Shown: in pieces, positions 1-64,000 of the stretch
Numbering within the stretch: the stretch's first letter is position 1
How the letters are laid out: each line of letters opens with the position of its first letter
Program-made: the position numbers and the translations under genes
Assembly (NCBI RefSeq): GCF_012910705.2
Contig: NZ_WTVG02000040.1
Coordinates: 868,001 to 932,000, forward strand
Direction: 5' to 3'
DNA from: Aromatoleum anaerobium
Lineage (GTDB): Bacteria; Pseudomonadota; Gammaproteobacteria; Burkholderiales; Rhodocyclaceae
Length of the DNA: 64,000 nucleotides
Notes under the pieces: model-generated
What the model saw: the letters and a program-made list of their open reading frames with translations, nothing else
Databases searched by the model: none
Told to the model about the DNA's origin: nothing

Positions 1-112
1 ACGTAAGCCGCTCTTCACGGCATACGAGCGCCTCGCGGTCGGGAGCGCACTCGGCCGCGTGCGCGAGCATATGCACGACGCTCGGGTAGACGGTTGGCAT
101 TTTCGACATCAT
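1..112 (-). CDS. Acyl-CoA ligase (AMP-forming), N-terminal part, cut by window edge
   Basis: The reverse strand shows a strong AGGAGG box (bases 113-120) directly followed by two consecutive ATG codons (112 and 109), then about 37 codons open to the window edge. The second ATG has the better spacing to the box. The peptide contains HAAECAPDREALVCREERLT, the usual opening of AMP-dependent acyl-CoA synthetases (a 'PDREAL...RLT' segment before the first strand). It lies downstream of the flavoprotein gene at 285-2234 on the same strand and would be the next gene of the same operon, giving the locus two CoA ligases. Only the N-terminus is visible, so the substrate cannot be guessed. Confidence 0.65.
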   Translation of the reverse strand, partial: MMSKMPTVYPSVVHMLAHAAECAPDREALVCREERLT

Positions 113-284
113 CTCCTCCTTGTTGCCGCAGCCCGGCTCCCGTGCGCGCGACGCAGTGCGCGGGGCGCGGTATCGCCGCGGCGGGACCGCTCATCCTGAC
201 GGCCTCGCCGCATCGCTGCCAGCCATGCGCTCCAGCCGCTATCCGTGTAATACGGGTTTCGGTCCTGAGCGCGGCGGCCATGGA

Positions 285-2234
285 TCAAAGTCGGCATCCC
301 GCCCGGTACCCGGCATGCATCGCGTCATAGACCTTCGCGGTGCGCACGCAGTCTCCGACCTCGTACACGGCCATGCCCCCGCCCTCGCGCAACGCCGCGG
401 CGAGGCCGTCACGATTCGGGCCGTACCCGAGCGCGGTGACAACCGAATCTGCTTCAAACTGGCGCGTCCTGCCGTTACGGTCGGCCGCGGTCACCCGTCC
501 GCCCGAAATTTCCGTGGCCTGCAGGCCGGTGATGATCTCGATGCCGGCTCGGGCGAGCATCTCGCCGTACGAGATCTTGTCGGTGATCGTGCAATCACGC
601 GCCATCAGCTCGTCGCGCCGGTGCAGGATCGTCACCTCGCGGCCGGCTTGCTGCAAGTAGAGGGCGACTTCCACCGCGGTCTCACCGCCGCCGAGCACCA
701 GCACGCGCCGGCCGGGCGTCGCGCCGCCGTTGAAGACATCGATCGCATCCATGACGCGCGGACCGTCAATCCCGGGGATTGGCGGTGCCGAAGCCTGCCC
801 CCCGATCGCGATGACCGCCGCGTCGAAGCGGCCGACGATGTCCGCGGCTTCGGCGCGGCGCCGCACAACGTCGACGCCGAGCTTGTCCATCTGCGTCGCC
901 AGGTAGTCGTTGAGGAAGCGCAGATCCGACTTGAACTCCGCGACCGAACCTTCCTGCAGCACGCCGCCGAGGCTGCGTTTCTCGAACAGCGTCACGCGGT
1001 GGCCGCGCAGCGCGGCGACGCGGGCCGCCTCCATGCCGGCGACGCCGCCGCCGACGACCGCGACCTTCTTCGCTTGCCGAGCCGGCGTCACCTGCAGGTC
1101 GCCCTCGCGCCCGATCTCCGGGTTGACCGAACAGCCGACGGCGCGGAAGCGGAAAAAGGTCCGGTCAAGACAGCCGTCGTTGCAGCGGATGCACGGCCGG
1201 ATATCCTCCTGCCGGCCTTCGCGGGCCTTGTTGGACCATTGCGGGTCCGCCCACAGCGGCCGGCCGAGCGAGATGAAGTCGCCCTTGCCATCGGCCAGAA
1301 TCTCTTCGGCGAAGTCCGGCAACGTGATCGAGCCCGACGCGATGACCGGGATGCCGACCGCCTTGCGCACCGCCTCCGCCGCCCACACGTTGTGGAGGCG
1401 TGGCACGGACATCGGGCTGACCTGGTGGATCATTTGATGATGGTCGCCGCCCGATACGTGGATCGCGTCGATGCCGAGCGATTCGGCGATCCTGGCGACC
1501 TCGATCGTCTCGTCGATGCCGAAGCCGTCCGGCTCGTAGTCGGTGCCGCTCAGGCGCAGCGTCAGCGGGAATGCGTGGCCGATCTTCGAGCGCGCACTCT
1601 CGATGATCTCGACAAGCAGGCGCGTGCGGTTCTCGAACGAGCCGCCGTAACGATCGGTGCGCTTGTTCGTGTGCGGCGACAGGAAGTTGGTGATCAGATA
1701 GCCGTGGGCACCGTGGATCTCGACGAGGTCGAAGCCGGCCGCAACCGCGCGCCGCGCTGCGTCGCCGAACGCCTCGACGATCTGCGCGATCTCGTCGATC
1801 GACAGCTGCTCCGGGATCGCCTTGTCGCCGCTGCGCGCCTTCAGTGCGAGCCACGGCACGGCGGACGCGGCCTTGATCGGCGGCGTGCCGAGAAACTTCT
1901 GCCGCCCGCAATGTTCGATCTGGATGCCGGCGCGCGCACCCTGCTCCTTGATCGTCTCGGCGAGCAGCGTCAGGCCGGAAATATGCTCGTCGCTGCTGAT
2001 GCCGAGCTGGCAGTGCGCCGACTTGCTCGCGATGTCATCGACGTAGGCATACTCGGCGATGATCAGCCCGGTCCCGCCTTTCGCGACTTCGCGGTAGTGG
2101 CGGATCAGCCGCTCCGACACCGAGCCATCAATGTTGCTCATGCCGGTCGACGTCGGTGCCTTGATGATGCGATTGGGCAGTTCGAGGTTGCCGATCCGCC
2201 CCGGGGCAAACAGCTTCGGATATCTCATGTCCAT
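285..2234 (-). CDS. Old-yellow-enzyme / 2,4-dienoyl-CoA reductase family flavoprotein
   Basis: A 649-aa protein with the three-part layout of FadH-type 2,4-dienoyl-CoA reductase and related NADH:flavin oxidoreductases. An FMN TIM barrel spans about residues 5-335 (LFAPGRIGNLELPNRI at the start, HGAHGYL at 174-180). Four cysteines (C348, C351, C355, C368) are spaced to bind a 4Fe-4S cluster. FAD- and NAD(P)-binding Rossmann segments follow (VAVVGGGVAGMEAA near 391, VLVLGGGETA further on). It probably reduces an activated C=C bond of an unsaturated or enone CoA ester in the cytoplasm. An AGGAGG box precedes the start; it is only 3 nt from the first ATG and 9 nt from the ATG at 2228, so the protein may begin two residues later. 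It lies in the minus-strand catabolic operon, 79 bp after the acyl-CoA dehydrogenase gene. Family assignment is secure, substrate unknown. Confidence 0.85.
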   Translation of the reverse strand: MDMRYPKLFAPGRIGNLELPNRIIKAPTSTGMSNIDGSVSERLIRHYREVAKGGTGLIIAEYAYVDDIASKSAHCQLGISSDEHISGLTLLAETIKEQGARAGIQIEHCGRQKFLGTPPIKAASAVPWLALKARSGDKAIPEQLSIDEIAQIVEAFGDAARRAVAAGFDLVEIHGAHGYLITNFLSPHTNKRTDRYGGSFENRTRLLVEIIESARSKIGHAFPLTLRLSGTDYEPDGFGIDETIEVARIAESLGIDAIHVSGGDHHQMIHQVSPMSVPRLHNVWAAEAVRKAVGIPVIASGSITLPDFAEEILADGKGDFISLGRPLWADPQWSNKAREGRQEDIRPCIRCNDGCLDRTFFRFRAVGCSVNPEIGREGDLQVTPARQAKKVAVVGGGVAGMEAARVAALRGHRVTLFEKRSLGGVLQEGSVAEFKSDLRFLNDYLATQMDKLGVDVVRRRAEAADIVGRFDAAVIAIGGQASAPPIPGIDGPRVMDAIDVFNGGATPGRRVLVLGGGETAVEVALYLQQAGREVTILHRRDELMARDCTITDKISYGEMLARAGIEIITGLQATEISGGRVTAADRNGRTRQFEADSVVTALGYGPNRDGLAAALREGGGMAVYEVGDCVRTAKVYDAMHAGYRAGCRL

Positions 2235-2313
2235 GAACCTCCTCGTGTTGACGCGTCTGTTCTGTTAACCACCTTGCCTCGGCGTGCGGCCGTCCGACGC
2301 CGACCGCGGTTCG

Positions 2314-4083
2314 TTACCTGCCGCCCGTGAGCGTCTCGGCGTCGAGCGTATCGAGGCTCGCCGCACCGAGCAGCGCGCGACGCTGCAGCGTGAGCGCTTC
2401 AGGCATCAGGTATTCGGCGTAGAAACGGGCGAGCGCACGCTTCACCTCATGCAGCGGCGAATCTCCCGACGCTGCGGCCGCCATCCGCAGCCACATCCAG
2501 CCCCCGGCCACGAGCCCGACGAGCGCGAGATACGCACTCGCGCCGGCCTCAGCGTCGCGGCTCACATTCGCGACTCGCTGGGCGATTGCATCGGTGCAGG
2601 CGTCGAGCCGCAAAAGGCCGTCGACGACCGCGTCACGGATCTCCCGCAATTCCGCGCAGCCCGAGTTGCGATCGAGGTCGGCGCGGATGCGGGCGGCAAA
2701 AAGGCTGTAACGCTTGCCGTTGTCCTGCGGCAGCTTGCGCATCACGAGATCGAGCGCCTGGATGCCGTTCGCGCCCTCGTAGATCGACATTACGCGGCTG
2801 TCGCGCACGTATTGCTCGACACCGGCGTCGGCGACGTAGCCGTGGCCACCGAACACCTGCACCGCGAGGTTCGCGACTTCGAAGCCGGCGTCCGACCCGC
2901 ACGCCTTGCACACCGGCAGCAGCCATTCGGCGAGGGCGAGCGCATCCGCCCGGGGTGCCTCTGGTCCGGCCTGCGCGAGGTCGAGCTGCAACGCGGCTTC
3001 GAGCACCAGCGCGCGCATCGCCTCGGTGCGCGCGCGCATCAGGTACAGCATCCTTCGCACGTCCGCGTGCTCGACGATCGCCACCGCGGGCGCGTCCGCC
3101 CGACCGCCCTGTGGCCGCTCCAGCGCGTAGCGCAGCGCCTTCGCAGTCGCCGCGCCTGCGACGGCGACACCCTGCATCGCGACTTCGAGGCGCATTGTGT
3201 TCACCATCGTGAACATCGCCTTCAGGCCGGCATTCTCCTGCCCGACCAGGTAAGCCTGTGCACCGTCGAAGTTCACGACACAGGTCGGCGAGGCTTTGAG
3301 GCCCATCTTGTGCTCGACGCGCGTCACCGTGACGCCGTTGCTGGCGCCCGGCGTGCCGTTCGCCTGAAGCGCACGGGCCGGGACGAGGAACAGGCTCAGC
3401 CCGCGCGTTCCCGGCGGCGAACCGGGGATGCGGGCAAGCACCATATGGATGATCTGCTCGGTGAAATCCTGGTCACCGTACGTAATGAAGATCTTCGTGC
3501 CGGTCACGCAGTAGCCGCCGTCGGACTGCCGCTCGGCGCGCGTCGCGATGCGGCCAACGTCGGAGCCCGCCTGCGCTTCGGAGATGCAGATCGTCGCGCC
3601 CCACCTGCCGGTCGCAAGCGACGGAGCGACGACATCGACGAGCCCCTTCGGCGCATGCGCGACCAGCAGCCGCGTCGCCGCGCGCTCCATCAGCGGCAGC
3701 ATCCCGAATGCGACGCAGGCGCCGTTGACCATTTCTGCGCACGCCGCCTGCAGCGTCACCGGCAGCGCCTGGCCGCCGAATTCCTGGGGCATGTCGAGAC
3801 CGGGCCAGCCGGCCTCGACGTAGTGCCAGTACGCGTCGCGAAAGCCGGGTGGAGTCACGACACGTCCGTTCTCGAGGCGACTGCCCTGCTCGTCGCCGGT
3901 TGCGTTCAACGGCGCAAGGACGCCTGCGGCGAAGCGCGCGGACTCGGCGAGCACGACGTCGGCGAGCTCGACATCGGCGTGCTCGAACGCAGGCAGGGAG
4001 AACAACCGGCCGTAGTCCAGCACGTCGTCGAGGACGAAGCGCAGGTCGTTCAGCGGGGGGAGGTATGAATCATTCATGGCCAC
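2314..4083 (-). CDS. Acyl-CoA dehydrogenase, long DmdC-like type
   Basis: A 589-aa acyl-CoA dehydrogenase, about 200 residues longer than the classical 380-aa enzymes and matching the DmdC (methylmercaptopropionyl-CoA dehydrogenase)-like class with an extra C-terminal domain. It shows the N-terminal helical part, the middle beta-domain flavin motif (ATICISEAQAGSDVG, then TGTKIFITYGDQD) and the C-terminal four-helix part with FGGHGYVADAGVEQYVRD and the catalytic-loop-like YEGANGIQALDLV. It should introduce an alpha,beta double bond into a CoA ester and pass electrons to ETF. The 5'-most start is a GTG at 4083, 7 nt after GGAG (4091-4094); an in-frame ATG at 4077 is the alternative. The gap to the upstream ligase contains a pentanucleotide repeat. 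Confidence 0.87.
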   Translation of the reverse strand: MAMNDSYLPPLNDLRFVLDDVLDYGRLFSLPAFEHADVELADVVLAESARFAAGVLAPLNATGDEQGSRLENGRVVTPPGFRDAYWHYVEAGWPGLDMPQEFGGQALPVTLQAACAEMVNGACVAFGMLPLMERAATRLLVAHAPKGLVDVVAPSLATGRWGATICISEAQAGSDVGRIATRAERQSDGGYCVTGTKIFITYGDQDFTEQIIHMVLARIPGSPPGTRGLSLFLVPARALQANGTPGASNGVTVTRVEHKMGLKASPTCVVNFDGAQAYLVGQENAGLKAMFTMVNTMRLEVAMQGVAVAGAATAKALRYALERPQGGRADAPAVAIVEHADVRRMLYLMRARTEAMRALVLEAALQLDLAQAGPEAPRADALALAEWLLPVCKACGSDAGFEVANLAVQVFGGHGYVADAGVEQYVRDSRVMSIYEGANGIQALDLVMRKLPQDNGKRYSLFAARIRADLDRNSGCAELREIRDAVVDGLLRLDACTDAIAQRVANVSRDAEAGASAYLALVGLVAGGWMWLRMAAAASGDSPLHEVKRALARFYAEYLMPEALTLQRRALLGAASLDTLDAETLTGGR

Positions 4084-4120
4084 TACCAGTCTCCGGAAAG
4101 ATGAATGCAGCGCGGGCGCG

Positions 4121-4185
4121 TCACGTCACGTCACGTCACGTCACGTCACGTCACGTCACGTCACGCCACGCCACGCCACGCCACG
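4121..4185. repeat. Pentanucleotide tandem repeat (9x TCACG + 4x CCACG)
   Basis: Thirteen uninterrupted 5-bp units, nine TCACG (4121-4165) followed by four CCACG (4166-4185) on the plus strand. On the coding (minus) strand they read CGTGG and CGTGA and cover the last codons and stop of the CoA ligase gene (stop at 4161-4163) and part of the spacer before the acyl-CoA dehydrogenase gene. Five is not a multiple of three, so slippage would change the ligase tail and the spacer length. Confidence 0.95.
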
Positions 4186-5726
4186 CCGGCCCCGCTCCCG
4201 AGAAGGCGCCGCAGTTCCCGCTTGAGGATTTTTCCGCTGGGATTCTTCGGCAATTCATCGAGGAACACGACCGCGCGCGGCTTCTTGTAACTTGCCAAGG
4301 ATCGCCGGCAGTGCTCGATCAACTCGCCCGTCGACGCGGACATTCCCGGCCGCAGCACGACCGCCGCCGTGACGACCTCGCCCCATTCGTCGTCGGGCAG
4401 GCCGACGACCGCGGCTTCGAGGATCGCCGGGTGGTCGTACAGCACGCTCTCGACCTCTTTCGTATAGATATTGACGCCGCCGCTGACGACCATGTCCTTG
4501 AGTCGGTCAACCAGGAACAGATAGCGCTCATCGTCGAGATACCCGAGATCGCCAGTGTGAAACCAGCCGTCGCGGAGCGCCTTCGCGGTTTCGTCCGGCA
4601 TGCCCCAGTAGCCCGAGATCACCGAGTGGCTGCGTACCAGCACCTCGCCGACTTCGCCGGTGGCGACGTCGCGGCCGTCAGCACCAACGACGCGCACCTC
4701 GGCGCCGACTGCCTCGCGCCCCGCCGAGGCGAGACGCTTTTGCTGTTGCGCGCTGCCGTCCGGCACGTGGTCGGCGGCGACGAGGAAGGTCGCTTCGAGC
4801 GTCTCGGTCAGGCCATAGCCTTGGGTAAATCCGCAGCGCAGACGATCAAGCGCGCGCTGCAGCACGGCGGGCGGCATCGGCCCACCGCCGTAGAACACCA
4901 GCCGCAGTGACGAAAGGGGCGACACCGCGAGATCGGCGTGATTGACCGCCGCATTGATCATCGTCGGCACGAGCAGCGCCACCGTCACCCGATGCCGCCG
5001 CACGGCCGTGAGCCACGCCGCCGGCTCGAAACGTTCGATGATCACCTGCGTGCAGCCAAGCATCATGTACGTGACGCCCATGAATACGGCGCCCATGTGA
5101 TAGAGCGGGGTGGACACGAGGTTGATGTCGTCGCCCCGGCTGCCATCCGCGACGAACTGGTTGAACGCGTTGGCCTCGAGGTTGCGATGCGACACCATTG
5201 CCCCTTTGGGCAGGCCGGTCGTGCCGCTGGTGAAGAACACCGCGAAGGTGTCGTCCTCCCCTGCGGGGGAATCGAGCGGCCCGGCGGCAGCGTCCTGCAC
5301 CGCCTGCTCGTAGCGCTTCGCGCCGGCCAGCGTCCCCCCGCCGACCATCCAGGGCTGCTGCAGGCCCGGAAGCAGCGTCTCGAGTTCACGCGCCGTATCG
5401 ACGAACTCAGCGCCGACGACCAGCAGCGACGGCCGCGCGTGGCCGAGGATCTGCGCGAGTTCCGCGGGAGTGAGCCGGTAATTGAGCGGCAGCGCGACGA
5501 GCCCCGCCCGTGCGATACCGAGATAGAGCTCGATGAATTCCGGGCAGTTGGAAAGCAGGATTGCGACGAACTCGCCGCGCGCGAAACCGCAGGCGCGCAA
5601 TGCATTGGCCACCCGGTCCACCCGTCCGTCCAGTTCCAGCCAAGTCTGGCTTCGCTCACCGAAGACGATCGCCGGCTTGTGCGGAAAGCGCAGCGCGTTG
5701 CGCCGCGCGATCAGATCGAGAGTCAT
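4161..5726 (-). CDS. AMP-dependent acyl-CoA ligase
   Basis: A 521-aa ANL-superfamily ligase that would activate a carboxylic acid to its CoA thioester with ATP. The P-loop TSGTTGLPKG (about 166-175), the region around GYGLTE, the hinge DGWFHTGDLGYLD and the C-terminal catalytic lysine in NPSGKILK (about residue 499) are all present, so it should be active. The ATG at 5726 is chosen over longer in-frame reading because a GGAGGG box precedes it and it follows the upstream stop by only 2 bp, implying translational coupling. The last seven residues (VAWRGVA) are encoded by the pentanucleotide repeat at 4121-4185 and are not part of the family fold. Substrate unknown. Confidence 0.87.
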   Translation of the reverse strand: MTLDLIARRNALRFPHKPAIVFGERSQTWLELDGRVDRVANALRACGFARGEFVAILLSNCPEFIELYLGIARAGLVALPLNYRLTPAELAQILGHARPSLLVVGAEFVDTARELETLLPGLQQPWMVGGGTLAGAKRYEQAVQDAAAGPLDSPAGEDDTFAVFFTSGTTGLPKGAMVSHRNLEANAFNQFVADGSRGDDINLVSTPLYHMGAVFMGVTYMMLGCTQVIIERFEPAAWLTAVRRHRVTVALLVPTMINAAVNHADLAVSPLSSLRLVFYGGGPMPPAVLQRALDRLRCGFTQGYGLTETLEATFLVAADHVPDGSAQQQKRLASAGREAVGAEVRVVGADGRDVATGEVGEVLVRSHSVISGYWGMPDETAKALRDGWFHTGDLGYLDDERYLFLVDRLKDMVVSGGVNIYTKEVESVLYDHPAILEAAVVGLPDDEWGEVVTAAVVLRPGMSASTGELIEHCRRSLASYKKPRAVVFLDELPKNPSGKILKRELRRLLGSGAGVAWRGVA

Positions 5727-5728
5727 CG

Positions 5729-6406
5729 TCACGCCCTCCGTGCGGGGCGGGGCTGCTTGTAGATCCGGGTGACGCAGGGCTCGTCGACCGGCTGCCCGTC
5801 GTCGTCGAACTGCCTGCCGAAGCTCGACTCGAAGACATCCCAACCCCATTCGCGCGGCAGGATGTCCATCCACAACGGCGTATGGACGCAATAGGCGGAC
5901 AGCGTGCGGCCGAACGTTCGCGGCGCCGGTTGCTTCAGGACCGCGATGTTGATCGGGTGGCGCGCCGAACCCTCGTTCTTGCCGTCACGCATCAGCATTC
6001 CGCCGCTCGCGCAAAAGTGCAGGATGAAGGTCGTCTTCTCGTCGTCCTCGACGACGGTGAAGCGGTGTCCGTGCGCGCGCAGGAACTGCGCGTACATCTC
6101 CACGAGCAACGCCGTCGAGCCGCTCTCCCTCGCCTGCATCAGGATCGGCTTCCATACCTGCTCGCCGACGAAGCGCCAAACGTCCTCGACGGCGTCCTCG
6201 CCGAGACGGTCGCGGATGTAGGTACAGAAGAGTCCCGACATCTCGACGTAGAGGTCGTGCAGCGGCCGCCACTCGTCCTGGATCGCGCGGCACTGCTTCA
6301 GGGCCTCTTCGCGGTCGCCGTTCCGGATCGCGGCTTGGCACTTGTCGAGCGCAGTCACCGCGAGCTCGTGCCGCTCGATGGCAACCTCGGATGCCGGCCG
6401 GCTCAT
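5729..6406 (-). CDS. Small protein resembling L-2-amino-thiazoline-4-carboxylate hydrolase family
   Basis: A 225-aa protein without signal peptide or membrane segment. The start (ATG, 6404-6406) overlaps the stop of the B12-subunit gene (ATGA) and its stop lies 2 bp before the ligase start, so it is an integral operon member. The sequence (FILHFCASGGMLMRDG, then YCVHTPLWMDILPREWGW, then PCVTRIYK near the C-terminus) is reminiscent of the ATC-hydrolase family (PF14196-type), judged from memory of the general pattern and not from an alignment. Two separated cysteine regions and several His/Trp residues could form a catalytic or metal site. It could instead be an accessory subunit of the carboxylase-like HyuAB or of the mutase. 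Function unproven. Confidence 0.5.
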   Translation of the reverse strand: MSRPASEVAIERHELAVTALDKCQAAIRNGDREEALKQCRAIQDEWRPLHDLYVEMSGLFCTYIRDRLGEDAVEDVWRFVGEQVWKPILMQARESGSTALLVEMYAQFLRAHGHRFTVVEDDEKTTFILHFCASGGMLMRDGKNEGSARHPINIAVLKQPAPRTFGRTLSAYCVHTPLWMDILPREWGWDVFESSFGRQFDDDGQPVDEPCVTRIYKQPRPARRA

Positions 6407-6804
6407 GCCGCCTCCCGCGCGATCAGGCGATCCACGCGGTGCGCGACCTCGTCCGACAGCAAGCCGGGCAACAAGACGTCGGCGACGCCCATGTCCTTCA
6501 GCGCCTGCACATCGTCCTCCGGTATGACGCCGCCGCAGAACACCGGGACGCGCAGGCCTTCCCGCTGCATCTGTTCGATCAGGCGGCGCATCTGCGTCAT
6601 GTGCTGGCCGGACAGGAAGCTGATGCCGATCGCGTCGACGTCCTCTTCGAGCGCGGTCTTGACGACGCGGTCCGCGAAATTGTGCAGACCCAGATACACC
6701 ACTTCGTGGCCGGCGTTGCGCAGGATGTTGGCGACGGTGACGATACCGGTGTCGTGGCAATCCAGGCCCATCTTCGCCAGCAGAATGCGTTTGTGCATGC
6801 TCAT
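6403..6804 (-). CDS. B12-binding small subunit of an acyl-CoA mutase
   Basis: A 133-aa stand-alone cobalamin-binding domain, like the small subunits of isobutyryl-CoA and 2-hydroxyisobutyryl-CoA mutases. The signature DxHxxG is present as DCHDTG (about residues 15-20), with the later SxL (SFLSG) and GG (FCGGVIP) motifs, so it should bind adenosylcobalamin base-off with His as lower ligand. The usual text is GxDGHDRG; Cys in place of Gly before the His and Thr in place of Arg are unusual. An AGGAGGG box lies 10 nt before the first ATG (6804); a second ATG at 6798 is possible. It sits 16 bp after the large-subunit gene and overlaps the next gene by 4 bp. No MeaB-type chaperone gene is visible in the window. 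Confidence 0.88.
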   Translation of the reverse strand: MSMHKRILLAKMGLDCHDTGIVTVANILRNAGHEVVYLGLHNFADRVVKTALEEDVDAIGISFLSGQHMTQMRRLIEQMQREGLRVPVFCGGVIPEDDVQALKDMGVADVLLPGLLSDEVAHRVDRLIAREAA

Positions 6805-6820
6805 GATGAATCAGCCCTCC

Positions 6821-8467
6821 TCAGCGAAAAGACCAGCTCTGCGCCTGCCGCATGGCCTCGTGGCACTCGCCCATCGTCACCTTGTTCTTCACCGCGTTCA
6901 TCAGCACCGGCACCATGTTCTCGCCGGCTTTCCAGGCGCGGTCGATGTGCGCCATCGCGTCCGCCCACGCCTGCGGATCGCGGTCCGCCCGGTACTGCCG
7001 CAGGTACTCACCCCGGCGCGCGCCCCAGACGTCGGCCTGGATCTTGTGAGTTTTGATCGGGATTTCCTCATCCGGCGCAATGCGGAAGCGATTGACGCCG
7101 ACCAGGTTGCGCCGCCCCGAGTCGATGTCGTCCTGGTTCCTGACGCGCTCGCGGTTGATCTGGCGCTCGAGCCACCCTTCCCGGATGCAGGCGATCATTC
7201 CGCCCCGCTCGTCGATTTCCGCGAGTTGCTTGCGGATCGCCGTCTCCATGTCGTTCGTCAGCGACTCGACGTAGAACGAGCCGCCGAGCGGGTCCACCGT
7301 CTTCGTGATTCCACTTTCATAGGCGATGACCTGCTGCGTGCGCAGCGCCATGCGCGACGACTCTTCGGTCGGCAGGCCGTGGGCCTCGTCGTATGAGCAC
7401 AGATGGATCGACTGCGCGCCGCCGAACACTGCGGCCATCGCCTCGACCGTCGCGCGAATGACGTTCACCTGCGGCTGCTGACGGGTCAGCGTGTTGCCTG
7501 CCGACTGCACGGAGAAGCGCAGGCGCCAGCACTCGGGGTTCGTCGCGCCGAACTCCTCGCGCATGGTCCGCGCGTAGAGTCGGCGCATCGCGCGGAATTT
7601 CGCGATCTCCTCGAAGAAATCGATCGAGCACGAGAGGAAGAACGACGCCCTTCTCGGGAACAGGTCGATATCCAGCCCGCGTTCCCGGGCGCGCCGGAAA
7701 ATATCGAAGGCATGGCCGAGGGTAAAGGCGCCGTCCTGGATCGCATTGACGCCGGTTTCCCTCAGGTTGTAGCCGTTGGTCACCATCCAGTTCAGGCGCG
7801 GCATGTTCTTCGAAATGAATTCGATGTTGTCGACGCACAGGCGCAGCGTGCCGTCGAGCGGAAAGAACTGTGTCACCGTCTGCAGCGGCCCGCCGCTCAT
7901 CTGGTAGAAGGGATCGTTCTGCTGCGTGCCGATCACCTTGTCGAACGGCACGCCCTTGCGCTCGGCGACCGCGGCGAGCATCGCCAGCGTCACCGACGAC
8001 ACCGGCGGACGGATCGACAGCGCGTACGACACCGCGTCCGGGCCGAAGCCGTCGTAGAGCGTCTCCATGTCATCGAGCGTGCTGATCGGCACTCCCGTGA
8101 CGCCGACCTCGCCGTCGCCGATCGGGTCGTCCGAATCGAAGCCGTACGACGTCGGCAGGTCGATCGTGATGACGAAGCCGTTGGCGCCCTGCCCGTGCAG
8201 GTACTTGATGCGCTCGTTGGTTTCCTGCGGCGACCCGAAACCGACCTGGAAGCGGCGCGTCCAGATGCGCTCGCGGTACATGCCGGGATACGGGCCGCGC
8301 GTGAAGGGGTATTCCCCCGGCACGCCGAGGTCCCGCTCGACGTCGAAATCCCCGGCATCGGCGGGCTCGTACAAGGGCTTGATCTCGATTCCGGCGCCGG
8401 TTTCAAACACCTGCTCCTCGTAATCGCGTGCCTTTCCGGACGGCTTTTGCAGCAGCGTGTCACTCAT
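6821..8467 (-). CDS. Acyl-CoA mutase large subunit, methylmalonyl-CoA mutase family, divergent active site
   Basis: A 548-aa TIM-barrel subunit without a B12 domain; the partner is the adjacent small subunit. Family hallmarks are clear: [12 protein letters not shown] (53-64), YGFDSDDP, the TQQND loop (181-185) and, near the end, [14 protein letters not shown]. Aligned by eye with methylmalonyl-CoA mutase, three key residues differ. The Tyr89 position of RQYAGF is Gln (RRFQVGF, Q74); the catalytic His244 of GYHxxEAG is Asn (GYNLRETG, N234); and the carboxylate-binding Arg207 segment is replaced by one containing LQTVTQFFP. The Ile/Asp pair of 2-hydroxyisobutyryl-CoA mutase is also absent (Q74, T101). 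It should rearrange a CoA ester other than methylmalonyl-CoA, or a very unusual one. The start overlaps the hyuB-like stop (ATGA). Confidence 0.88.
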
Positions 8468-10215
8468 GCCTTCCCCTCCTTTCTCAAGCCCTCGGTTGCA
8501 GCGTGGTCGAGTTCCAGCGTCCTCGGATTGACGACGACGCCGTAGTTGTCCTCAGCGCTCTGCTGGGAAACGTAGCCATAGCAGACCTCGCGCGCGACGA
8601 GTTCAGCCGGCCGCCGGCGCGGATCCCCGTAGCCGCCGCCGCCGCCGGCAACTTGGTACCAGCGCGTCCCTTTCGGAATTCCGGATACGACTTCCTTGCT
8701 CCTGCACTTGTGCACGCTGCCGTCCGGATAGCGCAGCTCGCCGCGATTGAGGATGCCGGCGCCGCCACCGAGAATCCCCTGCGCCTCCGAGCCCGGATCG
8801 ATGCCGTCGCCGAACGCGCTGATGAGGTTGCCGCCGTTGAGAAACTCCATCTCCATCTCGACGCCGAGCCCGCCGCGCCACTGGCCCGGCCCGGCCGAGT
8901 CGGGCATGTACTCGAAGCGGTGCAGGAACAGCGGTTCCTTCATCTCGAACATCTCGGGATCTTGGGCGAGCAGGCCGCCGCCGCACGCGATCAGGCCAAT
9001 GTGGTCGTAGCCGTCGGCCCCCTGCGTGCCGCCGCCGCCGCCCTTGAGCCCGTTGAACAGGATGTCGACGAACGGCTGGCCGGTGCGGTCGTTCGTGCCG
9101 ACCGCGGCGATCGCGAACAGCGGATTCCACGCCGCGGTGACACGCTCGGGCAACGCTTGCGACAGCGCGTCGAAGATCGCCGCGGAGATCTGGTCGGACA
9201 GGTGGTTACCGAACGTACTCGCCGCCGGGAAGCGCGGGTTGAGCATCGAGCCTTCCGGAATATGCGCGGTGAGCGGTCGCACCATTCCGGCGTTCTGCGG
9301 AATGTTCGGGTCCTTCAGGCACATCAGCAGCGTCAGGATCACCGACGTCATGCTCGAACCGAGCGGCGCGTTGACATAGCCGGGCGTCTGCGGCGCCGTC
9401 CCCGTGAAGTCGAAGTGGATGTCCTCGTCCTTGACCGTCACCGCGACCTTGATGTCCATCGTCGAACCGACGTTGAAGCCGTCGTAATGAACGATCGAGG
9501 CGCCGTGATACGTGCCGTCCGGAATCGCGCGGATCTCGGCGCGCATCTGCTGCTCGGTGGCGTTGTAGAGGTGTTGCAGGTGCGCATCGAAGCGTTCCCA
9601 GCCGTAGCGCTCGACGAGCTTCCCGAGCTCGCGTTCGCCGACCGCGCAGCCGCCGATCGCGGCCTGGATGTCTTCCTGGACGATCGGGAAGCGGATGTTG
9701 CCGAACACCAAATCCCACACGTCCTGGCGCTTGCGGCCTTTCTCGTACAACTTGACCGGGGTGATCCGCAGCGCTTCCTGCCAGATCTCCGTCGCGCCGG
9801 GGTTGTACGCGCCGGCGACCGCGCCGCCGACGTCGGCTTGGTGGCCGTTGATCGCGGAGAAGCCGATCAGCCGGTCGGCCGCGAAGATCGGCCGCACGAT
9901 CTTGACGTCGGCCGCCTGGTTGCCGCCGGTGAAGGGATCGTTATGGATGATCACGTCGCCCGGGTACAGCTCGTCGCCGTAGTAGTCGACCATGTACTTG
10001 ATACCGAGCGGCACCGCGAACGCCAGGATCGGGATATAGGCCGTCTGCTCCATCATCTGGCCGCGCGCGTCGTAAAGACCGGTGACGAAATCGCGTGCTT
10101 CGCTGAGGATCGGCGAGCGCGCGGTACGCAGCATCACCAGTCCCATCTCCTCGGTGATCGCCTTGAGCCGGCGCTGGATCACCGTCACAAGGATCGGATC
10201 GATCGCGTTCGTCAT
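8464..10215 (-). CDS. Hydantoinase B / oxoprolinase / ketone-carboxylase family subunit
   Basis: A 583-aa HyuB-type protein (MTNAIDPILVTVIQRRLKAI at the N-terminus, then SPILSEARDFVTGLYDARGQ and HNDPFTGGNQAADVKIVRP), a layout shared by N-methylhydantoinase B, 5-oxoprolinase and the alpha-type subunits of acetone and acetophenone carboxylases. The DPF(Y)xGGxHxxD-like segment, probable metal ligands, is present as NDPFTGGNQAAD, with Gln where a His is often seen. It forms an ATP-dependent enzyme with the upstream HyuA-like protein: the two genes overlap by 4 bp, and this gene also overlaps the mutase gene by 4 bp. Hydantoinase (ring opening) and carboxylase activities cannot be separated from sequence; the CoA-catabolic context leans to a carboxylase or to cleavage of a cyclic intermediate. 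Confidence 0.83.
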   Translation of the reverse strand: MTNAIDPILVTVIQRRLKAITEEMGLVMLRTARSPILSEARDFVTGLYDARGQMMEQTAYIPILAFAVPLGIKYMVDYYGDELYPGDVIIHNDPFTGGNQAADVKIVRPIFAADRLIGFSAINGHQADVGGAVAGAYNPGATEIWQEALRITPVKLYEKGRKRQDVWDLVFGNIRFPIVQEDIQAAIGGCAVGERELGKLVERYGWERFDAHLQHLYNATEQQMRAEIRAIPDGTYHGASIVHYDGFNVGSTMDIKVAVTVKDEDIHFDFTGTAPQTPGYVNAPLGSSMTSVILTLLMCLKDPNIPQNAGMVRPLTAHIPEGSMLNPRFPAASTFGNHLSDQISAAIFDALSQALPERVTAAWNPLFAIAAVGTNDRTGQPFVDILFNGLKGGGGGTQGADGYDHIGLIACGGGLLAQDPEMFEMKEPLFLHRFEYMPDSAGPGQWRGGLGVEMEMEFLNGGNLISAFGDGIDPGSEAQGILGGGAGILNRGELRYPDGSVHKCRSKEVVSGIPKGTRWYQVAGGGGGYGDPRRRPAELVAREVCYGYVSQQSAEDNYGVVVNPRTLELDHAATEGLRKEGKA

Positions 10216-12320
10216 TCGAAAACCCTCCGCAAATAGGTATGCCCGATTTCCTTATGGAAGAGACAGAAGGTGCCCGCGCGGTCGACGACGAAGTCGTACT
10301 CGGGCGACACCAAGGTCGTCGTCGTGACCTGCTCGATCAGCGCCGGGCCGCTGCCGATGTTGCCGAACACCATCGCCTCGCCGTCATAGACGGGAATGTC
10401 GCGGAACGCCCGCTCGCCGGCGAGATACACCTGTCGCGTGCCCTTGCGGCAGCACTCCGCGCTCTCGTCGCCGCGCTCCATGAATTGCATCGCCGGCTTC
10501 GCCGTGATGCCGACGACCGTCACGCGCAGGTTGACGACCTCGATCTCAGTCGCGGTCCCGGCCAGCGAATAGCCGTAGAGACGGTCGTGCTCGCGATGGA
10601 GGGCGTCGCGCAGGTAGTCCATGCCATCGGCTTCGAAGCGGATGATGTCGAAGCTGCAGGTGATCTCGTTATGCTGGCCGAGGTAACGCATGTCCGCCGC
10701 GTAGTCGACGCGCACGCGGTCGCGGTCCTCGACTTTTTCGTCGTGCAGCACAGCCCGCCCTTCCCTTTCAAGCTCCCCGAGAAGCTGCGTCATCAGCCTC
10801 GCATCCGCCTTCGACGCCAGCGCGTGGTAGGTGCGCACGTAGCTGTGCTTGAAGTCGGATCGCAGCATCCCGCTCGCGCAGAAGATCGAGGACTCCTTCG
10901 GCACCAGGATCACCGGCAGATCGAGTTCGAGCGCGATCATCGCTCCGTGGATCGGCCCCGCTCCGCCGGCGACGACAAGCGGGAATTCACGTGGGTCGAT
11001 GCCGCGGCTGACGGTGATTTCGCGCAATCCCGCCGCCATGTTGACGTTGACGAGGTGGTACATGCCCGCCGCCGCCTCCTCGACCGTGAGGCCGAGCGGC
11101 TTCGCGATATGCGTGTCGATCGCGGTCCGCGCCGCCTTGACGTCGAGCTTCATCCGGCCGCCGAGGAAATACTCGGGATCGAGATAGCCAAGCACGAGGC
11201 TCGCGTCGGTGCAGGTCGGCAGCGTGCCGCCGCGCCCGTAGCACGCCGGTCCCGGATCGGCGCCGGCGCTCTGGGGTCCCATCCGCAGCAGCCCGCCGTC
11301 GTCGATCCAGCCGATCGAGCCGCCGCCCGAGCCAATCGTGTGGATGTCGAGCATCGGCAGCGCAAGCCGCTGGCGGTTGATCCAGCCTTCGCTGCGCAAG
11401 AGCGGCACGCCGTCCTGCACAACCGCGGCGTCGAACGACGTGCCTCCCATGTCGACCGTCATGCAGCGGTCGTAGCCCTGGACACCGGCGAACGTGATGC
11501 CGGCCGTCGGGCCACTCGCCGGCCCGGACAGCAGTGTCATGACCGCACGCTCGTCGGTCGAAGCCGGCGTCGCGACGCCGCCGTTCGACTGCATGATCAG
11601 CAGGACGCCTTCGAAGCCGATCCCTTTCAGGTTCTCGAGCAGCGCGTCGAGGTAGCGCCGCAGGATCGGGCCGACGTAGCTGTTCAGCGCCGCGGTCGAC
11701 ACGCGCTCGTACATCCGCGCCTGCGGCAGCAATTCGGATGACGTCGTGAGGTACGCCCCCGGAAGCATCTCGGCGACCATCCGCTTCGCCGCCTGCTCGT
11801 GCGCCGGATTCGCATAGCTGTGCATGAAGCAGATGGCGACCGCGTCGACCTCCTGCCGCTTCAGTTCCTCGACCGCCGCGCGCAGCGACGACTCGTCGAG
11901 CGGCGTCACGACCTCCCCGGCGGCATTGATCCGCTCGTTGACCGGAAGGCGGCGGTCGCGCGGCACCAGCGGCGGCGGCGGCGTGAGCTTGTTGTTGTAC
12001 AGCTCCTCGCGGTAGCCGCGCCGCATCTCGAGGATGTCGCGAAACCCCGCCGTCGTCAGCAGTCCGGTCTTGACGCCCCGGCCGGTGAGGACGGCGTTCG
12101 TCGTGACGGTCGTGCCATGCACGACCAGCTCGACCTTCGCGACGAATTCACCGAGGCTCAAGCCAAGCTTGTCGGCCATCTCCCGCAGGCCGTTGAGCAC
12201 GCCGATCGACGGGTCCTTCGGTGTGCTCGATGTCTTGAACACGCTCGAATTGCCGTGCGAGTCGATGAGGAGGAAGTCGGTAAACGTGCCCCCGACGTCC
12301 ACGCCGATTCGATAATTCAT
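10212..12320 (-). CDS. Hydantoinase A / oxoprolinase / ketone-carboxylase family ATPase subunit
   Basis: A 702-aa HyuA-type subunit. It opens with the actin-fold phosphate loop RIGVDVGGTFTDFLLID, continues with HGTTVTTNAVLTGRGVKTGL, and has the second nucleotide-site texts DMGGTSFD and the glycine-rich GSGGGSIGWID. It should phosphorylate or otherwise activate the substrate (amide, enolate or carbonate) with ATP for the HyuB-like partner. The length fits HyuA and the beta subunits of acetone/acetophenone carboxylases. No small gamma subunit of acetone carboxylase is encoded nearby; the ATC-hydrolase-like protein is the only small partner. The ATG at 12,320 is preceded by GGAGGG. It lies 50 bp downstream of the thiolase gene. 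Confidence 0.85.
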   Translation of the reverse strand: MNYRIGVDVGGTFTDFLLIDSHGNSSVFKTSSTPKDPSIGVLNGLREMADKLGLSLGEFVAKVELVVHGTTVTTNAVLTGRGVKTGLLTTAGFRDILEMRRGYREELYNNKLTPPPPLVPRDRRLPVNERINAAGEVVTPLDESSLRAAVEELKRQEVDAVAICFMHSYANPAHEQAAKRMVAEMLPGAYLTTSSELLPQARMYERVSTAALNSYVGPILRRYLDALLENLKGIGFEGVLLIMQSNGGVATPASTDERAVMTLLSGPASGPTAGITFAGVQGYDRCMTVDMGGTSFDAAVVQDGVPLLRSEGWINRQRLALPMLDIHTIGSGGGSIGWIDDGGLLRMGPQSAGADPGPACYGRGGTLPTCTDASLVLGYLDPEYFLGGRMKLDVKAARTAIDTHIAKPLGLTVEEAAAGMYHLVNVNMAAGLREITVSRGIDPREFPLVVAGGAGPIHGAMIALELDLPVILVPKESSIFCASGMLRSDFKHSYVRTYHALASKADARLMTQLLGELEREGRAVLHDEKVEDRDRVRVDYAADMRYLGQHNEITCSFDIIRFEADGMDYLRDALHREHDRLYGYSLAGTATEIEVVNLRVTVVGITAKPAMQFMERGDESAECCRKGTRQVYLAGERAFRDIPVYDGEAMVFGNIGSGPALIEQVTTTTLVSPEYDFVVDRAGTFCLFHKEIGHTYLRRVFE

Positions 12321-12370
12321 CCGGAACCCTCCTTTGGTTTTCGGGCGGCCCGCCTCCAGGCCGGTCCCGG

Positions 12371-13576
12371 TCAGCGGTCGCCGACCTGCAATACGACGGC
12401 CATCGCACTGTCGCCGGCCGCACAGCCGGTGAAGAGGCCGTAGCCACCGCCGCGCAGCACGAGTTCCTCGATCAGCTCGATCACGGATCGCGTCCCCATC
12501 GGCGCCTGCGGGTGGCCCCAGACCAGCGAGCAGCCCCAGTTGTTCATGTGCTCGAGATCCGCACCGGTTTCCCGTGCGAACACGATGTCGTTGAGGGCGA
12601 ACGGGTTGTGAGTCTTGACCGCATCCATCTGCGCGATCGAGAGCCCGGCTTGGTCGAGCGCCCGTCGCGCGGCCGGAACGGACGCTTCCGGCATGTACGC
12701 AAGGGGCACACGCGCCTGGCCGAATCCGAGCAGGCGTACGACGATCGAGGGCTGCGACGAGAGTTCCCGCGCCCGGTCCGCGTTGGTGACGACGATCGCG
12801 GCATTGCCGTCGGCGGGATGGGTCTGGCAGCCGTAGGTGACGCTGCCATCTTCGAGCACCGGACGCAGACGTCCGAGCCCTTCGGGCGTCGAATGGTTGA
12901 TGCCCTCGTCGCCGTCGAGCGTCGCCGCGTTCTTCCTCAAATCGGGCGTCGGCACCTCGAACGGCAACGTCATGAAGCGCCGCAGGAACGCGGAGTCGTC
13001 GACGAGCGCGTCCCGGTACTGCGCTTCGCGGCGCAAAACGAGTTCATGCTGCTGCGACATCGAAATACCGTGCTTTTTCGCGACGTTCTCGGCGGTCGCG
13101 AGCATCGAGTGGCCGCCGAGGGGATCGCACGCGAAGTTGTCGAGCACCCAGTTTTCGCTCGCGCCCGTACCACCCGGCGACCGTGGGTCGGGGTAATAGA
13201 GATGCGGACCGTTCGAGGTGCGGTCGCAGGTGACGGTCAGCACCGCGCCGGCGAGGCCCAGCTCGATTTCCTGCGCCGCGGCGAGCAAACAGCGCACGCC
13301 GGTCGCGCAGGCCTGCATCACCGTCGGGCCGGCCACCTGCCTCGCTCCGACAATCCCGGCGAGCCAAGGCAGGCCGTAAAACGCGTGGCGCTGCGGCACA
13401 GACATGCCGAGCACGCCGTAATCGAAGGTTTCCGCTGGAATGCTGCGCCGCATGAGCTCGCACTTCGTCACATGCGCAGCAAATTCGACGCTGTGCAGTG
13501 CGGCGAGGCTGCCCTGCCAGCGGGCAAAGGGCGTACTCCAGTACGCGCCGTAAGGTATCTCGGCCTTGAGTGCCAT
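12371..13576 (-). CDS. Thiolase-family acyl-CoA acetyl/acyltransferase
   Basis: A 401-aa thiolase and first gene of the minus-strand catabolic operon. The ATG at 13,576 follows an AAAGGAGGA box by 4 nt; longer in-frame reading upstream has no such support. The nucleophilic cysteine is C90 in MQACATGVRCL. The NEAF-like loop reads HNPFALND, the GHP motif is WGCSLVWGHPQAPMGTR and the second catalytic cysteine is in FTGCAAGDSA, so both cysteines and the base histidine are in place. It is closer to the diverse catabolic thiolases than to PhaA/FadA, whose motifs read NEAFA and GGAIAxGHP. The expected role is terminal thiolysis of a 3-oxoacyl-CoA, or Claisen-type condensation. The AT-rich promoter region lies upstream, shared with the divergent regulator gene. 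Confidence 0.85.
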   Translation of the reverse strand: MALKAEIPYGAYWSTPFARWQGSLAALHSVEFAAHVTKCELMRRSIPAETFDYGVLGMSVPQRHAFYGLPWLAGIVGARQVAGPTVMQACATGVRCLLAAAQEIELGLAGAVLTVTCDRTSNGPHLYYPDPRSPGGTGASENWVLDNFACDPLGGHSMLATAENVAKKHGISMSQQHELVLRREAQYRDALVDDSAFLRRFMTLPFEVPTPDLRKNAATLDGDEGINHSTPEGLGRLRPVLEDGSVTYGCQTHPADGNAAIVVTNADRARELSSQPSIVVRLLGFGQARVPLAYMPEASVPAARRALDQAGLSIAQMDAVKTHNPFALNDIVFARETGADLEHMNNWGCSLVWGHPQAPMGTRSVIELIEELVLRGGGYGLFTGCAAGDSAMAVVLQVGDR

Positions 13577-13665
13577 TGTCTCCTCCTTTTGTCGTCTCTC
13601 GCTGCCCCGCGCACCGCAGCGCGGAGGTGAGCTCGGACTTGTTGGTGCCAACTTTGATACCTGTT

Positions 13666-13704
13666 CGATTGAAAGTCAATCGATCATTTTAATTATTTTG
13701 ATCG
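13666..13704. promoter_or_regulatory. Two overlapping inverted repeats, candidate operator for the MarR-like regulator
   Basis: CGATTGAAAGTCAATCG (13,666-13,682) is a perfect 7-bp inverted repeat with a 3-bp centre. It shares its last two bases with a second repeat, CGATCA-N12-TGATCG (13,681-13,704). A further half-site with the same text, TCGATTGAA, occurs at 13,828-13,836, shortly before the regulator gene. The surrounding 60 bp are much more AT-rich than the flanking genes and lie between the divergent thiolase operon and regulator. This is what a shared operator/promoter region looks like; binding itself is inferred. Confidence 0.5.
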
Positions 13705-13862
13705 GTTTTTCATTAAACACGATCGAGGGTGGGATGGCATCGCGGCCGGTCATGCGGGCGCGCCGAGGACCGGGTGCGCGACGGAGGGGACGTTGACAAC
13801 GCCGAACGGCAGCAGATACAGTGAAAATCGATTGAAATTACGTTCACAGCAAGCGAGCCATT

Positions 13863-14465
13863 TTGTCTACAGTCATCGCCACCACGCACGTCGAGGAAAC
13901 GGAATTGGATCAGAGCTACTACAAGGGCTGGCATCTGGGGGGCACGCACCACGATGCGATGACCACAGAGTTTGAGTGGGCAATACTGCGTTTCGAGCAG
14001 GCGTTCCAGCGCTTCATGCTGCAGGTCGCGAGCATGTGCGGGCTCGGTGAGCTCAGTTCCGCGGAGCTCGTGCTTCTTCATGTCATTCGCATGCAGGAGG
14101 GCCCCAAGACGGCTGCCGTGCTCGCGCGCCAGCTCAACCTGGACGGGATCACGAACGTCCAGTACAGCCTGCGCAAGCTGCTCAACTTCGGCCTCGTCGA
14201 CAAGATCAAGGGCGGAAACAGCAAGATCTGGACGTACGCCGTCACCGAACGGGCCGCAGCGATGCTCGACGACTACACGCGGATCCGCCGCGAAATGTTG
14301 ACCGACCAGACGAAGAACATCGAGCACATCGACAAGAAGCTATACGAGACCGCGAAGCTGCTCAGCATGCTCACTGGCACCTACGACGAAGCGAGCCGAA
14401 TCTCGGCGACTTATTGCCGCGTCACGCCTCCGGCGGACGGCGAGAAGGGCCGGACCTCGGCATGA
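13863..14465 (+). CDS. MarR-like winged-helix transcriptional regulator
   Basis: A 200-aa predicted winged-helix protein. The central part (LSSAELVLLHVIRMQEGP, then VLARQLNLDGITNVQYSLRKL, then GLVDKIKGGNSKIWTYAVTE) has the helix-turn-helix and wing pattern of the MarR-like group, with a long C-terminal helix for dimerisation. It is divergent from the thiolase operon and upstream of the dehydrogenase/hydratase gene, so it probably controls both arms, with a CoA thioester or aromatic acid as likely effector. The start is uncertain: the longest frame begins with TTG at 13,863 without a good ribosome-binding site, and an ATG near residue 33 (MTTEFEWAI) is possible. Confidence 0.7.
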   Translation: MSTVIATTHVEETELDQSYYKGWHLGGTHHDAMTTEFEWAILRFEQAFQRFMLQVASMCGLGELSSAELVLLHVIRMQEGPKTAAVLARQLNLDGITNVQYSLRKLLNFGLVDKIKGGNSKIWTYAVTERAAAMLDDYTRIRREMLTDQTKNIEHIDKKLYETAKLLSMLTGTYDEASRISATYCRVTPPADGEKGRTSA

Positions 14466-14600
14466 TCCGCCGCCGGGGCTGCGCGGCCCCGCGCTCCTGC
14501 AGCGAGTCATGCAGGAAACCGAATTCGACCGGTAGCGGACAAGAGACGGTCTGCGCCGGGGCAGTCGACCGCCTCACAAAAAACCAAGGAGCACCGCGCC

Positions 14601-16616
14601 ATGTCCAGGACCTACTCGAATCCCCTGCTGTATCGTCCTGCCCGCCCGGCGCCGCGCCACGTCGCCGTCATAGGCGCCGGGACGATCGGCCCGGACATCG
14701 GCTATTACCTCAAGAGCGCCCTGCCGCATATCCGGCTCACGCTCGTCGACGTCGCGCAGCCCGCGCTCGACCGCGCGCTGCAGCGCTGCGACGACTACGC
14801 CCGCAAAGCGGTTGCGCGCGGCAAGATGAGCGAGGCCGAAGCCGCAGCGGTGAACGCCGGCATCGTCGGAACGCTCGACTATCACGCACTCGCCGACTGC
14901 GACTGGGTGATCGAGGCGGCGACCGAGAACCTGTCGCTTAAGCAACGTATTTTTGCTGACGTCGAGCGCATCGTCTCGCCGCACGCGGTCATCACGTCAA
15001 ACACAAGTTCGCTGCCGGCGCAACGGATCTTCGCCGAGCTCGAGCGCCCGGACCGCGCGACGATCACGCACTTCTTCGCGCCGGCGTGGCGCAATCCGGC
15101 CGTCGAGGTGATCGCGTGGGAGAAGCTCGATCCCGACGTCCTCGCATATCTGAGGTGGATTTTCGCCGTCACCGGCAAGGTCCCGCTGCTGACATCCGAC
15201 GTCGTCTGCTTCATGCTCGACCGCGTCTTCGACAATTGGTGCAACGAGGCGGCGCTGCTGCTCGACCGCGCGACCGCGGCCGAGGTCGACAGCGCGGTCG
15301 CAGCGTACGTCCACGCGGGTCCGTTCTTCGTGCTGAACCTCGCTCGCGGCAATCCGATCATCACCGAGACGAATACGCTACAGGCGGAGGAGGAAGGCGA
15401 GCACTACCGGCCGGCGCCGATCTTCCGCTCAGTCGACACCTGGCTCACAGTCGCACCGGGCAAGCAGGTGGAGATGGGTCCGGAGACTGCCGCGGCGACG
15501 CGGGATCGCCTGCTCGGCGTGCTGTTTTCGCAGTCCGTCGACATCCTCGATCGCGGCATCGGGAGCGCCGCCGATCTCGATCTCGGCTGCAAGCTCGCAC
15601 TCGGCTTCAAGCACGGGCCGCTTGAACTGATGCGGGATCTCGGCGAGCCGAAATCGCACCGCATCTTCGAACGTTTCGCCGCCGAACGCCCCGGCATGCC
15701 GACGCCGGCGCGCCCGCTCGCCGACTACCAGCAGTTCTGGCGGCACCTGCTCGTCGACGATGTCGATGGCGTCAAAGTCATCACGCTGCGCCGCCCCGAG
15801 GCGCTCAACGCGCTGCACGACGAAATGACGGACGAAATCCTCGCGGTGATCCGTCTGTACGAGGCCGATCCGGCGGTGCGAGGTTTCGTCATCGTCGGTT
15901 ACGGCACGAAAGCGTTCTGCGCCGGGGGCGACATCGGCCGCTTCCCGTCGATGCTCGGCGATCGCGAAGCCTCGGCACAATACGCGCGCGACTGCTCACG
16001 ACTGCTGGTGCATCTGGACGCAATGGAAAAACCGGTTGTCGCCGCACTGAACGGCATCGCGATCGGTGGCGGCTTCGAGCTCGCGATGCGCTGCCACGGC
16101 ATCGTCGCGCTTCGCCCGGCCTGGATGCAACTGCCCGAGATCACGCTCGGCATCGTGCCGGGTATAGGCGCGATGGTCGTACCGTATCGCCGCTGGCCGG
16201 ACGCTGCCGCGGTGTTCCACGGCATGTTGCGCTGCGCCGACCGCCTTGAGGCGCCGCGCGCGTTCGAACTCGGGATTGTGGACCGGCTGGCCGAGGATTA
16301 CCCCGCCTTGATCCGGGCGGCCGTGGAACGGGTCGACACGCTCGCGGGGCGACACACGGGCGTTCAGGACGGAAAAGTGCGGATCGCAGCGTTCGAACCG
16401 ATCGAACCGAAAGCCGCGAACGGGCAACTGCTGAGCGCTGAGGTGATCGGAATCATCGAAACCGCGGTCGCGGAAGCGGCGGCGGCCGCGACCTTTTCCG
16501 AAGCGCTCGAAGTCGGCTACCGCGCGTGGGGGGATAGCGCCTGCACCGCGGCGGCGCGCGAAGGCATCACCGCATTCCAGCAGAGGCGCAAGCCGGACTT
16601 CACGAAGACGTCCTGA
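14601..16616 (+). CDS. Fused 3-hydroxyacyl-CoA dehydrogenase / enoyl-CoA hydratase
   Basis: A 671-aa bifunctional protein with the order reversed relative to FadB: dehydrogenase first, crotonase second. Residues about 20-380 have the NAD fold (VAVIGAGTIGPDIG) and the catalytic ITHFFAPAWRNPAVEVI segment (His followed by Glu). Residues about 385-671 are a crotonase domain with the oxyanion-hole text AFCAGGDIGRFPS and both candidate catalytic glutamates (IGGGFELAMR and LPEITLGIVPGIG). It should hydrate an enoyl-CoA and oxidise the resulting 3-hydroxyacyl-CoA, feeding the thiolase of the divergent operon. AAGGAG precedes the ATG. It is the first gene of the plus-strand arm after the regulator. 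Confidence 0.87.
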   Translation: MSRTYSNPLLYRPARPAPRHVAVIGAGTIGPDIGYYLKSALPHIRLTLVDVAQPALDRALQRCDDYARKAVARGKMSEAEAAAVNAGIVGTLDYHALADCDWVIEAATENLSLKQRIFADVERIVSPHAVITSNTSSLPAQRIFAELERPDRATITHFFAPAWRNPAVEVIAWEKLDPDVLAYLRWIFAVTGKVPLLTSDVVCFMLDRVFDNWCNEAALLLDRATAAEVDSAVAAYVHAGPFFVLNLARGNPIITETNTLQAEEEGEHYRPAPIFRSVDTWLTVAPGKQVEMGPETAAATRDRLLGVLFSQSVDILDRGIGSAADLDLGCKLALGFKHGPLELMRDLGEPKSHRIFERFAAERPGMPTPARPLADYQQFWRHLLVDDVDGVKVITLRRPEALNALHDEMTDEILAVIRLYEADPAVRGFVIVGYGTKAFCAGGDIGRFPSMLGDREASAQYARDCSRLLVHLDAMEKPVVAALNGIAIGGGFELAMRCHGIVALRPAWMQLPEITLGIVPGIGAMVVPYRRWPDAAAVFHGMLRCADRLEAPRAFELGIVDRLAEDYPALIRAAVERVDTLAGRHTGVQDGKVRIAAFEPIEPKAANGQLLSAEVIGIIETAVAEAAAAATFSEALEVGYRAWGDSACTAAAREGITAFQQRRKPDFTKTS

Positions 16617-16860
16617 GCCGCACACTGCCGCCTTTTCGCCCAAGCCGAAATTCATCCTGGCGGTCGACGGCCGAATCCGCGTGTCCGCCGCCGTTCGGCA
16701 TTCCCGCAGGTCGGCGCCCTCGCCTCCCGGTGAAACATGCAGCACCGGGACAGGCGCTGCGGCCATCGGATAGTCGTGCGCGACCCCGCTCCCTAGTCTG
16801 GGGCAACACGTGATAGGGCTGCGAAGCCATGCCACGTCCCGGCGACCCAGCAAGGAGTGG

Positions 16861-19599
16861 ATGAAGATCATGAGCAGCACGCACAAGGTTTCGACTTACT
16901 GTTATCAGTGCGTCAACGGTCCCGACATGCTCACGGTCGAAGTGACCGACGGCATCGCGACGACCGTGGCCCCGAACTTCGCCGCGAAGGGCTATCACCC
17001 GGCCGACGGCAAGGTCTGCGTGAAGCCTTACGGCCTCGTGCAGAAGATCTACAACCCGAACCGGGTGCTGAAGCCGCTGAAGCGCACGAACCCGAAGAAG
17101 GGACGCAACGAAGATCCGGGCTGGGTCGAGATCGAGTGGGAGGAGGCGCTCAACACGATCGCGCAGAAGCTCAATGCGATCCGCGCGACGAGCCTCATCG
17201 ACGAGCAGGGCTACCCCCGCGTTGCCTTCACGACTGGCGGCGCGGCGACGCCTTACTTCTACATGGGCACGTTCGCGTCCTTCCTCGCCGCGTGGGGGCC
17301 GGTCGACCAGAGCCTCGGCGCGGGCGGCACGGTCAAGTGCTACCACACCGAGCATGTCTACGGCGAGCTGTGGCATCGCGCCTTCACCGTCTGCCCGGAC
17401 ACGCCGCGTTGCGAATACATCGTCTCGTTCGGCAACAACATCGACGCCTCGGGCGGCGTCACGAGCGTGCGCCGCCACGCGGACGCCCGCGCGCGCGGCA
17501 TCAAGCGCATCCAGATCGAACCGCATCTGTCGATCACCGGGGCATCAGCGAGTGAATGGATCCCGATCCGCCCGAAAACCGACCCGGCGTTTCTCTACGC
17601 GATGTTGCACGTGCTGCTGCACGAGCGCCCGCTCACCGATCTCGACGTGCCTTTCCTGAAGGCGCGCACCGGTTCGCCGTACCTTATCGGACCAAACGGC
17701 TTCTTCCTGCGCGACCCGGCGTCGAAGAAGCCGCTGATGTGGGACGCTGCCACCGGCCGCGCGCTGCCGTTCGACACCCCGGGCATCGATCCGGCGCTCG
17801 TCGGCAGCTTCACGGTCAGCGGCATGGAGGTCGGCGCCGACGGCAAGACGTGGGAGCACGACGCGATCGAAGCGACGACCGCGTTCGAGGTCACGCGCAG
17901 ACTCGTCGCGGCGCACACGCCGGAATGGGCGGCGCCCGTCTGCGACGTCGCCGCGTACAGGATCCGCCGCGTCGCGAATGATTTCATCGCGCATGCGCGC
18001 ATCGGCGAGACGATCGAGTTCGAGGGCCGAACGCTGCCGTTCCGCCCGGTCGCGGTGATGCTCGGCAAGGGCGTCAACAACGGCTGGGGCGCGTACGAAT
18101 GCGTCTGGGCGCGCACGATGCTGATGGTGCTCGTCGGCGGCCTCGAAGTGCCCGGCGGGCTGCTCGGCAGCACGGTGCATATCTCCGGCATGGACTTCGA
18201 CCGCATGGGCTCGGTCGCGCCGCACCCGGACGGCTTCCTCGACTACCCGTTCAACCCGACCGACAAGGAGCACTGGGCCGCGCAGCCGCAGGTGCGCCAC
18301 GGCCACACGACGTTGATTCCGATCATCGGCGGCGGCCTCACCAGCCAGTTGATGGGCTCGACGGTGCTCTCCTGGATGCGCCTGCAGGGCCGCGCCGCCG
18401 ACAGCTGGGGCCAGCCAAAGCCGCCCGACGTGTGGTTCGTCTATCGCTGCAACCCGAACATCTCGTTCTCCGAAACCGACCGGATTGGCGAGACGATGGC
18501 GACCTTCCCGTTCACGGTCGCGTTCTCCTATACGCAGGACGAGACGAACCATTTCGCCGACCTCGTGCTGCCCGAGGCGATCGACCTCGAAAGCACGCAG
18601 CTGATCCGCATCGGCGGCACGCACTACTTCGAGCAGTTCTGGGACACGCAAGGCTGGGTGCTGCGCCAGCCCGTCGTCCCCCCGCGCGGCGAGGCGAAGG
18701 ACTTCACGTGGATCGCGACCGAGCTGGCAAAGCGCACCGGGCTGCTGGAAGCCTACAACGCGATGATCAACTTCGGCGCCGCCGGTCTGCCGCTGAAGAC
18801 CGATGCGTACGACTTTTCGCTCGACGTCACGCGCGCGCACTCGGTGGACGAGACCTGGGACGCGATCTGCCGTGCCGCGAGCGCCGACGTCACCGGCGGC
18901 ACCGCGAGCGACGGCCTCGCGTATTTCAAGGAGAAAGGCTTCCGCGTCAAGCCGTTCCCGAAGATCAACTGGTATCTGTACCCGCGCATGGAGGATCTCG
19001 GGCTGCGCTTCGAACTGCCCTACCAGGAACGGATACTCCGCATCGGCCAGGAGCTGTCCGCACGGCTGCACGAGCAGGGCGTCACGTGGTGGGACCGGCA
19101 ACTGCACGAATACGAGCCGCTGCCCACATGGAAGGACCTCAACGAGCTGTGGGCGTCGGCGTACGAACGCGCTTACGGCATCAAGGCCAGCGACTACCCG
19201 TTCTGGCTGCTGACCGCGCGCAGCATGCAGTACGCGTGGGGCGGCAATGTCAGCCTGCAGATGATCCGCGAGGTCGCGGCGAACATCGCCGGTCACGACG
19301 GCATCATGATCAATGCGCAGGTCGCCGAGCAGCTCGGCATCGAGCAGGGCGACCGCATCGAGGTCACGTCGCCGATTGGCGTGACGAGCGGCCGCGCGCT
19401 GCTGCGTCAGGGCGTGCGTCCCGACACGATCGTCATGGTCGGCCAGTTCGGTCACTGGAAAACCCCGTACGCCAAGGACCTCGACATGCCGAGCTTGAAC
19501 AACCTCGTGCCGATGAACATGGATTTGGTGGACGGAACCGGCTCGGCGGTCGACGCGGTGCTCGTCAATATCCGCAAAGTCGGGAGAAAATCCAAATGA
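16861..19599 (+). CDS. Molybdopterin oxidoreductase catalytic subunit, PadB-like
   Basis: A 912-aa DMSO-reductase-superfamily protein. With the following FeS and membrane subunits it has the layout and sizes of phenylacetyl-CoA dehydrogenase PadBCD, which oxidises an acyl-CoA alpha-methylene to an alpha-keto acid. No Tat signal is present, so it is cytoplasmic. The N-terminal cluster motif is incomplete: C14 and C17 (CYQC) and C53 (GKVCVKPYG) are present, but the third cysteine of the usual CxxCxxxC is replaced by Pro21, next to Asp22. C160 (GGTVKCYH) is a candidate Mo ligand. AAGGAG lies 3 nt before the ATG at 16,861; the ATG at 16,870 is an alternative. The stop overlaps the next start. The specific PadB name is by context and remembered pattern only. 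Confidence 0.78.
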   Translation: MKIMSSTHKVSTYCYQCVNGPDMLTVEVTDGIATTVAPNFAAKGYHPADGKVCVKPYGLVQKIYNPNRVLKPLKRTNPKKGRNEDPGWVEIEWEEALNTIAQKLNAIRATSLIDEQGYPRVAFTTGGAATPYFYMGTFASFLAAWGPVDQSLGAGGTVKCYHTEHVYGELWHRAFTVCPDTPRCEYIVSFGNNIDASGGVTSVRRHADARARGIKRIQIEPHLSITGASASEWIPIRPKTDPAFLYAMLHVLLHERPLTDLDVPFLKARTGSPYLIGPNGFFLRDPASKKPLMWDAATGRALPFDTPGIDPALVGSFTVSGMEVGADGKTWEHDAIEATTAFEVTRRLVAAHTPEWAAPVCDVAAYRIRRVANDFIAHARIGETIEFEGRTLPFRPVAVMLGKGVNNGWGAYECVWARTMLMVLVGGLEVPGGLLGSTVHISGMDFDRMGSVAPHPDGFLDYPFNPTDKEHWAAQPQVRHGHTTLIPIIGGGLTSQLMGSTVLSWMRLQGRAADSWGQPKPPDVWFVYRCNPNISFSETDRIGETMATFPFTVAFSYTQDETNHFADLVLPEAIDLESTQLIRIGGTHYFEQFWDTQGWVLRQPVVPPRGEAKDFTWIATELAKRTGLLEAYNAMINFGAAGLPLKTDAYDFSLDVTRAHSVDETWDAICRAASADVTGGTASDGLAYFKEKGFRVKPFPKINWYLYPRMEDLGLRFELPYQERILRIGQELSARLHEQGVTWWDRQLHEYEPLPTWKDLNELWASAYERAYGIKASDYPFWLLTARSMQYAWGGNVSLQMIREVAANIAGHDGIMINAQVAEQLGIEQGDRIEVTSPIGVTSGRALLRQGVRPDTIVMVGQFGHWKTPYAKDLDMPSLNNLVPMNMDLVDGTGSAVDAVLVNIRKVGRKSK

Positions 19600-20243
19600 C
19601 CCGCTATGTAATGGTCGCCGATCTGAACCGCTGCGTCGGCTGCCAGACCTGCACCGCGTCGTGCAAGCACACGAACGCGACGCCGCCGGGCGTGCAGTGG
19701 CGCAAGGTTCTCGACGTCGAGATGGGCGAATACCCGAACGTGGAACGCCTGTTCATGCCGGTGGGGTGCCAGCACTGCTCCGATCCCCCGTGCATGGAGG
19801 TCTGTCCGAGCACCGCCACCGGCCAGCGCAAAGACGGCATCGTCACCATCGACTACGACCTCTGCATCGGTTGCTCGTACTGCGCGGTCGCCTGCCCGTA
19901 CCAGGCGCGTTACAAGGTCGAGGAGGCCCGCTTCGCGTATTCGGACGGCCCGACCGAAAACGAGGCGCTTCGCTTCGACGAGCGCCGCATCGGTGTCGCG
20001 CAGAAATGCACGTTCTGCTCCGACCGCGTCGATGCCGGGCTCGAGCGCGGGCTGACCCCTGGCATCGATCCCGACGCGACACCCGCGTGCGCAAACGCCT
20101 GCATCGCGAACGCGCTGACCTTCGGCGATCTCGAGGACCGGGAGAGCAACGTGTCGAAGCTGCTGACCGAAAACACGTGGTTCCGGATGCACGAGCACTT
20201 GGGCACCGACCCCGGCTTCTACTACCTGTGGGAAGAGAAATGA
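19596..20243 (+). CDS. Four-cluster ferredoxin subunit of the molybdenum enzyme, PadC/DmsB-like
   Basis: A 215-aa electron-transfer subunit with four cysteine groups for four 4Fe-4S clusters: CVGCQTCTASC, CQHCSDPPCMEVCP, CIGCSYCAVACP, and CTFC plus a later pair in ACANAC. This is the DmsB/NrfC/PadC pattern. It relays electrons from the Mo site to the membrane subunit. The start overlaps the catalytic-subunit stop by 4 bp (ATGA) with GGGAG upstream, and its own stop overlaps the next start, so the three subunits are translationally coupled. Confidence 0.9.
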   Translation: MTRYVMVADLNRCVGCQTCTASCKHTNATPPGVQWRKVLDVEMGEYPNVERLFMPVGCQHCSDPPCMEVCPSTATGQRKDGIVTIDYDLCIGCSYCAVACPYQARYKVEEARFAYSDGPTENEALRFDERRIGVAQKCTFCSDRVDAGLERGLTPGIDPDATPACANACIANALTFGDLEDRESNVSKLLTENTWFRMHEHLGTDPGFYYLWEEK

Positions 20244-21100
20244 AACCGACCAAGTTCTCCCGCTTCGGAACCTCGCATCAGGCGATCTGGGACTGGCGTG
20301 CCGCCGGCAACTTCATCTGCGGCGGCGCCGGTTCATCCCTGCTCGCGGTGAGCACCTTCGCGGCGTTCCCCGGCGTCGCCGATGGCCGCCTCCTGCTGCT
20401 CGCGGTGCTGCTGATCGGCGCCGGTCTGGCATTCGTCTGGACCGAGATCGGCCGCCCGTGGCGCGCGTTCAACGTGCTGTTCCATCCGCAAACGTCGTGG
20501 ATGACGCGCGAAGCATACGTTGCCGCGCTGATCGTCGCGCTGCTCGCAGCCGGCGCCGCGACCGGGGTCGCGTTCCTGTCGCACATCGCCAGCCTCGCGG
20601 CCCTGCTGTTTCTCTACTGCCAGGGGCGCATCCTGAAGGCGGCGCGCGGCATTCCCACGTGGCGCGAGCCAGCGATCGTCCCGTTGATCGTTGCGACCGG
20701 GCTTGTCGAGGGTCTGTCGCTGCTCGTGCTGATCGTCACGATGCAGGGAGCAGCGGTTCCCGCGATGTTCGCCGCGTTGATATTGCTCGTCGCACTGCGC
20801 GCCGCCGCCTGGCTGCGCTACCGCAGCCGGATGAATGCATCCGACATGCCGCTGTCGACGCGCCGCGTGCTGCAGTCGTCGCACCTCGCCGTGCTGGGAG
20901 TCGGCACGGCTGTGCCGCTCGTCGCCGCCGCGCTCGCACTCGCGGTGCCGATGGCAGCACTGGCCGGCGCGCTTGCCGCGCTCGCAGCTGCAGTCGCGGG
21001 GTGGCATTTCAAACTGCTGCTGATCACACGTGCGGCGCAGGTACAGGGTTATGCGCTTGGCAACAAGCTGCGACGCGGCCATCCGTTCGCAGCAAGGTAG
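20240..21100 (+). CDS. Membrane anchor subunit, DmsC/NrfD/PadD-like
   Basis: A 286-aa, strongly hydrophobic protein with about eight predicted membrane helices and a short cytoplasmic N-terminus (KFSRFGTSHQAIWDWRAAGN). It fits the quinone-reducing anchor (DmsC-like) of membrane molybdenum enzymes. It completes the three-gene unit and overlaps the FeS-subunit gene by 4 bp. Sequence conservation in these anchors is low, so the assignment rests on hydropathy, length and gene order. The catabolic locus ends here; the following 160 bp show no gene. Confidence 0.82.
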   Translation: MKPTKFSRFGTSHQAIWDWRAAGNFICGGAGSSLLAVSTFAAFPGVADGRLLLLAVLLIGAGLAFVWTEIGRPWRAFNVLFHPQTSWMTREAYVAALIVALLAAGAATGVAFLSHIASLAALLFLYCQGRILKAARGIPTWREPAIVPLIVATGLVEGLSLLVLIVTMQGAAVPAMFAALILLVALRAAAWLRYRSRMNASDMPLSTRRVLQSSHLAVLGVGTAVPLVAAALALAVPMAALAGALAALAAAVAGWHFKLLLITRAAQVQGYALGNKLRRGHPFAAR

Positions 21101-21262
21101 GCTGAAAATATGGCATCCGACGTAGAATTGCACGAGCGGAGGACACGGATGAACCGATGCCTCGCAGGAACCTGCCTTGCCCCCTTTGCGAAACGGCAAG
21201 GTGAAATTCGGGCTGCAAGCTCAGTTTTCCGCGTGCTTGAACGTCTGCACGCTCTCTTGTAG

Positions 21263-21361
21263 CTGATCCCCTTCAGCGCCGGCATCACGGCGTGGAACCC
21301 GAGTGAAACGCTGAATGCGGTGCTAAAGCGCGCCGACCCCTCGATCGCGGTGTATCCGTAG
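21263..21361 (+). pseudogene. Remnant of a diguanylate cyclase (GGDEF) C-terminus, copy 1
   Basis: Thirty-two codons without a start, ending in TAG, that read like the end of a GGDEF domain: IPFSAGITAWNPSETLNAVL followed by KRADPSIAVYP. Compare the usual FSAGIAxWxxGETLDALLxRADxAMYxAK. The frame is closed immediately upstream. A second, longer copy occurs at 23,418-23,520, so the two relics bracket the PIN/XRE-ImmA module. The 160 bp between padD-like and this relic show nothing recognisable. Confidence 0.6.
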
Positions 21362-21370
21362 GGGGTGTGC

Positions 21371-21457
21371 GCCCGTCCCACGACGGATCAACTCGAAGTG
21401 TGGGCCGAGCGCGTGCTCGAGGCGCGCACGCTCGACGACGTCTTCGTGGAGAACTGA
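21371..21457 (+). pseudogene. C-terminal relic of an Rpn-type gene
   Basis: Twenty-eight codons ending in TGA, reading TTDQLEVWAERVLEARTLDD and then VFVEN. They are almost identical to the C-terminus of the Rpn protein at 28,114-29,103 (TTDQLEVWAERVLDARTLED, then VFVEN). No upstream domain remains. With the following relic it preserves the junction seen at 29,080-29,130, showing that a third Rpn array once existed here. Confidence 0.75.
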
Positions 21458-21481
21458 GTTCCGCCGGAAGGAGAACGCAAA

Positions 21482-21556
21482 GTGAGACACGTCACCAGCG
21501 TCAAGCGCGCGCAGGGTTTTCCGGTTCTACGGAAAGACGCAGCCCAACTGTCTTGA
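21482..21556 (+). pseudogene. Start of a small RpnS-like gene, truncated
   Basis: GGAAGGAGAACGCAAA followed by GTG (21,482) and MRHVTSVKRAQGFPVLRKDA, then a stop. The ribosome-binding site, start and first residues match the small C-terminal Rpn gene at 29,128 (GTG, KYVTSVER), after which the sequence diverges into the relic of another gene read on the opposite strand. It documents a recombination breakpoint near 21,500. Confidence 0.6.
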
Positions 21557-21622
21557 GGACGGCCACCAGCGTCTTGAGCGTTGGGTTGCCCTTGGGGGAG
21601 TCACCTTGCCCACGCGGTCGAG
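21501..21622 (-). pseudogene. Relic of an addiction-module antitoxin C-terminus
   Basis: On the minus strand the frame reads DSPKGNPTLKTLVAVLKTVG, then LRLSVEPENPARA and stop (TGA at 21,501-21,503). This is the typical end of small XRE-like addiction antitoxins (xxKGNPxLxTLxxVLxALGLxLxV). There is no start; the upstream part is replaced by the PIN gene, whose last codons overlap it in another frame. Confidence 0.55.
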
Positions 21623-22116
21623 AACCCCAGCGTCCTGAGCATTGCGAACGTGTCGCAACAAGGGACACCCAACGACCGACAAACGTCAGGCACTTTCCTA
21701 TTAGCCCGCTGCTTCGAAGGTTTAGAAACCTCGTTGGACACGATACAGCGACCTTCCGTTACCAGCCCATATGAAATCAGAAACGGATCGCGTCCAACCT
21801 GCTCGATTTCTGTGTCATCAAGGTCTGGTGCATAGGCATTCATGACCGATCTTAACGCGTCCGAATCTACCTCTTCCGCCAGGACCAGTGCACTCACAAC
21901 ATCCGGCCGATACAACCACTGGTTCAACAAATCCTTCTTCGCATCGTCGCCCCCACGAACCTCTTCGAAGGTTTCAAGAGGCATTGCGACGAGACCCCTG
22001 TCTGCGCAGTGGAGTAACCAGTCCCAGAACTCGGGAACCATGTCGACGGGGTAATACTTGTTGTGCGCTTCAATCAGGACGTTAGCATCAAGAAGATAGA
22101 GGCGACTCCCCATCAT
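21601..22116 (-). CDS. PIN-domain protein (DUF4411-like), probable RNase toxin
   Basis: A 171-aa protein starting RLYLLDANVLIEAHNKYYP, with the first PIN aspartate in LLDANVLIEAH, WDWLL and the later EEVRGGDD acidic segment, as in the DUF4411 PIN family. The start overlaps the stop of the XRE-ImmA gene by 4 bp (ATGA), so the pair is translationally coupled. Families of this pair (XRE plus COG2856 metallopeptidase with a PIN protein) have been predicted as toxin-antitoxin modules; the PIN protein would be the toxin. The lower GC content and neighbouring relics suggest recent acquisition. Confidence 0.75.
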   Translation of the reverse strand: MMGSRLYLLDANVLIEAHNKYYPVDMVPEFWDWLLHCADRGLVAMPLETFEEVRGGDDAKKDLLNQWLYRPDVVSALVLAEEVDSDALRSVMNAYAPDLDDTEIEQVGRDPFLISYGLVTEGRCIVSNEVSKPSKQRANRKVPDVCRSLGVPCCDTFAMLRTLGFSTAWAR

Positions 22117-23288
22117 GCGCCGCCCAGTAGAGTGGTGACATTATGAGGGCGAACTCCCAACACTTTTCCAGCCTTGGTGGGCGTCAAGATTCCCTCAGAA
22201 AGATTGCGTCGCACCACATCAAGCAGAGCGTTGCCCATACGATGCCGCCGCACTACAAAGTAGTCTGGGCCGCTCGTCCCTTCCCCTGCGCGCCGCGCCG
22301 TGACCTTTTCATGCAACCACAATTCACGGAAACGTTGAGTAACGGTCTGCCATTTCACCTTGGATATAGCACCGGCTTGATAAAGCCGATAAGCAACCAT
22401 TGCGCCACTGATCTTTCGGGTTCGGGAAAATTCGCCAATATCCAGCACTAGCCGTTCCGTGTCCCCATCTCGAATCGGGAATTCACCTAATTCATTAGCG
22501 GGCAAAAGAATACGGCTCGCAACGTCGTTGCAGAACCGCTCTACGCCCTGCTCGATTTCGCCGCCGCTTACGCCCGTCTTACCCAGCCATATGTGTACAA
22601 GTTCGTGAAGAACAGTGAAGCTCCAGGCAGGTTTCGCATCTTGATCGTTAATGACGATGAATGGCGCAATCTCGTCGGCTAGAGCGAATCCTCGGAAAAC
22701 CTCTGGGCTCACGTTCGAATGATGGCTACCCAGGTTTCCGATCAGAAGCACAAAAATGCCCGTTTGCTCGATTTTGCCCCTAAGGTATCCAAACGCATCC
22801 TCAACACGTCGGTGACGCCGAAACTCAGCCAGATCGAAGCCAATTCCAGAACGGATCAGACCGCAAACCTCCTCAATACCTTGAGCTTGACGGACGCACC
22901 CGACAAATCGATGACGCGTTGCCTCATCAGCCTCTTCAAGCGTCGTCTTGATCAGCCGCTGGCGCACGTAGACGTCACGCACCAGCGCATCCAACTGTCC
23001 ACGACTCTCCGCTAGGCGCTCCCCCGGCAATGATCGAAAGTCCTCCCCTCGCTCCCCTCGTTTTGGGGGCTCGGCAAGATAGAAGGCTAGCAACGGCCGC
23101 CGATATGCCTTGGCCATTTTCAGGAGCAACGGACGACTGGGCTCCGCAGTCCCATCCTCATAGCGACGTATCAAGTCCTCGCCCGAAGTGCGAACGCCCC
23201 CAATGCTGAGAGCACGAGCAGCCTCCTCCATAGACAAATTGGCAGTCTCGCGTGCCCAACGAAGGATTTCAGGATTTACGTGTGGCAT
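22113..23288 (-). CDS. XRE-type HTH protein with ImmA/IrrE metallopeptidase domain
   Basis: A 391-aa protein. Residues about 1-70 form an XRE helix-turn-helix (EILRWARETANLSMEEAARA) and residues about 180-300 a zinc peptidase domain of the ImmA/IrrE (COG2856) type with HELVH at 228-232 in SFTVLHELVHIWLG. Such proteins cleave or regulate repressors, or act as antitoxins. Here it forms an operon with the PIN protein (4-bp overlap). The base composition is noticeably less GC-rich than that of the catabolic and flagellar genes. Confidence 0.82.
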   Translation of the reverse strand: MPHVNPEILRWARETANLSMEEAARALSIGGVRTSGEDLIRRYEDGTAEPSRPLLLKMAKAYRRPLLAFYLAEPPKRGERGEDFRSLPGERLAESRGQLDALVRDVYVRQRLIKTTLEEADEATRHRFVGCVRQAQGIEEVCGLIRSGIGFDLAEFRRHRRVEDAFGYLRGKIEQTGIFVLLIGNLGSHHSNVSPEVFRGFALADEIAPFIVINDQDAKPAWSFTVLHELVHIWLGKTGVSGGEIEQGVERFCNDVASRILLPANELGEFPIRDGDTERLVLDIGEFSRTRKISGAMVAYRLYQAGAISKVKWQTVTQRFRELWLHEKVTARRAGEGTSGPDYFVVRRHRMGNALLDVVRRNLSEGILTPTKAGKVLGVRPHNVTTLLGGA

Positions 23289-23417
23289 CGTGGTCGGTCA
23301 GTGAAACTAAAGTAGAACATGGCGAATCGGCAGCATCTCGCAGCAATCTTACCGGTGTTAAAGCGCTCTAGGGCGGACCAGGCGCTGAGAAGTTGGACCT
23401 CACTCAAACCTTGGTTG

Positions 23418-23520
23418 CTCCCCATCACTTTCAGCGCCGACATCCCCGGATGGAGCCCGTGCGAAACCCTCGACGCCGTGCTCAAGCAGGCCGATGCTGC
23501 GATGTACGAGGCAACGCAGG
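23418..23520 (+). pseudogene. Remnant of a diguanylate cyclase (GGDEF) C-terminus, copy 2
   Basis: Reads LPITFSADIPGWSPCETLDA, then VLKQADAAMYEATQA, the end of a GGDEF domain, then runs on into unrelated codons to a stop at 23,678. There is no GGDEF signature and no plausible start. It is similar to the relic at 21,263-21,361. The rest of the 23,289-23,680 gap shows no other recognisable gene. Confidence 0.6.
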
Positions 23521-23680
23521 CAACAACAAGGTCGTCGCCGTCGGACCTGGCACCGACGGCATCCCCGGAAATGAAGCCCATCAGGAGTGAGCGCCCAAAC
23601 TGCGGAACGGCGGTCGTAGACGGCTCTGTCGACCATCCAGCCATCGCGTCCATTCCCGACCTAATTTCTGCATATTGAAA

Positions 23681-23696
23681 AAAAGTCGCGACTTTT
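23681..23696. promoter_or_regulatory. Perfect 16-bp palindrome upstream of the ATPase gene
   Basis: AAAAGTCGCGACTTTT is a perfect palindrome 26 bp before the ATPase start. It is followed by the direct repeat TAGTC-N7-TAGTC (23,704-23,720). The position between relic DNA and the start suggests an operator or core promoter overlap. Which protein binds is unknown. Confidence 0.45.
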
Positions 23697-23722
23697 ATGC
23701 ATTAGTCGATAAAATAGTCTTC

Positions 23723-24856
23723 ATGAAGCGCTATCTCGACGAACAGGTTTCCAAAGATCTGCAAAGCAAGGCGGTCGTGCTTACCGGTCCCCGACAGGTG
23801 GGCAAAACGACCCTCGCGCGTCAGTTGATGCAGACCTTCCCGTCCGCTCAGTATCTGAACTGGGACGTCGCCGCTGACCGGGCCATCCTCCAGCGGCAAA
23901 GCTGGAGCCCACGTGCGCGCCTGCTGGTACTTGACGAAATCCACAAGATGCCCGACTGGAAGAACTGGCTGAAAGGCATCGTCGATGGCAAGCCGTCGGA
24001 ACAAGCCCTCCTCGTCACCGGCAGCGCCCGCATGGAAACCTTCCGCCAGAGTGGAGAATCGCTCGCCGGCCGCTACTTCGCGCTGCGCCTGCACCCGATT
24101 TCGGTACGCGAGTGTTGCGAGATGTGCGGCGATTCCCCCGACGCGGCCCTCGACCGCCTGATCGCGCGCGGCGGTTTTCCGGAACCCTGCCTCGCGGACG
24201 ATCCGGTGGATGCCAACCGCTGGCGACAGCAGTACTTCACCGACCTCATCCGCGAAGACGTGGTGGAGTTCTCCCGCATCCACGAAATCAACACCATGCG
24301 CCTCTTCGTCGAGCTGCTGCGCGAACGCGTCGCCTCACCGCTCTCGCTGGCGTCGATCGCGCGCGACCTGGCGGTCTCGCCTGGCACCCTCAAGCGTTAC
24401 CTCGATATCCTCCAGGCCCTCTTCATCGTCTTCACCGTCCAGCCCTGGCACCACAATGTCGCCCGCGCCATTCTGCAAACGCCCAAGGCCTACTTCTTCG
24501 ACACCGGCCTCGTCCGTGGCGACGACGGCGTGCGCTATGAGAACGCCGTCGCCACGATGCTGCGCAAGCACGTCGACTTCCTCCATGACACGCAGGGCAT
24601 GAACGTCGGGCTGCATTACATTCGGACGAAGGACGGCGCCGAAGTCGACTTCGCCCTGTCGGAGGAGAATCGCCTGACCCAACTCATCGAATGCAAGCTC
24701 GCCGACACCACGCCCCATCGCGCGCTTGCCGGCTTCGCCGAGCGTTTTCCCGACGCCCGGGCGGTGCAACTGGTGCGCGAACTCAGGCAGGAGGAACTGC
24801 GCGGGCACATCGAGGTGGTCCGGGCTGCGCCCTGGCTGGCTGGACTGGCTGCCTGA
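23723..24856 (+). CDS. AAA+ ATPase with DUF4143 domain
   Basis: A 377-aa protein of the common accessory ATPase family. Walker A is TGPRQVGKTT (21-30), Walker B is LLVLDEIHKM (about 67-76), and the sensor-like LLVTGSARMETFRQSG and the AGRYFALRLHPIS strand follow. Residues about 180-370 are the DUF4143 part (winged helix plus a restriction-like fold with GAEVDFAL). The function of the family is not established; a link to defence or toxin modules is often suspected. The start is set at the ATG of KRYLDEQVS (23,723); a TTG 16 codons upstream is in frame but lies across the palindrome. Confidence 0.85.
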   Translation: MKRYLDEQVSKDLQSKAVVLTGPRQVGKTTLARQLMQTFPSAQYLNWDVAADRAILQRQSWSPRARLLVLDEIHKMPDWKNWLKGIVDGKPSEQALLVTGSARMETFRQSGESLAGRYFALRLHPISVRECCEMCGDSPDAALDRLIARGGFPEPCLADDPVDANRWRQQYFTDLIREDVVEFSRIHEINTMRLFVELLRERVASPLSLASIARDLAVSPGTLKRYLDILQALFIVFTVQPWHHNVARAILQTPKAYFFDTGLVRGDDGVRYENAVATMLRKHVDFLHDTQGMNVGLHYIRTKDGAEVDFALSEENRLTQLIECKLADTTPHRALAGFAERFPDARAVQLVRELRQEELRGHIEVVRAAPWLAGLAA

Positions 24857-24970
24857 ACACTGCGGTGGTCCGCCTGCAGCACGAACTCATCCGCACATAC
24901 TTCCCCGCCGGCGACAAGAAGATCCTGTTTTGCCATTAACATATCCGGCTCCCTCCCCCCGAGCCCTGCG

Positions 24971-25936
24971 ATGGCCTTCCCCGCCGACGACTACGACAAC
25001 CCGTGGAAAAGCGCCCTCGAACACGCATTTCCAGAATTCATCGCTTTCTACTTCCCCGACGCCCACCGCCGCATCGACTGGTCGCGCGGCCACGACTTTC
25101 TCGACCAGGAACTGCGCCAGGTCGTGCGCGACGCCGAACTCGGCCGCCGCCATGCCGACAAGCTCGTGCGCGTGCACGACCACGACGGCCGCGAGGACTG
25201 GGTCTATATCCACATCGAGATCCAGGGCCGCCGCGACAGCGGTTTTGAAAAGCGCATGTTCGTCTACAACTACCGTATCTTCGACCGCTACGACCGTCCC
25301 GTCGCGAGCCTCGCCGTGCTCGCCGACGACGATCCGCGCTGGCGCCCGGCGCGCTACGGCTTCGAACTCTTCGGCTGCCGCCACGCGCTCGACTTCCCCG
25401 TCGCCAAGCTCACCGATTTCGATTCCCGCGCCGACGCGCTCCTCGCCGACCCGAACCCGTTCGCCCTCGTCACCGCCGCCCACCTCCACACCGCCCGCAC
25501 GCGCCACGACCCGCAAAACCGCTTCGAGGCCAAGCGCCGCCTCGTCCGGCTGCTCTACGAGCGCGACTGGAACAAGCGGCGCATCCTCGAATTCTTCGGC
25601 GTGCTCGACTGGATGATGCGCCTGCCCAAAGAGCTCGAAACCAAACTGTGGCACGATATCGAAACCATTGAAGGAGAACGCAAAGTGAAATACGTCACCA
25701 GCGTCGAACGCCTCGCCCTCGAACGCGGCAAGCGGCAAGGGCTGGAGGAAGGATTGGAGGAAGGGCTGATCAAAGGCGAGCGGGGGGCGCTCGAACGTCT
25801 CCTCACTCGCCGCTTCGGGCCGCTGCCGCCGGCCGTTGCGGAGCGTCTCGAGAAGGCAACGGGCGAGCAGCTCGAACTGTGGCTGGACCGACTGCTCGAC
25901 GCGCGCACGCTCGACGATTTGTTCGTCGGGAATTGA
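24971..25936 (+). CDS. Rpn-family nuclease (PD-(D/E)XK) with DUF4351-like C-terminal domain, copy A
   Basis: A 321-aa protein. Residues about 1-235 form the Rpn/transposase-like nuclease domain with D63 (ADKLVRV) and E83-x-Q85 (IHIEIQGR), the ExQ variant of the PD-(D/E)XK site typical of Rpn proteins. A coiled stretch (GKRQGLEEGLEEGLIKGE, about 250-267) leads to a C-terminal DUF4351-like domain (LLTRRFGPLPPAVAERLEKA, ending DDLFVGN). Rpn proteins are DNA nucleases reported to be toxic and anti-phage. A GTG with AAGGAG 8 nt upstream lies inside the gene (25,685) and would give the C-terminal domain alone. Confidence 0.83.
   Translation: MAFPADDYDNPWKSALEHAFPEFIAFYFPDAHRRIDWSRGHDFLDQELRQVVRDAELGRRHADKLVRVHDHDGREDWVYIHIEIQGRRDSGFEKRMFVYNYRIFDRYDRPVASLAVLADDDPRWRPARYGFELFGCRHALDFPVAKLTDFDSRADALLADPNPFALVTAAHLHTARTRHDPQNRFEAKRRLVRLLYERDWNKRRILEFFGVLDWMMRLPKELETKLWHDIETIEGERKVKYVTSVERLALERGKRQGLEEGLEEGLIKGERGALERLLTRRFGPLPPAVAERLEKATGEQLELWLDRLLDARTLDDLFVGN
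25685..25936 (+). CDS. Internal in-frame small gene (RpnS-like) within copy A
   Basis: AAGGAG (25,671-25,676), 8 nt, then GTG at 25,685, in frame with the large gene (residue 239). Translation from here gives 83 aa starting (V/M)KYVTSVERLALERGKR. The identical start region precedes a free-standing 83-codon gene at 29,128, which is good evidence that it is used. By analogy with E. coli Rpn systems the small product would bind and block the large nuclease. Confidence 0.6.
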   Translation: MKYVTSVERLALERGKRQGLEEGLEEGLIKGERGALERLLTRRFGPLPPAVAERLEKATGEQLELWLDRLLDARTLDDLFVGN

Positions 25937-26016
25937 CAACGAGAGCACGCGAGCTCCCGTCGTTCGCGGCCTGCGCGCGAGCAGCACGACATTCCCGACC
26001 ATCGAAGGACAACCCC

Positions 26017-26538
26017 ATGGCGAAGTACATCACCAGCATTGAGCGCATCGGGCGCGTCGAAGGCAAGCGGGAAGCGATCCAGTATCTCCTTACTCGCCGC
26101 TTCGGGCCGCTGCCGCCGGCTGCTGCGGAGCGTGTCGCGCAGGCGAAGCGCGAGCAACTCGAACTCTGGCTGGATCGGTTGTTCGATGCGCGCACGCTCG
26201 ATGATTTGTTGGACCCGGATTCGCTGGATTACGGAGAAATGAGGTACACCACCAGCGTCGAGCGCCTCTCCTTCAATCGGGTGCTGCAAGAAGGATTTCA
26301 GGAAGAACTTCTGAAATCGCATCGGGAGGGATTTCGGAAAGGGTTCCTGGACGGGTTTCACCAGGGCCGGACCGAAGGCACCCGCAGCGTCCTCAGCCGC
26401 CTGCTCACTCGCGGTTTCGGGCCGCTCCCGACGGAGGTCGCTGAACGTCTGGGAAATGCCCCGGTCGAGCAACTCGAATGGTGGGCGGAGCAGATCGACA
26501 ACGCCCGCAAGCTCGACGACGTGTTCGTCGGAAGGTGA
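26017..26538 (+). CDS. Protein with two fused Rpn C-terminal (DUF4351-like) domains, copy A
   Basis: A 173-aa protein starting at the ATG of AKYITSIERIGRVEGKREA; CGAAGGA lies 11 nt upstream, so the ribosome-binding site is weakly spaced. It consists of two modules. Residues 1-65 end RTLDDLL and residues 75-173 begin MRYTTSVERL, pass through a coil (HREGFRKGFLDGFHQGRTEG) and end LDDVFVGR. Each module contains L(L)TRxFGPLP. There is no nuclease domain. It follows the copy A Rpn gene by 80 bp and would be a second, tandem-domain antitoxin-like or adaptor protein. An almost identical gene lies at 29,457-29,978. Confidence 0.72.
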   Translation: MAKYITSIERIGRVEGKREAIQYLLTRRFGPLPPAAAERVAQAKREQLELWLDRLFDARTLDDLLDPDSLDYGEMRYTTSVERLSFNRVLQEGFQEELLKSHREGFRKGFLDGFHQGRTEGTRSVLSRLLTRGFGPLPTEVAERLGNAPVEQLEWWAEQIDNARKLDDVFVGR

Positions 26539-26567
26539 AGCGCCGCCTTCGAAGCCGGGGGGGATAC

Positions 26568-26675
26568 TCCGGCTTCCGCCGCCTGCGAAATGTTGATGTT
26601 CAACGACTTCGCTTCGGCCAGCAGCGATTCGCCGAGCGTCACGTTCGTGCCCTGGCGCGCCGATCCCTTCGTTGT
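26568..26675 (-). pseudogene. ccdA-like antitoxin remnant, middle part
   Basis: The minus strand reads TTKGSARQGTNVTLGESLLA, then EAKSLNINISQAAEAG, the core of CcdA-type antitoxins (NVTLxESLLAEAKxLNINxSQAAEAG). No start codon precedes it, and it runs into the end of Rpn copy A. The missing N-terminus resembles the separate relic at 27,932-27,982. Confidence 0.6.
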
Positions 26676-26813
26676 CGGAACGCCAGCGTCGCAAGGTTTT
26701 CAGGCCGACCTTCCATCGGCCGGCAACCTGCTTCCGGTCATCACGGGGTAGCGCATCTTCTTCTCCAAGACTGATGACCCCATGACAACGCTGCTCGCCG
26801 CAGAAGCCAAGCC

Positions 26814-27320
26814 TTACGGCGTGACGCCAGCGGCGAACCGCTGCAAGCGCTCCCCCTCGGCCCGGGCCTCGGCCAGCAACTGGTTCCAGTCATCCGGCGG
26901 ATGGCCGCTTTCCAGCATCTTGCGAAACACCCGGTAGGCGTCGTCGCTGCTCTCATAGGCGCGCTTGGTATCCTCGTCGTTGACCCACGCGAACACGATC
27001 ACCTTGCCGGGCGCGTGGTACCGGAAGAAGAGCCGGTACTGCTGGAAGAATTTCGCCCGGAACCAGTGCTTGTGATCGTCGCCAAGGGTGCCGCCTTGGC
27101 GGTATTCAGGACGGGCCGGGTCTTGCGGGACGACGTCGAAAGCGAGCTTGGTGATCGCCGCAAGGCGCTTGCTGGCGTTCTTCTTGTTGTACCCGGTCGG
27201 ATCTTTCTGTTTCAAGGCCTCGACCTGATGCGCCAGCGCTTCAATCTGTGCGAGGAATAGCGGGTGGGCAAAGATCGTCCAGCCGTGAATGACCAGGGGC
27301 GCGTGCTTGCCCGTGCTCAT
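26814..27320 (-). CDS. yhaV: YhaV-type ribonuclease toxin
   Basis: A 168-aa RelE-superfamily toxin of the YhaV type: HGWTIFAHPLFLAQIEAL, KDPTGYNKKNASKRLAAI, DHKHWFRAKFFQQYRLFFRY, VIVFAWVNDEDTKRAYE and AYRVFRKMLESGHPPDDW match E. coli YhaV segment by segment. It would cleave RNA on ribosomes. The ATG overlaps the prlF stop by 4 bp, the normal antitoxin-first order of the family. Confidence 0.9.
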   Translation of the reverse strand: MSTGKHAPLVIHGWTIFAHPLFLAQIEALAHQVEALKQKDPTGYNKKNASKRLAAITKLAFDVVPQDPARPEYRQGGTLGDDHKHWFRAKFFQQYRLFFRYHAPGKVIVFAWVNDEDTKRAYESSDDAYRVFRKMLESGHPPDDWNQLLAEARAEGERLQRFAAGVTP

Positions 27321-27646
27321 TCATCGTCTGCTGACAGGGCAGCATCAAGATCGACCTCGATGCCACCGACCAGCGACTGGAGCCGTTGGACAAGGCCCGC
27401 ATCCACCGCCTGCAGGCGCTCGGGATGGCTGGCAATGTCGCGGGCCAGAAAGCCCAGGAACTGCCCGAGCACCGGGTCGTCACCTTCGTGGCTTGCAGCG
27501 CGGGTCAGCACCACCTCGCCACTGGGGCGGATGCTGTAGTGAATCTTGTCGCGCTTGCCCAGCCGCAGGGCGCGACGCACGGTTTCCGGCACCGTGGTTT
27601 GATAACGGTCGGTCAACGTGGATTCGACGTCGAGGGTGGCAGGCAT
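27317..27646 (-). CDS. prlF: PrlF-type (AbrB-fold) antitoxin
   Basis: A 109-aa antitoxin with an N-terminal swapped-hairpin AbrB domain (STLTDRYQTTVPETVRRALR, then IHYSIRPSGEVVLTRA), as in E. coli PrlF, and a C-terminal toxin-neutralising segment. It forms an operon with yhaV. Two TGCAT-based inverted repeats 29-73 bp upstream (27,675-27,719) are the likely autoregulatory operators. Confidence 0.88.
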   Translation of the reverse strand: MPATLDVESTLTDRYQTTVPETVRRALRLGKRDKIHYSIRPSGEVVLTRAASHEGDDPVLGQFLGFLARDIASHPERLQAVDAGLVQRLQSLVGGIEVDLDAALSADDE

Positions 27647-27674
27647 GGCGCTCTCCGGTCAAAGGATGGATGCC

Positions 27675-27719
27675 TTGCATGGTAATGCAACCACCTTGTC
27701 TGGTCAATGCATATGCATT
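27675..27719 (-). promoter_or_regulatory. Tandem TGCAT inverted repeats upstream of prlF-yhaV
   Basis: TTGCATGGTAATGCAA (27,675-27,690; 6-bp arms, 4-bp centre) and the perfect palindrome AATGCATATGCATT (27,706-27,719) share the half-site TGCAT and lie 29-73 bp before the prlF start. AbrB-like antitoxins repress their own operons through such repeats. The remaining part of the 27,647-28,113 gap holds only a ccdA relic and low-information sequence. Confidence 0.55.
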
Positions 27720-27931
27720 GTCTGCGGTTGCTGCCATCCTGTTCGGAGTTTCGGAGGGCGACTGGCTACCAGGGGGCGTATCGAACGCTGACCACCAGGT
27801 CCGACCGATGTCCGCCGAACCTCCGCCCTCAACCTCTTCGTCATGTCTGCCCTCCATGCAACTGTTTGTGTCGGGAACAGGGAACATGACGTCGCTGAGA
27901 ATGGGAAGTCAAATTGATTATGGAAGCGTGC

Positions 27932-27982
27932 TCGGAACCCGGTGCCCTTGCGCGCCGATCCCTTCGTTGCGATCGTTCTCAT
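27932..27982 (-). pseudogene. ccdA-like antitoxin remnant, N-terminal codons
   Basis: ATG then RTIATKGSARKGTGFR on the minus strand. TKGSARKGT aligns with TKGSARQGT of the ccdA-like relic at 26,568-26,675; after GT the two diverge. The frame continues only as unlikely sequence containing QFDFPFSATSCSLF, which has a weak echo (SQFDFAVSPGSYSLV) in the fragment at 30,845-31,188. Confidence 0.45.
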
Positions 27983-28113
27983 GGCAATTCTCTGATGAGA
28001 GATGTACGAATGTTGGCTTACATGTGCATGAATCGCACCAGCAGCGCGTTACATCGTGGCGACGCTTTCTGTCTATTGGTTTAACATAATCGCCTTTCAT
28101 CGCGAAAGCCCCC

Positions 28114-29103
28114 ATGGCCCTCCCCGCCGACGACTACGACAGCCCGTGGAAAAGCGCCGTCGAACACGCTTTTCCCGAATTCATCGCTTTCTACTTTCCC
28201 GACGCCGGCCGCCGCATTGACTGGTCGCGCGGGCACGACTTTCTCGACCAGGAACTGCGCCAGGTCGTGCGCGACGCCGAACTCGGCCGCCGCCATGTCG
28301 ACAAGCTCGTGCGCGTGCACGACCAGGACGGCCGCGAGGACTGGGTCTATATCCACATCGAGATCCAGGGCCGCCGCGACAGCGGTTTTGAAAAGCGCAT
28401 GTTCGTCTACAACTACCGCATCTTCGACCGCTACGACCGCCCCGTCGCGAGCCTCGCCGTGCTCGCCGACGACGATCCGCGCTGGCGCCCGGCGCGCTAC
28501 GGCTTCGAGCTCTTCGGCTGCCGCCACGCGCTCGACTTCCCCGTCGCCAAGCTCACCGATTTCGATTCCCGCGCCGACGCGCTCCTCGCCGACCCGAACC
28601 CTTTCGCCCTCGTCACCGCCGCCCACCTCCACACCGCCCGCACGCGCCACGACCCGCAAAACCGCTTCGAGGCCAAGCGCCGCTTGGTCCGGCTGCTCTA
28701 CGAGCGCGACTGGAACAAGCAGCGCATCCTCGAATTCTTCGGCGTGCTCGACTGGATGATGCGCCTACCCAAAGAGCTCGAAACCAAACTGTGGCACGAT
28801 ATCGAAACCATTGAAGGAGAACGCAAAGTGAAATACGTCACCAGCGTCGAACGCCTCGCCCTCGAACGCGGCAAGCGGGAAGGGCTAGAGGAAGGTCGTG
28901 AGGAAGGTCGTGAGGAAGGTCGTGAGAAAGGCCGCGCCGAAGGCGGAAGCGCGCTGCTCGGCCGCCTGCTCGCACGCCGCTTCGGGCCGCTGCCGAAACC
29001 CGTCACCGAGCGCCTTGCCCGTGCCACGACGGATCAGCTCGAAGTATGGGCCGAGCGCGTGCTCGATGCGCGCACGCTTGAGGACGTCTTCGTGGAGAAC
29101 TGA
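28114..29103 (+). CDS. Rpn-family nuclease with variant C-terminal domain, copy B
   Basis: A 329-aa protein. The first about 255 residues are almost identical to copy A (nuclease site D63, E83-x-Q85). The C-terminal domain differs: a charged coil of GREE repeats (about 257-273), then LLARRFGPLPKPVTERLARA ending DVFVEN. An internal AAGGAG and GTG (28,828) would give a 91-aa RpnS-like product. The same C-terminal text survives as a relic at 21,371-21,457. Expected to be a toxic or anti-phage DNA nuclease held in check by the small product. Confidence 0.83.
   Translation: MALPADDYDSPWKSAVEHAFPEFIAFYFPDAGRRIDWSRGHDFLDQELRQVVRDAELGRRHVDKLVRVHDQDGREDWVYIHIEIQGRRDSGFEKRMFVYNYRIFDRYDRPVASLAVLADDDPRWRPARYGFELFGCRHALDFPVAKLTDFDSRADALLADPNPFALVTAAHLHTARTRHDPQNRFEAKRRLVRLLYERDWNKQRILEFFGVLDWMMRLPKELETKLWHDIETIEGERKVKYVTSVERLALERGKREGLEEGREEGREEGREKGRAEGGSALLGRLLARRFGPLPKPVTERLARATTDQLEVWAERVLDARTLEDVFVEN
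28828..29103 (+). CDS. Internal in-frame small gene (RpnS-like) within copy B
   Basis: AAGGAG (28,814-28,819), 8 nt, then GTG at 28,828 in frame with the large gene. The product is 91 aa: KYVTSVER start, GREE-repeat coil, DUF4351-like end. It differs from the copy A small product in coil length and in the last about 60 residues, so the two toxins may have non-interchangeable inhibitors. Confidence 0.58.
   Translation: MKYVTSVERLALERGKREGLEEGREEGREEGREKGRAEGGSALLGRLLARRFGPLPKPVTERLARATTDQLEVWAERVLDARTLEDVFVEN
28891..28926 (+). repeat. Three perfect 12-bp repeats in the Rpn coil
   Basis: GAAGGTCGTGAG occurs three times in a row, each unit coding for four residues (EGRE). It lies in the helical linker just after the internal start of the small gene. 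Slippage keeps the frame and changes helix length by four residues per unit. Confidence 0.9.
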
Positions 29104-29127
29104 TTCCCGCGGGAAGGAGAACGCAAA

Positions 29128-29379
29128 GTGAAATACGTCACCAGCGTCGAACGCCTCGCCCTCGAACGCGGCAAGCGGGAAGGGCTGGAGGAAGGATTGG
29201 AGGAAGGGCTGATCAAAGGCGAGCGGGGGGCGCTCGAACGTCTCCTTACTCGCCGCTTCGGGCCGCTGCCGCCGGCCGTTGCGGAGCGTCTCGAGAAGGC
29301 AACGGGCGAGCAGCTCGAACTGTGGCTGGATCGACTGCTCGACGCGCGCACGCTCGACGATTTGTTCGTCGGGAATTGA
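29128..29379 (+). CDS. Stand-alone RpnS-like gene
   Basis: An 83-aa protein with GTG start at 29,128 and AAGGAG at 29,114-29,119. It differs by one residue (GKRE against GKRQ) from the C-terminal domain that copy A carries fused to its nuclease. No nuclease domain is present. It begins 24 bp after the stop of the copy B Rpn gene and repeats that gene's internal start region. Its existence as a free gene supports use of the internal starts. Confidence 0.72.
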   Translation: MKYVTSVERLALERGKREGLEEGLEEGLIKGERGALERLLTRRFGPLPPAVAERLEKATGEQLELWLDRLLDARTLDDLFVGN

Positions 29380-29456
29380 CAGCGAGATCACGCGAGCTCA
29401 CGTCGTTCGCGGCCTGCTCGGAAGCAGCGCTACATTCCCGGCTATCGAAGGACCCC

Positions 29457-29978
29457 ATGGCGAAGTACATCACCAGCATTGAGCGCATCGGGCGCGTCGA
29501 AGGCAAGCGGGAAGCGATCCAGTATCTCCTTACTCGCCGCTTCGGGCCGCTCCCGCCGGCTGCTGCGGAGCGTGTCGCGCAGGCGAAGCGCGAGCAACTC
29601 GAACTCTGGCTGGATCGGTTGTTCGATGCGCGCACGCTCGATGATTTGTTGGACCCGGATTCGCTGGATTACGGAGAAGTGGGGTACACCACCAGCGTCG
29701 AGCGCCTCCCCTTCAATCGGGTGCTGCAAGAAGGATTTCAGGAAGAACTTCTGAAGTCGCATCGGGAGGGATTTCGGAAAGGGTTCCTGGACGGGTTTCA
29801 CCAGGGCCGGACCGAAGGCACCCGCAGCGTCCTCAGCCGCCTGCTCACTCGCGGTTTCGGGCCGATCCCGACGGAGGTCGCTGAACGTCTGGGAAATGCC
29901 CCGGTCGAGCAACTCGAATGGTGGGCCGAGCAGATCGACAACGCCCGCAAGCTCGACGACGTGTTCGTCGGAAGGTGA
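29457..29978 (+). CDS. Protein with two fused Rpn C-terminal domains, copy B
   Basis: A 173-aa near-identical twin of the gene at 26,017-26,538. Differences are few: at the inner module start the codon is GTG (EVGYTTS) instead of ATG (EMRYTTS), and one FGPLP is FGPIP. The twin position after the Rpn genes is kept in both arrays. The 216 bp that follow, up to the next gene, show no clear feature. Confidence 0.72.
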   Translation: MAKYITSIERIGRVEGKREAIQYLLTRRFGPLPPAAAERVAQAKREQLELWLDRLFDARTLDDLLDPDSLDYGEVGYTTSVERLPFNRVLQEGFQEELLKSHREGFRKGFLDGFHQGRTEGTRSVLSRLLTRGFGPIPTEVAERLGNAPVEQLEWWAEQIDNARKLDDVFVGR

Positions 29979-30194
29979 AGCGCCGCCTTCGAAGCCGCGC
30001 TCTTCCGCAGCGGCCGGTTCTTCCTTTGCGCCCTTTGCTTCTGACCGCGTCGCGGCTCGATCCCACGGCGAGCGTTCCCCGTGAATCCGCGGCAGTTCCT
30101 GCGGGTTTCGGCGATAACCCCCGCCCCCTCCCTCAAGCTGTTCGTCGGGAACTGGGCCGATTCGTTCGCCCCGCCTCGGGCCTGAGAGACGCGC

Positions 30195-30860
30195 CTAGAC
30201 CTTCTTGGCTCGGGTTGCCCGCTGCCGCTCCTGCATGACCAGTACGACTCCGGGGGAAACTCGCGCCTTCCGGCCCTGGAACCGTCTGGCCTCTTCAGGG
30301 AACACCCAGGCGAGTGCATCGTATTCGACTTGCTTTTGGACGTCGTTCAGCCAGGAATCCAGAGCCTCATCGACTGTATCGACTTCCTTCAGCGGCATTC
30401 TCGGCATAACAAAGCACGCCGCCACGCGCTTGTCACCTTCGCTGCGATGGAGTTGCCCCGCATCGCGCCAGGCCTCGGTGAATTGCGCGTCGAGCCTGTT
30501 CAAATTTTGGGAAACACGCTTACCCATGTTCTGCCGCGTCTGTTTGGCCTCGAACGCGAACGACATGCCTTCTTCGTCCTTGTTCAGGAGATACAGATCA
30601 CAGCGTCCGTTCCTGGGCTGGCCCTGAACACAGCGCTTGCTCGTGGAGTATTCCTCCAGCGCCAGCCATCCTTTGGTTCTCCACGCCGCGCCCGCCAGCA
30701 CGCCAACGTTTGCGCGTTCCGTATAGGACCAACACGCATCCTCCTCGAATGCGTTCGTATATTCCTCCACCGTCTTGATCCAGTTCCGAAGCACCGGCTC
30801 CAGCGGTCGCAGGCCGCTTCCGTCCCGAAAACGAATTCCCCAACTCAAACCTCCGGCCAT
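30195..30860 (-). CDS. Hypothetical protein, possibly nuclease-like
   Basis: A 221-aa protein with a GGAGGG box 7 nt before its ATG, which supports expression. No signal or membrane segment. I do not recognise a family. The segment RCDLYLLN followed by SFAFEAKQ resembles the D...ExK core of PD-(D/E)XK nucleases, and conserved-looking WS(Y)TERANVGVLAGAAWR precedes it. The location in an island of defence and toxin genes fits a nuclease-like role, but this is inference. Confidence 0.6.
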   Translation of the reverse strand: MAGGLSWGIRFRDGSGLRPLEPVLRNWIKTVEEYTNAFEEDACWSYTERANVGVLAGAAWRTKGWLALEEYSTSKRCVQGQPRNGRCDLYLLNKDEEGMSFAFEAKQTRQNMGKRVSQNLNRLDAQFTEAWRDAGQLHRSEGDKRVAACFVMPRMPLKEVDTVDEALDSWLNDVQKQVEYDALAWVFPEEARRFQGRKARVSPGVVLVMQERQRATRAKKV

Positions 30861-31188
30861 TCTTCACCCTCCGTGTAACTTATTGTGACGAGAGAATATG
30901 ACCCGGGCGAGACAGCGAAGTCAAATTGGCTATGTGAAGCGGAGGAGGAAGCGCACCAAGGGCGGCCATCCCGGTATTTCGTGTGAGCAGCATCGCCACG
31001 GCGCAGCAACGAGAGTTCGCTCGCCTCCAACGCGGCCACGCACGCCTTCTCCAGCCAAGCAGGGCTTCGGTGGGGCGATCCAGGGTGTAGTAGTGCTTCG
31101 GCGAGCACGGCGAGCAGCGTGACCTTCTCGCCGAAACGGGCAATCTCATCCTGGGCTTGCACAGCCAGGTCAACAAGTCCCGATTCAG
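30845..31188 (-). other. Open frame, probable gene fragment
   Basis: The frame is open from just after the TPR gene stop and reads ESGLVDLAVQAQDEIARFGE, then KVTLLAVLAEALLHPGSPHR and AWLEKACVAALEASELSLLR, a helical, protein-like start that later turns into low-complexity text and ends over the start of the 221-aa gene. A possible start is the ATG at 31,162. It may be the remainder of the gene that once followed the TPR domain. I see nothing else in this 330-bp stretch. Confidence 0.3.
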
Positions 31189-31623
31189 CTAAGGTGTGTT
31201 AGCCAAGTCCGGCCGGGTTGCCCAAGTAACGGAAATGCGTGCTTCCAGCAAATCCGCGTCCTCCCCGTCCAGCCCAGCCGAGCGCCCGGTTAACATCACC
31301 TGTAGCGCGTCATCCGCCCGGCCCACAGCGAGCAGGGCGTCGGCAAAACTCAGCCAGCATTGCCGGTTCTGCGGCTGCGCCTCCAGCGCCGCTTGGAACC
31401 AGGGCAAGGCGGCCAGCGGATTGCTGCACTGCATCTGCACACATCCCAAATTATGCAAGGCATCGGGATGGGCAGGCTCCGCCTGCACAATCGCCAGGTA
31501 CAGGCGCTCGGCATCGATCAGGCGCCCTTCCTGGTGCGCGGCCACCGCTTGCTGCAAGGCCTGGCGGGTTGTCAGGCTGGCAACAGGCGCGGAGGTACCT
31601 GTTTCGAGTGTCACGGAAGGCAT
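31189..31623 (-). CDS. TPR protein, probably truncated
   Basis: A 144-aa protein (ATG at 31,623) with about three tetratricopeptide repeats: ALQQAVAAHQEGRLIDAERL, HPDALHNLGCVQMQCSNPLA and CWLSFADALLAVGRADDALQ. Next to flagellin genes such TPR units usually open long TPR-glycosyltransferases that modify flagellin; here the frame ends after about 144 residues with no catalytic domain. It is divergent from fliC. It is probably a remnant at the edge of the accessory island. Confidence 0.6.
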   Translation of the reverse strand: MPSVTLETGTSAPVASLTTRQALQQAVAAHQEGRLIDAERLYLAIVQAEPAHPDALHNLGCVQMQCSNPLAALPWFQAALEAQPQNRQCWLSFADALLAVGRADDALQVMLTGRSAGLDGEDADLLEARISVTWATRPDLANTP

Positions 31624-31729
31624 GGGCACTCCATACGATGATTCGAAAGGCTGGATGATACCGGGAACGCGACCGCCCACCGAGACATCACGATCGCAAT
31701 CAGCTCGCATGAAGTCCACGAGAAATGCC

Positions 31730-31756
31730 TAAAGATTCTCGTGCCGTCGTCGTAAA
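31730..31756 (+). promoter_or_regulatory. Sigma-28 (FliA) promoter of fliC
   Basis: TAAAGATT (31,730-31,737), 11 bp, then GTCGTAAA (31,749-31,756). This matches TAAAGTTT-N11-GCCGATAA at 7/8 and 5/8 positions with exact spacing. It implies a leader of about 90 nt before the fliC start, usual for class 3 flagellin genes. Confidence 0.65.
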
Positions 31757-31851
31757 TGGAGCCAAGAGCACAGCAATTGCTCGGCGCCCGCCGAATCAAG
31801 CGTTGATCCGACCGGGCACGTGACCCCACCTGACATACCCAGGAGACCATC

Positions 31852-33963
31852 ATGTCCCAAGTCATCAACACCAACATCGCGTCGATGAACTCGCAGCGCA
31901 ATCTCGTGTCTTCCGGATCCTCGCTCGCCAGCTCGCTGCAACGCATTTCCTCCGGCCTGCGCATCAACAGCGCGAAGGACGACGCCGCCGGCCTGGCGAT
32001 CTCCCAGCGCATGACGGCTCAGATCAAGGGCCTCAACCAGGCCACGCGCAACGCCAACGACGGCATCTCGATGGCGCAAACCGCCGAAGGCGCACTCAAC
32101 AGCGTCGGCGAATCACTGCAGCGCATGCGCGAGCTCGCGGTGCAGGCCTCCAACGCCACCAACAGCACGGCCGACCGCGCCGCCTTGCAGGGCGAAGTCG
32201 ATCAGCTCGTCGAACAGATCAACACCGTCGCCAGCCAGACCTCGTTCAACGGCATCAAGCTGCTCGACGGCACCTTCAACTCGCAGTCCTTCCAAGTTGG
32301 CGCCAACAAGGGCGAGACGATCAGTATCTCGTCCATCGCCAGTGCGAAGGCGGATTCGCTCGGCGTGGGCACCACCTCCTCCTACCAGACCAAGATCGAC
32401 GAAGGTGTTGTCAGCAGCGGTCGCATTTCGTCGGGCGGCATCACGGTCAATGGCTACGGAATCGGCCCGAGCGTCGCCGACGGCGTTTCCTACGAATACG
32501 CAGCGGTCTCGACTGGAACCGCAGATGTTCCTGCGGTTGCGAGCGAAAGAACTGGGGGAAACATTGGCGCAGTAGGTGCTGCGGACGGCGATGACATCAC
32601 CTTCGACGTCAATGGATACGAATTTACAGTCACCTTGGCCAACAGCGACAGCATCGCAAACGTGAAAACCAAAGTTTCTGATGCTTTTGATGCAGCGAAG
32701 GCGACTGGCGCGGCGGAGCTTCAGAACATCACCCTCGACGACGCGGGCGCAGATTTCGAGTTCAGCAAGTCCGACGGCGGAGCTTTCTCGGTAAGTGCTA
32801 CGGGATCCGCCGCGCTTCAGACGGCAGTCGGCTTCAACGGCACCCCGAACACAACGGAGACGGGCACCCCTCTTGACGCCGGGCTGGTCGACATCAGCTT
32901 CGGCGGCGAAGACCTGAATAACATTAACCTCGGGGACATCGCCGCCGGAACGACTGCGGAAGACGCGGCGAAACAGATGGCGGACACGATCAACACTGCG
33001 ATCGCTGCCAGCGGTATGAGCGACACCTTCAAGAACTCTGTCAGCGCAAGTGTTGAAAACGGCCGGATCACGATCACCGGACAGGGTGGCGATATCGTTA
33101 TCGGCGATACGAACGCGGTCGGAATCAAGACGGGCACCGCCTCCGCACAACTCGCCAGCAGTCAGTCGAGCGCTATTTCAAAGGCTGCCGCATTCAATGC
33201 GGTGACAGGACAAACCGGCGTCAGTGCGAAGGCAACCGCGACCACCCTGACCGGCGATGCCGTGACGACCGGCGCGATCGCCGGAGACGATGACGACTAC
33301 ATCTCGGTGAATGGCGTCAAGCTTGGCGCCATCGCCCAGGGAGCCAACGCCGCCGCCCAAGCCAATAACACCGCTGCCGCAATCAACGCCGTTTCGAATC
33401 AGACCGGCGTTACCGCAACCTTCGACAGCAGCGGGAAAATCACGATGACTGCCGCGGACGGGCGAAACATCGCTCTTGAGACGAAGGGCACCGGGGAAGC
33501 CGTCTCCGGCCTGGCATCTGGTACGACTTATGGCGGTTTGACGCTGAACTCAACGAGCGCGAACGGTATTACGCTGGGCGGCGCCGATCTGGCTAAGGCC
33601 GGTTTGTCTGATAAAGCAGGAACTAACGCTGCCGACACCACCTTCGGTACCGGCGTGTCGACGATCGACATCTCCACCGCCGACGGCGCGCAAAACGCGA
33701 TCGCCACCATCGACGCCGCGCTGCAGAACATCAACAGCAGCCGCGCCTCGCTGGGTGCAGTCCAAAACCGGTTTGGCTCTGTCGCATCGAACCTGCAAAC
33801 CAGTTCGGAGAACGTCTCGGCCGCTCGCAGCCGCATCATGGATGCCGACTTCGCCGCCGAAACCGCGAACCTGAGCCGCGCGCAGATCCTGCAGCAGGCG
33901 GGTACCGCGATGCTGTCGCAGGCGAATTCGATTCCGCAGAACGTGCTGTCGCTGCTCCGTTAA
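31852..33963 (+). CDS. fliC: Flagellin
   Basis: A 703-aa flagellin, filament subunit exported by the flagellar type III system. The N-terminal coiled D0/D1 region ([19 protein letters not shown], then [16 protein letters not shown]) and the C-terminal region ([20 protein letters not shown], ending PQNVLSLLR) are typical. The middle, about residues 175-610, is long and Thr/Ala/Gly-rich, with flagellin IN-type segments ([14 protein letters not shown], then [20 protein letters not shown]). AGGAG lies 6 nt upstream of the ATG. It is larger than the 280-500 aa usual for betaproteobacteria. A weak G/C hairpin (33,991-34,018) follows the stop. Confidence 0.95.
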
Positions 33964-34041
33964 ACGCTGGTCGAAGGCTAGAAACTGCTCGGCGTGGGGC
34001 TCGCAAGGGTCCCGCGCCGTTTCCCATACAGGAGGCACCTC

Positions 34042-34470
34042 GTGAGCATTCCATCCGTTTCTGGCGGCCCGCCGCCGATCGACCCTGGCCAGGTTGCGGT
34101 TCGGCCCAATCCGCCGAAGGATTCCGCTGCCGGCAATTCCCCGATCACCGCCATGGGCGTGGCAGGAGCAATCGAAGGAGCACGCGCTGCTTCATCCGTG
34201 GACCCGGCCGACGCGGTGCAACACGCGCGTGCGACTCAGGAACCCGGTCGGGAGACCCTGCTGCAGGCCGTCGAAGAGGTGCGCAACGCGATCAAGCCCG
34301 TGGCACAGGATTTGCTTTTCTCGATCGACGACGAGACCGGGCGCACCGTGGTCAAGGTGGTGGACTCGACCACCGACGAGGTGATCCGCCAGATTCCGTC
34401 GAAGGAACTGCTGGCCATCTCGAAGGCGCTGGACAAACTGCAGGGTGTGCTGATCAAGCAGGAAGTGTGA
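34042..34470 (+). CDS. flaG: FlaG family protein
   Basis: A 142-aa protein with a disordered Pro/Ala-rich N-terminus and the C-terminal FlaG domain (LLFSIDDETGRTVVKVVDST, then EVIRQIPSKELLAISKALD). The FlaG family influences filament length or cap function in some bacteria. The start is a GTG at 34,042 with GGAGG 6 nt upstream. It lies between fliC and fliD as in many beta- and gammaproteobacteria. Confidence 0.88.
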   Translation: MSIPSVSGGPPPIDPGQVAVRPNPPKDSAAGNSPITAMGVAGAIEGARAASSVDPADAVQHARATQEPGRETLLQAVEEVRNAIKPVAQDLLFSIDDETGRTVVKVVDSTTDEVIRQIPSKELLAISKALDKLQGVLIKQEV

Positions 34471-34500
34471 GGGCAGCCCCCCAACCGTAAGGAGGCCAAC

Positions 34501-35889
34501 ATGGCCCTGACTGCAACCGGACTCGGTTCCGGGCTCGACATCGACGGCATGATTTCGCAGCTGATGTCACTCGAGCGCCGGCCGATTACCCTGCTCGCCA
34601 CGCGCGAGGCGAGCTTCCAGGCGAAGCTGTCGGCCTTCGGCCAGCTCAAGAGTGGGCTGTCGGCGCTGCAGACGGCAGCCAACGGCCTCAAGGACGCGGC
34701 AAAATTTTCCGCCACCAAGGCGACAGTCAGCGCCGACGCCGGCTTCAGCGCCACCTCCGGCACCACTGCCGCCTCCGGCACCTTCGCGGTCGACGTGACG
34801 CAGCTCGCGACCACCCAGCGCGTGGCGAGCGACGCCGCCACCGAGTTCGTGCCGGCCGACGGCACCACGACGGCCAGGACATTCGAAATCGAGTTCGGCA
34901 AGGTCAGTGGCGGCGCCTTCGACGGGGACGGCACGGTCAAGACGCTGGAATTCACCGGCAGCACCATCGAACAACTGCGCGACGCGATCAATGGCGCCGA
35001 TATGGGGGTGACCGCCAGCATCATCGACAACGGCAACGCCAGACAGCTCGTGCTCGGCGGCAAGAGCACCGGCAGCGCGCAGGCGTTTCGCATCGGCGGC
35101 GATGTGGGGTTGAGCTACGATCCGGCCGCGCCCGCCGGCTCGGCTTCGGTCACCGAAGTGCAGGCGGCGCAGAACGCCAAGCTCAAGGTCGACGGCATCA
35201 GTATCGAGCGCGGCACCAATGCCGTGTCCGACGTGCTGGCCGGGGTCACGCTGACGCTCGCCAAGGCCGGCAGCGGCACGCTGACAGTGGGCCAGGACAC
35301 CAGCGCCGCGCGCAGCGCGATCGACGCCTTCGTCAAGGCCTACAACGATGCGAACAACACCATCAAGGGCCTCACCAACTACGACGCCGACAACCGCAAG
35401 GCCTCCACCCTCACCGGCGACGCCACCGCGCGCGGCGCACAGGCGCAGATCCGCAACATCGCGGGCGGTGCATTCAGCGGGCTCGGCAATACCTCACGCC
35501 TGTCGGAGATCGGCATCACCTTCCAGAAGGAAGGCGGCTTGGCGATCGATTCCGCCAAGCTAGACGCTGCACTGAAGGATCCGACGCGCGACGTGAGCGC
35601 TTTCTTCGCCGGCGCCAGCGGCGTGAAAGGCTTTGCCGAAACGCTCGCCGCTGGTCTCGGCACTTATGTCGATGGCACCGGCCTGATCGCCGGCCGCACC
35701 GACGGCATCAGCGCTTCGATCAAGTCCATCGACCGCCAGCGCACGGCGCTCAACACCCGCATGGAAAGCATCGAAGCGCGCTACCGCGCCCAGTTCACCG
35801 CGCTCGACACCGCCATGGCGGGCATGACGCAAACCAGCAACTACTTGGCCTCGCAACTCGCCAATCTGCCGCTGAGTGGCTCGAATTAA
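34501..35889 (+). CDS. fliD: Flagellar filament cap protein FliD
   Basis: A 462-aa cap protein. The N-terminus (TGLGSGLDIDGMISQLMSLE) and C-terminus (coiled RQRTALNTRMESIEARYRAQ, then TQTSNYLASQLANL) are the standard FliD ends, and the middle contains the usual LxVDGIxIERxTN flagellin-hook segment (LKVDGISIERGTNAVSD). It caps the filament and folds flagellin. AAGGAGG lies 5 nt before the ATG. Confidence 0.95.
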   Translation: MALTATGLGSGLDIDGMISQLMSLERRPITLLATREASFQAKLSAFGQLKSGLSALQTAANGLKDAAKFSATKATVSADAGFSATSGTTAASGTFAVDVTQLATTQRVASDAATEFVPADGTTTARTFEIEFGKVSGGAFDGDGTVKTLEFTGSTIEQLRDAINGADMGVTASIIDNGNARQLVLGGKSTGSAQAFRIGGDVGLSYDPAAPAGSASVTEVQAAQNAKLKVDGISIERGTNAVSDVLAGVTLTLAKAGSGTLTVGQDTSAARSAIDAFVKAYNDANNTIKGLTNYDADNRKASTLTGDATARGAQAQIRNIAGGAFSGLGNTSRLSEIGITFQKEGGLAIDSAKLDAALKDPTRDVSAFFAGASGVKGFAETLAAGLGTYVDGTGLIAGRTDGISASIKSIDRQRTALNTRMESIEARYRAQFTALDTAMAGMTQTSNYLASQLANLPLSGSN

Positions 35890-35917
35890 TCTTCGGAAAA
35901 ACCAGGGAACCCCAACC

Positions 35918-36322
35918 ATGTTCGGCTCATTTGCCAACCGTGCCTCCGCTTATGCCCAAGTCGGCATCGAAACCGGCGTCGCTACCGCCGATCCGCACAA
36001 GCTGATACTGATGCTGTTCGACGGCGCGATCCTGTCCATCGCCGCCGCCGCGGCGGCGATGGACGGCAAGGACATCCCCGCCAAGGGGCAAGCCGTGTCG
36101 AAGGCTATCGAGATCATCACCAATGGTCTTAAGGCGAGTCTCGACCGGGACCTCGGGGGCGAACTCGTAGACCGACTCGCGGCCCTCTACGATTACATGG
36201 CCGAACGGCTGTTGTACGCCAACCTGCACAACAACCGCGCCGCGCTCGATGAAGTCAGCGGCCTGCTGCACAGCCTGCGCGAAGCGTGGGAAGCAATCGT
36301 GCCCGAGACAGCTCCCGCGTAA
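35918..36322 (+). CDS. fliS: Flagellin export chaperone FliS
   Basis: A 134-aa helical chaperone (YAQVGIETGVATADPHKLIL, then MLFDGAILSIAAAAAAM, later YDYMAERLLYANLHNNRAAL). It binds the flagellin C-terminus and prevents premature polymerisation. The start at 35,918 is chosen because the family begins there; the upstream in-frame codons overlap the fliD end. Follows fliD by 28 bp. Confidence 0.93.
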   Translation: MFGSFANRASAYAQVGIETGVATADPHKLILMLFDGAILSIAAAAAAMDGKDIPAKGQAVSKAIEIITNGLKASLDRDLGGELVDRLAALYDYMAERLLYANLHNNRAALDEVSGLLHSLREAWEAIVPETAPA

Positions 36323-36335
36323 GACCTGCGATCCC

Positions 36336-36671
36336 ATGGACATCCTTCCCCTCTTCGACGCGATGTGCGACCTATCCAACGGCATGGTCGAGGCCGCGCA
36401 GGCCAACGACTGGGACCGGCTCGTTGCGCTGGAGCACGAGATGGCGGACATCCGGGCTGAACTGATGCGCATCGCACCGGACGGTCGCCAGGCCGCCGAC
36501 CTGACCGAAGCGGACGCAGCGCGCAAGGCGTCGCTGATCACCGCGATGCTGCGCAACGACGAGGAGATCCGCCGCCACGTCGAGCCGTGGCTCGCCAGCA
36601 CGCGCAAGCTGCTCGGCAGTGCGCAGCGCGACCGCGCGGTGCGCAGCGCCTACGGCGCCTTCGGCCCGTAA
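36336..36671 (+). CDS. fliT: FliT-like flagellar export chaperone
   Basis: A 111-aa all-helical protein directly after fliS (13 bp). Its position, size and pattern (LSNGMVEAAQANDWDRLVAL, EHEMADIRAEL, ITAMLRNDEEIRRHVEPWL) fit FliT, the chaperone for FliD. Sequence conservation in this family is low, so the name rests partly on gene order. Confidence 0.78.
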   Translation: MDILPLFDAMCDLSNGMVEAAQANDWDRLVALEHEMADIRAELMRIAPDGRQAADLTEADAARKASLITAMLRNDEEIRRHVEPWLASTRKLLGSAQRDRAVRSAYGAFGP

Positions 36672-36719
36672 GGCCGCGGCGCTTTCCGCGGACGGTTTTA
36701 CGCCGCAGGAGCGACCCCG

Positions 36720-37919
36720 ATGATTCCGTCCGATCTCGCCGCCCGGCTGCGCATGCTCACCGAAGCAAGTTTTTTCGACAGCGAGCCGCCGGTCAGCGGG
36801 CCGGCGCGGGTGCGCGAAATCCAGGCGCGGCTGCCGGAGATCGTGCCGGGCCAGCGATTCACCGCGACGCTGGAGCGCGCGCTGCCGGACGGGACGTTCC
36901 AGGCGATCGTCGCCGGCAAGCACTACACGCTGGCGCTGAACCATGCGGCGAAATCCGGCGACACGCTCGAACTGATTGCGACGCAGAACACGCCGAAGGC
37001 GGTGTTTGCGCAGCTTGCGAACGTCGCGACCGCCCAAACCGGCGCGGACGCCGCCACCCGCCCGACGCTCAGCGCGACCGGGCGGCTGATCGGCTTCCTG
37101 CTGACCGGACAACCCGCGTCCACGCCGGCCGCCCTCGCCGGCGGCAAGCCGCTGCTCGATGCGCCGCCGGCCAACGGCGCCGCCACGCTCGCCCCCGCGC
37201 TGCGCCAGGCATTGACGCAAAGCGGGCTGTTCTACGAATCCCATCAGCGGCAGTGGCTCGGCGGCAAAATCGACACCGCAGCGCTGCAGTTGGAGCCGCA
37301 GGGCCAGCATGCGCCGACACGCGACCCTGCCGGGAACGCGCCGGCGGCGCAGCAGACCGCTACGGCCGGCGAACCGCCGTCGACGCCCGACTCCGGGAGC
37401 GCCGCGGCCGGGGCCATGCGTGCGGCTTCCGGCACGGTGTCGAACGCCCAGGGGATCGCGGCGGGCGCCGCCGCTGAAATCGATGAACAGGCGGACATCC
37501 GCGGCACCGCAGCGGCACCGAACCCGGCCCGCGCCGCCGCGATACCCGAGCGGCTGATGCCGGTCGTGCACCAGCAGCTCGACGCGATGGCGACGCAGAA
37601 TTATGTCTGGCACGGCCAGGTGTGGCCGGGCCAGAACGTCGAATGGGAGATCGAGGATCCGCAGCGCGACCAGCGCGGCGACAGCGACGAGGTGGCGGAA
37701 AACTGGAACACCACACTGCGCCTGACGCTGCCGCGGCTCGGCGGCATGGAGGCGCATCTCGTCGTGTCGCCGGCCGGTGTCGCGTTGCGCCTCTTGGCCG
37801 ACGACCCCGGCACGGTCGCGGCGCTCGACGCTGCGCGCGCCGGGCTCGACGATGCGCTGGCCGCGGCGAACCTGCCGCTCACCGGCTTTGTCGCGGAGCG
37901 TCGCGATGACGAGGGATGA
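36720..37919 (+). CDS. FliK-like protein with hook-length-control C-terminal domain
   Basis: A 399-aa protein with an Ala/Pro-rich middle and a C-terminal Flg_hook-type domain (LTLPRLGGMEAHLVVSPAG, then VALRLLADDPGTVAALDAA, LPLTGFVAERR). It is distinct from the fliK at 50,230-51,656. It overlaps the next gene, an FlhB-tail homologue, by 14 bp, a pairing found in several betaproteobacteria and suggestive of export switching. Its exact role is not established. Confidence 0.72.
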   Translation: MIPSDLAARLRMLTEASFFDSEPPVSGPARVREIQARLPEIVPGQRFTATLERALPDGTFQAIVAGKHYTLALNHAAKSGDTLELIATQNTPKAVFAQLANVATAQTGADAATRPTLSATGRLIGFLLTGQPASTPAALAGGKPLLDAPPANGAATLAPALRQALTQSGLFYESHQRQWLGGKIDTAALQLEPQGQHAPTRDPAGNAPAAQQTATAGEPPSTPDSGSAAAGAMRAASGTVSNAQGIAAGAAAEIDEQADIRGTAAAPNPARAAAIPERLMPVVHQQLDAMATQNYVWHGQVWPGQNVEWEIEDPQRDQRGDSDEVAENWNTTLRLTLPRLGGMEAHLVVSPAGVALRLLADDPGTVAALDAARAGLDDALAAANLPLTGFVAERRDDEG

Positions 37920-38256
37920 GTCGACGCAGGGGCCGCCGCAGCTGCCAACGCACCTGTCACACCAGGAAGCGGTCGCGCTGACCTACAGCGCCCATGACGC
38001 CGCGCCGCGCGTCGTCGCCAAGGGGCGCGGCCTGATCGCCCGCGAGATCATCGAACGTGCGCGCGAAGCGGGCGTGTTCGTGCACGAATCGCCCGAACTC
38101 GTCGGCCTGCTGATGCAAGTCGACCTCGACGCGCGCATCCCGCCCGAACTCTACGTCGCGATCGCCGAGCTGCTGGCATGGCTGTACGCCATCGAGCAGG
38201 GGACGAACGCCGGGGTGCGTCCCGCGGAGACCGGCGCGCACCGGTCCGTGCTATAA
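37906..38256 (+). CDS. FlhB C-terminal-domain-like protein
   Basis: A 116-aa soluble protein matching the cytoplasmic domain of FlhB (VALTYSAHDAAPRVVAKGRG, LIAREIIERAREAGVFVHES, LVGLLMQVDLDARIPPELYV). The autocleavage motif NPTH is absent; HLSHQEAVAL stands in its place. This is the FhlB/FlhX type, which can replace the FlhBCC fragment in some species. The ATG overlaps the preceding FliK-like gene. Confidence 0.8.
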   Translation: MTRDESTQGPPQLPTHLSHQEAVALTYSAHDAAPRVVAKGRGLIAREIIERAREAGVFVHESPELVGLLMQVDLDARIPPELYVAIAELLAWLYAIEQGTNAGVRPAETGAHRSVL

Positions 38257-38284
38257 GAGCCGCTTTCGATTCGACACATTCTGC

Positions 38285-39061
38285 ATGAGCGACCCGAACG
38301 AAGGCGCGACCCGCCCCCGCCCGTTGAACCCTGAGGCCTTCTCGCGCTTCGCCGTGCGCGACCCGCGCGAGATCGTCCAGCTGCTCCGGGCGCTGACCGA
38401 AAAGCGCGCACTGATCACCGGCCATCTCGACGAGCGCACGTCGTTCATCACGGTCATGCTCGCCCTGGACCGGAACGGCGCGGCCGTCGTCCTCGATGCA
38501 GCGCCCGAGGCCGGCATCAACCAACGTGTCGCAGCCGCCCCGGAGCTGATCTGCATGACCCGGCTCGACAACGTCCGCGTGCAGTTTTCGCTCTCCGCGG
38601 TCGAAGCGGTCCGCCACGACGGCCAGGCTGCGCTATGTGCGAACCTGCCGACCAGCGTCCTTCGCCTGCAACGCCGCGAGTTTTTCCGGCTCGCCGTGCC
38701 CAGATCGGCGCCACCGGTCTGCACGATCGCGCAAAACCAGCTGGACGGACGCAAGAAGATGGTCTCGGTGCGGATACTCGACATCAGCGGCGGCGGGCTC
38801 GCGATCCTCGTGCCCCCGCAAGAGCTGCACTTCGAACCCGGCATGGACTTCAACCACTGCACCCTGGTCCTGCCGGAAGGCGAACCCCTTCCGGTCCGGC
38901 TCACGGTGCGCAACCTGTTCAACATCAAGCAACCGAACGGCACCCGGGCGCGCCGCGCCGGTTGCCAGTTCGTCGGCCTGTCGAACAGCGTCATGGCACG
39001 CCTGCAGCGCTACCTCTTCAAGCTGGAACGCGAGCGGCACGCTCAGGACGCAGGGTGCTGA
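38285..39061 (+). CDS. ycgR: YcgR-like c-di-GMP flagellar brake (PilZ domain)
   Basis: A 258-aa protein with an N-terminal YcgR domain (about 20-125) and a C-terminal PilZ domain. The c-di-GMP motifs are complete: RREFFRLAVPR (RxxxR, about 137-147) and DISGGGLAI (D/NxSxxG, about 170). It should slow or steer the motor when c-di-GMP is high. It lies 28 bp after the FlhB-like gene and is the last gene before the hipBA insertion. Confidence 0.9.
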   Translation: MSDPNEGATRPRPLNPEAFSRFAVRDPREIVQLLRALTEKRALITGHLDERTSFITVMLALDRNGAAVVLDAAPEAGINQRVAAAPELICMTRLDNVRVQFSLSAVEAVRHDGQAALCANLPTSVLRLQRREFFRLAVPRSAPPVCTIAQNQLDGRKKMVSVRILDISGGGLAILVPPQELHFEPGMDFNHCTLVLPEGEPLPVRLTVRNLFNIKQPNGTRARRAGCQFVGLSNSVMARLQRYLFKLERERHAQDAGC

Positions 39062-39196
39062 CCCGGTGGGCGGCAAGCCTCGGGTTCAGGCCCTTTTAGT
39101 CAGGTCCGCCGCATTGCTGATTTCGTACTTTTTTCTGCCACCAGCCTCGAACAAATACAACCCAAGGTATGTATTTTAACTTTACAAACCTTATTT

Positions 39197-39240
39197 TGTA
39201 TTTTACATATACAGCCCACAGGCTGTTAATGTAAAATACA
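39197..39240. promoter_or_regulatory. Nested inverted repeat upstream of hipBA
   Basis: TGTATTTTACAT (39,197-39,208) and its exact complement ATGTAAAATACA (39,229-39,240) flank an inner CAGCC/GGCTG repeat. A further half-site, TGTATTTTA, lies at 39,170-39,178. The AT-rich region precedes hipB by 46 bp and contrasts with its GC-rich surroundings. HipB-type antitoxins repress their own operon through such repeats. Confidence 0.6.
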
Positions 39241-39285
39241 GCTCAAATCCTGTAATCCAGAAGGGGCATGGTTGTGGAGGCAATG

Positions 39286-39630
39286 ATGACTTACCCGATC
39301 AAGACGCTAAATCAGCTTCCTCTGGTTCTCAAAGCGTTTCGCAAGGAACAGGGGCTGACCCAGGCGGTCATGGCCGAAAAGCTGGGCATCACCCAGCAAA
39401 GCTATGCCTACTTTGAAGCCAAGCCAGCCACAGTCACCCTGGAACGCCTGTTCACGGTACTGCGTCTGTTGAACGTCGATATCTCGCTGGACCGGTCATC
39501 CCCGACACCCGCACCGGAGATCGAGGCGCTGCCTGCACAAACCACTGATAGCCGGTCGGCAACGACTCGTACGCGCTCCACCAAGACCACCCCACTTGCC
39601 GTACCGTCGAAGAAGAAAGAAAGCTGGTAA
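39286..39630 (+). CDS. hipB: HipB-like antitoxin (XRE family)
   Basis: A 114-aa protein with an XRE helix-turn-helix at about 10-65 (LVLKAFRKEQGLTQAVMAEK, then LGITQQSYAYFEAKPATVTL) and a flexible, Thr/Ser/Lys-rich tail. GGAGG lies 5 nt before the ATG at 39,286; the ATG at 39,283 and an earlier frame start at 39,268 are less well spaced. The stop is 2 bp before hipA. It should neutralise HipA and repress the operon. Confidence 0.85.
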   Translation: MTYPIKTLNQLPLVLKAFRKEQGLTQAVMAEKLGITQQSYAYFEAKPATVTLERLFTVLRLLNVDISLDRSSPTPAPEIEALPAQTTDSRSATTRTRSTKTTPLAVPSKKKESW

Positions 39631-39632
39631 CC

Positions 39633-40967
39633 ATGGGCCGCCGCGCAAAAACCCAGCGCCTGAACATCTGGATGAATGGCATCCCGGTCGGCTATTGGGA
39701 AGCCGGCCGACAGGGAGACCGCCTGGCTTATTTCGATGACTGGCTGAGCGATGAGCAAACCCGCCCATTGTCCCTGTCCCTGCCCTTTTTGCCGGGGAAT
39801 GCACCCCATCGTGGCGACATGGTCAGCCACTACTTCGATAACCTGTTGCCAGACAGCGATGCGATTCGACGCCGCCTGGCGCAGCGTTACCAGGCAGGCG
39901 GCATCGACGCCTTTCAATTGCTGCGCAAACTGGGGCGCGATTGCGTCGGGGCAATACAACTGCTACCCGAAGACGAATCACCCACCGACATCTACGAGAT
40001 CAATGGCGAAGAACTGACTGTCGCCGCGATCGCACAGCGCTTGCGCAATATCCCTTCGTCCCAAATCCTCGGGCAGCAGGACGACCAAGGTGACCTGCGC
40101 CTCTCCATTGCTGGCGCCCAGGAAAAAACTGCCCTGCTCCGTCGCAATGGAAAATGGCTGCTTCCCCATGGCAGCACCCCGACCACGCACATCTTCAAAT
40201 TGCCTTTGGGGCTGGTTGGCAACATGCAAGCCGACATGCGCAGTTCGATCGAGAACGAGTGGCTGTGCTCAAAGATCCTGGCGGCCTACGGCATTCCCAT
40301 CGCAAGCTGCGAGATGGCCGTTTTCGAGGACCAGAAAGCCCTCGTCGTCGAACGTTTCGACCGCCTGCCATCCAGTGACGACAGCTGGATCATCCGTTTG
40401 CCGCAGGAGGACCTGTGCCAGGCCACGGGCACCTCCCCCCTGCACAAATACCAGGCAGATGGCGGACCGGGGATCACCTCAATCATGGCAATCCTGCTCG
40501 GCTCGGAACACGCCGAACAAGACCGGATTCACTTCTTCAAAACGCAAATTCTGTTCTGGTTGCTGGCCGCCACTGACGGTCATGCCAAGAACTTCAGCAT
40601 CGCCCTCCGGCCTGGCGGGCGCTACCGCGCAACGCCCATCTACGACGTACTTTCAGCACATCCTGTGATTGGCAAAGGCAAGAACCAGATCGCTCCACAC
40701 AAAGCCAAACTCGCGATGGCGATTCGAGGCAGCGCCAACTATTACCTGATGGACAAAATCCAGCGGCGACACTGGATTGCACAAGCGCAACAAGTTGGGC
40801 TCGGAACGGCCATGGCAGAGCACCTGATAGAGGAAGTCATTGGTGCGACAGATACGGTCATCAATGAAGCAGGCAAGTTGCTACCCATTGATTTCCCCAT
40901 GGATGTTGCGGAATCAATTTTTGAGGGTATGCGCAGGCAATCCGCACGATTAACCACCGAGCCTTGA
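39633..40967 (+). CDS. hipA: HipA-like serine/threonine kinase toxin
   Basis: A 444-aa HipA-family kinase. The N-terminal subdomain (LNIWMNGIPVGYWEAG, LSLSLPFLPGNAPHRGDMV, FDNLLPDSDAIRRRLAQRY), the ATP loop (LSIAGAQEKTALLR), the catalytic loop TDGHAKNFSI (HxxxN type) and the metal aspartate in PIYDVLSAHP are all intact. Family members phosphorylate glutamyl-tRNA synthetase or other targets and cause growth arrest. Lower GC content than its flagellar neighbours suggests acquisition. Confidence 0.9.
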   Translation: MGRRAKTQRLNIWMNGIPVGYWEAGRQGDRLAYFDDWLSDEQTRPLSLSLPFLPGNAPHRGDMVSHYFDNLLPDSDAIRRRLAQRYQAGGIDAFQLLRKLGRDCVGAIQLLPEDESPTDIYEINGEELTVAAIAQRLRNIPSSQILGQQDDQGDLRLSIAGAQEKTALLRRNGKWLLPHGSTPTTHIFKLPLGLVGNMQADMRSSIENEWLCSKILAAYGIPIASCEMAVFEDQKALVVERFDRLPSSDDSWIIRLPQEDLCQATGTSPLHKYQADGGPGITSIMAILLGSEHAEQDRIHFFKTQILFWLLAATDGHAKNFSIALRPGGRYRATPIYDVLSAHPVIGKGKNQIAPHKAKLAMAIRGSANYYLMDKIQRRHWIAQAQQVGLGTAMAEHLIEEVIGATDTVINEAGKLLPIDFPMDVAESIFEGMRRQSARLTTEP

Positions 40968-41065
40968 AGATGGCAGCGCTTTAAACATCCTTGAAAACGA
41001 ACCCAGGCGCCAATCCAATCGGGATAGGGGCGGTCAGGATACCTGGCCGATCCCCTCCCACACCA

Positions 41066-41089
41066 CCCGGCATGCGGGTCCGCACCGGG
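41066..41089. other. Strong nested hairpin, possible retroelement or IS remnant
   Basis: CCCGG-CA-TGCGG-GT-CCGCA-CCGGG folds as two stacked 5-bp stems over 24 bp, inside the text CCCTCCCACACCACCCGGC and CACCGGGCGGTTCGA. I associate this kind of sequence with the borders of group II intron/reverse transcriptase elements, from memory only. No reverse transcriptase or transposase is present. It sits in the 236-bp gap between hipA and the orphan antitoxin. Confidence 0.4.
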
Positions 41090-41203
41090 CGGTTCGAGCA
41101 GTTGAGGTTATGAGAGCCGAGGCACGCCGAGCCGGTCGAAGTCATCTCGTTATACAGGACAAGAGCATTGCCGCGCCGTGGTCAACGCGAGGAAGGCACA
41201 GAA

Positions 41204-41536
41204 ATGAAGATCGACACCGAAATCCGCCATGTGACGAAGCCGGGAGCGAACCTCTTCCTGGAGCTTGGCTTCGCGCCCGAAGAGGCCGAACGCTTGCAAG
41301 TGGCCTCCCGTAAGCAGATCAACGACATCCAGTTGCTGAAGCAGCAGTTGATGAACGAACTGTCGACCTGGATCGCCGAGCATCACCTAAAACAAGCCGA
41401 GGCCGCCGAGATCCTGATGGTCTCGCGTCCGCGCGTGTCCGATGTAGTGAACAAGAAGACGGCCAAATTCACTATCGACACGCTGGTGGAAATGCTCAGC
41501 CGCATCGGCAAGCCGGTCAAGCTGGCGATCGGTTGA
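41204..41536 (+). CDS. HigA/XRE-type orphan antitoxin-like regulator
   Basis: A 110-aa protein (HVTKPGANLFLELGFAPEEA, LKQQLMNELSTWIAEHHLKQ, AEAAEILMVSRPRVSDVVNK, FTIDTLVEMLSRIGKPVKLA) of the HTH type usually encoded after a phage gp49/HigB-like toxin. AGGAAG precedes the ATG. No toxin gene is found in the 236 bp upstream, so it is an orphan, or its partner was lost when the hairpin element inserted. Confidence 0.72.
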   Translation: MKIDTEIRHVTKPGANLFLELGFAPEEAERLQVASRKQINDIQLLKQQLMNELSTWIAEHHLKQAEAAEILMVSRPRVSDVVNKKTAKFTIDTLVEMLSRIGKPVKLAIG

Positions 41537-41630
41537 CATCGAGACTCGCCATTCTCTATGAACAGTGCTGAAACTCAAGTTCCTTTCTTTTCCTGAACTT
41601 GGCCGAACCGTGAGACCGCTTGAGACGCCG

Positions 41631-41951
41631 TTAAACCGGCATGTTCATGATGTCCTGATACGCGGTGACCAGCCGGTTGCGCACCTGCACCATCTGCTGG
41701 AACGACAGGCTCGCTTTCTGCAGGTTCACCATCACGTCCTGCAGGTTGACGTTCGGGTCGCCGGTGGAGAATTCCTGCGCCATGCCGCGCGCTTCCTGTT
41801 GCGCGGCGCTGACGTCCTTGAGCGCCCCTTGCAGCACTTCGGCGAAGTCGACGCCGCCGGCCGCCTGCGCACCCTGTGCCGGCTTGCCGGCCGCGGTCTG
41901 CGCCGTGGAGCGCAGCTCGCCGATCATCTGTTCAATTCCGCGCATATCCAT
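41631..41951 (-). CDS. fliE: Flagellar hook-basal body protein FliE
   Basis: A 106-aa export-gate/rod junction protein (VDFAEVLQGALKDVSAAQQE, then DPNVNLQDVMVNLQKASLSF, QQMVQVRNRLVTAYQDIMNM). It links the MS ring to the rod. It is encoded on the minus strand, separate from fliF, and has its own near-consensus sigma-54 promoter 47-62 bp upstream of the ATG. Confidence 0.95.
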   Translation of the reverse strand: MDMRGIEQMIGELRSTAQTAAGKPAQGAQAAGGVDFAEVLQGALKDVSAAQQEARGMAQEFSTGDPNVNLQDVMVNLQKASLSFQQMVQVRNRLVTAYQDIMNMPV

Positions 41952-41997
41952 GATCTCGACCCCGCAGAGCGAGTGATTGTTGTCCGCAGTCTAGCAG

Positions 41998-42013
41998 AGC
42001 AATCGTCATGCCA
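41998..42013 (-). promoter_or_regulatory. Sigma-54 promoter of fliE
   Basis: On the minus strand TGGCATGACGATTGCT matches TGGCACGNNNNTTGCW at all but one position with exact spacing. Transcription would start near 41,986, about 35 nt before fliE. It lies between the end of fleR and fliE. The sigma-54 activator FleR is encoded next to it. Confidence 0.75.
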
Positions 42014-42036
42014 ACAGCGCCGAATCCGGCCCCACG

Positions 42037-43458
42037 TCACACCTCGTGCCCGTCGTCACGGTATTGCTGCAGCTTGTATCGCAAGGTCCGTTCCGAGATC
42101 CCGAGCCTCTCGACCGCCCGCTTGCGCGAGCCGCCCTGCTCGCGCAGCGTCGCGAGGATGTGCTCGCGTTCCAGGTCCTTCATGTTTACGGGGCGCGGCG
42201 GTTCGACCGGGACCCGCGCAGCGGTGCTGGCAAGGCTTCCGATGACCGGGGAAAGACCCGCCGGCAGGAAGGCGGGCGCTGGGCAGGACGCACTGTCCGG
42301 CCGGCTTTCCGCGACGCCGGGTGCCGCGGCCCAGTGCGGCAGGCAAAGATGCACGATGTCGGCGCCGATCGTGTCGCGGCTGGCAAGGATCAGCGCGCGC
42401 TGCATCGTGTTTTCCAGTTCGCGCACGTTGCCCGGCCAAGCGTGGCGCACGAGCAGGGATTCGGCGTCGGCGAGCAGATGCGCGCTGCGCTTGAGCCGCT
42501 CGGCGTGGCGCGCGAGGAAGTGCCGGGCCAGCGGCAGGATGTCGGCGGGCCGTTCGCGCAGGCCGGGGATTGCGAGCGGGAACACGTTGAGGCGGTAATA
42601 CAGGTCTTCCCTGAAGCGCCCCGCCGCGACCTCCGCCGCCATGTCGCGGTTGCTCGTCGCCACGACGCGGATGTCGAGCTCGACCGGCTTCCTGCCGCCG
42701 ACGCGCTCGACTTCGCGCTCCTGCAGCACGCGCAGCAGCTTGGCCTGCAGCGCGAGCGGCATCTCGGAGATCTCGTCGAGCAGGATCGTGCCGTCCTGCG
42801 CCTGCTCGAACTTGCCCGGCTGCGCCGTCTGGGCGCCGGTGAAAGCGCCTTTTTCGTAGCCGAACAGCGTCGCTTCGAGCAGGTTCTCGGGAATCGCCGC
42901 GCAGTTGATCGCGACGAACGGGCCGTCGCGGCGCGCGGAACGGGCGTGGATGTAGCGCGCGAACACTTCCTTGCCGGTGCCGGACTCGCCGGTCAGCAGC
43001 ACCGTCGCGTCGGTGTCCGCGACGCGCGCGGCGAGCGCCAGCAAGTTGCGCGTGCGGCAGTCCTCGGCGATCGTGTCGTCGGCCGACGGCGGCGTTGCGG
43101 CGTAGCGGCGCACATGCGCCAGCAGCACGTCCGGCTCGAACGGCTTCATGAGGAAATCGCACGCCCCGCCGCGCATCGCGGCCACCGCCTTGTCGACGTC
43201 GCCGTACGCGGTCATCAGCAGCACCGGCAGCTGCGGCAGGCGGGCGCGCAGTTCGGCGAGCAGTTGCAGGCCGTCCATCGGCTGCATGCGCAGATCGCTG
43301 ACGACGAGGTGGAACGCCTGGCAGCCGATTTCCTGCAGCGCGCCGGCGCCGCCGTCGACGCCGGTGACGCGGTGGCCGCCGATCTCGAGCGTCAGGCACA
43401 CGGCGTCGCGCAGCGCGGCATCGTCCTCGACGACGAGGATGTTGATCTGTTCGATCAT
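42037..43458 (-). CDS. fleR: Sigma-54-dependent response regulator FleR/FlrC
   Basis: A 473-aa NtrC-type regulator: receiver domain (INILVVEDDAALRDAVCL, phospho-Asp in VVSDLRM, Lys in MKPFEPD), AAA+ domain with GESGTGKE, the sigma-54 contact GAFTGA and a Walker B-like ILLDEISEM, and a C-terminal Fis-type HTH (RAVERLGISERTLRYKLQQY). Activates class 2/3 flagellar promoters after phosphorylation by FleS. The ATG overlaps the fleS stop by 4 bp. Confidence 0.92.
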   Translation of the reverse strand: MIEQINILVVEDDAALRDAVCLTLEIGGHRVTGVDGGAGALQEIGCQAFHLVVSDLRMQPMDGLQLLAELRARLPQLPVLLMTAYGDVDKAVAAMRGGACDFLMKPFEPDVLLAHVRRYAATPPSADDTIAEDCRTRNLLALAARVADTDATVLLTGESGTGKEVFARYIHARSARRDGPFVAINCAAIPENLLEATLFGYEKGAFTGAQTAQPGKFEQAQDGTILLDEISEMPLALQAKLLRVLQEREVERVGGRKPVELDIRVVATSNRDMAAEVAAGRFREDLYYRLNVFPLAIPGLRERPADILPLARHFLARHAERLKRSAHLLADAESLLVRHAWPGNVRELENTMQRALILASRDTIGADIVHLCLPHWAAAPGVAESRPDSASCPAPAFLPAGLSPVIGSLASTAARVPVEPPRPVNMKDLEREHILATLREQGGSRKRAVERLGISERTLRYKLQQYRDDGHEV

Positions 43459-44618
43459 GAGGTTTCCTTCGATGCCGCTCCCGCAGCGCTGTCATCCGCG
43501 CGCAGCAGCGGCAGGCTGAGCGTGAACAGCGAGCCCTTGCCCGGCGTCGATTCGAACGCGATGTCGCCGCCGTGACCCCGCGCGACGCCGCGCGCGATTG
43601 CCAGCCCCAATCCGGTGCCTTCGGCGCGCGTCGTGAAGAACGGCTCGAACACCCGGCCCTGCCGTGCCGGTTCGATGCCGCGCCCGTTGTCGGCGACGCG
43701 CAAATTCACGAATTCGCCGTCGCGCACCGCGCTGAGCGACACCTCGCCCGCGGCGCCGGTCGCCTGGATTGCGTTCTCGATGAGGTTCGTCAGCGCCCCG
43801 CCCAGCGCCTTGCGATCGCCGAGCAGCGTCAGATCGCCGCAGTCGCAGCGCGATATGAACGACAGCTGCCGCGCCCGCGCGAGCGGCTCCAGCGTGTGCA
43901 CGATTTCGCCGACCAGCTCGCAGATGCCGAAACGCTCGCGGCCGAGGCTGTCGCCGCGGGCGAACAGCAGCATGTCGCGGATGAGCCGCTCCAGGTAGCG
44001 CAGGCGCTCGATCGCACGGTCGGCGACTTTCGCGCGATCGGCTGGCCCCAGCTCCGGCTGGCGCAGGTTGCCGGTGTAGAGCAAAGCGGCGGCGAGCGGC
44101 GTGCGCAATTGGTGCGCGAGCCCGGCGACCATCTCGCCCATCGCCGCGAGCCGCTCGTTTCGCTCGGCCTGCAGGCGCATGCGGTGGGTGTCGGTGACGT
44201 CATGGAGCAGCACGATGCGGCCTTCGCCGGATTCGAGCGCAGTGTCGGACAGCGACACGCGGCGTGCGCCCGGTTCGGTGCCGACGCTCAGCTCGCCCGG
44301 CGTCCCGGTGTCGCCGAAGCGGCGCGCGACCGCGTCCCAGCGCTCGCCCGCGAGCCCGCCACCGAGCAGGCTTTCGGCGGCGCGGTTGAACTGCACGATA
44401 CGCCCGGCCCGATCGAGCATCACGACGCCAGCCGGCAGCGCGCCGAGCAGCACGTCGAGCCGCTCGGTGAGCTGCGACACCTGCCCCTGCAGCGCGTTGT
44501 AGGCCGTCGACAGCTCTTCCGAGGCGCGCGAAAACAGCGCGAACGCCTCGGCGAGCTGCGCCGCGTCGAGGCGCTGGCCGGCGATCGGCGGCCGGGGCGC
44601 CTCGGATTCGGCCGGCAT
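43455..44618 (-). CDS. fleS: Flagellar sensor histidine kinase FleS/FlrB
   Basis: A soluble PAS-containing kinase: PAS around LDVLLGALPAGVVMLDRAG, H-box GLAHQLRTPLAAALLY, N-box NLIENAIQATG and G-boxes (VADNGRGIEP, GTGLGLAIARG). No membrane segment, as in FleS/FlrB. Start uncertain: ATG at 44,618 (387 aa), GTG at 44,639 or TTG at 44,681 are in frame and none has a good ribosome-binding site. Partner of FleR by 4-bp overlap. Confidence 0.88.
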   Translation of the reverse strand: MPAESEAPRPPIAGQRLDAAQLAEAFALFSRASEELSTAYNALQGQVSQLTERLDVLLGALPAGVVMLDRAGRIVQFNRAAESLLGGGLAGERWDAVARRFGDTGTPGELSVGTEPGARRVSLSDTALESGEGRIVLLHDVTDTHRMRLQAERNERLAAMGEMVAGLAHQLRTPLAAALLYTGNLRQPELGPADRAKVADRAIERLRYLERLIRDMLLFARGDSLGRERFGICELVGEIVHTLEPLARARQLSFISRCDCGDLTLLGDRKALGGALTNLIENAIQATGAAGEVSLSAVRDGEFVNLRVADNGRGIEPARQGRVFEPFFTTRAEGTGLGLAIARGVARGHGGDIAFESTPGKGSLFTLSLPLLRADDSAAGAASKETS

Positions 44619-44675
44619 CGTGACGGAATCGGTTTTCACGACGGGCAGATTAGCCGCCCGGCGGCACCGCGCAAC

Positions 44676-44691
44676 CGGCAAATAGGCGGCA
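44676..44691 (+). promoter_or_regulatory. Possible sigma-54 promoter of the fliF operon
   Basis: CGGCAAATAGGCGGCA has the invariant GG and GC pairs at the right 10-bp spacing and TGGCA-like -24 bases, but a poor -12 element. It lies 89 bp upstream of fliF in the divergent region with fleS. A weak call. Confidence 0.3.
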
Positions 44692-44779
44692 AAAACTGCC
44701 GCTTATCCCGCCGGGAAAGTTGCATCCGCGAGCGGACAATGCATCACCCGAAAAAGTCGGACGATTGAAGGACTCGACC

Positions 44780-45823
44780 ATGTCTACCGACGTCACCGCC
44801 GTCGCGCGGGAAACGCTGCCGGCACCGCAGCAGGTGTTGCAGCGCTTCAACGAACTCGGTCAGCGCCAGAAGCTCGCGGCGGCCGCGGCCGTCGCGTTTG
44901 CGATCGCGGTCGTGGTCGGCGTGTGGCTGTGGAGCCGTGCCCCCGAGTACGCGGTGCTGTTCTCGAATCTCGAGGAACGCGACGGCGGCGCGATCGTCGC
45001 CGCGCTGCAGCAGCAGAACGTGCCGTACCGGTTTTCCCCGGGAGGCGGCGCGATCCTGATCCCGTCGCAGATGGTCCATGACGTGCGCCTGCGGCTCGCG
45101 GCGCAGGGCTTGCCCAAAGGCGGCCTGGTGGGTTTCGAGCTGATGGAAAACCAGAAGCTCGGCGTGTCGCAGTTCCACGAACAGGTGAATTTCCAGCGCG
45201 CGCTCGAAGGCGAACTGGCGCGCACGATCCAGTCGATCGCGTCGGTCGCGTCGGCGCGCGTGCACCTGGCGATTCCGAAACAGTCCGGCTTCCTGCGCGA
45301 CGAGCAGAAGCCGACCGCCTCGGTGATGGTGAACCTGCACCCGGGGCGCACGATGGACGCGGCGCAGATCGCCGGCGTCGTTCACCTGATCGCGTCGAGC
45401 GTGCCGCAGCTCGCGAACGAGCGCGTCAGCGTCATCGACCAGAGCGGCACGCTGCTGACGACGCGTGCCGACCCGCTGCGCAACGCCGGGCTCGACGCGA
45501 CGCAGCTCAGCTACGTACGCGAAGTCGAGGCGAGCTACATCCGCCGCATCGAGGCGATCCTGACGCCGATCGTCGGCGCCGCCAACTTCAAGGCGCAGGT
45601 CACCGCCGACGTCGATTTCAACCAGGTCGAACAGACCGCCGAGACGTACAAGCCGAACCCGTCGCCCGACCAGGCGATCCGCAGCCAGCAGAGCAGCGAA
45701 CAGGAAACGCGCCAGACGGGTCCGCAGGTGGCCGGGTGCCCTGACGAACCAGCCGCCCGCCCCGGCCACCGCCCCGATCACCAATCCCCGTTCCGGGCAC
45801 TGCAAACGCCGGCACGCCGTTGA
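44780..45823 (+). pseudogene. fliF: MS-ring protein FliF, 5' part, frameshifted
   Basis: Reads 347 codons. The first about 315 are normal FliF: N-terminal membrane helix (LAAAAAVAFAIAVVVGVWLW), the secretin-like ring domains (YRFSPGGGAILIPSQMVHDV) and ADVDFNQVEQTAETYKPN. After about 45,730 the residues (CPDEPAARPGHRPDHQSPFR) are out of frame. In the next frame the expected linker ALTNQPPAPATAPITNP is readable (to about 45,785) and then the third frame takes over. So two frameshifts lie within 65 bp. AAGGA precedes the ATG at 44,780. Confidence 0.85.
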
Positions 45824-46428
45824 ACAGCAACCGTTCCTCGACGCTGAACTACGAGCTCGACCGCACCATCCAGCACACGCGCCAGGCGCTCGGCCAGGTC
45901 CGGCGGCTGTCGGTCGCGGTCGTCGTCAATCACCGCGGCGAGACTCTGCCGAACGGCCAGACGCGCGCCGTGGCGCTGACGGATGAGGAGGTCGCGCGGC
46001 TCACGAACCTCGTGCGCGAAGCGATGGGCTACAGCCAGGCACGCGGCGACAGCCTGAACGTGTCGAACGCGCCGTTCGCCGCGCCGCAGGAAGAAGCCGA
46101 AGCGGCGCTGCCGATGTGGAAGGATCCCGCCATGATCGAACTCGGCAAGGAGTTGCTGAAATACCTCGCGCTCTTCGCCGCGCTCGCCTTCGTGTATTTC
46201 GGCGTGATCCGGCCGCTGTTGCGCAGCGTCGCGCCCCCCCCCAAAGAGATCGAGGCGACCGTAGAAGGCGACGACGAGCACGCGCTGCTCAGCGTGTCGG
46301 CAGCCCCGCGGATCGAAACCTTCGACGAGAAGCTCGTCCGCGCGAAGGAGCTCGCGCAGTCCGACCCGAAGGTGGTCGCGAACCTGATCAAGGAATGGAT
46401 GGGTGCGAACGATGAGGCCAAGAAATGA
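45788..46428 (+). pseudogene. fliF: MS-ring protein FliF, 3' part
   Basis: Continues FliF in a third frame (VPGTANAGTPLNSNRSSTLN, then YELDRTIQHTRQALGQVRRL), through the second membrane helix (YLALFAALAFVYFGVIRPLL) to the FliG-binding C-terminus (KELAQSDPKVVANLIKEWMG). Together with the 5' part about 549 residues would result, the usual FliF length. As it stands the only start for this piece would be a TTG at 45,820. The end overlaps fliG by 4 bp. Confidence 0.85.
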
Positions 46429-47426
46429 ACACCCCTGACGAAGGACTCGCAAAAAGTGCCACGCTGCTGCTCGCGCTGGGTGCGGACCACGCCGCCGAAG
46501 TGCTCAAGCTGCTTGGCCCGAAGGAAGTGCAGAAGCTCGGCACCGCGATGGCCGGCCTGCCGTCGCAGCAGCGCACGCGCGTCGAAGCGGTGCTCGACCA
46601 GCTCGACGAGCACCGGCTCAAGGGCGCGCCGGTCGAAGCCGACGAAGAGCAGATCCGCGCGATGCTGACCAAGGCGCTGGGCGACGAACGTGCCGGCCAC
46701 ATCATCGCGCGCGTGCTGCAGGGGTCGGACACCGCCGGCATCGAGAGCCTCAAATGGATGGACCCGCTCACCGCCGCCGACCTGATCAAGAACGAGCATC
46801 CGCAGATCATCGCGACGATCCTCGTGCACCTCGAATTCGACCAGGCGGGCGAGATCCTGAAGCAGTTTCCCGACCGCCTGCGCAATGACGTGATCCTGCG
46901 CATCGCCACCCTCGACGGCGTCCAGCCGACGGCGCTGAAGGAACTCAACGAAGCGCTCGGCCGCATGCTGTCGGGCGCTTCGGCGGTCAAGAAGGCGTCG
47001 ATGGGCGGCGTGCGCCATGCGGCCGAGATCCTGAACTTCGTCGGCGTCGGCGCGGAAACCGCGGTGCTCGACAACGTGCGCGAATACGACCCGGACCTCG
47101 CACAGAAGATCCTCGACGAGATGTTCGTCTTCGAGAACATCATGGACATCGACGACCGCGGCCTGCAGGCGCTGCTGCGCGAAGTGCAGTCGGACTCGCT
47201 GGTCACCGCATTGAAGGGCGCGGCGCCCGAACTGCGCGAGAAAGTCTTCAGGAACATGTCCCAGCGCGCGGCCGAAATGCTGCGCGAGGACCTCGAATCG
47301 AAAGGTCCGGTGCGCTTGTCCGAAGTCGAGGCCGAGCAGAAGGAGATCCTCAAGATCGTCCGCCGCCTCGCCGAGGAAGGCCAGATCGTGCTCGGCGGCA
47401 AGGGGGGCGACGATGCGTTCGTGTAA
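46425..47426 (+). CDS. fliG: Flagellar motor switch protein FliG
   Basis: A 333-aa rotor protein that joins FliF to FliM and carries the torque-generating C-terminal domain. Typical segments: KSATLLLALGADHAAEVLKL, NEHPQIIATILVHLEFDQAG, and the charged motor helix FVFENIMDIDDRGLQALLRE. Length and domains are complete. Starts by ATGA overlap with the fliF 3' part. Confidence 0.96.
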   Translation: MNTPDEGLAKSATLLLALGADHAAEVLKLLGPKEVQKLGTAMAGLPSQQRTRVEAVLDQLDEHRLKGAPVEADEEQIRAMLTKALGDERAGHIIARVLQGSDTAGIESLKWMDPLTAADLIKNEHPQIIATILVHLEFDQAGEILKQFPDRLRNDVILRIATLDGVQPTALKELNEALGRMLSGASAVKKASMGGVRHAAEILNFVGVGAETAVLDNVREYDPDLAQKILDEMFVFENIMDIDDRGLQALLREVQSDSLVTALKGAAPELREKVFRNMSQRAAEMLREDLESKGPVRLSEVEAEQKEILKIVRRLAEEGQIVLGGKGGDDAFV

Positions 47427-47465
47427 GCCGTGCGGATCGCGCGATCCGCGCCGCCGGGGTCGGCG

Positions 47466-48174
47466 ATGAGCATTTCACGCCACCAGGCCGTCGGGGCGTA
47501 CCGCCGCTGGGAGCCGCCCGCCTTCGGCGGCGAGTCCGCGCCCGACGCCGACGCGCCGCGCGCCGCCGACCCGCTCCCCGCCTGCGCCGCCCCACCCCGA
47601 ACCCGAACCCGCGCCGCCACCCGATCTGCCGCCGGACCCCGAACCGCCGGTCCGCCTGCCGACCGCCGCCGACATCGAGTCGATGTTCGAGGACGCGCGC
47701 CGCGACGGACACGAGGCCGGCTACCGCGAAGGCGCCGAACAGGCGCGGCAGGAAGCGATGCGGATCGCCGCGCTCGCCGACGCCCTGGACGAAGCGCTCG
47801 CCCGCCTCGATCGCGACGTCGCCGAGGAGCTTGTCGGGCTGGCGATGGAAGTGGCGCGGCGCATGGTCCGCAACGCGCTCGCGGAGCAGCCGGAGGCAGT
47901 CATCGAGACGGTGCGCATGGCATTGAACCAGTTGCCGCAGGCGCAGGCCCGCATCCACCTGCATCCCGACGATGTCGCGCTGGTGCGCGCCTATCTCGCC
48001 GAGCAGCCCGGACACGGCCACCCGACGCTGATCGACGACGACGCGATCAGCCGCGGCGGCTGCCTCGTGCAGACCGTCGGCAGCCAGCTCGACGCGACGC
48101 TCGAAACCCGCTGGCGGCGCGTCCTCGAAACCCTTGGCCGCCCGGACACCGGCTGGCAGGAGTCCGGGCGGTAA
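47466..48174 (+). pseudogene. fliH: Flagellar export regulator FliH, frameshifted
   Basis: The ATG at 47,466 gives the normal FliH start [20 protein letters not shown], but about codon 36 (near 47,571-47,580, CCGCTCCCCG) the frame turns into Arg/Ala/Pro text. In the neighbouring frame the Pro-rich linker ([19 protein letters not shown]) and complete C-terminal part ([20 protein letters not shown] to the end) continue to TAA at 48,174. No other start opens that frame except an internal ATG (47,683). One base is missing or extra. FliH binds and restrains the FliI ATPase. Confidence 0.82.
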
Positions 48175-49571
48175 TGCGCCACGCCGACGCGTGGAGCGCC
48201 TACCTGGCCGAGCACCGCGACCTGGCGGCCTCGGCAGCGCCGTTCGAAGTGTCCGGCCGCCTGACCCGCATCAACGGGCTCGTCATGGAAGCGTCCGGCC
48301 TCAAGCTGCCGCTGGGCGCCGACTGCCGCATCGTCGCGAGCGGCGGCGGCACTGTCGAGGCCGAAGTGGTCGGCTTCAGCGGCGACCGCCTCTACCTGAT
48401 GCCGACCGACGACGTGTTCGGGCTCGCGCCCGGCGCGCCGGTGCTGCCGCTCGAAGTCCACCCCTCGCGCCCGACCGTCGGGACCACGTCGCCGCCGCGC
48501 CGGCGCACGTCCGATCGCGCCAAGCACCTGCCGGTCGGCGAGAAGCTGCTCGGGCGGGTGCTCGACGGCGCCGGTCGTCCGCTCGACGGGCTCGGCCCGC
48601 TCGGCACGACGGACGCCCGCTCCCTGCAGAGCCGCCCGTTCAACCCGCTGACGCGCGCGCCGATCGACACCCCGCTCGACGTCGGCATCCGCGCGATCAA
48701 CGCGCTGCTGACGGTCGGCCGCGGCCAGCGCCTCGGCCTTTTCGCCGGCTCCGGCGTCGGCAAGTCGGTGCTGATCGGCATGATGGCGCGCTACACGTCG
48801 GCCGACGTCATCGTCGTCGGGCTGATCGGCGAACGGGGGCGCGAAGTCAAGGAATTCATCGAGCACAACCTCGGCCCTGAGGGCCGCGCGCGCTCGGTCG
48901 TCGTCGCCGCGCCCGCCGACACCAGCCCGCTGATGCGGCTGCAGGGCGCCGCGTACGCGACGACGATCGCCGAATATTTCCGCGACCAGGGCAAGCAGGT
49001 GCTGCTGGTCATGGATTCGCTGACGCGCTACGCGATGGCGCAGCGCGAGATTGCGCTGGCGATCGGCGAGCCGCCGGTGACGCGCGGCTACCCGCCGAGC
49101 GTGTTCGCGCGTCTGCCGGCGCTCGTCGAGCGCGCCGGCAACGGGCTCGAAGGCAGCGGCTCGATCACCGCGTTCTACACGGTGCTCGCCGAAGGCGACG
49201 ACCAGCAGGACCCGATCGCCGACTCGGCGCGCGCGATTCTCGACGGCCACTTCGTGCTGTCGCGCTCGCTCGCCGACCAAGGCCACTACCCGGCGATCGA
49301 CATCGAACAGTCGATCTCGCGTGCGATGCACGGGCTCGTCACGGCCGAGCATTTCGACCTCGTGCGGCGCTTCAAGCAGATGTTCTCGCGCTACCAGCGT
49401 GCGCGCGACCTGATCGCGGTCGGCGCCTACCAGGCCGGCTCGGACCCGATGCTCGACCGCGCGGTGGCGATCTACCCGAAACTCGAAAGCTTCCTGCAGC
49501 AGCGCATCGACGAACAGGAAACCTGGACGCAGGCGACCGCGAATCTGCGCACTTTGTTCGCCGGCGGGTGA
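48174..49571 (+). CDS. fliI: Flagellum-specific ATPase FliI
   Basis: A 465-aa ATPase of the F1-beta type powering flagellar export. Walker [16 protein letters not shown], Walker [21 protein letters not shown] and the FliI-typical [18 protein letters not shown] are complete. The ATG overlaps the fliH stop (TAATG). Confidence 0.95.
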
Positions 49572-49684
49572 CAAGTGGCACGGTTGCGCGCGCCTCCAGG
49601 CCGTAGAATGGCGACCCCTCTTCGACCCCGGCCGGGCATGCAAACCCCATTCGCGGCGCCTGATCCGCGTCGCAAACCAATCCG

Positions 49685-50146
49685 ATGAGCCAACCTTTTC
49701 CGCTACAGCCTCTGCTGGACCTCACGCAAAACCGCATGGACGACGCGGCGCGCCGGCTCGGCGAGCTGGTCGCCAGCGAGCAGGAAGGCAGCCGCAAGCT
49801 CGAGTTGCTGCAGAACTATCGCGCCGAGTATGAATCGCGCTTCCAGGAAACCGCGCGCAACGGCATCAGCCCCGACGCGTGGCGCAACTACAGCGCGTTC
49901 ATCGGCCGCATCGACGAGGCGATCGCGCTGCAGACGGCGAATGTCGCCAACGCGCACCGCCAGACCGCCGCCGGCCAGCACGCGTGGATGGCGCAGCGGA
50001 ACAAGGTCAAGGCTTTCGGCACGCTGCAGAAACGTCACGAAACCGATGAGGCCCGCAAAGCCGCGCGCCAGGACCAACGCCAGTCCGACGAGCACGCCGC
50101 GAAGCGTTTCCGCGACCGCGACCAGGACGAGGCCGCCGGTATTTGA
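49685..50146 (+). CDS. fliJ: Flagellar export stalk protein FliJ
   Basis: A 153-aa coiled-coil protein between fliI and fliK (PLLDLTQNRMDDAARRLGEL, then KLELLQNYRAEYESRFQETA), with the spacing and charge pattern of FliJ, which connects FliI to FlhA. Confidence 0.9.
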   Translation: MSQPFPLQPLLDLTQNRMDDAARRLGELVASEQEGSRKLELLQNYRAEYESRFQETARNGISPDAWRNYSAFIGRIDEAIALQTANVANAHRQTAAGQHAWMAQRNKVKAFGTLQKRHETDEARKAARQDQRQSDEHAAKRFRDRDQDEAAGI

Positions 50147-50229
50147 GCCGCGGTGGCACAAGGCTTGCTGAATCCCGACCAATCGCCCCCATTCGCCACG
50201 TCCCCATTCGCCGCGGAAGAGAACCCGAC

Positions 50230-51656
50230 ATGCCGGATCCCCTGTTGAACAAGCTGCTCCTGACGCCCGCACCTGCTGCCGCGGCAAGTTCCGGCCGGCC
50301 CTCGCCCGCTGCGGGCGCCTCCGGGAGCGCGTTCGGCGACAGCTTTTCGAATGCGCTCGAACGGCGGATGAGTGCGGCCGAGCGCGAGCCTGTACGCACA
50401 CGACCCGCCGCCACCGGGCCTTCGCCCGAGCGCCCGGAAGCACCGCCACCCCGGGACCGGAGCCGGGACCAGGGCCGGGAACTCCGCCGGGAGGAGATAC
50501 GGCGACCGCGGACCGGGCGCAGGAGGTTCCGCACGGCATCGGCCGCGACGCGCCCGCCGAAGCCGCGAGTGCCACATCCGGCGACGACAGCGGAGCAGGC
50601 TGCGAGGATCGGGCGAGCGCTGCGGATGTCCAGCAGCCGGCCTCGTCGCTCGCGCCCGCAGCCGAAAGCATCGTCACAGGCGAAAGCGCAGCCCCGCCGG
50701 CCGATGCAGCACTCACGGCAAGCTTTGCCGGGCTCGTGCCCGGTCCTGCCGCCGTGACCGCCGGGGTTGCCGCCGGGGTTGCCGCCGGGGTTGCCGCCGG
50801 GGTTGCCGCCGGGGTTGCCGCCGGGGTTGCCGCCGGGGTTGCCGCCGGGGTTGCCGCCGGGGTTGCCGCAGCGGCCGGCGACGAGGCCGTTTCGGCGCCC
50901 GTGCTGCAGGACGGCACCGAACGCGGCTCTGCAGCGCCGCTGCTTGAAAAACTGATTGCCGAAGCCACCGCCGCGACGGGCGAGGCGCATGCCGGAGCCG
51001 GCGAGCGCCTCAAAGTTGCCGGCCGATCCCCGCAAGGAGATGCGAATCCCGGTTTGGCCGCTGTACTGCCGGGGCGCGTCGAAGTGCAACTTCCCGACCC
51101 TGCCGGAGCGATTCCCGGCCCACCGGCCGACGCGCCCGCCACCGGTGGCCCCACCACCGGTGTGCCCGGCGCCGGGTTCAACGCGGCCGTGCGCAGCGAA
51201 CCCGTGTCACAGCTGCCGGTACACACGCCCGCCGGCCAGCAGCGCGCGTGGGCCGAGGAGGTCGGAAATCGCGTGGTGTGGCTCGTCGGACGCAACGAGT
51301 CGAAGGCCGAGCTCGTCCTCACACCGCCACAGATGGGCAAACTCGAAGTCTCCATTCACGTCAGCGGCGACCAGACAGTCGCCCATTTCGTCGCCGCGAC
51401 GTCCGCGGCACGCGACGCCCTCGAACAGGCGATGCCGCGCCTGCGCGAGATGATGCAGCAGGCCGGCATCAGCCTCGGCGAGACCAGCGTCGGCACATCG
51501 GGCGGGCAGCAAGCCGGCCAGGAAAGCTCGTCCGGACGCCACGCGCGAGGCCCTGCATCCGGCACCGCATCCGGCGGGGCTGAAACCGGTGCGACGGCAC
51601 CGATATCCGTCGACTGGTCGCGCGTCGGCACGGGAAGGGTCGATACCTTTGCTTGA
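50230..51656 (+). pseudogene. fliK: Hook-length control protein FliK, frameshifted, with repeat
   Basis: ATG at 50,230 begins a typical FliK start (PLLNKLLLTPAPAAAASS, SAFGDSFSNALERRMSAAER), but near 50,430-50,470, in a CCACCCCGGGACC stretch, the frame is lost. The correct continuation in another frame (PGPGPGTPPGGDTATADRAQ onward) runs through nine AGVA repeats and the intact C-terminal Flg_hook domain (KAELVLTPPQMGKLEVSIHV) to TGA at 51,656. FliK acts as a molecular ruler for hook length and switches export specificity. Confidence 0.8.
50760..50867 (+). repeat. Nine 12-bp tandem repeats inside fliK
   Basis: GCCGGGGTTGCC repeated nine times without a mismatch, coding for (AGVA)9 in the FliK reading frame. 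Twelve is a multiple of three, so copy-number change alters protein length without loss of frame. Confidence 0.95.
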
Positions 51657-51753
51657 AGCGTCTGAATTGCGGGCGCTGTACCCCACTTTTCGGCCCTTCG
51701 CGGGACGTCCGCCGCGCACATACTCTCAATTGTCGACACTGGAGAAATGATTC

Positions 51754-52317
51754 ATGGCTAAGGCTCCCCCTGCCGCCCCGGCAGATGCAGCAGCAGCGGA
51801 ACCTGCACAGGTGCGCAGACGACCGAAGAAGCTCGTGATCATTGTCGTTGTGCTGGCCGTGATCCTCCTCTTGCTGGCTGCAGGAGTCGTCGGCCTGCTG
51901 ATGCTGAAGAAAAATAACGCCGGGGCTGACGAACACGCCGAGGAGCACGTCGCCGCCCCGGTCTTCGACCTGAGCAAGCCGCCGACTTTCATCGCGCTCG
52001 AACCGTTCACCGTCAACCTTTCCCCCGGAGAGGGCGAGCGCTATCTCCAGGTCGTGCTGGCGTTGCGGATCGCGGACGCGAAAACCGGCGAAAGCCTGAA
52101 GGGCTTCATGCCCTCGATACGGCACGAGATCAACCTGTTGCTCACCGGCAAGCTGCCGTCCGAACTTTCGACACCCGAAGGTCGCGAAGCGCTCGCCGAC
52201 GAGATCGTCGAACGCACCAACAGCACGCTCGGCGCCCCGCCGTCCAAAGGCGGCCGCGGGAACGGACCGGCCGGCCCGATTCAGGCTGTGCTCTTCGACT
52301 CGTTCATCATCCAGTAG
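51754..52317 (+). CDS. fliL: Flagellar basal body-associated protein FliL
   Basis: A 187-aa inner-membrane protein with a basic N-terminus, one membrane helix (LVIIVVVLAVILLLLAAGVV) and a periplasmic domain (IALEPFTVNLSPGEGERYLQ, ending VLFDSFIIQ). It stabilises stator interaction. GGAG upstream of the ATG. Confidence 0.94.
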   Translation: MAKAPPAAPADAAAAEPAQVRRRPKKLVIIVVVLAVILLLLAAGVVGLLMLKKNNAGADEHAEEHVAAPVFDLSKPPTFIALEPFTVNLSPGEGERYLQVVLALRIADAKTGESLKGFMPSIRHEINLLLTGKLPSELSTPEGREALADEIVERTNSTLGAPPSKGGRGNGPAGPIQAVLFDSFIIQ

Positions 52318-52331
52318 GAGAAACGGCGGCG

Positions 52332-53339
52332 ATGTCTTCCGATTTTCTGTCCCAGGATGAAGTCGACGCCCTGCTGAAAGGCGTCGCCGGGGAACCGGAG
52401 GAACTCGAAGAGGATGCCGTCGAGCCGGGAGGCGTGCGACCGTACAACCTCGCGACGCAGGAACGCATCGTCCGCGGGCGCATGCCGACGATGGAGCTGA
52501 TCCACGAGCGCTTCGCCCGCTACCTGCGCATCGGGTTGTTCAACTACATGCACCGCAACGCCGAAGTCTCGGTCGGGCCGGTGAAGGTGCAGAAATACGG
52601 CGAATTCGTCCGCAACCTCGTCGTGCCGACGAACCTCAACCTGGTGCTGGCGAAACCGCTGCGCGGCACCGGACTTGTGGTGTTCGACCCGAACCTGGTG
52701 TTCCTCGTCGTCGACAACATGTTCGGCGGCGACGGCCGCTTCCATTCGCGCGTCGAAGGGCGCGATTTCACGCCGACCGAGCAGCGCATCATCCAGGGCA
52801 TGCTCGGCGTCGTGTTCGCCGAATACTCGCGCGCGTGGGCACCGGTGTTCAAGCTCGAGATGGAATACGTGCGCTCGGAGATGAACTCCCAGTTCGCGAA
52901 CATCGCGACGCCGTCCGAGATCGTCATCTCGGCGAGCTTCTCGCTGGAGTTCGGCGGCTCGCAGGCGGACATGCACGTGTGCTTCCCGTACTCGATGGTC
53001 GAACCGATTCGCGACCTGCTGTACTCGACGATGCAGAGCGACCACCTGACCCAGGACAACCGCTGGATCAAGCTGCTGACACGGCAGCTGCAGGCGGCCG
53101 ACGTCGAACTCGTCTGCAATCTCGGCAGCGCGCGAATCTCGCTGCGCGATATCGTCAACATGCGCGTCGGCGACGTGATCCCGATCGACATCCCGGAACA
53201 CGTGCACGGCGAGGTCGACGGCACGCCGATCCTCGAACTGGGCTACGGCCGGCAGGGCGCCAAGTACGCCGTGAAGGTCGAACGCTTCCTCGCCGGCGAC
53301 AATGCCGACCACCCACCACTCGGAGGCCACCATGGCTGA
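52332..53339 (+). CDS. fliM: Flagellar motor switch protein FliM
   Basis: A 335-aa C-ring protein. The N-terminal CheY-binding LSQDEVDALLKG is present, followed by the CheC-like middle domain (RIVRGRMPTMELIHERFARY) and the SpoA-type C-terminus (ARISLRDIVNMRVGDVIPID). It binds phosphorylated CheY and sets rotation direction. The 3' end overlaps fliN by 8 bp. Confidence 0.97.
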   Translation: MSSDFLSQDEVDALLKGVAGEPEELEEDAVEPGGVRPYNLATQERIVRGRMPTMELIHERFARYLRIGLFNYMHRNAEVSVGPVKVQKYGEFVRNLVVPTNLNLVLAKPLRGTGLVVFDPNLVFLVVDNMFGGDGRFHSRVEGRDFTPTEQRIIQGMLGVVFAEYSRAWAPVFKLEMEYVRSEMNSQFANIATPSEIVISASFSLEFGGSQADMHVCFPYSMVEPIRDLLYSTMQSDHLTQDNRWIKLLTRQLQAADVELVCNLGSARISLRDIVNMRVGDVIPIDIPEHVHGEVDGTPILELGYGRQGAKYAVKVERFLAGDNADHPPLGGHHG

Positions 53340-53808
53340 GCACGACAACGATGGCCAGATCACCGAGGACGACTGGGCCGCGGCGATGATGGAGCAGTCC
53401 GCGACGGAAACCGGCGCGGACGCCGAAGCGCGGCGCGTGACGGCCGACCTCGCGGCCGCAGCGGCGGCTGACTCGCCCTACCAGGCGAAGCCGGCCAGCC
53501 ACCTGTTCCCCGACTTCGGCGCACCCGGCCCGCGCTCGGGCGGGCTGAACGATTTCGACATGATCCTCGACATTCCCGTCCAGCTGACCGTCGAACTCGG
53601 GCGTACGAAGATCTCGATCCGCAACCTGCTGCAGCTCGCCCACGGGTCAGTCGTCGAGCTCGACGGCCTCGCCGGGGAACCGATGGACGTGCTCGTCAAC
53701 GGCACGCTGATCGCCCAGGGCGAAGTCGTCGTCGTCAACGACAAGTTCGGCATCCGCCTGACCGACATCATCACGCCGGCCGAACGGATGCGGAAAATCC
53801 GCAGCTGA
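53332..53808 (+). CDS. fliN: Flagellar motor switch protein FliN
   Basis: A 158-aa C-ring component with an acidic Ala-rich N-terminal extension and the SpoA domain (FDMILDIPVQLTVELGRTKI, then VVELDGLAGEPMDVLVNGTL, LTDIITPAERMRKI). The ATG at 53,332 has CGGAGG 6 nt upstream; longer in-frame reading overlaps fliM. Confidence 0.95.
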   Translation: MAEHDNDGQITEDDWAAAMMEQSATETGADAEARRVTADLAAAAAADSPYQAKPASHLFPDFGAPGPRSGGLNDFDMILDIPVQLTVELGRTKISIRNLLQLAHGSVVELDGLAGEPMDVLVNGTLIAQGEVVVVNDKFGIRLTDIITPAERMRKIRS

Positions 53809-53987
53809 CGGCAGCGGCAAAACGCCCTCGCATCACGACCCGGCGCCCGGCTGTTCCGGCCGGCAGCGCCTGGGCCGCGGGTGCAGGCGAAGCACCGAAT
53901 AATCACCCTTTTGCCCGTCTTATCGCAGGCTGGCGGCGACGCGGCGGCGCTTAAAGTTCATCCATCCGCACAGCCGCCGAGCAGGTC

Positions 53988-54410
53988 GTGAACGCACGCA
54001 GCATCCTTCTCCTTTTCCTGTCGACCGCCGCCCCTGCGCTGCAGGCCGCCGACACGAGTCCCGACCTTGCCGGCAGCCTCGGGCAGACCCTCGTCGGACT
54101 GGCGATCGTCATCGGCCTGCTGCTCGCCAGCCTGTGGCTGCTCAAGCGCCTGTCGGCGCCGCGCGGTGCCGCGGCCGGCCTGAAGGTGCTCGGCGCGGTC
54201 GCGGTGGGACCGCGCGAACGCGTCGTCCTGGTCGAAATCGCCGGGCAGGTGCTGGTGCTCGGCGTGACGGCGTCGAACGTTCGCACGCTGCATACCGTCG
54301 CGGCCGCCGACCTCGCCGACGCAGCGCTTGCCGAGCCGCCGGCGCAGGCCGCCGGCGACTTTCCGGGCTGGCTCCGGCGGGCGATGGAGCGCCGCAACGA
54401 TGCGCGCTGA
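53988..54410 (+). CDS. fliO: Flagellar export protein FliO
   Basis: A 140-aa protein with a signal-like N-terminus ([16 protein letters not shown]), one membrane helix ([20 protein letters not shown]) and the short FliO domain ([20 protein letters not shown]). It assists FliP assembly. GTG start at 53,988. The 179 bp upstream show no gene. Confidence 0.88.
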
Positions 54411-55164
54411 GCGCCCGATGTTCGCCCGCGCCCTCTCCCGTGCCCTCGCCGCGCTGCTGCTGCTCGCGCCGCTGTCCGCCGCGGCGCAGGGCCTGCCCGC
54501 GATCACCGGCACGCCCGCCCCGGGCGGCGGCACGACCTACAGCCTGAGCGTGCAGACGCTGCTACTGCTGACTTCACTGAGCTTCCTGCCCGCGGTCGTG
54601 CTGATGATGACGAGCTTCACGCGCATCATCATCGTGTTTGCGCTGCTGCGCACCGCGATGGGAACGCAGACCTCGCCGCCGAACCAGGTGCTGCTCGGCC
54701 TCGCGCTGTTCCTGACTTTCTTCGTCATGTCGCCGGTCGTCGAGCGCGTCTATGCCGACGCCTACCTGCCGATGTCGCAGGGCACGATCGGCTTCGACCA
54801 GGCACTGGAGCGCGGCACGGTGCCGGTCAAGGCGTTCATGCTGAAACAGGTGCGCGAGCCCGACCTCGCGCTGTTCGCCCGGCTGTCGAAGACCCCGCCG
54901 GTCGAAAAGGCCGAGGACCTGCCGATGCGCGTCGTCGTGCCGGCCTTCGTCACGTCGGAACTCAAGACCGCGTTCCAGATCGGCTTCGTCGTCTTCATTC
55001 CGTTCCTGATCATCGACATGGTCGTCGCCTCGGTGCTGATGTCGATGGGCATGATGATGATGTCGCCGGTGATCGTGTCGCTGCCGTTCAAGATCATGCT
55101 GTTCGTGCTGGTCGACGGCTGGACGCTGCTGATCGGCTCGCTGGTCCAGAGTTTCGCTCCCTAA
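54400..55164 (+). CDS. fliP: Flagellar export gate protein FliP
   Basis: A 254-aa gate protein with a cleavable signal ([17 protein letters not shown]) and four membrane helices, including [20 protein letters not shown] and [20 protein letters not shown], the most conserved FliP parts. Start at ATG 54,400 (GGAG upstream, overlapping the fliO end) or 54,418. Confidence 0.95.
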
Positions 55165-55180
55165 CCCCCAAAGGCAAGCC

Positions 55181-55450
55181 ATGACCCCGGGCATCGTCGT
55201 CGATATCGGCCGCCAGGCCGTCGAAATCACGCTGCTGATGGCGGCGCCGCTGTTTCTCGCCGCGCTGGTCACCGGCCTCATCGTCAGCGTCTTCCAGGCT
55301 GCGACGCAGATCAACGAAATGACGCTGACCTTCGTACCGAAGCTCGTCGCGGTCTTTGCGACGATGGTCGTGGCCGGGCACTGGATGATCGCGCTGATCA
55401 CCGATTTCACCCGCCGCCTGTTCGAATCGATCCCGACGCTGATCGGCTGA
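55181..55450 (+). CDS. fliQ: Flagellar export gate protein FliQ
   Basis: An 89-aa protein with two membrane helices (ALVTGLIVSVFQAATQINEM and LVAVFATMVVAGHWMIALIT), the standard FliQ size and text, 16 bp after fliP. Confidence 0.95.
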   Translation: MTPGIVVDIGRQAVEITLLMAAPLFLAALVTGLIVSVFQAATQINEMTLTFVPKLVAVFATMVVAGHWMIALITDFTRRLFESIPTLIG

Positions 55451-55477
55451 ACCCATCGCGCAACACTCGCGGCGACG

Positions 55478-56257
55478 ATGATCAGCCTGACTTCCGCCCA
55501 GCTCGATGCGTGGATCGCGGCGCTGATGTTCCCGCTCGCGCGCCTGCTCGGGCTGGTGTCGGCGGCGCCGCTGTTCGGCAACCGCATGGTGCCGGTGCGG
55601 GTCCGCCTGGCCGTCGGCCTGGCGATCGCGATGGCTGTGCTGCCGGCGCTGCCGCCGATGCCCCCCGTGCCGGGAGGCTCCATGGAGCAGCTGGCGATAT
55701 TCGCGCAGCAGGCGTTCATCGGCATCGCGATGGGTTTCGTGATGCGGCTGGTGTTCGCGGCGGTCGACGTCGCCGGCGAGATGATCGGCCTGCAGATGGG
55801 CCTGTCGTTCGCCGTGTTCTTCAGCCCGCAGACCGGCGGGCAGACTTCGGTGATCGCGGAATTCCTCGGCCTCGTCGCGCTGCTGGTGTTCGTCGCGCTC
55901 GACGGCCACCTGATGCTGGTCCAGGGGCTCGTCGCGAGCTTCGAGTGGTTGCCGGTCGGGGCGGTGCCGGGTGCGGACGGGTGGCTGCTGATCGTGCGCT
56001 ACGCCGCAGTGATGTTCGCGTCCGGCCTGATGATGGCGTTGCCGATGGTCGCGGCGCTGTTGATCACGAACACCGCGCTCGGCGTGCTGACGCGCGCCGC
56101 ACCGCAGCTCAACCTGTTCGCCGTCGGCTTTCCGGTGACGCTGTCGGTCGGGTTCCTCGTGCTGCTGCTGAGCCTCGACACGCTCGCGCCGGTGCTGCAG
56201 AGCCTTTTCGAACGCGGCTTCGGGGCGATCGACGAGCTGTTCCGCGCGTTCGGCTGA
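55478..56257 (+). CDS. fliR: Flagellar export gate protein FliR
   Basis: A 259-aa, six-helix gate protein (LGLVSAAPLFGNRMVPVRVR, GFVMRLVFAAVDVAGEMIGL, FAVFFSPQTGGQT). Last gene of the plus-strand fli operon; the next gene converges from the other strand 13 bp away. Confidence 0.95.
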   Translation: MISLTSAQLDAWIAALMFPLARLLGLVSAAPLFGNRMVPVRVRLAVGLAIAMAVLPALPPMPPVPGGSMEQLAIFAQQAFIGIAMGFVMRLVFAAVDVAGEMIGLQMGLSFAVFFSPQTGGQTSVIAEFLGLVALLVFVALDGHLMLVQGLVASFEWLPVGAVPGADGWLLIVRYAAVMFASGLMMALPMVAALLITNTALGVLTRAAPQLNLFAVGFPVTLSVGFLVLLLSLDTLAPVLQSLFERGFGAIDELFRAFG

Positions 56258-56270
56258 GCGACCCGCGCCG

Positions 56271-56717
56271 CTACATTCCCGGCCAGATGCGCGAGCGCAC
56301 GAGACGCACTTCGCCGACCGCGGTGCGCTGGGCGAACGGCCAGCTCGATTCCACGCTCTCCTCGAAGCGCACCACGTCGAACCCGGCAAACCCTCCCGCC
56401 TCCGCGAAGCGCTGCGCCGCCCGCGCGAACACCTGCCGCGCCTCGCCTTCGCCGCCGGTGACGAGCGACTTCATGCGCAGGTCGAAGCGCACGCGCTCGG
56501 CGTCGAGCCGCACGACGCCCAGGTCCCAGGCGGGCGACTGCGAGTCGTGGGGCAGATACGCCACCGGAGGCGGCGTGGGGTAATCGGCGTCGTTCAGGCG
56601 CGGCGCCGCGGCGCTTTCCCCCGCTGCGCCCGCGCCGGCATAACGCGGCAGCGGCAACGCGAGGCAGCCGCCGGCGAGCGGGAAAATCAGGCACAGCGCG
56701 ATGCGGCGGAACGTCAC
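56271..56717 (-). CDS. Hypothetical exported protein, possible lipoprotein
   Basis: A 148-aa protein with a short signal (FRRIALCLIFPLAGGCLALP) in which LAGGC resembles a lipobox. The remainder (VAYLPHDSQSPAWDLGVVRL, then VRLVRSRIWPG) is unfamiliar to me. It is the last gene after flgL, 6 bp away, so it is probably co-transcribed with flgKL. Confidence 0.65.
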   Translation of the reverse strand: MTFRRIALCLIFPLAGGCLALPLPRYAGAGAAGESAAAPRLNDADYPTPPPVAYLPHDSQSPAWDLGVVRLDAERVRFDLRMKSLVTGGEGEARQVFARAAQRFAEAGGFAGFDVVRFEESVESSWPFAQRTAVGEVRLVRSRIWPGM

Positions 56718-56723
56718 TGTCGC

Positions 56724-57626
56724 TCAGCGCAGCAGATCGAACAGCGACAAGCCGGTCGTGCGGACATACGACTGCTGCGCGGCCTCCAGGACCGCCTGCT
56801 GCTTCGAGAAACGGGAGTACGCCTCCACATAGTCGAGGTCCTGCAGCCGCGACAGCGTTTCGGCATACTGCACGCCCTGCGTCGCCGACATGTCCGCGAG
56901 CGCGTCGAGTTCGACCATCCGCGAGCCGACCGACGCGCGGAGCGTGTTCACCTTGTCGAGCGCGGCATCCATGCCGTCGATCGCGTTCGCGACGACGGCC
57001 GAAACGCCCCCGGCCGGCGGATTGCGCAAGCCGGCGATGAAGTCGGAGATCGACGCGAACGTTTGGGATTGGCCGTTCGCGTCGACCCTGAACACGTCGC
57101 TTCCCGGCACCCCCACCGGCATCGTCCGCGACGCCGCGACCTGGATGCTGCGCACTCCGCTGTCGCCCCGGTAGACAAGGTCGGCGGGGAACGGCTCATT
57201 CCCCGACTGGTAACCGGCAAACCGGTATTCGCCGGTGCCGTCCTTGCTGTTCGCGATACCGACCAGCGCCTTGAACTGCGCCTCGATATCGACCGCGATC
57301 GCCTCGTGCTCCGTCGGTGACAACGCCGCGTTGCCGGCCCGGATCGCCTGCGTGCGGATGTGCGTGAGAATGTCGCCGATGCCGCCTAAGCTGCTTTCGA
57401 GCGAGGCGAGCGCGTCGTTCGCATCGCCCTGGTTCGTCTGGAACTGCTCGTTGATGCTTATGGTCTGCGAAACCTCGAGTGCGCGCGCCGCCGCGATCGG
57501 GTCGTCGGACGGCGCCAGCACGCGCTTGCCGGTCGAGAGCTGCTGCTGGGTATGCAGCCAATCCGCGCTTTGTCGCAGCATCGCGTCGCGGCCGGAGTCG
57601 AAGATCATGCTCGTGGAGATTCTCAT
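56724..57626 (-). CDS. flgL: Hook-filament junction protein FlgL
   Basis: A 300-aa protein with flagellin-like ends (RISTSMIFDSGRDAMLRQSA, LSTGKRVLAPSDDPIAAARA, and C-terminal YVEAYSRFSKQQAVLEAAQQ). It is the second hook-associated protein, following flgK by 14 bp. Confidence 0.94.
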   Translation of the reverse strand: MRISTSMIFDSGRDAMLRQSADWLHTQQQLSTGKRVLAPSDDPIAAARALEVSQTISINEQFQTNQGDANDALASLESSLGGIGDILTHIRTQAIRAGNAALSPTEHEAIAVDIEAQFKALVGIANSKDGTGEYRFAGYQSGNEPFPADLVYRGDSGVRSIQVAASRTMPVGVPGSDVFRVDANGQSQTFASISDFIAGLRNPPAGGVSAVVANAIDGMDAALDKVNTLRASVGSRMVELDALADMSATQGVQYAETLSRLQDLDYVEAYSRFSKQQAVLEAAQQSYVRTTGLSLFDLLR

Positions 57627-57640
57627 GGTGTCACTCCGGT

Positions 57641-59056
57641 TCAGCGCGCGATCGAGAGGATTTCGTCGAACAGCGTGCCCGCGACCGACATCACGCGCGC
57701 CGCCGCCTGGTAGGACTGCTGGTAACGGATCAGGTTGGCCGCCTCTTCGTCGAGATTGACGCCCGAAAGCGCTTGCTGGGCGGCGGTCGCCTGGTCAAGC
57801 TGGGCTTTCTGGGCCTTCAGCCCGATCTGGACTTCACGCGCCTTGTTGCCGACCGAACTGACCAACTGGGAATACGCCGATCCGGCGGTCGCCGTGCCGG
57901 AGCCGACCGTTACGACCGACTTGTCTGTCTGCAGCGCCGCCAGTGCCAGCGCATTCCGGTTGTCCGAAGGGCCGACGGGCGCCGTTCCTGAAGCGGCAGC
58001 AGCAATGGCTCGCGGATCCGAGATCGCTACGCGCATCGCGCCTGCAGCGCCGGATACCTGCCCCATTGGCGTGAAGAACGCGCCGCCATCAGCCCCTGCC
58101 AGGTCGCGGCCATTTTGGTGCGTGCTATTGAACGCGCTCGCGAAGTCGAAAGCGATCTGGTCCAGTTTGTCGCGCGCGGGGTCGAGCATCTCGCTGCGGA
58201 ACTTCAGCAGTCCGCCGAGTTGTCCGCCTGTGAACAGCGAATCCGGCAGCGGCACCGCGCCGCCGCCGGCCGTCCTGAGCTCGATCGTGCCGTGCAGCGG
58301 GTCGGACGGATCGGGCCTGACGGCGAGTTCCGAAGCCGTGGTGCCGACGACGAGCGCCTGGCCGGTGCCGACGAACACGCTCAGCGAGCCGTCCCGCTCG
58401 GTCACCGTGCTGACCTTCACGAGCTTGTTGAGCTCGGCGACGAGCGTGTCGCGCTGGTCGAGCAGATCGTTGGCCTGGAGGGAGGGCCCGGCGACCTGCA
58501 CCGTGCCGATCTGCTGGTTCATTTCGGCGATCTGGCGCGCGTACGTGTCGATCGACTCGACCGCGCCGGCGATCTGGCCTTCGGTGAGGCTGCCGATCTC
58601 GTCGAGCCGCGCATCGAGGCCGTTGAAGCGCGACGCGAGCGACTCAGCGCGGGAAATCAGCGCCTGGCGCCCCGGGATGCTCGCCGGGTTGGTCGCGACG
58701 TCCTGCACCCCCTTGAAAAAATCGGATAGCGCCGGCGCGAGGCCCGCCAACGGATCGGCGAGCAGGTTGTCGAGTTGCGTGAGCTGCGTGTTGTATGCGG
58801 ACAGCTCTTCCTTGCGCGCCGACGCACTGAGCACCTGCTGGCCGAGGAACTGGTCGTACTGGCGGCGCACGGTCTCGACTCTCGATCCCTGGCCGAAAAA
58901 ACCCGCCCCGGTGAAGTGAGGATCGTTGGTCGTGACGATCGCCGTCTGCCGGTTGTACCCGGGGGTTTTCGCGTTGGTGATGTTGTGGCTGGTCGTCAAC
59001 AGGTTCGCTTGCGAACTGTTGATGCCCGTCAGGCCAATACCGAGGAGTCCGGCCAT
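57641..59056 (-). CDS. flgK: Hook-associated protein FlgK
   Basis: A 471-aa protein with the rod/hook-type N-terminus (IGLTGINSSQANLLTTSHNI, then TPGYNRQTAIV) and C-terminal SGVNLDEEAANLIRYQQSYQ. It forms the first hook-filament junction ring. A strong sigma-54 promoter precedes it. Confidence 0.95.
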   Translation of the reverse strand: MAGLLGIGLTGINSSQANLLTTSHNITNAKTPGYNRQTAIVTTNDPHFTGAGFFGQGSRVETVRRQYDQFLGQQVLSASARKEELSAYNTQLTQLDNLLADPLAGLAPALSDFFKGVQDVATNPASIPGRQALISRAESLASRFNGLDARLDEIGSLTEGQIAGAVESIDTYARQIAEMNQQIGTVQVAGPSLQANDLLDQRDTLVAELNKLVKVSTVTERDGSLSVFVGTGQALVVGTTASELAVRPDPSDPLHGTIELRTAGGGAVPLPDSLFTGGQLGGLLKFRSEMLDPARDKLDQIAFDFASAFNSTHQNGRDLAGADGGAFFTPMGQVSGAAGAMRVAISDPRAIAAAASGTAPVGPSDNRNALALAALQTDKSVVTVGSGTATAGSAYSQLVSSVGNKAREVQIGLKAQKAQLDQATAAQQALSGVNLDEEAANLIRYQQSYQAAARVMSVAGTLFDEILSIAR

Positions 59057-59095
59057 GCTCGTTTCCTTTTTCCCGCTGCGCTCGATGCATCTCTA

Positions 59096-59111
59096 AGCAA
59101 GACTTTTGCCA
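59096..59111 (-). promoter_or_regulatory. Sigma-54 promoter of flgKL
   Basis: On the minus strand TGGCAAAAGTCTTGCT matches TGGCACGNNNNTTGCW except for two -24 flank bases, with exact spacing. The start would be near 59,085, about 29 nt before the flgK ATG. It separates flgKL from the flgE-J transcript. Confidence 0.7.
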
Positions 59112-59131
59112 GACTGTACGGCCCTGGCGAT

Positions 59132-60118
59132 TCAACCCGCGAGCGCCGTGCGCAGCGTGTTGCCGCCGATGATCCGCGTCAGCTTGTCGGCATACATCGG
59201 GTCGGTCGCGTAGCCGGCGTGCTGCAGGCTGCGGGCGAAACCGGCGGCGTCGGTCTGGCCGAGCACGGCCGCGTAGCGCGGGCTGTTGCTCAGCAGGTTC
59301 GCATAGTCCCGGAAAGCCTCGGCATACGAACCATAGGCACGAAAGCGCGCGTTTTCCGTGTACGCCCGGCCGTTCGCATACTCGGTGACGGGCACTTCCA
59401 CCACTGCGCCCTTCCAGTCCGCCCCGGCCTTGATATTGAACAGGTTGAAGCTCGGCGTGCCGTCGGCGCGGCGCAGTTCGCCGCGCCCCCAGCCGGTTTC
59501 GAGCGCCGCCTGCGCGACCATGAAATGCGCCGGGATGCCGGTTGCGCGGCTCGCGCTGCCGGCGTGCGGCCACACGCGGTCGACGAACTCGCGGGCGCCA
59601 TTCGGCACGGCGCGTGCAGCGGGGTCGGCAAGAGCCTGCGCCGCCTTGGGTGGAGTGGGCAACTCGGCGGGCACGTCGCTCATTGTGCCGGCGCCATCGC
59701 CTCCCTCGGCGGCGGCATTTGCCGGGGTGGGAGGGCGTACGGCAAGGATTGCCGTGCGCGGCGGCACGGGCGGCGCGCCCGCGGCGGCAGTGTCGTGCGT
59801 CGCTGCCGGTTTCTCCAGCGCTTCGCCGCCGAGCTGGCGAAAGATCACATCGGCCAGCCCGGTACCGCGGCCCTGGGCCATGTTCATCGCGGTCTGCTGG
59901 TCCTGCATCGCCTGGAAAAGCCGCGTCTGGTCGCTGTCGAGCATCCCTTCGGACGGCACCGCGTCGCGCATCGACTTCAACACCATCTGCAGGAACAGCG
60001 CCTCGAACTGCTTCGCCGTCGCGCGCAGCGCCGCGGGCGAGTCGCCGTCGCGCGACAGGCGCTTCAGGTCGGCGAGCGCGTTCGGGTCGATCGCGTTGAT
60101 CTGCGCGGGGATCGTCAT
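59132..60118 (-). CDS. flgJ: Rod-cap / peptidoglycan hydrolase FlgJ
   Basis: A 328-aa two-domain protein: N-terminal rod-binding part (ALRATAKQFEALFLQMVLKS, then RDAVPSEGMLDSDQTRLFQA) and C-terminal muramidase domain with the catalytic glutamate in AQAALETGWGRGEL. Two domains as in beta- and gammaproteobacteria. Starts 2 bp after flgI. Confidence 0.94.
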   Translation of the reverse strand: MTIPAQINAIDPNALADLKRLSRDGDSPAALRATAKQFEALFLQMVLKSMRDAVPSEGMLDSDQTRLFQAMQDQQTAMNMAQGRGTGLADVIFRQLGGEALEKPAATHDTAAAGAPPVPPRTAILAVRPPTPANAAAEGGDGAGTMSDVPAELPTPPKAAQALADPAARAVPNGAREFVDRVWPHAGSASRATGIPAHFMVAQAALETGWGRGELRRADGTPSFNLFNIKAGADWKGAVVEVPVTEYANGRAYTENARFRAYGSYAEAFRDYANLLSNSPRYAAVLGQTDAAGFARSLQHAGYATDPMYADKLTRIIGGNTLRTALAG

Positions 60119-60120
60119 CC

Positions 60121-61257
60121 TCAGATCACCTCGAGTTCGGCGCGCAGCGATCCCGCCGCCTTCATCGCCTGCAGGATGCTGACGAGGTCCATCGGCGTCG
60201 CGCCGAGCGCATTGAGCGCCTTGACGACGTCGGCGAGGTTCGCGCTGGCGCGCACGTTGTGCAGGCTGCCCTGATCCTGCTGGATGTCGACCGAGCCGCG
60301 CTGCGTGATGACGGTTTCGCCGCGCGAGAACGGCTGCGGCTGGCTGACCGCGGTATCCACGCCGACCGTCACTGTGAGGTTGCCATGGGCCACCGCGACG
60401 TTCTGCAGCGTCACGCCCTGGTTCATGACGACCGAGCCGGTGCGCGAATTGACGATGACCTTCGCCGCCTGCTGCACCGGGGTGACATCGAGGTTCTCGA
60501 GCTTGCCGAGGAAGCCGACGCGATCCGAGACATCAAGCGGCGCGCGCACCTGGATGCTGCGCCCGTCGAGCGCCTGCGCGGTGCCGGCGGAGGTTGCGAG
60601 GTTGATCGCATCGACGACGCGCCGCGCGGTGCCGAAGTCGTTGTCGTTGAGTTCGAACAGCACGAATTCGCCCTGTCCGAGCATCGTCGGCACCGCGCGT
60701 TCGACGGTGGCGCCGCCCGGCACGCGGCCCGCCGACAGGTGGTTGATCGTCTGCGACGAGCCGGCCGCCGACGCGCCGGCGCCGCCGACCAGCATGTTGC
60801 CCTGCGCCATCGCATAGACCTGGCCATCGGCCCCTTTCAAGGGCGTCATCACCAGCGTGCCGCCACGCAGGCTCTTCGCGTTGCCGACCGACGAAACCGT
60901 GATGTCGAGTTGCTGGCCCGGACGCGCGAACGGCGGCAGGCTCGCGGTCACCATCACCGCGGCGACGTTCTTGAGCTGCAGGTTCGTGCCGGGCGGCAGC
61001 GTGACGCCCATGTTGCCGAGCATGTTGATGATGCTCTGCACCGTGAAAGGCGTCTGCGTCGTCTGGTCGCCGCTGCCGTCGAGGCCGACGACGAGGCCGT
61101 AGCCGACGAGCTGGTTGTCGCGCACGCCGGCGACCGACGCGAGATCCTTCAGCCGCTCCGCGCCCGCCCCGCCGTAGCCGAGCATCAGCCCGAGCGCGCA
61201 GGCAGCGGCGCGAAAGAGCTTGCCCGGAGTCTTCTGCGCGTCATTGCGAAACATCAT
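60121..61257 (-). CDS. flgI: Flagellar P-ring protein FlgI
   Basis: A 378-aa periplasmic ring protein with signal peptide ([17 protein letters not shown]) and the standard text [20 protein letters not shown], then [18 protein letters not shown]. Complete length. Confidence 0.96.
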
Positions 61258-61282
61258 TCACTCCCCGATCAGCAGCGGCCAG

Positions 61283-61975
61283 TCAGAACGGCAGCACGAT
61301 GTTGAAGAAGCGCTGCATCCACCCCATCGTGTTCGCCTCGTCGATATAGCCGCTGCCCTTGTATTCGATCCGCGCATCGGCGACCTGCGTCGACTGCACG
61401 GTGTTGGCGGCAGTCACCGTGGTCGGGTTGACGACGCCGGAAAAGCGGATGAACTCGTTCCCCTGGTTGATCGCGACCTGTTTTTCGCCCGACACCAGCA
61501 GGTTGCCGTTCGGATACACCTCGATGACGGTGACGGTGATCGTGCCGTTGAACTGGTTGTTCGCCTTCGACGCGCCTTCGCCGGAGAACTCGGACTCGAC
61601 GCCCGCTTCGACATTCATCCCCGCGAGCCCGGCGAAAGGCACACGCGACGCCGCCGTGATGCCGCCTTTGACGTCCGAGTCGCGCGTCGCGCTGCTGTTC
61701 GCGGCCTTCTGCGCGGCATTGCGCTCGACGAGGTTGATCGTCAGCGTGTCGCCGACGAGCCGCGCTCGCCTGTCCTCGAACAGCGGCCTCGCCTGCCCCG
61801 GCTGGAAGATCGCGCCGGTTACCGGAGCGCTCTGCGCCCGCCCTTCCGGCCGCGCGGTCATCGGTTGATGCACGGCCGTCGGCGGCGTGGAATAGATCGA
61901 CGCGCAGCCGGGCAGCAGCGCGGCAACGAGTGCCGGAAGGACAGCCCGCCCCGCCTTCGTCGCGCGAGCGCTCAC
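61283..61975 (-). CDS. flgH: Flagellar L-ring lipoprotein FlgH
   Basis: A 230-aa outer-membrane ring lipoprotein; lipobox ALLPGCAS, then [20 protein letters not shown] and [20 protein letters not shown]. The start overlaps the flgG stop by 4 bp. Confidence 0.95.
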
Positions 61976-62754
61976 AGCTGCGTCAGCCTGCCGAGCATCT
62001 GGTCGGAAGTCTGGATCGCGCGCGAATTGAGTTCGTAGGCGCGCTGCGTCGCGATCATGCTGACGAGCTCCTCGGCGACGTTGACGTTCGAGGTTTCGAC
62101 ATACTGCTGGTTGATGACGCCGGCGCCGTTCGTGCCCGGCGCATTCGGAGTCGCGACGCCGCTCGATGCAGTCTCACGGAACAGGTTCTCGCCGGCGCTC
62201 GCGAGTCCGCCCGGGTTGACGAAAGTCGCGAGCTGGATGTTGCCGACGACGGTGGGCGCCGCCTGACCGGCCTGCAGCACGCTGACCGTGCCGTCCTTGC
62301 CGATCGTCACCGACTGCGCGTCGTTCGGGATGATGATCGCCGGTTCGAGCGGATAGCCGCTGGCGGTGACCATCTGTCCCTGCGCGTCGAGCTGGAACGC
62401 GCCGTCGCGCGTGTAGCCCGACGTGCCGTCGGGCAGCGTCACCTGGAAGAAACCGGCGCCCTGCACCCCCATGTCCATCGCATTGCCGGTCTGCTGCAGG
62501 TTGCCCTGGGTGTGGATGCGCTCGGTCGCGACCGGACGCACGCCGGTGCCCAGCTGCAGGCCGCTGCCGATCTGGTTCTGCTGCGTGTTCTGCGCGCCGG
62601 GCTGGCGGATCGTCTGGTACAGCAGATCCTCGAAGATCGCGCGCGAGCGCTTGAAGCCGTTCGTCGAGACATTCGCGAGGTTGTTCGAGATCACGTCCAG
62701 CTGCGTCTGCTGGGCCTCGAGGCCCGTCCGGGCGATCCACAATGAACGAATCAT
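61972..62754 (-). CDS. flgG: Flagellar distal rod protein FlgG
   Basis: A 260-aa rod protein ([40 protein letters not shown], ending [20 protein letters not shown]). GGGAG upstream of the ATG. The 139 bp before it contain a 6-bp inverted repeat without a T run. Confidence 0.96.
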
Positions 62755-62893
62755 GATGCTGGCTCCCTTTCCTGGGCAGGCAGGCGATCTGCCTGCAAGT
62801 GTGGTGGCCAGTCTAGGCGGCGGCCGGCCGCTTCAATCGCCGGAACACCCGCCCAAAAGGCCCGTTAATTCCGACGCCAGACGACGCCGCCGG

Positions 62894-63634
62894 CTAGCGG
62901 GCCGCGAGCACCTGCGCCGCCGCCTGGTCGTTCGACTGCGCGGTCTGCAGCATCTTGGTCTGCATGTCGAACTGGCGCGCCAGCGCGATCATCGACACCA
63001 TCTGGTCGACGACGCTGACGTTGCTGCCTTCGAGGTAGCCGCCGGCGACCTGCACGGCCTCGTCACGGGGTGCGGCTCCGCCGTCGCGCAGCCGGAACAG
63101 CCCGTCGTCGCCGCGCACGAGCGAAGGCTCCGGCGGATTGACGAGCTTCAGCTGGCCGAGGTTGTTCACGACGTTCTGCGCACCGCCGCCGCGCATCGCC
63201 GAGATCGTGCCGTCCTTGCCGATCAGCACTTCGTTGTCGGGCGGAATCGTGATCGGCCCGCCGTCGCCCAGCACCGGCAGTCCGTTGCGCGTCTGCAGCA
63301 CGCCGTTCGGGCTGACTTCGAGGCTGCCGTTGCGCGTATAGCCTTCGGAGCCGTCGGGCAACTGCAACGTGAGCCAGCCCTTGCCCTCGACCGCGACATC
63401 GAACGCACGCCCCGTCTGCTGCAGCGGCCCCGGTTCGAAGTTCGTCGCGATGCTCGCATCGACGACGAACGCGCGTGTCGGCAGCCCCTCGCCTTGCACC
63501 GGCACCGCGCGCAGCTTGTGCATCTCGGCGCGAAAGCCGGTGGTGGTCGCGTTCGCGAGGTTGTGCGACACCGCGGCCTGCTGGCCCATGGTGTGCTTCG
63601 CCCCGGTCATCGCCGTGTAGATCAGACGATCCAT
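62894..63634 (-). CDS. flgF: Flagellar proximal rod protein FlgF
   Basis: A 246-aa rod protein (DRLIYTAMTGAKHTMGQQAA, VSHNLANATTTGFRAEMHKL). The ATG at 63,634 follows AGGAG; in-frame codons further upstream are Gly/Lys-rich spacer and not part of the protein. Confidence 0.94.
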   Translation of the reverse strand: MDRLIYTAMTGAKHTMGQQAAVSHNLANATTTGFRAEMHKLRAVPVQGEGLPTRAFVVDASIATNFEPGPLQQTGRAFDVAVEGKGWLTLQLPDGSEGYTRNGSLEVSPNGVLQTRNGLPVLGDGGPITIPPDNEVLIGKDGTISAMRGGGAQNVVNNLGQLKLVNPPEPSLVRGDDGLFRLRDGGAAPRDEAVQVAGGYLEGSNVSVVDQMVSMIALARQFDMQTKMLQTAQSNDQAAAQVLAAR

Positions 63635-63714
63635 GGCCCGCTCCTTTTTCTTTCCCTCTCCCTGCCCGCCACCGCCGCCACCCGGCACGACACCGGGAGT
63701 CATTCAGGCGGTAT

Positions 63715-64000
63715 TTATCCGAGATTGACGATGGTCTGCAGGATGGTGTTCTGGGCCTGCACGGATTGTGCGTTCGCCTGGTAGTTGCGCTGCTGGACGA
63801 TGAGCTGCACAAGCTCCGCGGTGAGATCGACGTTGGCTTCCTCGACTGCGCCCGCGTTGAGCAGCCCCAGGTTGGCACTGCCGGGCACGCCGACGCTGGA
63901 CGGCCCCGAGGCCGGCGACTGGGCCCACATGTTGCCCCCCAGCGACACCAGGCCGTTCGGACTGCGGAAGTTCGCCAGGACAACCTGCCCCAGATCGCGG
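63715..64000 (-). CDS. flgE: Flagellar hook protein FlgE, C-terminal part, cut by window end
   Basis: The last 94 codons of FlgE: RDLGQVVLANFRSPNGLVSL, GLLNAGAVEEANVDLTAELV, QLIVQQRNYQANAQSVQAQN, ending TILQTIVNLG and TAA. The C-terminal EEANVDLTxELVxLIxxQRxYQANAQ is diagnostic of the hook protein. The 5' end is outside the window. Confidence 0.93.
   Translation of the reverse strand, partial: RDLGQVVLANFRSPNGLVSLGGNMWAQSPASGPSSVGVPGSANLGLLNAGAVEEANVDLTAELVQLIVQQRNYQANAQSVQAQNTILQTIVNLG

What the first reader, a model, noticed from the sequence alone, without database searches (positions are those of the whole stretch)
1..21100. Candidate undescribed CoA-dependent catabolic pathway combining HyuAB, a B12 mutase and a PadBCD-like enzyme
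Two CoA ligases, a carboxylase/hydantoinase-like HyuAB pair, a B12 acyl-CoA mutase, two oxidising dehydrogenases, a dienoyl-CoA reductase-like flavoprotein, a hydratase/dehydrogenase fusion, a thiolase and a three-subunit Mo enzyme are arranged around one regulator. I know no described pathway with exactly this set. A working model is CoA activation, ATP-dependent carboxylation or ring opening, carbon-skeleton rearrangement and thiolysis of a branched or cyclic substrate. The gene content is seen; the pathway is inference.
Basis: partly seen in the sequence, partly recalled or inferred. Interest (0 to 1): 0.78.

Follow-up and report, generated by a model that had tools for sequence, protein, structure and literature searches.

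The report
Sister pathway to anaerobic auxin breakdown
The gene cluster looks like a remodelled copy of a known oxygen-free pathway that breaks down the plant hormone auxin, probably retuned for a related indole compound without an acid group, such as the manure odour skatole.

Summary
The gene set is real; the second CoA ligase lies almost wholly upstream of the window. It is not chance: the whole cluster recurs in a same-genus genome (G006), and its core in a Glaciimonas MAG. Nor is it without precedent. Thiolase, HADH-hydratase fusion, HyuAB and B12 mutase are paralogues of the anaerobic indoleacetate (iaa) pathway of Aromatoleum aromaticum, whose markers are in 12 of 17 genus genomes. The window's genome has both clusters; in G006 they abut; in the MAG they share one contig and one HADH-hydratase gene.

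The new cluster lacks what iaa uses for its dicarboxylic intermediate: no IaaL CoA transferase was found, its acyl-CoA dehydrogenase has YEG instead of IaaF's decarboxylating GGG, and its mutase has Gln/Thr/Asn plus a 4-residue loop in place of Tyr/Arg/His.

Best reading: ATP-dependent opening of a 3-alkyl-oxindole without a side-chain carboxylate, CoA ligation, B12 rearrangement of 2-(2-aminophenyl)propionyl-CoA, then beta-oxidation to anthraniloyl-CoA and acetyl-CoA, which fits skatole via 3-methyloxindole. Ring opening is supported; carboxylation is not. The substrate, first oxidation, and roles of the flavoprotein, second ligase and a 225-aa protein are inference.

The parts
1..112 (-). 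first codons of CoA ligase 2 (AMP-binding, 518 aa; rest upstream at contig C2:866556-868000)
   Evidence: translation across the window edge; Pfam AMP-binding; NCBIfam; 84% to G006, 72% to Glaciimonas MAG
285..2234 (-). OYE-type FMN/FAD flavoprotein (BaiCD / bilirubin-reductase-like, below every NCBIfam cut-off)
   Evidence: 90% in G006, 83% in MAG
2314..4083 (-). acyl-CoA dehydrogenase with canonical YEG motif (start GTG 4083 or ATG 4077)
   Evidence: motif comparison with IaaF
4161..5726 (-). CoA ligase 1 (37-38% to IaaB)
   Evidence: 84% G006, 77% MAG
5729..6406 (-). 225-aa protein of unknown function, conserved in 3 of 3 clusters
   Evidence: no Pfam match above its cut-off, no NCBIfam match
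6403..6804 (-). B12-binding small subunit of the mutase (DxHxxG present: DCHDTG)
   Evidence: motif
6821..8467 (-). mutase large subunit with variant active site Q74 / T-loop / N234 in place of Tyr / Arg / His
8464..10215 (-). HyuB (Hydantoinase_B, 583 aa; 51% to IaaE)
10212..12320 (-). HyuA (Hydantoinase_A, 702 aa; 55% to IaaC; DxGGTxTD phosphate-binding motif present)
12371..13576 (-). IaaA-type thiolase (75% to IaaA)
13863..14465 (+). winged-helix (HTH_27) regulator, divergent from the catabolic operon
   Evidence: 84% G006, 77% MAG
14601..16616 (+). 3-hydroxyacyl-CoA dehydrogenase / enoyl-CoA hydratase fusion (73% to the iaa-locus homologue, taken here as IaaP)
16870..19599 (+). molybdopterin catalytic subunit, DMSO-reductase family, PadB paralogue (56-59%)
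19596..20243 (+). 4Fe-4S electron-transfer subunit (63% to the FeS gene beside the PadB-like gene of G005)
20240..21100 (+). NrfD/DmsC-like membrane anchor, suggesting electrons go to quinone

Best explanation
The cluster encodes a sister of the anaerobic indoleacetate (iaa) pathway, retuned for a 3-alkyl indole/oxindole that carries no side-chain carboxylate; skatole (3-methylindole) via 3-methyloxindole is the best fit. Proposed order: (1) oxidation to the oxindole by the quinone-linked Mo enzyme [inferred; an OYE reduction of an exocyclic methylene, 3-methyleneoxindole to 3-methyloxindole, may belong here: speculative]; (2) ATP-dependent hydrolysis of the gamma-lactam by HyuAB to 2-(2-aminophenyl)propionate [family shown, substrate inferred]; (3) CoA ligation by ligase 1; (4) B12-dependent rearrangement of 2-(2-aminophenyl)propionyl-CoA to 3-(2-aminophenyl)propionyl-CoA by the variant mutase [inferred]; (5) alpha,beta-dehydrogenation by the YEG acyl-CoA dehydrogenase to 2-aminocinnamoyl-CoA; (6) hydration and oxidation by the HADH-ECH fusion; (7) thiolysis to anthraniloyl-CoA and acetyl-CoA. 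Steps 6-7 are the same as in iaa; steps 2-5 are the iaa logic without the second carboxylate, so that no CoA transferase and no decarboxylation are needed. Ligase 2 and the 225-aa protein have no assigned step.
For: Paralogy: thiolase 75%, HADH-ECH 73%, HyuA 55%, HyuB 51%, MutA 38%, MutB 39% to the iaa cluster; that cluster is iaa because G005 carries the published A. aromaticum EbN1 iaaF primer sequences (forward 0 mismatches, gene-specific part of the reverse 0) and the order thiolase-ligase-HyuA-HyuB-ACAD-MutB-MutA-FAD-2Fe2S-XDH-type Mo-CoA transferase III-binding protein (letters iaaA-M from PMC9613470 and PMC8360864). Shared end of the pathway: the window genome has two thiolases of this type, the other seven matches are 29% or less; the HADH-ECH type is found in 12 of 17 genus genomes, the same 12 that carry IaaC-type HyuA and an IaaH-type mutase; in G006 the new cluster's HADH-ECH is 88% to that genome's own iaa copy but 74% to the window's; the MAG has one such gene for both clusters. 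Linkage: in G006 iaaM ends at C13:125684 and the new cluster's AraC and mobB follow before ligase 2; in the MAG both lie on one 88-kb contig. No second carboxylate: IaaI, J, K, L, M give no hit (E<=1e-5) in the window plus 20 kb upstream; YEG in 3 of 3 new dehydrogenases, GGG in 7 of 7 IaaF (GGG described for IaaF in PMC8360864); mutase Q/T/N in 3 of 3 against Y/R/H in 7 of 7 IaaH. HyuAB is a hydrolase by the two-gene rule, and its nearest solved relatives are 5-oxoprolinase and N-methylhydantoinase, ahead of the carboxylases. Skatole is converted anaerobically to 3-methyloxindole (PMC6221969, passages). A hydrophobic-solute transport set (YCF48, MMPL, DUF1302, DUF1329) lies near the cluster in the window genome and in the MAG.
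Against: No substrate, expression or activity data exist. The Mo enzyme belongs to the DMSO-reductase family (PadB paralogue), not the xanthine-dehydrogenase family that iaa has (IaaIJK), so ring C2-hydroxylation by it would be unusual; in the MAG no orthologue sits in the cluster: the nearby Mo enzyme is 28-32% and groups with one found about 40 kb from iaa in G011, and the MAG's 56% homologue groups with the PadB-like genes, not with the window's. A second XDH-type enzyme in the MAG has no counterpart restricted to the two Aromatoleum-type carriers. The transport set is not beside the cluster in G006. OYE, ligase 2 and the 225-aa protein are not explained by the minimal scheme. The active-site Asn in place of His is unexplained chemically, and the mutase is 38% from IaaH, so its substrate could be something quite different. 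Only three carriers are known.
Confidence: 0.5

Rival explanations
1. Same iaa-derived backbone, but the substrate is another indole or oxindole acid (for example indole-3-propionate, ring-substituted indoleacetate, or another lactam of an aminophenyl acid), with the mutase acting on a dicarboxylic acyl-CoA.
For: HyuAB, thiolase and HADH-ECH are all iaa-type; two CoA ligases would suit activation of an acid and of the ring-opening product; PadB-type enzymes act on an arylacetyl-CoA (recalled).
Against: No CoA transferase in the cluster region, no decarboxylating GGG dehydrogenase, and no Arg at the carboxylate-binding position of the mutase; the iaa-type thiolase argues for acetyl-CoA rather than succinyl-CoA as product.
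Confidence: 0.25
2. A pathway for non-nitrogen aryl acids (2-arylpropionates such as 2-phenylpropionate, or arylacetates through PadBCD-type alpha-oxidation), in which HyuAB plays an unrelated part.
For: The Mo enzyme is a PadB paralogue (56-59%); a 2-arylpropionyl-CoA mutase step plus YEG dehydrogenase, hydratase, dehydrogenase and thiolase would also degrade 2-phenylpropionate to benzoyl-CoA; PadBCD-type genes are conserved in 16 of 17 genus genomes.
Against: HyuA is the sister of the oxindole lactamase IaaC with support 99/97 and is present in 3 of 3 clusters; the cluster abuts or neighbours iaa in 2 of 3 genomes.
Confidence: 0.12
3. One reading: HyuAB as an ATP-dependent carboxylase of a ketone followed by rearrangement and thiolysis of a branched or cyclic substrate.
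For: HyuAB shares the superfamily with acetone and acetophenone carboxylases.
Against: Only two genes, no gamma subunit, and Hyd-type subunit lengths (702 and 583 aa) against the published criteria; closer to hydrolases than to carboxylases among solved structures and sister to IaaC.
Confidence: 0.05

Closest known systems
Anaerobic indole-3-acetate pathway (iaaABCDEFGHIJKLMPQR), Aromatoleum aromaticum EbN1 / A. evansii
   Same: Thiolase, HADH-ECH fusion, CoA ligase, two-gene HyuAB lactamase, acyl-CoA dehydrogenase and two-subunit B12 mutase; very likely the same end (2-aminocinnamoyl-CoA to anthraniloyl-CoA and acetyl-CoA).
   Different: No IaaIJK Mo hydroxylase, IaaL transferase or IaaM binding protein; YEG instead of GGG dehydrogenase; mutase active site not Y/R/H; adds OYE flavoprotein, second ligase, 225-aa protein and, in two genomes, a PadBCD-like Mo enzyme; different gene order and regulator.
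2-Hydroxyisobutyryl-CoA mutase HcmAB (4r3u) and isobutyryl-CoA mutase
   Same: Best solved relative of the large subunit is HcmA (421 bits against 350 for human methylmalonyl-CoA mutase); two-subunit layout; no Arg for a second carboxylate.
   Different: Lacks the Ile/Asp positions aligned to HcmA and the Phe/Gln/His set of the ICM-like rows; His replaced by Asn and a 4-residue longer loop.
Phenylacetyl-CoA:acceptor oxidoreductase PadBCD
   Same: Three-subunit Mo / FeS / membrane-anchor enzyme; 56-59% identity in the Mo subunit, 63% in FeS, 40% in the anchor.
   Different: Separate paralogue of the PadB-like gene present in 16 of 17 genus genomes, including the window's own; sits in another operon; in the tree the window/G006 pair lies outside the PadB-like group.
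Acetophenone and acetone carboxylases (Apc, Acx)
   Same: Same HyuA/HyuB superfamily and ATP use.
   Different: No gamma, alpha-prime or epsilon subunit genes; falls with hydrolases.

Membership tests
iaa (anaerobic indoleacetate) pathway | IaaA-type thiolase and the iaa-type HADH-ECH fusion | tested here: met
   75% and 73% to the iaa copies; no other close thiolase in the genome
iaa (anaerobic indoleacetate) pathway | HyuAB gamma-lactamase IaaCE | tested here: inconclusive
   sister clade, 55%/51%; window clade and IaaC each monophyletic, 100/100; activity unknown
iaa (anaerobic indoleacetate) pathway | GGG-type decarboxylating dehydrogenase IaaF | tested here: not met
   YEG in 3 of 3 new clusters, GGG in 7 of 7 IaaF
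iaa (anaerobic indoleacetate) pathway | mutase IaaGH with Tyr/Arg/His | tested here: not met
   Q/T/N in 3 of 3; Y/R/H in 7 of 7 IaaH
iaa (anaerobic indoleacetate) pathway | phenylsuccinyl-CoA transferase IaaL and XDH-type hydroxylase IaaIJK | tested here: not met
   no hit at E<=1e-5 in the 64-kb window plus 20 kb upstream
Acetone/acetophenone carboxylase | third (or further) subunit gene beside the alpha/beta pair | tested here: not met
   HyuA and HyuB are flanked by thiolase and mutase genes; criterion from PMC5214803 section 7
Hydantoinase/oxoprolinase-type ATP-dependent amidohydrolase (HydAB) | two genes in the order A-B with Hyd-type lengths, DxGGTxTD motif | tested here: met
B12-dependent acyl-CoA mutase (MCM superfamily) | MM_CoA_mutase domain plus B12-binding subunit with DxHxxG | tested here: met
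2-Hydroxyisobutyryl-CoA mutase | HcmA-type Ile90 and Asp117 (roles recalled) | tested here: not met
   aligned residues are Gln74 and Thr101
Isobutyryl-CoA mutase | Phe/Gln/His active-site set (recalled) | tested here: not met
   61 of 89 aligned mutases have F/Q/H; the 3 of the window clade have Q/T/N
PadBCD | Mo, FeS and membrane-anchor subunits | tested here: met
PadBCD | oxidation of phenylacetyl-CoA | not testable with these tools
   no activity data; a separate PadB-like copy exists in the genome

The most novel reading that the evidence does not exclude
This is a pathway for complete anaerobic breakdown of skatole, a compound reported only to be hydroxylated to 3-methyloxindole without further mineralisation under methanogenic conditions, and it contains a new class of coenzyme-B12 mutase (2-arylpropionyl-CoA to 3-arylpropionyl-CoA) that works with an Asn where the other mutases compared mostly have the active-site His.
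Probability: 0.38. Interest if true: 0.8.

Novelty: new variant of a known kind. Interest (0 to 1): 0.62.

Why it matters
If right, it supplies candidate genes for anaerobic skatole (malodour, boar taint, manure) catabolism, for which the reviews whose passages I saw call the anaerobic mechanism a black box or the genes unknown (PMC6221969, PMC11434297), and a new B12 mutase substrate class with a naturally replaced active-site His. It also shows how a catabolic pathway is re-targeted: keep the lactamase, hydratase-dehydrogenase and thiolase, drop the CoA transferase and decarboxylating dehydrogenase, and change the mutase pocket. The prediction is sharp and cheap to test.

Tried and rejected
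Rejected: HyuAB as carboxylase (criteria). Rejected: the mutase as 2-hydroxyisobutyryl-CoA mutase or ordinary methylmalonyl-CoA mutase. Considered and left as unlikely: quinoline-type route (an OYE reducing 2-quinolone, then lactam opening), because it needs no mutase. Considered: the XDH-type hydroxylase at the end of the MAG contig as the missing first enzyme; its homologues in the genus are 40% or less and not restricted to the two carriers, so it was dropped. Fold prediction of the 225-aa protein from two sequences gave mean pLDDT 45.6, so no fold search was made; its only plasmid homologue (31.6%, Rhodococcus jostii RHA1 pRHL3) sits in an operon with an acyl-CoA dehydrogenase, 2-oxoacid dehydrogenase and CoA ligase genes, which does not fix a role. 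Neighbourhoods of other His-to-Asn mutases (L053, L065, L073, L109; 10 of their neighbouring ORFs scanned) show other gene contexts, none with HyuAB. The plasmid search for the Mo subunit gave one partial hit. Literature: searches; none of the listings showed genes for anaerobic skatole degradation, but the library lacks most subscription journals, including Ebenau-Jehle 2012 (not held) and Schuhle 2016, which I know only by recall and citation. Own error, corrected: the ligase-1 query in the scripts was in a wrong frame; one search repeats it correctly (84% G006, 77% MAG; no conclusion depended on the wrong values).

Full report
What is there. The window lies at G000:C2:868001-932000 of a 4.56-Mb genome in 40 contigs. 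Around a winged-helix regulator (13863-14465) stand a minus-strand operon, thiolase - hyuA - hyuB - mutA - mutB - 225-aa protein - ligase 1 - acyl-CoA dehydrogenase - OYE flavoprotein - ligase 2, and a plus-strand set, HADH-ECH fusion - Mo - FeS - NrfD. Ligase 2 is almost all upstream of the window, followed by mobB (Mo-cofactor synthesis), an AraC regulator, and DUF1329, DUF1302, MMPL and YCF48 genes, a combination I take, from recall, as an uptake system for hydrophobic compounds.

It recurs. In G006 of the same genus all these genes, from AraC to NrfD, are in the same order at 73-93% identity (ligase 1 at 84%); the transport genes are not there. A Glaciimonas MAG (contig JABBOY010000012, G820:C17) has regulator, thiolase, hyuAB, mutAB, 225-aa gene, ligase 1, dehydrogenase, OYE and ligase 2 in the same order (72-90%), then YCF48, MMPL, DUF1302, DUF1329 (44-76%) and the HADH-ECH gene.

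It is a paralogue of iaa. A tblastn of the window genes against loci chosen by HyuA similarity showed a second module, thiolase - ligase - HyuA - HyuB - ACAD - MutB - MutA, in 7 of 8 loci examined; the eighth runs off its contig after HyuA. In G011 it goes on with FAD, 2Fe-2S and xanthine-dehydrogenase-type Mo subunits, a family III CoA transferase and a periplasmic binding protein. That is the published order of the anaerobic indoleacetate genes (iaaABCDEFGHIJKLMPQR, PMC9613470 passages; PMC8360864 part 1 and passages). G005 contains the EbN1 iaaF primer sites of PMC8360864, and its longest contig is 4,296,230 bases, which I recall as the EbN1 chromosome; so the genus is taken as Aromatoleum (inference). 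IaaC-type HyuA (53% or more), IaaH-type mutase (37-38%) and the HADH-ECH fusion each occur in the same 12 of 17 genus genomes. The window genome has its iaa cluster on contig C35.

Clusters are linked and share an end. In G006 iaaM ends at C13:125684 and the new cluster's AraC, mobB and ligase 2 follow at once. In the MAG iaa (12.1-27.0 kb) and the new cluster (45.6-61.9 kb) are on one contig, with a single strong HADH-ECH match in the genome; the MAG may be incomplete. G006's new-cluster HADH-ECH is closer to its own iaa copy (88%) than to the window's (74%), and the thiolases of the two clusters (73-78%) are nearly as alike as IaaA proteins among themselves (78-98%). So I infer the same last intermediates: 2-aminocinnamoyl-CoA, 2-aminobenzoylacetyl-CoA, anthraniloyl-CoA plus acetyl-CoA.

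What was changed. (a) The dehydrogenase: IaaF has GGG, which the authors link to direct decarboxylation of benzylmalonyl-CoA (PMC8360864); 7 of 7 IaaF here have GGG and 3 of 3 new-cluster enzymes have YEG. (b) No IaaL, I, J, K or M homologue in the window or 20 kb upstream at E<=1e-5. (c) The mutase: of 89 aligned large subunits, 61 have Phe/Gln/His, 19 (including 7 of 7 IaaH) have Tyr/Arg/His, and the window clade has Gln/Thr/Asn with a loop 4 residues longer. The numbering and roles (Tyr89, Arg207, His244 of methylmalonyl-CoA mutase) are recalled; a search for a paper giving them found none, and the Arg column is only approximately aligned in rows with the longer loop. Six of the 79 other-phylum mutases also have Asn or Asp at the His position, in other gene contexts; in a quick tree the window clade groups with four of them (98), but on long branches. 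(d) HyuA is sister to IaaC with support 99/97, apart from eight other HyuA proteins (the tool warns of long branches among those eight). HyuAB fits the hydrolase and not the carboxylase criteria of PMC5214803.

Reading. A lactam opened to an aminophenyl acid, rearranged by a mutase that binds no second carboxylate, and oxidised without decarboxylation to the iaa intermediate: the simplest substrate is 3-methyloxindole, from skatole. PMC6221969 (passages) reports anaerobic 2-hydroxylation of 3-methylindole to 3-methyloxindole without further mineralisation under methanogenic conditions and calls the anaerobic indole mechanism a black box; PMC13101512 (passages) describes an aerobic monooxygenase route. 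Steps inferred: first oxidation, OYE role, all substrates.

Against. The first oxidation is the weakest link: the Mo enzyme is a PadB paralogue (56-59% to a gene found in 16 of 17 genus genomes), PadB-type enzymes act on an arylacetyl-CoA (recalled), and the MAG cluster has no orthologue beside it, only a 28-32% Mo enzyme that groups with one lying about 40 kb from iaa in G011. The OYE flavoprotein, second ligase and 225-aa protein (no usable fold) are conserved in 3 of 3 but unassigned. No experiment bears on the substrate. I hold the iaa-sister claim firmly (about 0.85), a mutase substrate without a second carboxylate at about 0.65, and skatole in particular at about 0.4.

Noticed in passing
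window 21601-25936: Just beyond the Mo enzyme: DUF4411 protein and HTH/M78-peptidase protein (toxin-antitoxin-like pair, minus strand), then an AAA/DUF4143 ATPase and a DUF4351 protein: a mobile-DNA-like flank.
   Followed up: no
L004:4316-16575 (upstream of the window): ABC transporter genes, a GGDEF/PAS protein and the YCF48-MMPL-DUF1302-DUF1329 set; the latter four recur beside the MAG cluster but not in G006.
   Followed up: partly
L053, L065, L073, L109, L082, L126: Mutases of other phyla with Asn or Asp in place of the usual active-site His, in unrelated gene contexts: possibly several unrecognised B12 mutase types.
   Followed up: partly
L163:13909-18083 and L166 (G011:C1:1401451-1403931): A DMSO-family Mo enzyme (about 30% to the window's) lies some 30-50 kb from iaa in several genus genomes and between iaa and the new cluster in the MAG, there with an FdhD gene.
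   Followed up: partly
L164:7490-17246 (Glaciimonas MAG): A second xanthine-dehydrogenase-type hydroxylase with an AraC gene (48% to the one upstream of the window), plus UbiD-like and cyclase-family genes, beyond the new cluster on the same contig.
   Followed up: partly
G000:C35:3-2474 and G000:C37:3-2474: Two PadB-like copies, each cut by a contig end, perhaps a repeated region that broke the assembly.
   Followed up: no
L167 (Rhodococcus jostii RHA1 pRHL3, 14947-15714): Distant homologue (31.6%) of the 225-aa protein, annotated hypothetical, inside an operon with acyl-CoA dehydrogenase, 2-oxoacid dehydrogenase and CoA ligase genes.
   Followed up: partly
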